DNA from: a virus
Strand: one strand, 5' to 3'
DNA: 22,328 nt
Virus record (IMG/VR): IMGVR_UViG_3300033149_001889
Span: 1-22,328 of that record
In this document: positions 1-22,328 of the stretch, piece by piece
How positions within the stretch are numbered: position 1 is the first letter of the stretch
How the letters are laid out: the number at the start of each line of letters is the position of its first letter
Notes under the pieces: generated by a model
Database searches by the model: none
Seen by the model: only the letters and a program-made list of their open reading frames with translations
What the model was told of the DNA's origin: nothing
Translations under genes and position numbers: made by a program

Positions 1-1979
1 TTTATGAAAGCACTGACAATATTTTTACCTGTAGTTGATTCTCCTGACTTTAATTCCCTTAACCCAAACGGATTGCCTGGCAAGTCTCTATAAGAAAGAA
101 GCTGTCTGGCGGCAAGATTCCTTTCACCTTGTCTAAAAGCGATTGCAGTTGCTTCTACCAAAGATTCAAGCGGGTCTTTTATTTCCCTGTCTGAACCTCT
201 CAGTCTATTTAGAACTGCTTGTTTGCCAATCGAAGCTGGCCCTCCTCTGCCCGTAACTTTCCGCATAGCTTCTTCTTCTATTGCACTAAAAACCCTATTA
301 AGAGGAACATAGTTTGGATATTTCTTTCTTAATTCTTTGGCCAAACTTTCAGGAATGAATCCAGCCTTAACCTTGTAATCAAGAAGGTTGTTTGTGTATT
401 GTCTGATTTGTTGCGCAAATTGTTCATATTCTGGGGCAAGGGCGTTAATTAGCTGTTTATCTTTTTTAATATCCCTTCCTGTTTCAATTCCTCTTTTGAC
501 AACATCTCTTGCCTGTTTGGCTATTAAGTATTGCCCAAATTCCTCTAGGTCGGGAACATTTCTAATTACTCTTGCTAGCCCCTGGTCTTTGATAAATTGA
601 CTGGCCAAGGTATCTGCTCGCAAAACCCTATCAATTTGAAGTCGAATATCTTTTGTCGGAAGAACTCTGAAATTATGCTCAATCTCTGCTTTTGAGAGAG
701 TTTCTTCTAATGGGATTGTAAAATCTTCAAACCGTGTTTTAATAAAGTCAAAGAATGTCTTGGCTTTTTCTTTGAAAGACCCTTTTGGAACATCTGCCGA
801 CTTTTTGATTTGTTGAGTTAAATAATCATCTACCTCTGTCGCCCTTAACCCGATGGTCGCTGCTCCGAACCCTATTGCTGCACGAGTAGGGTCAATCGTT
901 ATTTTGCCCTCTTCGTCTCTTTCAATTCCTGCAATAAGCCCAGGCGCTCCTTCAAATCTACTGAGTCCCTCTCTTGCTCTTATGTCGCCTACTGTTTTGA
1001 ATCTTTCTCCAAATCTCCTATCTATTTTAATCGCTCCACCCTCATCTGTTACTCTGATTTCTCTTCCCCGAAGAATGTTACTTGACAGATTCTCAGCATT
1101 ATCAACGACCTCATCAATTAGTGCTTTTGCCCTTATTGACGAAACTTCTTTTTTGAGAATTTTCTTGAGATTCTTCCAATCTTTTTGTGTCCCCCCTGAA
1201 GAAACAATTGCCCCAATTCCAAAAGACAAGGCTCTGTCTGCAAGTCCAGTTTTGACTCCGTCTAATTTTGAGAGGATTTCGTCTTCAAGAATATTTCCAA
1301 TTCCCATTAAAGTACGACCCGCCAGTTGTTTTTGAAGAAATGGTAGATTGGCAGTAAGTTGTCCAGTCGCTCCCGCTATTAGGGGGTCTGTAAACCTCGT
1401 AATCGCCATAAACCTTGTTGCATCAAAAAGAGCTCTTCCTGCTGCTTCTGCGGGCTCTTCTCCTGTTAACTTACCAATTCCTGCTCCCAATGCGCTGGAA
1501 AGAGCTCCTGTAATTGCTCCCGTTGGCGTTAAAAGGCGTGGAGCGCCGAGGGCAAGTCCTGCCACCTTAACCCCACCGGAAATTGTCTCTCGTTGTACTT
1601 GTCCAAGCCTTTCGTCTTCTCTTGCAGACTCTTCGCTGAATCCCCTCAAAGAAGAAATATTCTTATTAAGAAGTTCTTTGGCCTCTTTTGTTTTTCCTTG
1701 TTTGATTAGTTGACTGGCTCGTTGAATGTTTAAGTTCGATTGTTCAACAAGGCTGTCTGTTCTTAGTTTGTTTAATCTTTTAGTAACTGGTGATACAAAT
1801 GCTTCGCCGATGCCTTCTCCAAACTGCCGAACAGCTTTTCCTGTCTCTTTTCCAAAACTCCTTGCTTGAGTCAACAAGAAATCGTCAAACTTGTTTGGAG
1901 TTCTTTGAACGAAGCTGTCCGCTTTTTCTCTGAGCTTCCTTTTGGTTATATCACGGATTTGTTCCAACAATGTGGCCAT
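1..1979 (-). CDS. Very large virion-type protein, polyvalent-like (N-terminal 659 residues, continues past window)
   Basis: An uninterrupted frame runs from the ATG at 1979 to the window edge (659 codons plus two bases). The N-terminus is basic and helical (MATLLEQIRDITKRKLREKADSF), then a Gly/Ala-rich possible membrane-active stretch (VKVAGLALGAPRLLTPTG, then TGALSSALGAGIGKL, about 145-175). Long charged helices follow, with a KYPNYVPLNR motif near 550-560 (plus-strand bases about 297-326). P-N-Y-V-P-L is a motif I recall from very large phage proteins with polyvalent-associated domains that are packed in the head and enter the cell with DNA. Its place at the end of the tail module agrees. 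Catalytic domains, if any, lie off the window. Confidence 0.75.
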   Translation of the reverse strand, partial: MATLLEQIRDITKRKLREKADSFVQRTPNKFDDFLLTQARSFGKETGKAVRQFGEGIGEAFVSPVTKRLNKLRTDSLVEQSNLNIQRASQLIKQGKTKEAKELLNKNISSLRGFSEESAREDERLGQVQRETISGGVKVAGLALGAPRLLTPTGAITGALSSALGAGIGKLTGEEPAEAAGRALFDATRFMAITRFTDPLIAGATGQLTANLPFLQKQLAGRTLMGIGNILEDEILSKLDGVKTGLADRALSFGIGAIVSSGGTQKDWKNLKKILKKEVSSIRAKALIDEVVDNAENLSSNILRGREIRVTDEGGAIKIDRRFGERFKTVGDIRAREGLSRFEGAPGLIAGIERDEEGKITIDPTRAAIGFGAATIGLRATEVDDYLTQQIKKSADVPKGSFKEKAKTFFDFIKTRFEDFTIPLEETLSKAEIEHNFRVLPTKDIRLQIDRVLRADTLASQFIKDQGLARVIRNVPDLEEFGQYLIAKQARDVVKRGIETGRDIKKDKQLINALAPEYEQFAQQIRQYTNNLLDYKVKAGFIPESLAKELRKKYPNYVPLNRVFSAIEEEAMRKVTGRGGPASIGKQAVLNRLRGSDREIKDPLESLVEATAIAFRQGERNLAARQLLSYRDLPGNPFGLRELKSGESTTGKNIVSAFI

Positions 1980-2015
1980 ACAATAATCGTATTAGAAGAC
2001 AAAAGAGGTTTGCAA
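1980..2015 (-). promoter_or_regulatory. Late promoter-like box before the large tail-end gene
   Basis: TTGCAA (2015-2010) continues as ACCTCTT; 18 bases; TACGAT (1991-1986); six bases; ATG at 1979. No Shine-Dalgarno. The 13 bases TTGCAAACCTCTT are identical to the box at 3250-3238. Confidence 0.45.
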
Positions 2016-2017
2016 AA

Positions 2018-3214
2018 CTAAGCGAATGCGAAAGATTCTTCTTCCCGCCTTCGTGGAGTGATTATCCCTTCAGGTTCTTCTTCTTTCTTGATTCGACCTA
2101 CAGGCAATTGCTGTTGAGTTTGACCACTTGTTATTGCTAAAGCAGTTTTAGGAGAAGTTGTTGTGCTTCCTAGCAATCCTTGTAATGCTTCTGTTCCTCC
2201 TGTTGCAGATTGCGTAAATGCTTGGAAGGCCGATTCTAGTTCTTGTTCCGCTTGTTGCTTTTGAGCCTCGACTGACCCTCTAAGTTGTGTTTCAGCAAGG
2301 TTAATTTGGAATACTTGATTTCTGAGGTCTTGTAGAGCCGCCAGCCTCATGTTTGCTTTGTCGGCTTCTGTTTCTGCCCGCAATCTGTCAATTTCCGATA
2401 GTCTGTCTTGGAATTCCCTCTTGACATTGTTCAGCGCTCTATTTTTCTGAGCTTCAAGGTTGGCAACAGCAGAAACAAATCTGTCTTGAAGATTGGCTCG
2501 CTGAACTTGAACATTCTGCATAAAGTTAGTGAAATCTTGAGCTATTTGAGCTCTATTTCGCTGGAACTCTCTTGCACTTAATTCTCCAAACGCTTCACCA
2601 GCTGTTGATGCCCCTCCAAATCTTTGCATTCCTCCAATACGAAGTTCATTAAACAACCTTCTTGCGGCGGCAACTGCATCTTCTCTTCTTTGTTCCCCGC
2701 CAGTAGTTGCTAATTCAAGTTGCCTTTCAGCTGCACCTTTTTCCCTCTCAACCTCTCCCCTGCTTGCCGCAAATTGCTCTGCAACTTCCTGTTGCGCTGT
2801 TGGGAAATCTCCTCGAATTCTTTGTTCTGCTCGACCAAGGAAGCCCAACCTTGAAGCGGCTGCGTCTTCAATTGCCTGAAGAAAGGGATCAATTGATGGA
2901 GCTCCGTTGCCAGTGTCACCACCACCGCCACCAGTAGTAGCAACAGTGCCAGTAGCACCGCCAGCAGAATCAGTCGTGCCGAGTACTTCTGGAGAAGTAA
3001 CTCCTCGCTGAATAGCTTCTGCGGTAGGAAAATCTATCACTGGCTGTGAAAAATCAGCACGAACGGGTGGTGCAAGATTAAATGTTCGTTGACCACTAGC
3101 AAGTTGACCTCCAATATCTCTTAGCGGATCAGCAAAAGCGCTTTCTCCTGGAAGACCTTCCAAAAATCCACCAAAAGCGCCCAGTCCTCTGCCGACAATA
3201 TCTAGAACTCCCAT
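2018..3214 (-). CDS. Probable internal virion (ejection-type) protein, Gly-rich and coiled-coil
   Basis: 398 residues from the ATG at 3214 (MGVLDIVGRGLG). A GTG at 3271 would add 19 residues but overlaps the nozzle gene. The N-terminus is small-residue rich (GRGLGAFGGFLEGLPG), followed by a Gly/Thr linker (about 80-105, TGTVATTGGGGGDTGNG). Long Ala/Gln/Arg-rich helices then run from about 115 to 330 (LFNELRIGGMQRFGGAS, RAEQRIRGDFPTAQQEVAEQF), and the tail is basic (PVGRIKKEEEPEGIITPRRREE). The combination of disordered Gly-rich start and long coiled-coil after the nozzle gene suits a protein packed in the capsid and ejected with DNA. No family is recognised with certainty. Confidence 0.55.
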   Translation of the reverse strand: MGVLDIVGRGLGAFGGFLEGLPGESAFADPLRDIGGQLASGQRTFNLAPPVRADFSQPVIDFPTAEAIQRGVTSPEVLGTTDSAGGATGTVATTGGGGGDTGNGAPSIDPFLQAIEDAAASRLGFLGRAEQRIRGDFPTAQQEVAEQFAASRGEVEREKGAAERQLELATTGGEQRREDAVAAARRLFNELRIGGMQRFGGASTAGEAFGELSAREFQRNRAQIAQDFTNFMQNVQVQRANLQDRFVSAVANLEAQKNRALNNVKREFQDRLSEIDRLRAETEADKANMRLAALQDLRNQVFQINLAETQLRGSVEAQKQQAEQELESAFQAFTQSATGGTEALQGLLGSTTTSPKTALAITSGQTQQQLPVGRIKKEEEPEGIITPRRREEESFAFA

Positions 3215-3250
3215 ATTTTTATTTTCTACAACTTGAGAAGAGGTTTGCAA
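3215..3250 (-). promoter_or_regulatory. Late promoter-like box before Gly-rich coiled-coil gene
   Basis: TTGCAA (3250-3245) continues as ACCTCTT; 18 bases; GAAAAT (3226-3221); six bases; ATG at 3214. No Shine-Dalgarno. The box begins one base after the nozzle stop codon. Confidence 0.45.
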
Positions 3251-3251
3251 G

Positions 3252-5195
3252 CTATACTCTCTGACCTGCACTCAAACTTCCCGCACTTTGTAGTGCTGCA
3301 TCAATTTTTATTTCTAATAATTCAAAGTTAGAATTTTCTGCTGTAGAAGTTACTTCTACCTGTACAAGCCTGCTTTGTTTGAATAATGCCCCCCATTTGG
3401 TAAGTTCATCTCCCACTGTCGTTGCCGAAGTTCCGCTTGGAATACCCCATGTAGAAAGTCCCCATTTGTCCATTCCCCACCCCGTTCTTCCTGCTACCTC
3501 AGCACCTGTAATTGTAAATGATTTGACAGTAGAAGTTGCTCCACTTCTATCTTCTATGATTATATTTACTGTCGTTGAACCCTTAATTGCTCTGAAAAGG
3601 ATGTAAAAAAACTTAAGAATATTTAATCTGCTGAAATCTCCAAAATCTTCTTTCTTTGTTCTTAGAGTTTTGACAACGGCTGTTCCATCGTCTGTGTCTG
3701 TTGATACGTCGAATCTATAAACCTGATTGCTTGACGTACAACCCAAAACCCACCTTTCGTTGCCAGTATCATCTATATATTTCAACATATGGGAAATCCC
3801 ATAGGGGAGCTTCCATGGCCCAAGGAATGCCCCCCTTTCTCTGTCGTAAACTATCATTTCTTTCTTTTGCGGGAATGAAAGAATATATTTGTTATTAACA
3901 TAGAAAGCGGTAGCGTTTTTGAAGTCATCTTCGTTCAAGAGGTCTAAATATGGCCTTATTCTGGCGCTGATTTCATTTGTTCTAATAATATTGAGGAAGT
4001 TTGGCTCATACCCCGTTACATAAAGACCGTCTCTTCCGAAATAAAAGGTATCGTTTTCTACAGTTGCGATAGTGTTTTGACTAGAACACCCAACCGCTGT
4101 AGAAACTGGTGCATAGTGGGGGTCTAAGTATGAGAAATTTCCTATTTGTACAAGAGAAAGTTCTACCAGATAAGAACTCCTTTGCTTATAAACAATAATC
4201 CTGTCAGCAATCGGCTGAACCGCCAGTCCTGTTATGTTGTCGCCCGAATCTGGGTCAATATAAATTCCTCCTCCTCCATCTTCCCAGTTAAACTTGGCGT
4301 GATTAGGAAATCTTCCTGAAATCAAAAGCCTGCTTGGGTCATCCTCTGGGACAACAAGCAGTCTATCTTTGTCTTTAATAATAAATTCTGATTTAACACC
4401 TCCTGTGGTGTTCGTTAGCGGAGGCTCTACTATTTCGCTTGCAGGCAGTCCTCGGTCAACATAGGTTGTTACATTTGGATCTGTAGCTGCAAGAAACGTC
4501 TCATCTCCTTCTCTTCCCCGATAAATTTCAAATCCGCCCAGGGTAGCCGCTGACGGAGCTGTCCAAAAAAGATGAACCTCTGTGTCTGATAATTCGCTAG
4601 GAAGCTCTTCTAAAACAAAATTATCACCTGGAGTTGTTTGGCCTCCGTTTTCCCCTATTGCCACTACCTTCCAAGAAACTCGATTACTCCCCGTTGCTCC
4701 TGAGAAATTAGTAGCTGAAAGACCTGTCGGCGGAGAAATGGTCGCAAAGACAGAAAGGTCTGTCCCGTCATACTCTGTGAAGTTTTGATTTTTGCTGACA
4801 ATATAGGTTTTTCCTCCTAGTTGTTCTGTCCTGATAATAGAACCGCTTGGCCAAGATTGACCTGTTATTTTCGTTGAGCTTGCTCCATCTCTTTTGGCAA
4901 GAAACCCCTCGTCTGTTAATGCAAAAATCTCATTAACTGTTTCATCTGTGGACTTGTAAGTTCCAAATCCTCTGATTGAGCCCGTAGCGTTGGCAGTAAA
5001 ATATTTAATCGTTCCCCACCTTCCTGTGGGAACACCTTTTCCTGTAAGTAAAATATTATCTGCTTGAGATAGCTCCTCGTTGTCTAATTCCGTTGGTCGA
5101 AGAAGTTGGTTTAATCCTTTGCGAAAAGATTTCCACTCAGAACTTACCCCTCTAGAGGCTTTGAATTTTGGTTGCTTGAGATCAAATGTTGCCAT
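3252..5195 (-). CDS. Tail nozzle / stabilization-type protein with an Ig/FN3-like insert
   Basis: 647 residues, beta-rich. The start (KGLNQLLRPTELDNEELSQADNILL, 27-51) and the following WG and ADRIIVYKQRSSYL motifs are like the beta-propeller nozzle or stabilization proteins of podoviruses (P22 gp10 type). Residues about 152-250 look like an FN3/Ig-type insert (PPTGLSATN, VSWKVVAIGENGG, HLFWTAPSAATLGGFEIYRG). The C-terminal part has Trp-Gly repeats (GWGMDKWGLSTWG, near 575), common in these proteins. It would close the tail tip and may carry the fibre or receptor contact. The start lies one base after the adaptor stop. Confidence 0.75.
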   Translation of the reverse strand: MATFDLKQPKFKASRGVSSEWKSFRKGLNQLLRPTELDNEELSQADNILLTGKGVPTGRWGTIKYFTANATGSIRGFGTYKSTDETVNEIFALTDEGFLAKRDGASSTKITGQSWPSGSIIRTEQLGGKTYIVSKNQNFTEYDGTDLSVFATISPPTGLSATNFSGATGSNRVSWKVVAIGENGGQTTPGDNFVLEELPSELSDTEVHLFWTAPSAATLGGFEIYRGREGDETFLAATDPNVTTYVDRGLPASEIVEPPLTNTTGGVKSEFIIKDKDRLLVVPEDDPSRLLISGRFPNHAKFNWEDGGGGIYIDPDSGDNITGLAVQPIADRIIVYKQRSSYLVELSLVQIGNFSYLDPHYAPVSTAVGCSSQNTIATVENDTFYFGRDGLYVTGYEPNFLNIIRTNEISARIRPYLDLLNEDDFKNATAFYVNNKYILSFPQKKEMIVYDRERGAFLGPWKLPYGISHMLKYIDDTGNERWVLGCTSSNQVYRFDVSTDTDDGTAVVKTLRTKKEDFGDFSRLNILKFFYILFRAIKGSTTVNIIIEDRSGATSTVKSFTITGAEVAGRTGWGMDKWGLSTWGIPSGTSATTVGDELTKWGALFKQSRLVQVEVTSTAENSNFELLEIKIDAALQSAGSLSAGQRV

Positions 5196-5196
5196 A

Positions 5197-5844
5197 TCAT
5201 GCTCTGTTTTGTAATGGATTTCTGAATTTCATTTTAGTATCCCTCGATTGGCCCGATGAGCCTTTCATTTCCCGCCCCATTAGATTTGATAATTGTCTTT
5301 GAGCTTTCTGTTCTGCTATAGGAAACCTATCATCACTTCTTGAATAAAGAACATATTGCTCTGTCTGTCTTGCTACTACCTGCGGGTCTGAAAGCTCGCA
5401 AACATCAGTTAAAGTTGCTAATCCCGAAGGGAATCTCTGATAAACCGCAGACAAAGTTGCTCCTGAAATCAATTGATTAAAAATAAGATTATATCCTGCC
5501 GCTGGGTCACCCATAACATAGGCGTATTTTTCATTAGTACTTTTTTCGTATCTTTCCTCTGCTTCAATAACTTCGTATTCTTGCCAGTTTCCAGTAGAAT
5601 CTAAAACTTGCGGATTCACCATTAATTCTCTGAAATCTGAGGGAAGAGATACCGTCGCCGATGTTCCAACCGCTGTTATATATTCTCGTTTGAACTCACT
5701 GAGCTGTCCGGTTGCCGAAGCATCCCAGACTGCCTGATTGGCATAATTAGTTCTCGTAACAAGCTCGTCTCCTGTTGGAAGAGTGGCCTCTAAATCAAGA
5801 ACAGCATTAACATCCGTTAAGATTTGAGATAAAGTGCGTGCCAT
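5197..5844 (-). CDS. Head-tail adaptor protein
   Basis: 215 residues starting MARTLSQILTDVNAVLDLEATLPTGDELVTRTNYANQAVWDAS. This opening (short helix, then P-T-G-x-x-L-x-x-R-x-x-Y-x-N-x-A) is one I know from podovirus/SU10-type adaptor proteins (P22 gp4-like) that bind under the portal and receive the tail nozzle. A beta-rich middle (TVSLPSDFRELMVNPQVL, YNLIFNQLISGATLSAVYQRFP) and a C-terminal helix follow. It lies one base before the nozzle-type gene, which strengthens the call. Confidence 0.72.
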   Translation of the reverse strand: MARTLSQILTDVNAVLDLEATLPTGDELVTRTNYANQAVWDASATGQLSEFKREYITAVGTSATVSLPSDFRELMVNPQVLDSTGNWQEYEVIEAEERYEKSTNEKYAYVMGDPAAGYNLIFNQLISGATLSAVYQRFPSGLATLTDVCELSDPQVVARQTEQYVLYSRSDDRFPIAEQKAQRQLSNLMGREMKGSSGQSRDTKMKFRNPLQNRA

Positions 5845-5880
5845 GCTTTAATTCTGATAGAAGCGCTAAGAGGTTTTCAA
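5845..5880 (-). promoter_or_regulatory. Late promoter-like box before adaptor gene
   Basis: TTGAAA (5880-5875) continues as ACCTCTT; after 18 bases CAGAAT (5856-5851), six bases, ATG at 5844. No Shine-Dalgarno. Overlaps the last codons of the gene upstream. Confidence 0.45.
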
Positions 5881-6534
5881 TTGCCAGTCAACATTTGGCG
5901 ACAAATACTTCTCAACCATGTGCGTAGCAATTGCTGGTAAAGCAGACCACAAAAGACCGCCTTTTTCATTAATCTCAACCCACCTTGCATGGTCAATATA
6001 TCCGTGTTTGTAAAAAATATCCCGATAAGCATTAAAATGCTCTCTTTTAGTTGCAAAAGTTGAAGTTGTTGAAATTGTCTGCTTCCAGTGTCGATTGCCG
6101 ACAACTTGAACAGTAGGGGTCGTTTCTGTTTCGTATTTGTCTGGATGGTCATAGGGAGTTACAAAATCCAGCTTCTCTACTGCTTCCACAATTTCTTTTC
6201 CTGCATCTGGTAAGTAAAGATAATCGGCTTCTTGAAACAAAACCGCATCCTCGTCTGTCGCTTCATACATCTCATATTGAAGTCTGCACGTTCCATCTAT
6301 GCCTAAGCTTGTATGTTTAATGTCGTGGGGAAAGGGAACAATCTTTTTTATCATTTTATCGTAATCCTCCCCGCAATGGTCACAAATAAAGATTACTTTC
6401 GGATTAACTTCCTTAAAAGCATCAACAAAACTCTTAAGACAGAATTCATTCAATTTGAATTGGTCATCTTTGAAAATTGGCGATGGTTCGGATATCGACG
6501 ACTTAATGTCGCACATTCTCATGTAAACTATCAT
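5866..6534 (-). CDS. Probable glycosyltransferase-like (GT-A) protein (222 aa)
   Basis: The start overlaps the previous stop (ATGA). The protein begins MIVYMRMCDIKSS, followed by FKLNEFCLKSFVDAF, a strand KVIFICDHCGEDYD, then SLGIDGTCRLQYEMYEATDEDAVLFQEADYLYLPDAG, and a C-terminal half with VTPYDHPDKY. The order of strand, helix and the acidic EADYLY stretch resembles GT-A enzymes, with E-x-D in place of Asp-x-Asp. It is the last gene of the sugar cassette. The final codons (QLKTS and stop) are written in the same bases as the adaptor promoter-like box, so that signal is partly coding. Confidence 0.6.
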   Translation of the reverse strand: MIVYMRMCDIKSSISEPSPIFKDDQFKLNEFCLKSFVDAFKEVNPKVIFICDHCGEDYDKMIKKIVPFPHDIKHTSLGIDGTCRLQYEMYEATDEDAVLFQEADYLYLPDAGKEIVEAVEKLDFVTPYDHPDKYETETTPTVQVVGNRHWKQTISTTSTFATKREHFNAYRDIFYKHGYIDHARWVEINEKGGLLWSALPAIATHMVEKYLSPNVDWQLKTS

Positions 6535-7196
6535 CGGTAATACCTCGTTTGCGGGTCAAACCCGTGTTTTGCTTTGAATTTCTCTATTGAATCTTCTGTG
6601 ACCCTTGAATAGTCTAATTTATGAAGAACATCCCCTTCTTTGTGCCAGATGCCCATTCTAACCCTAACAAGCTGAAATCCAGCCATGAGGACTCTGTGCC
6701 AGTAGTCCGTATCTCCGCAATTAGTTGTAAATTGTGGGTCAAAGTCTTCAAAGAATCTGTCTTTTCGAAGCATAAAACAGTAACCAGGGTAAAATCTTTC
6801 CTTTTTAATAAGGTCTTCTTCTATGTTGATAAAGGGAGTTACTGAGGGATTTCCCAGAAACGGAGCCGAAACCCCCGTGTTTTCTTCTCTAAACCCTGTC
6901 GCCAGCTTGTCAAGCCAACCTAAGGGAACTTTTACATCATCATTTACGATAACAACGTATTCTCCTTTTGCCGCATTCTTGCCTGTGTTCCAAGCAACAG
7001 AGATTCCTTGATTTTTCTGTCTGATGTACTTATCTGCGGCTTTTTTGAGAAATTTCGTATCAAGAGTAGAGCCGTCATCAACAATAATGAATTCGTAATC
7101 ACCACTTGCTTGCTTGATGCTTTTAATCGTATCTTCTACGACTTTGCGGTGAGACTCCTCTCGCAGATAGACTGGCATGATGACTGAGTGTTTCAT
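6531..7196 (-). CDS. GT2 family glycosyltransferase
   Basis: 221 residues from the ATG at 7196 (MKHSVIMPVYL), which overlaps the epimerase stop. A longer frame to 7286 would lie inside the epimerase gene. GT2 landmarks are in order: SVIMPVY (4-10), FIIVDDGST, a helix with GISVAWNTGKNAAKGEYVVIVNDDV containing the NDD metal site, and CGDTDYWHRV near the C-terminus as acceptor/catalytic region. All key residues are present, so it should be active in transferring a sugar from a nucleotide donor. It overlaps the next gene by four bases. Confidence 0.9.
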   Translation of the reverse strand: MKHSVIMPVYLREESHRKVVEDTIKSIKQASGDYEFIIVDDGSTLDTKFLKKAADKYIRQKNQGISVAWNTGKNAAKGEYVVIVNDDVKVPLGWLDKLATGFREENTGVSAPFLGNPSVTPFINIEEDLIKKERFYPGYCFMLRKDRFFEDFDPQFTTNCGDTDYWHRVLMAGFQLVRVRMGIWHKEGDVLHKLDYSRVTEDSIEKFKAKHGFDPQTRYYR

Positions 7197-8179
7197 TTTT
7201 TCCAATTCTTCGGCAGTTTCTTGCTTTCTAGTTCCAGTGGTGTCAAAACTATTTCCTGTGGGCCTTGCTTTTTTGCCCATTCCCAAGTTTTCTTTATTCC
7301 TTCTTCAAGAGTTGTTTTACACTCATGATTTAATTCTTTTTTGGCAAGAGAGTGATCAACAATTGTAACCTTAACTTCCTGCGGTCTATCGGGTAAATAT
7401 TCTGGCTTTATCTTTGTTCCTGAAGCTTTTATGATTGCATTTGATAATTCATTTATCGTGTAATAGTCATCACTTCCAATGTTGTAGATTTTCCCCTTCT
7501 TTCCCATACCCGCCTTATAAATTCCTCCAACAACATCTTCTACATAAGAAAAACATCTTTTTTGCTTTCCGTCTCCATAAATAACATGAGGCTCTTTGCG
7601 GAGAATCTTGTTCATGAAAATAGTAACAACATTCCTGTAAGGATCTTTCATGCTCTGTCTTGGACCATAAATGTTGTGAGGTCGAACAATCACATATTCT
7701 ATCCCATGTACCTTGCTCATTATTTTCAAAGACTCCTCAAAGGCATACTTTGAAATAGCGTATAAATCTTCTGGTTTCGGAATGCTTGTTTCTTTGTGAG
7801 GTAGTTTTATATCTCCATATACAGCCGCACTTGAAATAAAAACAAACCTTTTTGCTTTGTGCTTAATGGCTGAAGTTAAAACGGGAATTGATGCTCCAAA
7901 GTTTCTTGTTGTAATATCTATCGGACTGAACTGGGCTTTGTTCTCAGCGGCATTGGCGGCTAAGTGGAAAACCATCTCTGGCTTAAATTGCCGGAAAAGA
8001 GAATCTACTAAAATAGGATTTCTAACATCTGCTTGATAGATTTTTGCATGAGGGTTGACATTCTGCATTGTTCCTCCTGAAAAATCATCTGCAATTGCCA
8101 CTTCGTGCTTGTCTTCAATTAATCTATCAACAATATAGCTCCCGACAAACCCCGCCCCACCTGTTACAAGTACTTTCAT
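7193..8179 (-). CDS. NAD-dependent nucleotide-sugar epimerase/dehydratase
   Basis: 328 residues from the ATG at 8179, chosen because AAGGGG lies nine bases upstream and the protein then begins directly with the Rossmann strand. Extended short-chain dehydrogenase signs are complete: TGGAGFVG (6-13), acidic DD (31-32) for NAD, HLAANAAE (72-79), SSAAVYG (116-122), the catalytic Tyr140-x3-Lys144, and RPHNIYGPRQ. It probably converts a UDP- or GDP/dTDP-sugar (GalE/WbpP-like) to supply the neighbouring glycosyltransferases. The exact substrate cannot be read from sequence. Stop and start overlap with both neighbours (ATGA), so the cassette is translated as a unit. Confidence 0.92.
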   Translation of the reverse strand: MKVLVTGGAGFVGSYIVDRLIEDKHEVAIADDFSGGTMQNVNPHAKIYQADVRNPILVDSLFRQFKPEMVFHLAANAAENKAQFSPIDITTRNFGASIPVLTSAIKHKAKRFVFISSAAVYGDIKLPHKETSIPKPEDLYAISKYAFEESLKIMSKVHGIEYVIVRPHNIYGPRQSMKDPYRNVVTIFMNKILRKEPHVIYGDGKQKRCFSYVEDVVGGIYKAGMGKKGKIYNIGSDDYYTINELSNAIIKASGTKIKPEYLPDRPQEVKVTIVDHSLAKKELNHECKTTLEEGIKKTWEWAKKQGPQEIVLTPLELESKKLPKNWKK

Positions 8180-9678
8180 TTCATCCATCCCCTTGCTATT
8201 CTTTTGGCATTCTTGCTAATCCAATCTGCACAATCTTCGTCTTTGATTTCTTTTGGCACTCTGAACTCTAATCTGATAGAATTATCTTTTTCTTCGTCTC
8301 TGCGAAGAGGCAATTCTCCCTTCTTCATCTTTTCAGTAAACCAAATCCAATAAGGAGTGGCAAGGTGTCGTTCTCTGTCAACGATGTTTTCCTTTTTACC
8401 AGCAATATGCGGCCACAAATCAATACAAGTAGCGATATTAGTATCATCAATGATTATTTTATGACCAGATTCTATTGCTCTTAAGGCAATTTCCGTATTG
8501 TCGTACCCCAGCCCATCATCAAAGAATTCCCACCAGCCATTTAGTTGTTCGATTATCCTTTTGGGAGTAGCAGAATAATTCATTTCAAAGTCAAAGGCGT
8601 TGTCAGTATAGCGAATGCCTTGATTTTTCACTCTCACATTTGTCCAGCTCTTTTTAGTAATAATATCTGTTTCTCCATCCCACCAGTCCTCTTTGTTCTT
8701 TTGGTTTGGCTTTTTACAATGATAATAAACATCTACAGGAGCAATTAAAGAGGTTGGATTATGTCGGTATATGTCTACAAGGCTCTCAATTCCGTTCTCT
8801 GGAATTAGAATAAAATCCTGTAACCAGACAATCAGTTCATTTGCTTGCTTCCAAGCTTTATTATTCGCCCTGACTAGTCCATATCTTCTTTTATACTTTC
8901 CCAAAACCTTGTCCCCTCGGATATATTTGATATCTAAGTCATATTTCTCTGCATACTTCTTGGCAAGCTCGCTTCTGTCTTCTTCATGGTCATCTAAAAT
9001 AATCCACTCAAAATTTTTATATGTTTGTTTTGAAAGATTGTCGGCCATTATGTTCCACCACCCTGTTCTGATGGTAATAGTGATAACAGAAACTTTTGGC
9101 TGTTTAAGTGGTTTTTTGAATTCTTCAATCCATTGAGGAGCTATTTTCTCCCAAGACATATCTTTAGCGAACTTTTTTGCTTTCTGAGATTCCTCTTTCC
9201 ATCTTTTTGGGTCATTCATGATGTCCAAAAGCTCTTTTAGGTATTTATCTTTCACTTTTGGGTCTTTAATATTGCCATCAAGTTTGATACCACTGCCTAC
9301 TGTTTCATCTAAGGCCGCTAGACGCATTGTAACGGGCACTAGGCCGTCATGCTGGGCATCTAGTGCAGTAATGCAGTTTATCTCGCTAAATGCGGTAGGA
9401 TACGCCCAAATACCACACTTTTTTCTTATTTTTTTTAACTTTTCCTTGCCAACTCTGCCATAATGAAAAATTCCCTTTTGATTCATCATCCTTTGAACAC
9501 TTTTCTTCCAAGCTTTCCTTTCCGGATTATTGCTAACGAGTTTGTCGAAGGTTTCCCACCCGTAACAGATATGAAGTTCTGCGTTTGGAAACTTTTTAAG
9601 AATATCAGGCCACAAGAACAAAAGAATGTCTAGTTCTCGGTCGTACGAACTTCCCCAAAATAGTTTATGTCTTCTCAT
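8176..9678 (-). CDS. Glycosyltransferase: C-terminal half of GT4 plus GT2-like domain
   Basis: 500 residues. The protein starts inside a GT-B fold: LFWGSSYDRELDILLFLWPDI (6-26), AELHICYGW (33-41) and the donor-site loop FSEINCITALDAQ (98-109). There the usual E-x7-E motif reads E99-x7-D107. This is the missing half of the GT4 domain begun in the upstream gene. From 196 a GT2-type GT-A domain follows (VSVITIT, NLSKQTYKNFEWIILDDHEED, RRYGLVRANNKAW). The usual Asp-x-Asp is replaced by LQDF, so metal use or activity may be altered. The start ATG lies 14 bases inside the tiny membrane gene. It overlaps the epimerase by four bases (ATGA). Confidence 0.82.
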   Translation of the reverse strand: MRRHKLFWGSSYDRELDILLFLWPDILKKFPNAELHICYGWETFDKLVSNNPERKAWKKSVQRMMNQKGIFHYGRVGKEKLKKIRKKCGIWAYPTAFSEINCITALDAQHDGLVPVTMRLAALDETVGSGIKLDGNIKDPKVKDKYLKELLDIMNDPKRWKEESQKAKKFAKDMSWEKIAPQWIEEFKKPLKQPKVSVITITIRTGWWNIMADNLSKQTYKNFEWIILDDHEEDRSELAKKYAEKYDLDIKYIRGDKVLGKYKRRYGLVRANNKAWKQANELIVWLQDFILIPENGIESLVDIYRHNPTSLIAPVDVYYHCKKPNQKNKEDWWDGETDIITKKSWTNVRVKNQGIRYTDNAFDFEMNYSATPKRIIEQLNGWWEFFDDGLGYDNTEIALRAIESGHKIIIDDTNIATCIDLWPHIAGKKENIVDRERHLATPYWIWFTEKMKKGELPLRRDEEKDNSIRLEFRVPKEIKDEDCADWISKNAKRIARGWMK

Positions 9679-9808
9679 TTTTAAGATTTTCGATAATAGT
9701 GAAAATTATCACTAATGGTATCCCGCAAACAATGATTCCTAGAATAGCCCAAATAAGAGCGAAGATTATTAGTCCTAGTTGTGAAAAAAATATTTGATTA
9801 AATTCCAT
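9665..9808 (-). CDS. Tiny membrane protein between two halves of a GT4 enzyme (47 aa)
   Basis: Reads MEFNQIFFSQ, then a continuous hydrophobic run from about residue 11 to 39 (GLIIFALIWAILGIIVCGIP and on to IIFTII), then a charged end ENLKNEKT. One long or two short membrane helices are likely, with the Gly-Ile-Pro turn near 29-31. It overlaps the upstream glycosyltransferase stop by 11 bases and the downstream start by 14 bases, in a third reading frame. Together these fill the gap between the two GT4 halves. It may anchor or pair the split enzyme at the membrane, or be an inserted unrelated gene; only the membrane character is clear. Confidence 0.65.
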   Translation of the reverse strand: MEFNQIFFSQLGLIIFALIWAILGIIVCGIPLVIIFTIIENLKNEKT

Positions 9809-11594
9809 TGCTTATAATTGAAAACTTGCTGTCGGGGGTATTTTCCCCTAATGTTCTGTGATACTTGCTTTTAACAAAAATCTTGTCTATTCCGCTTATT
9901 TTATCATGATAACCAGCGTCGTGCCAAACATCGTGCAGGTCGATATAAAACTTCTTTGCAGAAACTTTATTTACAAGGTGATTGTGCCTCCACTGTATGA
10001 AAATATTAAATTTGTCTCTTTGATTAAATTCGTGATACGGCAAATAGATAACCCCATTTACCTCTGTCGGCTCTTTGGGGTCTCCATAAACTGTTACTTT
10101 GTACCCTTGTTTTGTCCATTCTTCTGAAAGCCTGATAACGGCAGTTTCTGAACCTCCAATCCCTGTTTTGAGGCTGTTTCCATCCCACTTGCCGACATAC
10201 TCTGTTCCAAAATTAGCAAAGTAACAGATTTCATTGTCTTTCCAAATCTTTGGCTCTTTGTATCTTTGATAATAGCGGTTGGCGAAGGGAAGTCTTTTGA
10301 TTGCTTTTGGCAATACCTCAACTAATGAGGCAATCTTTTCTGTTTCTTTAGTATCTTCGAGATATTTAATGATTTGATGAGTGTTTTTTGAGGCATCATT
10401 TAATCTTTTTATGTCATACAGTTGGTCTTCTGCTTGCTGATGTATTTTGTTTGGTAAAATTCTATTAAGCAACCTTGCGGATTTCCATGCTTTGTTAATA
10501 TCTCTTTTGTCTCCTAAATAATAATATTTCATATTAAGCTCTGCGGCTAGAATCTTCATTTCTAAAATGTTATTAAATCCTGAACTGTTCTTGTTTACTT
10601 CCATAGAAACTCCTATGTCTAGCCAATGTCTCATTGCCGAGTAATTCTTTAGGTTGAAATACGCCCTTGACAGATGTAAATACAAGAGTGGGTCATGAGG
10701 ATATTCGTTAATCGCTTTATGGAGAAAGTCCTTTGCTTCTTCACTGTTTCCCAATTTGCCCATGCAATTAGCCATTATTCGACAGCAGGTTGCTCTCTCC
10801 TCATCCCACCCTGATTTTACTAAGTATTCTTTGCCCATTTCTATACATTTCTCTAAAAGCTCCTGATCTGTTTCTTCTGCATAAATTTTCATTAAGTAGA
10901 GAAGTGTCCTGGGGTCAGCATCCCCCTTCTTTCTTTCATCTGCAAGCTCCATCTCAAGCAGCCTTCTGTTTCTAACCATTCGTGCTTTCATTTTCTCCTC
11001 CGGCATATTTCTTTCCGCCCCCAAGTGAAGCCATGCAATCGGATTTCCTTTAGAGTATCTTATTTGAGTATACTTGTAATTTTCATCTACTGGGACAGGT
11101 GTTTCATGTATTCTTTTCTTCCAAATTAGTTTTCTGGGTCGGATGAGCCTCTCTCTCATCTGAATAACTTCAGGTTCTATGAAGGTTTCCAGAGATGGTT
11201 TTCCGCTAAATTCAGCAGCATACCAGTAAGTGAAAAATACAGCGTCATAATTCTGTTGGAGAGCCAATCTAGCGATTTTCCGTATACGGTTAGCGCCAAT
11301 GATTACATCATCACTATCGCTCCAAATAATGTAATCTGTGTTTTCAGGAGCTCTTTCGAAGTTGAAATTCCTTTGAGCAGAAAAGTCTTCAGACCAAGGA
11401 AGGTGAGAGTAGTCATATCCCATCTTTTTACACCACTTCTCTACTTTTTTAACAGGAGTTTGTTTCCCGTCTGGTTCTCCTCCGTTGGTTGTGATATGAA
11501 CCGTATCCGCAAGTCCTTCAGTAGATTTTAGCAATCTTTTCAGGCTTTCAAGTTTATTATCTCCTTCAACAATAATACAGTGAGCTATCTTCAT
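9798..11594 (-). CDS. Glycosyltransferase: GT2 domain, TPR helices, and N-terminal half of a GT4 domain
   Basis: 598 residues. Residues 1-230 are a GT2-type GT-A domain: MKIAHCIIVEGDN start, HITTNGG (33-39), and the metal/nucleotide site WSDSDDV (91-97). About 235-440 is a TPR-like helical region (CRIMANCMGKLGNSEEAKDFLHKAI, LYLHLSRAYFNLKNYS). From about 455 a GT-B N-terminal Rossmann half begins, with GIGGSETAV (478-486), VTVYGDP and DLHDVWHDAGYH, and the gene stops at ISNGI, exactly where the GT4 N-half ends. The C-half of this GT4 domain is found at the start of the 9678-8176 gene. It probably transfers sugars from nucleotide donors in the cytoplasm, perhaps to virion proteins. The start overlaps the previous stop and no Shine-Dalgarno is seen. 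Confidence 0.85.
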   Translation of the reverse strand: MKIAHCIIVEGDNKLESLKRLLKSTEGLADTVHITTNGGEPDGKQTPVKKVEKWCKKMGYDYSHLPWSEDFSAQRNFNFERAPENTDYIIWSDSDDVIIGANRIRKIARLALQQNYDAVFFTYWYAAEFSGKPSLETFIEPEVIQMRERLIRPRKLIWKKRIHETPVPVDENYKYTQIRYSKGNPIAWLHLGAERNMPEEKMKARMVRNRRLLEMELADERKKGDADPRTLLYLMKIYAEETDQELLEKCIEMGKEYLVKSGWDEERATCCRIMANCMGKLGNSEEAKDFLHKAINEYPHDPLLYLHLSRAYFNLKNYSAMRHWLDIGVSMEVNKNSSGFNNILEMKILAAELNMKYYYLGDKRDINKAWKSARLLNRILPNKIHQQAEDQLYDIKRLNDASKNTHQIIKYLEDTKETEKIASLVEVLPKAIKRLPFANRYYQRYKEPKIWKDNEICYFANFGTEYVGKWDGNSLKTGIGGSETAVIRLSEEWTKQGYKVTVYGDPKEPTEVNGVIYLPYHEFNQRDKFNIFIQWRHNHLVNKVSAKKFYIDLHDVWHDAGYHDKISGIDKIFVKSKYHRTLGENTPDSKFSIISNGI

Positions 11595-12025
11595 ATTTTA
11601 TTCGTAAATTGGAACATTGGCCATTTCCTGCACATCTTTATTGCATTTTTTCTTTCGGCGGCATTGAAGGTGGGAAATACTCTTTTAATCATTAAATAAA
11701 TCGGGTAAGGGTATGAAGCTAGTGAACGACCAGTTCTTCTTGATACTTGAGTGGAGGTTGGAAGCTCCGCATTCTTGTATTCTTTTCTGTCTGCCCGCCA
11801 TTGACTGGCTTCTTTCGGGTATGAATTTTGCCAAACGTTGATAATTGCATCCATAACGGCCGCACCTGCTTCTGTAAGTGGTGTTTGAGGCTTGCCAACC
11901 CTTTCCCACAATTCTGAAATGAATTTTGCACCTGCGGTTGCTCTTGGGGGAATTATTTCAAATTCTTCATCTTTTAACTTTATTACTCCACCTGATTGTT
12001 TAATCTCGTCTTTTGGAGAAATCAT
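11591..12025 (-). CDS. Unknown protein after capsid gene (144 aa)
   Basis: The protein starts MISPKDEIKQSGGVIKLKDEEFEIIPPRATAG, followed by a helical core (AKFISELWERVGKPQTPLTEAGAAVMDAIINVWQNSYPKEASQW), a basic linker with STQVSRRTGRSLASYPYPIYLMIKRVFP, and an FNAAERKNAIKMCRKWP helix. I do not recognise the family. Its place after the capsid terminator with its own TATAAT suggests either a minor virion protein or the first gene of the sugar operon. Its stop overlaps the start of the first glycosyltransferase by four bases (ATGA), tying its expression to that cassette. Confidence 0.7.
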   Translation of the reverse strand: MISPKDEIKQSGGVIKLKDEEFEIIPPRATAGAKFISELWERVGKPQTPLTEAGAAVMDAIINVWQNSYPKEASQWRADRKEYKNAELPTSTQVSRRTGRSLASYPYPIYLMIKRVFPTFNAAERKNAIKMCRKWPMFQFTNKI

Positions 12026-12058
12026 AGTTTATTATAACATATTATAACAATAACACAA
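12026..12058 (-). promoter_or_regulatory. Promoter at leaderless distance after the capsid terminator
   Basis: TTGTGT (12058-12053), 16 bases, perfect TATAAT (12036-12031), five bases, ATG at 12025. A second TATAAT lies upstream inside the spacer. No Shine-Dalgarno. It would restart transcription for the unknown gene and the sugar cassette. Confidence 0.5.
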
Positions 12059-12061
12059 CTT

Positions 12062-12090
12062 AAAAGCGGGGTATTAACCATCAACCCCGC
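12062..12090 (-). terminator. Rho-independent terminator after capsid gene
   Basis: On the minus strand GCGGGGT (12090-12084) pairs with ACCCCGC (12072-12066) through an 11-base loop, followed by TTTT (12065-12062). A 7-bp, mostly GC stem plus T-run about 60 bases after the capsid stop is a standard intrinsic terminator. The T-run is short, so some readthrough is possible. Confidence 0.8.
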
Positions 12091-12148
12091 GTTAGGACTT
12101 GCTGAGTCATTGCCTTTCGGCTAGAGAGTTGCAAGTTACTCCCCACGA

Positions 12149-13078
12149 TTAAAGACCTGTGTTGTAGCCAGTTCTCTTTACAGAAGCTTTCTCGTTGTAA
12201 GAAACAAGTGTAAATTCTGTAATGTAGACTCCGTTCTCTCGGTCACCATCCTTAGCTCTGTCCTCCCAGTGAGGCTCACCAGAGTTAATAAGGAAGGAAT
12301 GCTCAAACATATCTTCACGTACACCCAAAACAGTAAGAGTGCCTGCGGCCTTTCTTACGTCTTTGTGAGCGATGATTTTAATGGTTTGACCAACCTCTGA
12401 GTCGTACACCCTGACCTCTTGAGTCAACCTCTTGTCAGAAGCCTCAACGTTCCTTGTCAAGTTTGTACCAAAGCTGGCAACACGCCTTTTGATAACAACT
12501 GGAGCAGCCAATAAGTCCATCACATAAGCTGAACCTACCGCATCCCATGAATCCTGAACAATGTCGTTTAGCTCTACCTCTGAGAATGAAGTCCCAGTAC
12601 CACGAGCTGTTACGTTAGAAGTAATGACAGCATCAATTCCTGCCATACCCCTTGCTACGCCAGAAGCTCCGGCAGCAGATGAGCCGTTAATAGTTGCGTA
12701 CTCCATTTCGGACTTAAGTCGCCTTAATGCCCTTTCCTTCTCCTTACCCATTGCGTCTTCACCAGTTACCATAGCGATAGATGCCTTGGTTCGGGAAAGT
12801 CTAACAGGAGCATCCAAAATAACTGTGTAGTTATTTGAACGCGATTCAGCTTCTAGATCAGGATAAGATGTCGCTGCGCCCTCAATCTCTGCGTCAACAG
12901 AGCTTGCCCTATCTTCGTGGAATATGTTCCACTCATGTAGAGGTTGCATTGCTGGCGGTGCTACTCCCAGGTTGGAAATGAAGTAAACATCTTCATTAGG
13001 AGATATATCTTTCAATATATCCAATAAAGACTCTCTCATTTCGCTTGATCCTGAATATGTATCTTTTCCAAATGCCAT
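12149..13078 (-). CDS. Major capsid protein (SU10/DUF5309-like)
   Basis: 309 residues from the ATG at 13078, chosen for the GGAG ten bases upstream. The longer frame from 13108 would add ten residues with no signal. The start MAFGKDTYSG, the EWNIFHEDRASS and AEIEGAATSYPDLEAE region, NYTVILDAPVRLSRTKASI, a long helix (GKEKERALRRLKSEMEYATINGSSA), and the SVGQTIKII-like and HSFLINSGEPHWEDRAKDGDR ends match my memory of the HK97-fold SU10-type capsid family (DUF5309). Position after the scaffold and the strong leader plus terminator fit a highly made shell protein. The terminator that follows separates it from the sugar cassette. Confidence 0.85.
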   Translation of the reverse strand: MAFGKDTYSGSSEMRESLLDILKDISPNEDVYFISNLGVAPPAMQPLHEWNIFHEDRASSVDAEIEGAATSYPDLEAESRSNNYTVILDAPVRLSRTKASIAMVTGEDAMGKEKERALRRLKSEMEYATINGSSAAGASGVARGMAGIDAVITSNVTARGTGTSFSEVELNDIVQDSWDAVGSAYVMDLLAAPVVIKRRVASFGTNLTRNVEASDKRLTQEVRVYDSEVGQTIKIIAHKDVRKAAGTLTVLGVREDMFEHSFLINSGEPHWEDRAKDGDRENGVYITEFTLVSYNEKASVKRTGYNTGL

Positions 13079-13185
13079 AATATTTAATCTCCTCTCTAAG
13101 CACGTCAATCACGGGACATACTACCGTTCAGGAATTTATCAGAAGTGCTCAGTTTAGAGTCGGAGCATCAGACTACCTTTGAAGT

Positions 13186-13215
13186 ATTTTCTAATAAGAA
13201 GGGGGGGGTTTTCAA
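13186..13215 (-). promoter_or_regulatory. Promoter-like box with C8 tract before capsid gene
   Basis: TTGAAA (13215-13210) then ACC, an 18-base spacer that contains eight consecutive C (13208-13201), then GAAAAT (13191-13186). A transcript would start near 13179 and carry a leader of about 100 bases to the capsid start. This is the only member of the motif set with a long leader and a real Shine-Dalgarno. Confidence 0.45.
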
Positions 13216-13218
13216 GCC

Positions 13219-14061
13219 TTAATTGCCAGAACGCCTTAGTCTTTCTGCTAAAGCACCTTTCTTGCCAGTCTTAACATCTTGAATTAGCTGGTCACGCTCA
13301 TAATCTTTATAATACCCCTTTACCGTACGAAAACTCGGCGTAGAAGCATTAATCTGCCTCTTTTTTTCGTCAATCACTTTTAGTTTTTCTCTGTCAGCTT
13401 TTTTCACTTCTTTTTCTCCGTACATTCTATTATACCATTTATCGGAAGCGACCATCACATCCTCTTTTCCTTCGATCATTTGACCTATTAATTCATTCCT
13501 TACAGCGTCAAAGAAATCTTTGTCAAACTCTTTGCTTTTGGGATTTAGCTGAGGATATTTCTTGTGAACCTCTCGCATCTTTTGTTTTTCCTCAAAGTCT
13601 CTTTGGCTTCTTGTTGCCTGAGTAGCTGCTTGCTCTGCAAGAAGTGCTCGCTTCCTTATCTCTTCATTTTCTCTGTTCATTGTCGATAGCTTTTGAAGAA
13701 GTTTATTGCCATCTATCATTCCATCGGGAGTTGCTAATTCCTGATAAATCTTGTCAACTTCTGGTTGAGAAAGGTGAGGATATTGAGTTGCACTTGGAGG
13801 TTTTGATGACGGTGCTGGTGTTGGAGTGGGCGAAGGAGTCGGCTGAGGGACTGCCTTTTCCTCTGGCCTCAAGCTTTCCAGTAAATCTTGTGTTTGCTTT
13901 TCAAGCTCTTCCCTTTTCTTTTTCTCTTTTTCTTTTTCTTCTTTTAACTCTTGATTAGACTTCTTGAGTTTATCAAACTGTTCCTGAGTCCTCTTTTTGG
14001 GACTTTCTGGAGATTCTGGAGCTTTTACTTCTTCCGCTTCTTTCTTCTTTTCCTCTGGCAT
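13219..14061 (-). CDS. Scaffold-like head assembly protein
   Basis: 280 residues, placed between portal and major capsid genes where scaffolds usually sit. Residues 1-70 are extremely charged (Glu/Lys coiled coil). A Pro/Thr/Ser linker follows (about 74-92, PQPTPSPTPTPAPSS). Then comes a helical region with YPHLSQPEVDKIYQELATPDG and long charged helices (ENEEIRKRALLAEQAATQATRSQRDFEEK), and the C-terminus is basic (KGALAERLRRSGN), as in scaffolds that contact the capsid shell. No sequence signature is diagnostic; the call rests on position and composition. It has its own promoter-like box and no Shine-Dalgarno. Confidence 0.7.
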   Translation of the reverse strand: MPEEKKKEAEEVKAPESPESPKKRTQEQFDKLKKSNQELKEEKEKEKKKREELEKQTQDLLESLRPEEKAVPQPTPSPTPTPAPSSKPPSATQYPHLSQPEVDKIYQELATPDGMIDGNKLLQKLSTMNRENEEIRKRALLAEQAATQATRSQRDFEEKQKMREVHKKYPQLNPKSKEFDKDFFDAVRNELIGQMIEGKEDVMVASDKWYNRMYGEKEVKKADREKLKVIDEKKRQINASTPSFRTVKGYYKDYERDQLIQDVKTGKKGALAERLRRSGN

Positions 14062-14095
14062 ATTATTATTATAACAATTAAGACAAAAAAATCAA
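14062..14095 (-). promoter_or_regulatory. Sigma70-like promoter at leaderless distance before scaffold gene
   Basis: TTGATT (14095-14090), 16 bases, perfect TATAAT (14073-14068), six bases, ATG at 14061. There is no Shine-Dalgarno between the -10 box and the start, so a transcript from this box would begin at or within a base or two of the ATG. Confidence 0.5.
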
Positions 14096-14289
14096 GTTTT
14101 CAAGAGTTTTAATAGCTTTCCAATCCTCGGCCCTGTCCAAACTGCTCCGCAAACACATCTTAGTTCAGAGCCTTTTATCTTAGCCTTTTTGTGATTGCAA
14201 TTGCCAAAACTGATAGTCTTCTTTTCAGAAAAAGCTTCATACTTTTCAACTTCTTCCTCAGTCTTTATTGGTTTTAGTTTTTTTGACAT
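14092..14289 (-). CDS. Small Cys/His protein before scaffold (65 aa)
   Basis: The start lies within the previous gene (32-base overlap). The protein has a Lys/Glu-rich N-terminal helix (1-24), a possible metal site CNH (31-33) with CVCG (45-48), then VWTGPRIGKLLKLLKT. One Cys-x-His and one Cys-x-Cys pair is an unusual spacing compared with normal ribbons. The last codons (LLKT plus stop) are written in the sequence TTGAAAACTTGA, which also starts a promoter-like region for the scaffold gene. No family is recognised. Confidence 0.55.
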   Translation of the reverse strand: MSKKLKPIKTEEEVEKYEAFSEKKTISFGNCNHKKAKIKGSELRCVCGAVWTGPRIGKLLKLLKT

Positions 14290-14584
14290 TTGTCCCTAAT
14301 GAATAATCCTTCTTGGGCTGCTTTATTTTCTCTGCAGTAATTTTAGCAAGCTTCTCGGAGTTCTCAATAACATTGTATAGTTCCTTAAATGCCATTGCTT
14401 TCCCGTAAAGTTCTGTATATCTTTTGTGAAATTCTTTAACTGTTTTCGCCTTTGAGGGGTCAGGCCACAGGTTGCGGAAGGTTTCCTCCAAGTGGGGCTT
14501 GAGGTGTTGCTGGTACTCCTTGGTCTTGGCCAACGAGGCCATTGCCTTGTAAAATTCTAGGTTCTTCTGTAGTTGTTTGTTCAT
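14258..14584 (-). CDS. Hypothetical helical protein overlapping the portal gene (108 aa)
   Basis: The frame runs from inside the portal gene (125-base overlap) to 14258. Beyond the portal stop it is the only good frame: FRNLWPDPSKAKTVKEFHKRYTELYGKAMAFKELYNVIENSEKLAKITAEKI, mostly helical and charged. The full start at 14584 gives MNKQLQKNLEFYKAMASLAKTKEYQ, which reads like a proper helix. I therefore accept the long overlap, but a start at 14542 cannot be excluded. Small helical proteins with a W-x-x-P centre often follow phage portal genes; their role is not known to me. The 3' end overlaps the next gene by 32 bases. Confidence 0.6.
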   Translation of the reverse strand: MNKQLQKNLEFYKAMASLAKTKEYQQHLKPHLEETFRNLWPDPSKAKTVKEFHKRYTELYGKAMAFKELYNVIENSEKLAKITAEKIKQPKKDYSLGTNVKKTKTNKD

Positions 14585-16472
14585 TTATCGGTACAAAGAA
14601 TCTTTCACTGTCTCTTGCTCCTGCGTCTTCAAGGATACTTGTCAAAATTTCTTTAGCATTCGGCTCGAATCCTTGTTTCGCTAATAATTGTAACATAATT
14701 TGGTTATTACTGAAAAGAGCCAATGCTTCTTGACGTGCACGGGAAGCTTCTTCTCCTGCGCCAACAGACATTGATTTTATGTCTGGAATGTAATCATATA
14801 ATCCTTCAAGGTCTTCCGGAATAATAACAACAGTTGCTGAATTGCCGAGATCGTCAATTTCCATCTTCGGACTAACCTTAATCTTTTCTGGGTCTTTTTC
14901 TTCTGGGTTTTCAATAATCGGGAACTTCGGCATTTCGGCTGTTTCAATCAGTTCTTGTATGTCACCATCTGTGAGACTTGGGTCTTGAGAAACAATATCT
15001 CCAATAAGCCTTGCGTTTTCTGGAGTCAATTCCTTGTCTGCCAGTCCCGCCCTCTGGAAGAAATCAAACTTCTCTTTTCCGATAATTCTAACGATTTGCT
15101 CTTTCCTTTCAGGAGTGAAGAGAAATTGTTTGTTGTTGCTGTGCCACATCATCATAATGTCCTTGATAAACTCCGCTAAGTCGTTCTGGTTCTTTTGGTC
15201 TCTTACGTTTTGCTGTTTAACTGTTGCTTTGATTTCTGTTGCCGTTCTCTTTTCTTGAGCAAATGGGTCGAATTGACTGACTCCCTGGCTCAAATCTCCC
15301 ATGGCGACATTGAATTCAGACGTTAAAATAGCGTGAGTTGTTTGAAAGAACTGAATTGAGTTGCCTGAGCTTGTCATTTCCATAACCGCATCCTGTCTGT
15401 CTACTAACCATTGGGCCTCTGGGGCATATTCGATTGTTTCTATTCTGGCTTGGTTTTCTATTATCTTAAGAGGTGGCCTCATCTTAAGAATAACCTCATC
15501 CATGTAAGAACAGAGGTTGGCCTGAATTGCCAGCCAAAGAGGAAGAACTGGCTCTACCTCGCTCTCGCCAAGCGGGTCATCCTGCAAAGGATAATATCTT
15601 AGTTGAGCAACAGGTATCTTTCCGTGATCATACGGATTGGGAATGTCCCTTAAGACCAAATCGTACTCCGGAGCGAAAGTAATCCACCTATCCCGACGGT
15701 ACTCTGTAACAATCATAATTACAGGAAAAGCCATGTCCTCTCCCATTCGGTCTTCTAGTCCCTTAAGTTGTTTGATCCTGCTGACCCATTCATTTCTTCG
15801 TGCGCTTTGTTTTGCCTTTCCTCGATTACCTGTTTTAATTCTTTTTCTAAGTTCAGTTTCTATTGTTCCGAGTCCTTTGAAAATTGGCTTCCCGCCTGTG
15901 TCTGTTTGATTTTTCAGGTCTTCTAGGTGTTCCCATGTTCTTAATTGAAACCATTTTGCGTTTTCAATGTGGGTAGAATTTGGGTCAATACCGCAATCTC
16001 TAATATCAAGAGGCATCAATTCATTTCCGTCAAAGATAACTTTTCCATCCTTGTCAATCTCTGTTTTCCAGTAAACATAAGCAAACTTTGAAGCATACAA
16101 ACGGGCATCTAAATCAGAAATTCCAATTTTAACCAGCATACTTCCTCCATCGTTGGCATTATCCCATTGATACTCTAAGATTGAATTGCTGAGACTTGCT
16201 CCCAGAATATCTCCTTCTTCACGAGGAATAAGCCTTCCTCTTAACTTTGAATTTATCAGCCTTCCATTCTTTTCAATTAATGAAGTTCTTATCCGAGGGT
16301 CAACGATTCTGGTGATATATGGCCAGTCATCTGGAAGCTTTCCCCAATACGCATCTGTTATATCATTCCAGCCATTTGTACGAGTTCTCCTTTTGTCATT
16401 GTCCTCAGTCCACATTTCGTAGTGCTGATTGATTTCCAAAAGAAGTTCATCCTTTTTCTTTTTTTGCCCCAT
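14460..16472 (-). CDS. Portal protein
   Basis: 670 residues. It follows the terminase genes and has the usual features of a long portal: a Lys-rich N-terminus, the NGWNDITDAYWGKLPDDWPY region near 33-52, KNGRLINSKLRG (68-79), a wing/stem region with PYDHGKIPVAQLRYYPL and GESEVEPVLPLWLAIQANL, and a Gln/Pro-rich flexible tail (QGVPATPQAPLGGNLPQPVA at the end). Portals form the dodecameric ring at one capsid vertex through which DNA enters and leaves. The length suits podovirus-type portals (about 600-750). Translation seems not to use a Shine-Dalgarno. The last 125 bases also encode the start of the next ORF in another frame. Confidence 0.85.
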   Translation of the reverse strand: MGQKKKKDELLLEINQHYEMWTEDNDKRRTRTNGWNDITDAYWGKLPDDWPYITRIVDPRIRTSLIEKNGRLINSKLRGRLIPREEGDILGASLSNSILEYQWDNANDGGSMLVKIGISDLDARLYASKFAYVYWKTEIDKDGKVIFDGNELMPLDIRDCGIDPNSTHIENAKWFQLRTWEHLEDLKNQTDTGGKPIFKGLGTIETELRKRIKTGNRGKAKQSARRNEWVSRIKQLKGLEDRMGEDMAFPVIMIVTEYRRDRWITFAPEYDLVLRDIPNPYDHGKIPVAQLRYYPLQDDPLGESEVEPVLPLWLAIQANLCSYMDEVILKMRPPLKIIENQARIETIEYAPEAQWLVDRQDAVMEMTSSGNSIQFFQTTHAILTSEFNVAMGDLSQGVSQFDPFAQEKRTATEIKATVKQQNVRDQKNQNDLAEFIKDIMMMWHSNNKQFLFTPERKEQIVRIIGKEKFDFFQRAGLADKELTPENARLIGDIVSQDPSLTDGDIQELIETAEMPKFPIIENPEEKDPEKIKVSPKMEIDDLGNSATVVIIPEDLEGLYDYIPDIKSMSVGAGEEASRARQEALALFSNNQIMLQLLAKQGFEPNAKEILTSILEDAGARDSERFFVPINEQTTTEEPRILQGNGLVGQDQGVPATPQAPLGGNLPQPVA

Positions 16473-16506
16473 GCTTTATTTTCCCAAACTACATAATGGT
16501 TTGCAA
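16473..16506 (-). promoter_or_regulatory. Late promoter-like box before portal gene
   Basis: TTGCAA at 16506-16501 continues as ACC. After 17 bases comes GAAAAT at 16483-16478, then five bases and the portal ATG at 16472. No Shine-Dalgarno is visible. Same design as the boxes before the adaptor and both tail-end genes, with a spacer one base shorter. Confidence 0.45.
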
Positions 16507-16507
16507 C

Positions 16508-16786
16508 TTACTTCCACGTATCCTCTATAAATTTCTTTCTAACAACATCAAACAACTTTTCCATTTTCCTAATTTTGAGCTGCGTGGCCTTGAACCTGCA
16601 CTTGCTGCATATTCTTACAAACTCTCTTTCATCTCCCGCCTGAAACATATAGGAAGGGAGCGTTTTAGTTTGTTTCTCTCCACACACTTGGCAATACCAA
16701 ATATCTAAATCTTCCTTAACTAATCCATGCCGCCCCCCTCCGTACTTGCTCCAACCATACATTTTTTTCGTTATCCTAATCGCCAT
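16508..16786 (-). CDS. Small zinc-finger protein between terminase and portal (92 aa)
   Basis: I start it at the ATG at 16786, which overlaps the terminase stop region. A longer frame from 16840 lies within the terminase gene, and an ATG at 16762 is also possible. The N-terminus is basic and Gly-rich (YGWSKYGGGRHG, 10-21). C32/C35 (CQVCG) and C60/C63 (CSKC) make a zinc ribbon, and the C-terminal 25 residues are a basic helix. It may bind DNA during packaging or act as a small regulator; neither is shown. The portal promoter-like box lies directly after its stop. Confidence 0.7.
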   Translation of the reverse strand: MAIRITKKMYGWSKYGGGRHGLVKEDLDIWYCQVCGEKQTKTLPSYMFQAGDEREFVRICSKCRFKATQLKIRKMEKLFDVVRKKFIEDTWK

Positions 16787-18048
16787 TTTGATTTCAAATC
16801 TTTCTTTGGTCTCGGAGATGGTTCTCCTAGATAATTGCAAAAATAATATTCTAACGCTCTCATAGCATGAGAAAACTCATCGTGAACAGGTTTCTCATTT
16901 GATTGATTTATCATACCCTCTTTTGTTTCGGGGTAATGATAGTTTAGCAAGCAATCACGAAATCTTTTTAATTTATTATCTACAAATAAGCTGGGAATGT
17001 ATTTGTGAGTTGTTCGTATCTGGTCAACAATCTTAAGTCCTGATGTTGTGCGGACATGAATCCCGTGTTTGGCCAGCTCCTGAATCGGAGAAGTGCCTGT
17101 TGTTAGTGTTCTAGCATTTCCTGCGTCATCTCCTGTATGCAGAGAGGCTTCTTTGTATGGTTTGCCTCTGATTACTTGAATGAAGTGTTCTATATTCGCG
17201 TTGCTGGCCTCATAATAATCAATTACACGGAACTCGCCCCTTACCGGCTGAATCCAGATGACTGCTGTTGGGTCATTCACTCCAAAGTCCCAAGAGATAT
17301 GAAGCGGGGCATACGGGTCATAGGGAACTTCAATGAAATTGTCCATCTTCCACTCAGAGTAAACAGAGCCTGTTCTTCTGGTAAACTCTGCTAAATATTC
17401 TTGAGAGAAATATTCTTTGTTGGAGGTCTTGTCTTCTTCGTAAGCAGCTTGTAGCTCATCTAGTTTAGTATACTTTGACAATGGATTAACAACAATTCCA
17501 TCCTGAATCTCACAAGCAGGCATTTTGAATTTCGTGAATCGTTCCGACTCAAGATAGTATTTGTCATACAAATCATTGCCCAAGCCCTTTGGCGTTCCGA
17601 TGAACCAAACCTTGCCTTCTGTTGTTGAAAGCATCGGCCTTAGAACAGTAGGCCAAATGTGTCTTGGGAAATCTGCGTACTCATCATTTACCATGAAATG
17701 AACAACTGCTCCTCTTAAGGACTCTGCATTCTCTACTCCAATCAGCTCTATCTTACTTCCGGTCTTCAATTTAACCATCAAATCAGATTTGTTGACTTCG
17801 TGGATTAGTTCTTTAGGAGTATAGTGAAGAAGCAAGTCCCAAACATTTCTTTTTGCTTGCTTGTAGTCATTTGTTACATACCAAACTCTCTGGTCTGGCT
17901 TGATAGCTTGTCTGATAAGTTCATTGACCGCTGCGGTTGACTTTCCAATCTGCCTTCCGCAAACAGCGACAAGGAATCTAGTGGAACAGTTGTGCCAATC
18001 CTCTTGATGTTTTTGAGGAGTATAGGGAACTTTATATTTATAATGCAT
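16771..18048 (-). CDS. terL: Terminase large subunit
   Basis: 425 residues from the ATG at 18048, chosen because GGGGGAAAG lies just upstream. A longer form from 18090 overlaps the small subunit by 53 bases. The ATPase half has Walker A GRQIGKST (31-38), a Walker B-like strand VVHFMVNDEY (115-124) and the coupling motif FIGTPKG (149-155). The nuclease half has the RNase H-like acidic residues in SWDFG (252-256), TGDDAG (305-310) and HDEFSHA (389-395). It pumps phage DNA into the prohead and cuts the concatemer. The length is normal for the family and all key motifs are present, so it should be active. The end overlaps the next small gene by 16 bases. Confidence 0.95.
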   Translation of the reverse strand: MHYKYKVPYTPQKHQEDWHNCSTRFLVAVCGRQIGKSTAAVNELIRQAIKPDQRVWYVTNDYKQAKRNVWDLLLHYTPKELIHEVNKSDLMVKLKTGSKIELIGVENAESLRGAVVHFMVNDEYADFPRHIWPTVLRPMLSTTEGKVWFIGTPKGLGNDLYDKYYLESERFTKFKMPACEIQDGIVVNPLSKYTKLDELQAAYEEDKTSNKEYFSQEYLAEFTRRTGSVYSEWKMDNFIEVPYDPYAPLHISWDFGVNDPTAVIWIQPVRGEFRVIDYYEASNANIEHFIQVIRGKPYKEASLHTGDDAGNARTLTTGTSPIQELAKHGIHVRTTSGLKIVDQIRTTHKYIPSLFVDNKLKRFRDCLLNYHYPETKEGMINQSNEKPVHDEFSHAMRALEYYFCNYLGEPSPRPKKDLKSKWRLG

Positions 18049-18397
18049 CTTCTTTCCCCCAAACAATTTCTGCGGTATCTCCGCCCACATTGAATTGCTG
18101 AACCACTTGTGGTCCTTGTCTGAAAACTCTCTTCTCTAGCCACCATTTAGCTGTATTGTCTTTTACTATCGCGTCTACTACTACGTTTTTAGCCACAACA
18201 TCAGCATAATGTTTAGCTCTTTCCATTTTCTGCTTAAAGTCTTCGTTCCTCTTTGCCATAGAATAGTACGTTCTCTCTGCTATTCCTGCATAAGTAACTG
18301 CTTCTGCGATTGTACCGCCTATCTTGAGAATGCTCTCTAGTTTCTTCTCTATATCTGGAGTTATTTTATTTGGTCTTCCCTTTTGTATAGTTTTCAT
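18038..18397 (-). CDS. terS: Terminase small subunit
   Basis: 119 residues from the ATG at 18397 (MKTIQKGRPNK). A GTG at 18418 would add seven residues but lies deeper in the methyltransferase gene. The GRPNKIT start, the LESILKIGGTIAEAVTYAGIAERTYYSMAKRN helix-turn-helix and the following long helix (ERAKHYADVVAKNVVVDAI) are typical of small terminase subunits that recognise the packaging site and form a ring on DNA. The TAKWWLEKR end of the core is also family-like. The gene overlaps both neighbours and sits directly before the large subunit, as expected. Confidence 0.88.
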   Translation of the reverse strand: MKTIQKGRPNKITPDIEKKLESILKIGGTIAEAVTYAGIAERTYYSMAKRNEDFKQKMERAKHYADVVAKNVVVDAIVKDNTAKWWLEKRVFRQGPQVVQQFNVGGDTAEIVWGKEDAL

Positions 18398-19481
18398 ATC
18401 TCTTTCTAATAACATCACAATACTTGGGGTCTAATTCCATCATATAGCATATTCTGTTTGTCTGTTCACAAGCTATTAGTGTAGAGCCTGAGCCACCGAA
18501 TAGGTCTACAACTACAGAATCAATGTCCGAGCTATATTTAATCGCCCTAGCACACAATTCTACTGGCTTCGCTGTTGGGTGGTCTTTCCTAACTTCTCTT
18601 TCTAATACCCACACATCTCCATCTAACGTCTTTTGTCCTCCAAACAAACCTGAATATAATATAAACTCATGTCGCTTGTAATACTTGTCTAGATTCTGTA
18701 CCCCTATCCTTTTATCCCACACGATACACGCCTTAACTTCCAATCCCGAATCTTCCATCGCTATTCTCACATCGGCGTAGGATTGCCAGTTGCAACACAC
18801 ATAAACAGGAATGTTAGAAAACACCGCCAAGCTGTCTCTAATAACAACAAATGCGTCTTCAGGATTGTCATTCTTAATCTCTTCAAATCTTCCTTTTAAG
18901 TCTTTATATTTAATTCCATAAGGTGGGTCAGTAAACACCATATCTGCCTTCTTCCCATCCATTAACATAGACACATCTTGTGCACTGGTTGCATCACCAC
19001 ACATGAGCCTGTGTCTGCCTAGCTCATAAACCTCACCATGTACACTTTTAGGCTCTCCTTCTTCTACTTCAGGTGCTTCGTCCTCTTCTATGTCTGTTGG
19101 TATTAAGTCATCTAAAGTAATCGGCTCTTTCAAGTCAACTGCATAATCTCCCCATTCTATCTCATAATCCGGCATTAGGTTAACAAGCATATTGCTATCG
19201 TAGAATCCAGCTCTATCGTTATCTGATAAAGCATATTCTAGTTTTTCATTATCATCTTTTGGGTCAACAATACTCACCCACACTTCGTCTATACCCAGTT
19301 CTCTATATGCCCTTAGTCTCATGTTTCCCCCTATTACTTCATTGTCTTTTGTTATTAGTAAAGGTTTGTATTGGCCCAACTTTTGAATTTGTCTCTTGAG
19401 GCGATCAAAGTCTTTGGTTTTGATGTTGCGAGGGTTTTTGTCCCAAAGTTTTAGCTTAGATACTTTTCTCGTTATGTTCAT
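18366..19481 (-). CDS. ParB-like domain / DNA adenine-type methyltransferase fusion
   Basis: 371 residues. Residues about 5-80 are a ParB/Srx-type N-terminal domain: NPRN (16-19), the KLGQYKPLLITKDNEVIGG strand-turn (35-52) and NMRLRAYRELG. Residues about 145-365 are a class-beta amino-methyltransferase: GDA (162-164), TDPPYG (184-189, motif IV), HPTAKP (301-306) and DLFGGSGST (326-334, the S-adenosyl-methionine motif I). DPPY suggests N6-adenine or N4-cytosine methylation. This fusion is common in phages next to the terminase genes, where it may protect phage DNA from host restriction or mark it for packaging; neither role is proven here. The coding end overlaps the small terminase gene by about 30 bases. 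Confidence 0.9.
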   Translation of the reverse strand: MNITRKVSKLKLWDKNPRNIKTKDFDRLKRQIQKLGQYKPLLITKDNEVIGGNMRLRAYRELGIDEVWVSIVDPKDDNEKLEYALSDNDRAGFYDSNMLVNLMPDYEIEWGDYAVDLKEPITLDDLIPTDIEEDEAPEVEEGEPKSVHGEVYELGRHRLMCGDATSAQDVSMLMDGKKADMVFTDPPYGIKYKDLKGRFEEIKNDNPEDAFVVIRDSLAVFSNIPVYVCCNWQSYADVRIAMEDSGLEVKACIVWDKRIGVQNLDKYYKRHEFILYSGLFGGQKTLDGDVWVLEREVRKDHPTAKPVELCARAIKYSSDIDSVVVDLFGGSGSTLIACEQTNRICYMMELDPKYCDVIRKRYENYTKGKTK

Positions 19482-19484
19482 ATC

Positions 19485-19646
19485 TTATTCTATCACATTA
19501 CGATTCTTTTCCTCTATCTCTAACCTTATCTCCCATTTGTTTATTAATTTAAATATTCTCTCCATTACTAGATTTGCCGAATCCAAATCCTTAGCCTCGG
19601 TAATAAACTTAAGGTCTAGTAGAAATTCTTTAATTAGTTCTATCAT
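19485..19646 (-). CDS. Small helical protein (53 aa)
   Basis: Frame overlapping the zinc-ribbon gene by 17 bases and ending 3 bases before the methyltransferase start. The translation is a single long amphipathic helix type: MIELIKEFLLDLKFI, then ITEAKDLDSANLVMERIFKLINKWEIRLEIEEK. It is rich in Glu, Lys, Leu and Ile with regular hydrophobic spacing, suggesting a small coiled-coil. The tight fit between two genes and the protein-like composition support it. No family is recognised and no strong Shine-Dalgarno is seen. Confidence 0.5.
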   Translation of the reverse strand: MIELIKEFLLDLKFITEAKDLDSANLVMERIFKLINKWEIRLEIEEKNRNVIE

Positions 19647-19827
19647 TTTTTATCAATTTAATCACATCAAAGTTTAGTTCTACTAAATCATTTCCACAAT
19701 CTTTGCAAAACATATAAAAACCATAAGCGTCGTGATGGAAGTGCGTACCCTTTCCTGCAACATTGCCACACTTACGACAAACAACAATGAAACTGCTGAG
19801 AGTTGTTCTAATTTCTGCTTTCTTCAT
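19630..19827 (-). CDS. Small zinc-ribbon protein (65 aa)
   Basis: The start follows AAAGGAG at normal spacing and overlaps the previous stop by 4 bases. The protein has two Cys pairs, C17-x2-C20 (CRKCGN) and C41-x2-C44 (CKDCGN), separated by an His-rich loop (THFHHDAYGFYMF), which is a classic zinc-ribbon layout. The C-terminal 20 residues form a probable helix. Such proteins often act in transcription or in protein-protein contacts, but nothing here fixes the role. The end overlaps the next small gene by 17 bases. Confidence 0.7.
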   Translation of the reverse strand: MKKAEIRTTLSSFIVVCRKCGNVAGKGTHFHHDAYGFYMFCKDCGNDLVELNFDVIKLIKNDRTN

Positions 19828-20042
19828 ATTCTCCTTTCAACCTTTTTCTCCACATACACGACAGGCACTTTGAATCCTCTCTCAAAGGGGTCAACTTCTT
19901 TTATTTGTTTCAATCTTCGTTTAATATTAAATAGTCCCCTGCCCCACTCGTCCTTCGGAGTAATCCAAGTGATTTCCTTCCCAGTCAACTTCGTAAACCC
20001 TTCTGGTGCTTTTAATCTAGTATTCTTTTTAACCATAAACAT
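19824..20042 (-). CDS. Hypothetical basic protein (72 aa)
   Basis: I place the start at the ATG at 20042 because AAAGGAGG lies 11 bases upstream. A longer form from the ATG at 20069 would contain that Shine-Dalgarno inside its own coding part. The protein is rich in Lys/Arg: VKKNTRLKAP, then a KEITWITPKDEWGRGLF centre and a FNIKRRLKQIKE helix, ending VEKKVERRI. The stop overlaps the next ATG (ATGA) behind an AAAGGAG, so it belongs to the same translational chain as the following zinc-ribbon gene. No family is recognised. Confidence 0.6.
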   Translation of the reverse strand: MFMVKKNTRLKAPEGFTKLTGKEITWITPKDEWGRGLFNIKRRLKQIKEVDPFERGFKVPVVYVEKKVERRI

Positions 20043-20149
20043 ATATCTACCAGCCTCCTTTGAAACCATCCATCTTCAGAAGAGTAGCGGTATGCAACTT
20101 TATATAAATCTCCTGTCTCTCCCTGATATTTTCTTTTCATTTTAATCAT
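20012..20149 (-). CDS. Possible small protein (45 aa)
   Basis: The ATG overlaps the stop codon of the 58-residue gene (ATGA), which favours coupled translation; no separate Shine-Dalgarno is seen. The peptide contains YQGETGDLYKVAYRYSSEDG and a hydrophobic C-terminal helix (LVDICLWLKRIL). It ends inside the next gene, overlapping it by 31 bases. The aromatic-rich middle looks more like protein than random translation, but length and lack of family recognition keep this tentative. Confidence 0.4.
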   Translation of the reverse strand: MIKMKRKYQGETGDLYKVAYRYSSEDGWFQRRLVDICLWLKRILD

Positions 20150-20322
20150 TTAAGTTTTGGGTATCCTGCCTTGTTTATTGCTATTTGGATTACTCTACAT
20201 CTCTTACACCTTCTTTTCCAAGAATATTCATTTATGGGTGAGTATTGTAACCATTTCCAGCCACCTTTATATTTTTTTCCCGACCACTTATGTATTCCTA
20301 TTTTACAAAGTATCTTCCTCAT
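20146..20322 (-). CDS. Small Cys-pair protein (58 aa)
   Basis: The ATG at 20322 follows a strong Shine-Dalgarno (AAAGGAG, 3-4 bases upstream). The protein starts MRKILCKIGIHKW, with Cys6, His11 and Trp13, has a Trp/Tyr/Gly-rich centre, and ends with RRCKRC (C39, C42) before a basic tail. The Cys-x4-His-x-Trp start paired with a later Cys-x2-Cys is common among tiny phage proteins thought to bind zinc (DUF1660-like). The function of such proteins is not known to me. It is the first gene after the structured stretch and opens a run of four or five small overlapping genes that leads into the methyltransferase. Confidence 0.7.
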   Translation of the reverse strand: MRKILCKIGIHKWSGKKYKGGWKWLQYSPINEYSWKRRCKRCRVIQIAINKAGYPKLK

Positions 20323-20342
20323 ATTCTCCTTTCAAGAGCTTG

Positions 20343-20563
20343 AATCTAGGGTGGAAGTCAGGCATCAATACCAAGTTCTTTAACTGCATCATCATGCTAT
20401 AGATATGAAGGTGGGTTGTTTTCGCCCACTCACAGATGCTCTAAGTTCCCGTATCTTGGCGGTCAGCGTTCACTCTGACACCCTAGATTAAAACCCTTGT
20501 TAAGTTGTCGGGAGAGTCAGTTGCTTTTTGGCCTCATTGGGCACTTAACAAGTGGACTCTCCC
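20343..20563 (-). ncRNA. Candidate structured RNA with pseudoknot and long-range stem
   Basis: The stretch covers the last codons of the IS110-C-like gene and the 222-base gap after it. Four exact inverted repeats are visible. Stem A pairs 20555-20563 with 20510-20518 (9 bp). Stem B pairs 20543-20552 with 20496-20505 (10 bp). A and B interleave, which is pseudoknot order. Stem C pairs 20479-20489 with 20343-20353 (11 bp) and encloses small hairpins at 20462-20479 (5 bp) and 20411-20429 (GTGGG/CCCAC). No plausible gene fills 20323-20544. The strand is assigned from the direction of all neighbours. It could be a regulatory RNA, a guide or partner RNA of the HNH protein, a degenerate self-splicing intron, or folded transposon ends. 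I recognise no known RNA family. Confidence 0.5.
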
Positions 20564-20925
20564 AACTTCAATATTTTATAATAATTTCTTAAAAATAACT
20601 TGGCTACTTTCCTAATAGCCCTATTATGAGCATGGCCCTTTGTAAGTCCATTCAACAATTGCTTATCTTTCTCGCTATCATACACTTCCCGATATTTGGG
20701 GGTTCTTTGCCTAATAAAAGAGTGTACTAATTGATAACAAGAACTTTTAAGCTTTGGGTTCCACGAAGCCTTTTTCCCTTTTCTCTTTTTACTATCTGGT
20801 GCGTAACCAGCGTATGCCCACAAAGCTGATTCGCTCGGTGTTTTATTAATATCTATTTTGCTAGCAATCTTTGCTATATTTATATCTCCAATTCCCTTAA
20901 TTTTTGTTGCCCACCTATAAACCAC
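20545..20925 (-). CDS. IS110 transposase C-terminal-like protein (3' part of a split gene)
   Basis: 126 residues if the GTG at 20925 is the start. It carries GIGDINIAKIASKI (11-24), the helix-hairpin-helix-like motif, then ALWAYAGYAP (34-43), a basic patch with SWNPKLKSSCYQL (54-66), YREVYD (78-83) and GHAHNRAIRKVAKLFL (97-112). This is the order of the Pfam Transposase_20 (IS110 C-terminal) domain. The RuvC-like DEDD catalytic domain of real IS110 transposases is absent, so activity as a lone transposase is unlikely; any catalysis would come from the HNH part. The frame is open upstream of the GTG for more codons (KYWENNSTVVYRW), and that text fits the family. I therefore infer a frameshifted continuation of the HNH gene. 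Confidence 0.65.
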   Translation of the reverse strand: MVYRWATKIKGIGDINIAKIASKIDINKTPSESALWAYAGYAPDSKKRKGKKASWNPKLKSSCYQLVHSFIRQRTPKYREVYDSEKDKQLLNGLTKGHAHNRAIRKVAKLFLRNYYKILKLGESTC

Positions 20926-20932
20926 AGTGGAG

Positions 20933-21259
20933 TTATTCTCCCAATACTTCTTTTTTATTCTCCAACTTCCTAAATCCTTCTACCTCATCAACCAACTCCT
21001 GTGGTGGGTCTAATTCTATACGTTCAAAACTCTTGATAGAAGCTGCAATAGCTACTTTCACTTTCTGAACTCTTTCGTAATAAGTTACAAGCTTTCTTAA
21101 CTCAGAAATATTTGGCTCTATTCCATGTTCTTTTGCATGACACAAGGTACAAAGCCGTTCAAAATTGTCAGGCTTGTTGTTTTTACTATTATGGTCTATG
21201 TGATGTGTATGATGGGCTTCTTTGCCGCATCTCTCACAAATGTTTTTGTCTTTCTTCAT
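20933..21259 (-). CDS. HNH nuclease domain fused to N-terminal part of an IS110-C-like protein (5' part of a split gene)
   Basis: 108 residues. The N-terminus is a zinc-bound HNH nuclease: C8/C11, HHTHHIDH (16-23), Asn31, C37/C40, H41 and H45. From residue 51 the protein turns into a helical stretch with YYERVQKVKVAIAASIKSFER (60-80). This resembles the Y-x-R-x-Q-K helix that, as I recall, precedes the helix-hairpin-helix of stand-alone IS110-C-terminal-like (Transposase_20) proteins of phages and archaea. The expected GIG motif is missing here but appears at once in the next frame (20925-20545). An A6 run at 20951-20956 lies seven codons before the stop. I read the two ORFs as one gene, broken or joined by +1 frameshifting. 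Confidence 0.7.
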   Translation of the reverse strand: MKKDKNICERCGKEAHHTHHIDHNSKNNKPDNFERLCTLCHAKEHGIEPNISELRKLVTYYERVQKVKVAIAASIKSFERIELDPPQELVDEVEGFRKLENKKEVLGE

Positions 21260-21359
21260 TTTCGCTAAGTTGCTTTATATAATATGTTCTATCTCCTGAC
21301 GAGACACTACATACTCCATGTGTGCATTTATAAATCTCAATAACATTTTGCCTATCCAT
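21234..21359 (-). CDS. Possible small Cys-containing protein (41 aa)
   Basis: Short frame in the gap between the 79-residue gene and the second HNH gene. It encodes a 41-residue peptide with a protein-like core (IEIYKCTHGVC, then SGDRTYYIKQLSE) and two Cys (12, 17). It overlaps the next gene by 26 bases. A strong AAGGAGG lies at about 21387-21393, but it is better placed for a competing ATG at 21373. That ATG opens a 32-residue frame ending at 21275, and the two frames cannot easily both be major products. I favour the 41-residue frame on residue composition only. Confidence 0.35.
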   Translation of the reverse strand: MDRQNVIEIYKCTHGVCSVSSGDRTYYIKQLSENEERQKHL

Positions 21360-21407
21360 TTTTTTATCTTCATTTTATATTACACCTCCTTTATCTTCTT
21401 TCTCATT

Positions 21408-21647
21408 TTAGTCATTAGGAAAGTCCTCATCAACTACTGCATAACGGTTTTCATCAAACTCTGTCCAAATCTTCAAATATTCCTTTTTTCCTTCCTTAAC
21501 CAATTCAGACCTTAACCAATAACCACCATACAAGCCAACCTTTTTATCCAATAATTCGCTTAGGTCTTTGTTTTTAGCAAGACCATTGGCGATTGCTTGC
21601 ATAATTGTTAGCTTCTCTTTCTTTATCTTCTTTCTTTTGTTATTCAT
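21408..21647 (-). CDS. Hypothetical 79-residue protein
   Basis: The start ATG overlaps the stop codon of the HNH gene, so translation is probably coupled; no clear Shine-Dalgarno is visible. The protein has a Lys-rich N-terminus (residues 1-13), a short helix (MQAIANGLAKNKDLSELL, 16-33) and a C-terminal half with GGYWLRSEL, YLKIWTEFDE and an acidic tail. An internal ATG at codon 16 is a possible alternative start. I do not recognise the family. The lysine-rich start and acidic end would suit a small cytoplasmic regulatory or nucleic-acid-associated phage protein, but that is only an impression from composition. Confidence 0.6.
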   Translation of the reverse strand: MNNKRKKIKKEKLTIMQAIANGLAKNKDLSELLDKKVGLYGGYWLRSELVKEGKKEYLKIWTEFDENRYAVVDEDFPND

Positions 21648-22195
21648 ATAAAACGATACCTAAACCTTTCTTGCCGACATCTATTGCTACAATATTTCTT
21701 TCTTTTCCAATTCATAGCTTCTCGTGGGGTAGTTGGCACTTTCAATTCAAAGCCACACTGTAAGCAACTTTTTGGTTTGAATTTTGTCTGCTCAATTCTC
21801 TTGTGTCTCTTAGTTTTGCGTTTTTCAGCATTTAGGCTACGATAACACCTACTACAAAGACCATCGCCAAAATGTTTTCTCTGGGTTGTCCCGCAACCAA
21901 CACACGCCTTCTGTTTCCTTGCCCATTGGTCTATTACTCTATCTTTTGCATGATAAGTTGTGTGTTCTCCTTTTTTCATTAGTTTTAGGTTCTCAATTCT
22001 ATTATCAGCAGTATCCCCATTTATATGATGAGGGACTTCATCACTAAGCAAGTTTCTTCCCAGGTGCTTTTCCATAACCAGTCTGTGTTCTCTCATGTAA
22101 CCTGCTTTTGTGGCACTAGGATGCTCTGGACTATAAATCATAATATACCCATTGTTGTTTACTTTTTTTCTTTTGGACAGTTTGGCCATCTCCAT
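21644..22195 (-). CDS. HNH homing-type endonuclease with two zinc ribbons
   Basis: 183-residue protein. Residues 14-50 form the NGYIMIYSPEHP...REHRLVMEKHLGR module that normally precedes phage HNH nucleases. The HNH core is HHINGD (56-61), Asn65, Asn69 and His77. Two Cys4 clusters follow: C98/C101/C114/C117 and C144/C147/C169/C173. Known members of this type are free-standing homing endonucleases that cut DNA at intron-less alleles and spread within phage genomes. A good Shine-Dalgarno (AAAGGAG, 5 bases before the ATG) supports this start; an in-frame ATG at 22189 is the alternative. The 5' end overlaps the lysozyme-like fragment by 37 bases, and the stop overlaps the next ATG. No flanking group I intron core was recognised. 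Confidence 0.85.
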   Translation of the reverse strand: MEMAKLSKRKKVNNNGYIMIYSPEHPSATKAGYMREHRLVMEKHLGRNLLSDEVPHHINGDTADNRIENLKLMKKGEHTTYHAKDRVIDQWARKQKACVGCGTTQRKHFGDGLCSRCYRSLNAEKRKTKRHKRIEQTKFKPKSCLQCGFELKVPTTPREAMNWKRKKYCSNRCRQERFRYRFI

Positions 22196-22328
22196 GTTTC
22201 TCCTTTCTCAACTAACTTATGTGTACAATTCACTTGGTCTCTCCAGTTGTAAATATCGCCTTCGCAATTACTATCAAAAGTAGAAACGCCGAACTGATAA
22301 AGCCCAATATATTTTCCTGTAGGATTGA
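22159..22328 (-). CDS. Lysozyme/transglycosylase-like protein, C-terminal fragment
   Basis: An open frame enters from the right edge with no start in the window. It gives 55 complete residues before the stop at 22159-22161. The segment reads TGKYIGLYQFGVSTF, then CEGD, NWRDQV, and a Trp-containing end (ETWRWPNC). The GLYQF-type motif followed by a DxxxQ-like helix and a G-x-x-W turn is what I know from lysozyme-like and soluble lytic transglycosylase domains (GxxQF...W), so a peptidoglycan-degrading virion or lysis enzyme is the best guess. The catalytic Glu would lie upstream, outside the window. Two or three Cys suggest a secreted or disulfide-bonded form. Its last 37 bases overlap the start of the HNH gene that follows. 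The family call rests on a short motif. Confidence 0.5.
   Translation of the reverse strand, partial: NPTGKYIGLYQFGVSTFDSNCEGDIYNWRDQVNCTHKLVEKGETWRWPNCPKEKK

Follow-up and report, generated by a model that had tools for sequence, protein, structure and literature searches.

Does a motif repeated along a phage DNA fragment mark a dedicated late regulon, and are the mRNAs made from it leaderless? The question arises from a stretch of 22,328 nucleotides (hereafter, the window) in which a sequence-only reading had picked out five copies of TTG[C/A]AAACC, four of them just before virion genes. We conclude that the window very probably carries part of a late-promoter regulon of uncultured phages with an SU10-type capsid. 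The regulon combines an extended -35 element, fixed geometry, predicted leaderless mRNAs, and a capsid unit led by a pseudoknot. The window phage itself belongs to the SU10-type capsid group, since SU10_MCP and SU10_adaptor domains were both matched.

Late promoters and genes of the window

All five sites are present where the sequence-only reading had placed them, on the minus strand. The portal promoter has the extended -35 TTGCAAACC (16498-16506) and the -10 element GAAAAT (16478-16483), ahead of the gene for a portal-like protein (14460-16472; PHROG 332 head-tail adaptor, 1.5e-5). The adaptor gene (5197-5844; Pfam SU10_adaptor, 2.9e-6) follows TTGAAAACC (5872-5880) and CAGAAT (5851-5856). 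Before gene g2018 (2018-3214), TTGCAAACC is at 3242-3250 with GAAAAT at 3221-3226. The same extended -35 recurs at 2007-2015, with TACGAT at 1986-1991, before a tape-measure-like gene that runs off the window (3-1979; PHROG 9854, 6e-22; PHROG 167 tape measure, 6.9e-5). Spacers are 17 bp at the portal and 18 bp at the other three genes. Read from the sequence, the -10 hexamers end 5 nt before the portal ATG and 6 nt before the adaptor, g2018 and tape ATGs. The corresponding TTG-to-ATG distances are 34, 36, 36, and 36 bases. No Shine-Dalgarno (SD) sequence is visible at any of the four starts. Hence, the geometry first described for these genes, TTG[AC]AAACC followed by 17-18 bp and a -10 element ending 5-6 nt upstream of ATG, was borne out on measurement. 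From the -10-to-ATG spacing, all four genes are predicted to be expressed from leaderless mRNAs.

The remaining site, before the major capsid protein (MCP) gene, sets a limit to the leaderless regulon as originally proposed. Here, TTGAAAACC (13207-13215) and GAAAAT (13186-13191), with a predicted transcription start at 13179, lie on the minus strand like the others. However, the site is 137 bp before the ATG of the SU10-type MCP gene (12149-13078; Pfam SU10_MCP, 8.1e-45), which is preceded by AGAGGAG, so this transcript is leadered. On the same strand, 3' of the MCP gene, a GC-rich hairpin followed by TTTT (12066-12090, read from the sequence) is a likely terminator; our terminator scan, with a loop limit of 8, did not list it.

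Two TATAAT boxes had been grouped with these promoters. Both are real, and on the minus strand: one (14068-14073) is 6 nt before the gene in the scaffold position (13219-14061) and the other (12031-12036) 5 nt before gene 11591-12025. Yet neither has TTGMAAACC at the proper spacing, and they fall in an ordinary leaderless class outside the late regulon. At the position before gene 11591-12025, TTGNNAACC is found in 4 of 40 relatives.

The window contains six matches to TTGMAAACC, against 0.87 expected from dinucleotide shuffles (maximum of 3 in 100 shuffles). The sixth (14914-14906) is within the portal ORF, with no gene start behind it. A generic sigma-70 scan of the window found 38 sites, compared to 38.1 expected, which is chance level. 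Hence, the case rests on the extended -35 element and the fixed geometry.

Conservation across relatives

We compared around 45 viral relatives, with MCP identity down to about 46%. These are uncultured phages of roughly 40 kb. Note that several contigs are closely related, and not independent, and that all are classed as linear and are often fragments. One relative is in a MAG labelled Micrarchaeota and another is in the groundwater MAG nzgw467, which has no 16S. Since co-binning is the sole link to either MAG, we claim no host.

By comparison of these sequences, the motif, its geometry, and the set of genes behind it were shown to be shared; the same is true of the RNA covariation described below. 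The architecture, TTGNWAA plus an extension, 18 bp, TANNNT, 6 nt, and ATG, precedes 105 of 141 late gene starts. Loss of the motif before the same genes in relatives had been named beforehand as evidence against a regulon. Instead, it was found for portal in 35 of 42 relatives, adaptor in 26 of 30, tape in 13 of 15, c14 in 12 of 15, and g2018 in 13 of 22. Controls at shifted positions gave 0-4 matches, and forward matches outnumbered reverse matches by 51 to 8 in 296 kb. The motif was not found before TerL (0/28 relatives) or before the gene after adaptor (0/26). One consensus stands before several late genes in these phages. No portal relatives were found among 50,697 annotated phages.

At 83 distinct sites of the predicted leaderless class, T is at offset 24 from the TTG (0.77) and A at offset 25 (0.71). 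A good TA...T score was obtained for 76 of the 83, and the distance to ATG has a mode of 6. A strict full-promoter pattern with TATAAT gave zero matches, because the -10 element is mostly just TANNNT. Behind the motif, start codons are ATG in 96 cases and GTG in 2; SD-like sequence accompanies 4 of 96 starts. Portal and adaptor genes of two relatives (L007 and L010) have SD-led starts instead.

We propose that RNA polymerase would be directed to TTGNWAA with a lineage-specific extension (ACC in the window), an 18-bp spacer, and TANNNT. Transcription would begin at the A of the start codon, about 7 nt past the -10 element. Messages for portal, adaptor, tail/tape, and certain further late genes would thus have no leader, and their translation would begin at a 5'-terminal AUG. 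In the capsid, or scaffold-capsid, unit the same promoter would be used, but the transcript would open with a pseudoknot; the window's MCP start is SD-led. The late regulon of a group with no cultured member becomes readable in this way, with transcription starts predicted to the base.

The capsid leader pseudoknot

The 5' end of the window's MCP transcript has a predicted H-type pseudoknot (13146-13174, minus strand). Helix P1 pairs 13174-13171 with 13161-13158, and P2 pairs 13167-13163 with 13150-13146. In capsid operon leaders of the relatives, P1 and P2 are usually joined by an outer helix, P0, and covariation is strong. Pairing is maintained in 94.3% of cells, compared to 30-38% when the alignment is slid by 1-3 columns. 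Changes on both sides occur at 7 of 9 pseudoknot pairs, and covariation is 0.462 against 0.137 for shuffled controls. For P0, the matched mean is 5.58 and the mismatched mean 3.73 (0/20000 permutations). This outer helix begins at about +1 in most relatives, and is weak in the window itself. Matches to the pseudoknot core far from late promoters are close to shuffled background. In a core pattern scan of 2.9 million viral contigs, true matches were confined to this group; the rest were in unrelated coding sequence. Searching Rfam 15 gave no window match above the gathering cut-off; relaxing E to 10 brought up just one irrelevant hit, sR9 (E 2.6). The capsid leader therefore holds a strongly covarying RNA element with no Rfam match.

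The pseudoknot most likely protects the mRNA 5' end or serves as an operator, a role we infer. It could instead be no 5'-end protector, but an autogenous translational operator, as for T4 gene 32, or a 4-codon leader-peptide attenuator using the internal AUG. We regard this as a real possibility, falling somewhat short of probable. The gene 32 leader of T4, T2, and RB69 contains a pseudoknot, 67 nt ahead of the start, and the mRNA is unusually stable (PMC3014915). Furthermore, 26 of 35 capsid leaders have an ATG or GTG inside the pseudoknot that opens a short ORF, no longer than 5 codons. However, this frame is largely set by pseudoknot geometry, and in the other 9 of 35 relatives the mini-ORF is open or absent. 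In many relatives, moreover, the element sits 5' of the scaffold gene rather than that for MCP.

Proposed recognition of the extension, and known systems

Letters after the -35 core are ACC in the window and AGT, AGC, or ACG in other phages. Extension likeness is 0.79 within a phage, compared to 0.63 between orthologous sites (0/5000 label shuffles within gene family). Such coherence fits a lineage-specific factor, and these co-drifting promoters provide a natural series for finding it. The special factor for ACC suggested by the sequence-only reading gains indirect support from this coherence, but no candidate gene was found. Profiles for sigma-70 region 2, region 4, region 4_2, and Mor detected no sigma or Mor-type gene common to the phages, and PF04542, PF04545, and PF08281 gave nothing over cut-off, in 27 contigs of which many are fragments. 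Two isolated weak matches, a 66-aa Mor-like protein (G005, 41486-41686) and a 79-aa HTH-like protein (G011), were set aside; neither has homologues in the other phages. An iterated HMM search for genes co-occurring with the motif returned only structural genes, terminase-like families, and an SLT transglycosylase, the last being the only near-universal non-structural early family.

The host primary sigma factor probably reads TTGNNA and TANNNT, with a putative fast-evolving phage factor reading the extension. Tentatively, this would be a phage protein of no recognized sigma or activator family that replaces or remodels -35 recognition by contacting the 3-6 bases that follow TTGNNAA. Late mRNAs would then split into two translation classes. 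One would be leaderless (portal, adaptor, tail, and further late genes); the other would be the pseudoknot-capped, leadered capsid unit, with output set apart by RNA stability or autoregulation.

It is rather unlikely, in our estimation, that these are ordinary host housekeeping promoters, used by the primary sigma factor alone, with leaderless mRNAs a host habit and ACC the taste of the host's sigma. Admittedly, the TTGNNA and TANNNT core is sigma-70-like, and other genes of these phages have canonical TTGACA and TATAAT elements ending 5-8 nt before ATG. Yet these leaderless promoters mostly lack the extension, which shifts in concert inside each phage. Similarly, in a MAG co-binned with one relative, SDs are few and TANNNT peaks at 6 nt before ATG (23 of 184 genes). 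There, TTGNNAACC is rightly placed in 0 of 184 sampled genes, although the relative binned with them itself has only a variant. We give very little weight to the motif being an RNA or translation element, such as a processing site or ribosome signal. While it usually lies just 3' of the upstream gene's stop codon, at a fixed distance from ATG, 36 capsid promoters with no nearby ATG keep the same -10 offset (0.75 and 0.72). Hence, it is a promoter element, not a start-codon artefact; the 18-bp geometry is also typical of promoters. That the motif recurs by chance in AT-rich intergenic DNA, as the mere five window sites and the generic scan might suggest, is already refuted by conserved position and sequence in the relatives, with controls, and has practically no probability.

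In the literature covered, with subscription journals mostly outside it, neither this promoter class nor the pseudoknot turned up. Both the extended -35 element and the capsid pseudoknot appear to be new, while leaderless late phage mRNAs are already known from phiYS40. SU10 is a member of the phiEco32-like phage group, and its capsid and adaptor families match those of the present phages. For phage 7-11 and phiEco32, a phage sigma factor (gp47 and gp36) reads GTAAtg-16-aCTA or tAATGTAtA at late promoters (PMC8948821). As here, those promoters are dispersed, with one consensus before late genes that varies between related phages. In contrast, our promoter profile differs from both consensus sequences and has a sigma-70-like core with a variable 3' extension; our searches detected no sigma gene, and leaderless mRNAs are predicted.

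Leaderless middle and late mRNAs are made by Thermus phage phiYS40 (PMC3594737). The likeness is one of late gene expression, predicted in our case; the extended -35 is particular to the present group. In Deinococcus-Thermus, TANNNT a few bp before ATG generates leaderless transcripts (PMC12340547). The comparison with such starts, drawn at the outset, holds as an analogy only. In those hosts, the arrangement is used across the genome and can function in the absence of a -35 element, whereas in the present phages a strong extended -35 singles out a set of late genes. Finally, the gene 32 element resembles the capsid leader in being an H-type pseudoknot, tens of nt before the start, for a highly made phage protein. 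A 2010 review considered it perhaps the sole viral pseudoknot in translational autoregulation (PMC3014915). The element described here differs in sequence, precedes a capsid or scaffold gene, and often has an extra outer helix from about +1.

Extended promoters before virion genes

The sequence-only reading placed TTGMAAACC, the extended -35 of a putative late promoter, at five minus strand sites (16506, 13215, 5880, 3250 and 2015), and all lie exactly where claimed. The window contains 6 matches, compared with 0.87 expected from shuffles. At four sites an ATG follows 34-36 bp downstream: portal (16472), adaptor (5844), gene 2018-3214 and a tape-like gene (1979). Each has a -10-like hexamer, after 17-18 bp, ending 5-6 nt before the ATG. 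Pfam and PHROGs identified an SU10-type major capsid protein (MCP), an SU10 adaptor, a portal-like protein and a tape-measure-like protein; gene 2018-3214 had no family match in either. Note that the region between capsid and adaptor (5866-11594) is a block of glycosyltransferase-like and NAD-epimerase-like genes, with homologues at the same place in many relatives. One of the accessory genes is a short ORF with a hit to the IS110-type transposase family (PF02371, 5.1e-6; 20545-20925, minus strand).

Relatives were gathered by MCP searches, 18 at first and then ~45 viral, with MCP identity from ~80% down to 46%; no portal relative was found among annotated phages. In these relatives TTG[ACT][AT]AACC recurs, with an ATG 36-39 bp downstream. 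Forward and reverse strand matches number 51 and 8 in the first 296 kb, and 142 and 28 in 767 kb. Within 30-43 bp of an ATG, the latter set has 83 forward sites and 1 reverse. Assigning each site to its own gene family, in 21 contigs, gave adaptor 14, portal 13, gene 2018-3214 9, c14 6, gene 11591-12025 4 and c15 3, besides tape families. When the core is relaxed to TTGNNAR plus -10, it is present at 105 of 141 late starts, while controls shifted to -44 to -51 and -54 to -61 yield 0-4 per family. The true position is negative at TerL (0/28), the gene after adaptor (0/26) and MCP itself (0/45). Hence, the motif is present before the same genes in relatives; its absence there was to have counted against the proposal. 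We conclude, from sequence comparison, that these sites form a promoter class with its own gene set.

Promoter geometry and predicted starts

A profile anchored on TTG was built from 83 distinct leaderless sites and 36 capsid-operon promoters. The former have T at offset 24 (0.77), A at 25 (0.71) and a weaker T at 29-30. This is TANNNT, with an 18 bp spacer (in a minority 19), most often 6 nt before the ATG. The capsid-operon promoters, without a nearby ATG, keep an identical -10 at the identical offset; at the position that the A of ATG takes in the leaderless set, they show a T35-A36 step. Hence, the element is a promoter, and late-gene transcription is predicted to start at the A of ATG. 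Of the start codons, 96 are ATG and 2 GTG, and an SD-like sequence precedes just 4 of 96. The proposal that the virion mRNAs would be leaderless, as this spacing predicts, is supported except at 13215, which serves the capsid unit.

Other genes of these phages have SDs, or TTGACA...TATAAT ending 5-8 nt before the ATG, so leaderless starts are not limited to the late class. Conversely, the extended -35 is confined to it. In two relatives (L007, G003, and L010, G004) portal and adaptor starts look SD-led; set against leaderless relatives, they offer natural comparison pairs for both start types.

Two of the relatives, L038 and L039, were binned into MAGs, one with the label Micrarchaeota and the other 'bacterium nzgw467'; the Micrarchaeota placement looks like mis-binning. 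In sampled genes of the second, a groundwater MAG, TANNNT peaks 6 nt before ATG, SDs are few and the late motif is lacking. The pattern fits, without proving, a host that often makes leaderless mRNAs.

A covarying pseudoknot in the capsid leader

The late promoter at 13215 leads into the capsid unit; in relatives, its counterpart lies either immediately upstream of MCP or upstream of the scaffold gene. There, a fixed RNA element begins ~4-12 nt past the predicted transcript start. The element is a covarying pseudoknot, positioned where the capsid-operon mRNA is predicted to begin (13174-13146, minus strand), and is found also in the capsid leaders of relatives L004-L066. It comprises P1 (AGTC/GACT in the window), a 3-nt loop, P2 (TGCTC/GAGCA), one nucleotide and an A-rich loop with TAAA. 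Both helices change in complementary pairs: P1 to CGTG/CACG, CGAG/CTCG, AGCC/GGCT or ACTC/GAGT, and P2 to TGCC/GGCA, TTCTC/GAGAA or TGAC/GTCA. Over 31 sequences, the proportion of paired cells is 94.3%, falling to 30-38% after sliding; both-side changes number 43, as opposed to 9.3 in shuffles. Often an outer helix, P0, runs from near +1 and encloses the pseudoknot. Matched P0 flanks pair better than mismatched ones, with 0/20000 permutations as good; the window's own P0 is weak.

A geometric scan of 1.03 Mb found 49 cores, about half in capsid leaders behind a late promoter; the other cores are about as many as shuffling gives (12-21). Rfam gave no match, and when the viral collection was scanned with exact patterns, true copies turned up only in this phage group. 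The pseudoknot may protect the 5' end or act as an operator.

An AUG inside the pseudoknot opens a 4-codon ORF (MLRL; 13168-13154, minus strand), and ORFs of at most 5 codons occur in the pseudoknot of 26 of 35 relatives. The ORF probably arises as a side effect of the fixed geometry, although it could conceivably encode a leader peptide.

The drifting extension and known systems

Letters after TTGNNAA vary by phage. Most have ACC, but AGT occurs in G016 and L053, AGC/ACC in G017, ACG/ACA in G003, and both ACC and AGG in G005. Agreement is 0.79 within a phage and 0.63 between orthologous promoters of different phages; no label shuffle did as well. A factor co-evolving with the phage lineage would be expected to produce such concerted drift. 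The situation can be likened to phiEco32 and 7-11, whose late promoters differ (PMC8948821). The special factor suggested by the sequence-only reading, which would read the extension, has indirect support from within-phage coherence. Against it, in these fragmentary contigs, no sigma-70-family or Mor gene is common to the phages and no gene tracks motif presence. Because the contigs are fragments, a small divergent factor could escape the search. The early, non-structural gene present in nearly all of the phages encodes an SLT transglycosylase. Separately, G005 encodes a 66-aa protein with a Mor-like helix-turn-helix (41486-41686, in L030; PF08765 at cut-off); its gene follows a leaderless TTGACA...TATATT promoter and has no homologue in the other phages.

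Leaderless late phage mRNAs, as predicted here, have a precedent in phiYS40 (PMC3594737), and the start geometry has one in the TANNNT-ATG arrangement of Deinococcus (PMC12340547). Hence, the kind is already known; what appear new are the extended, drifting -35 and the capsid-leader pseudoknot.
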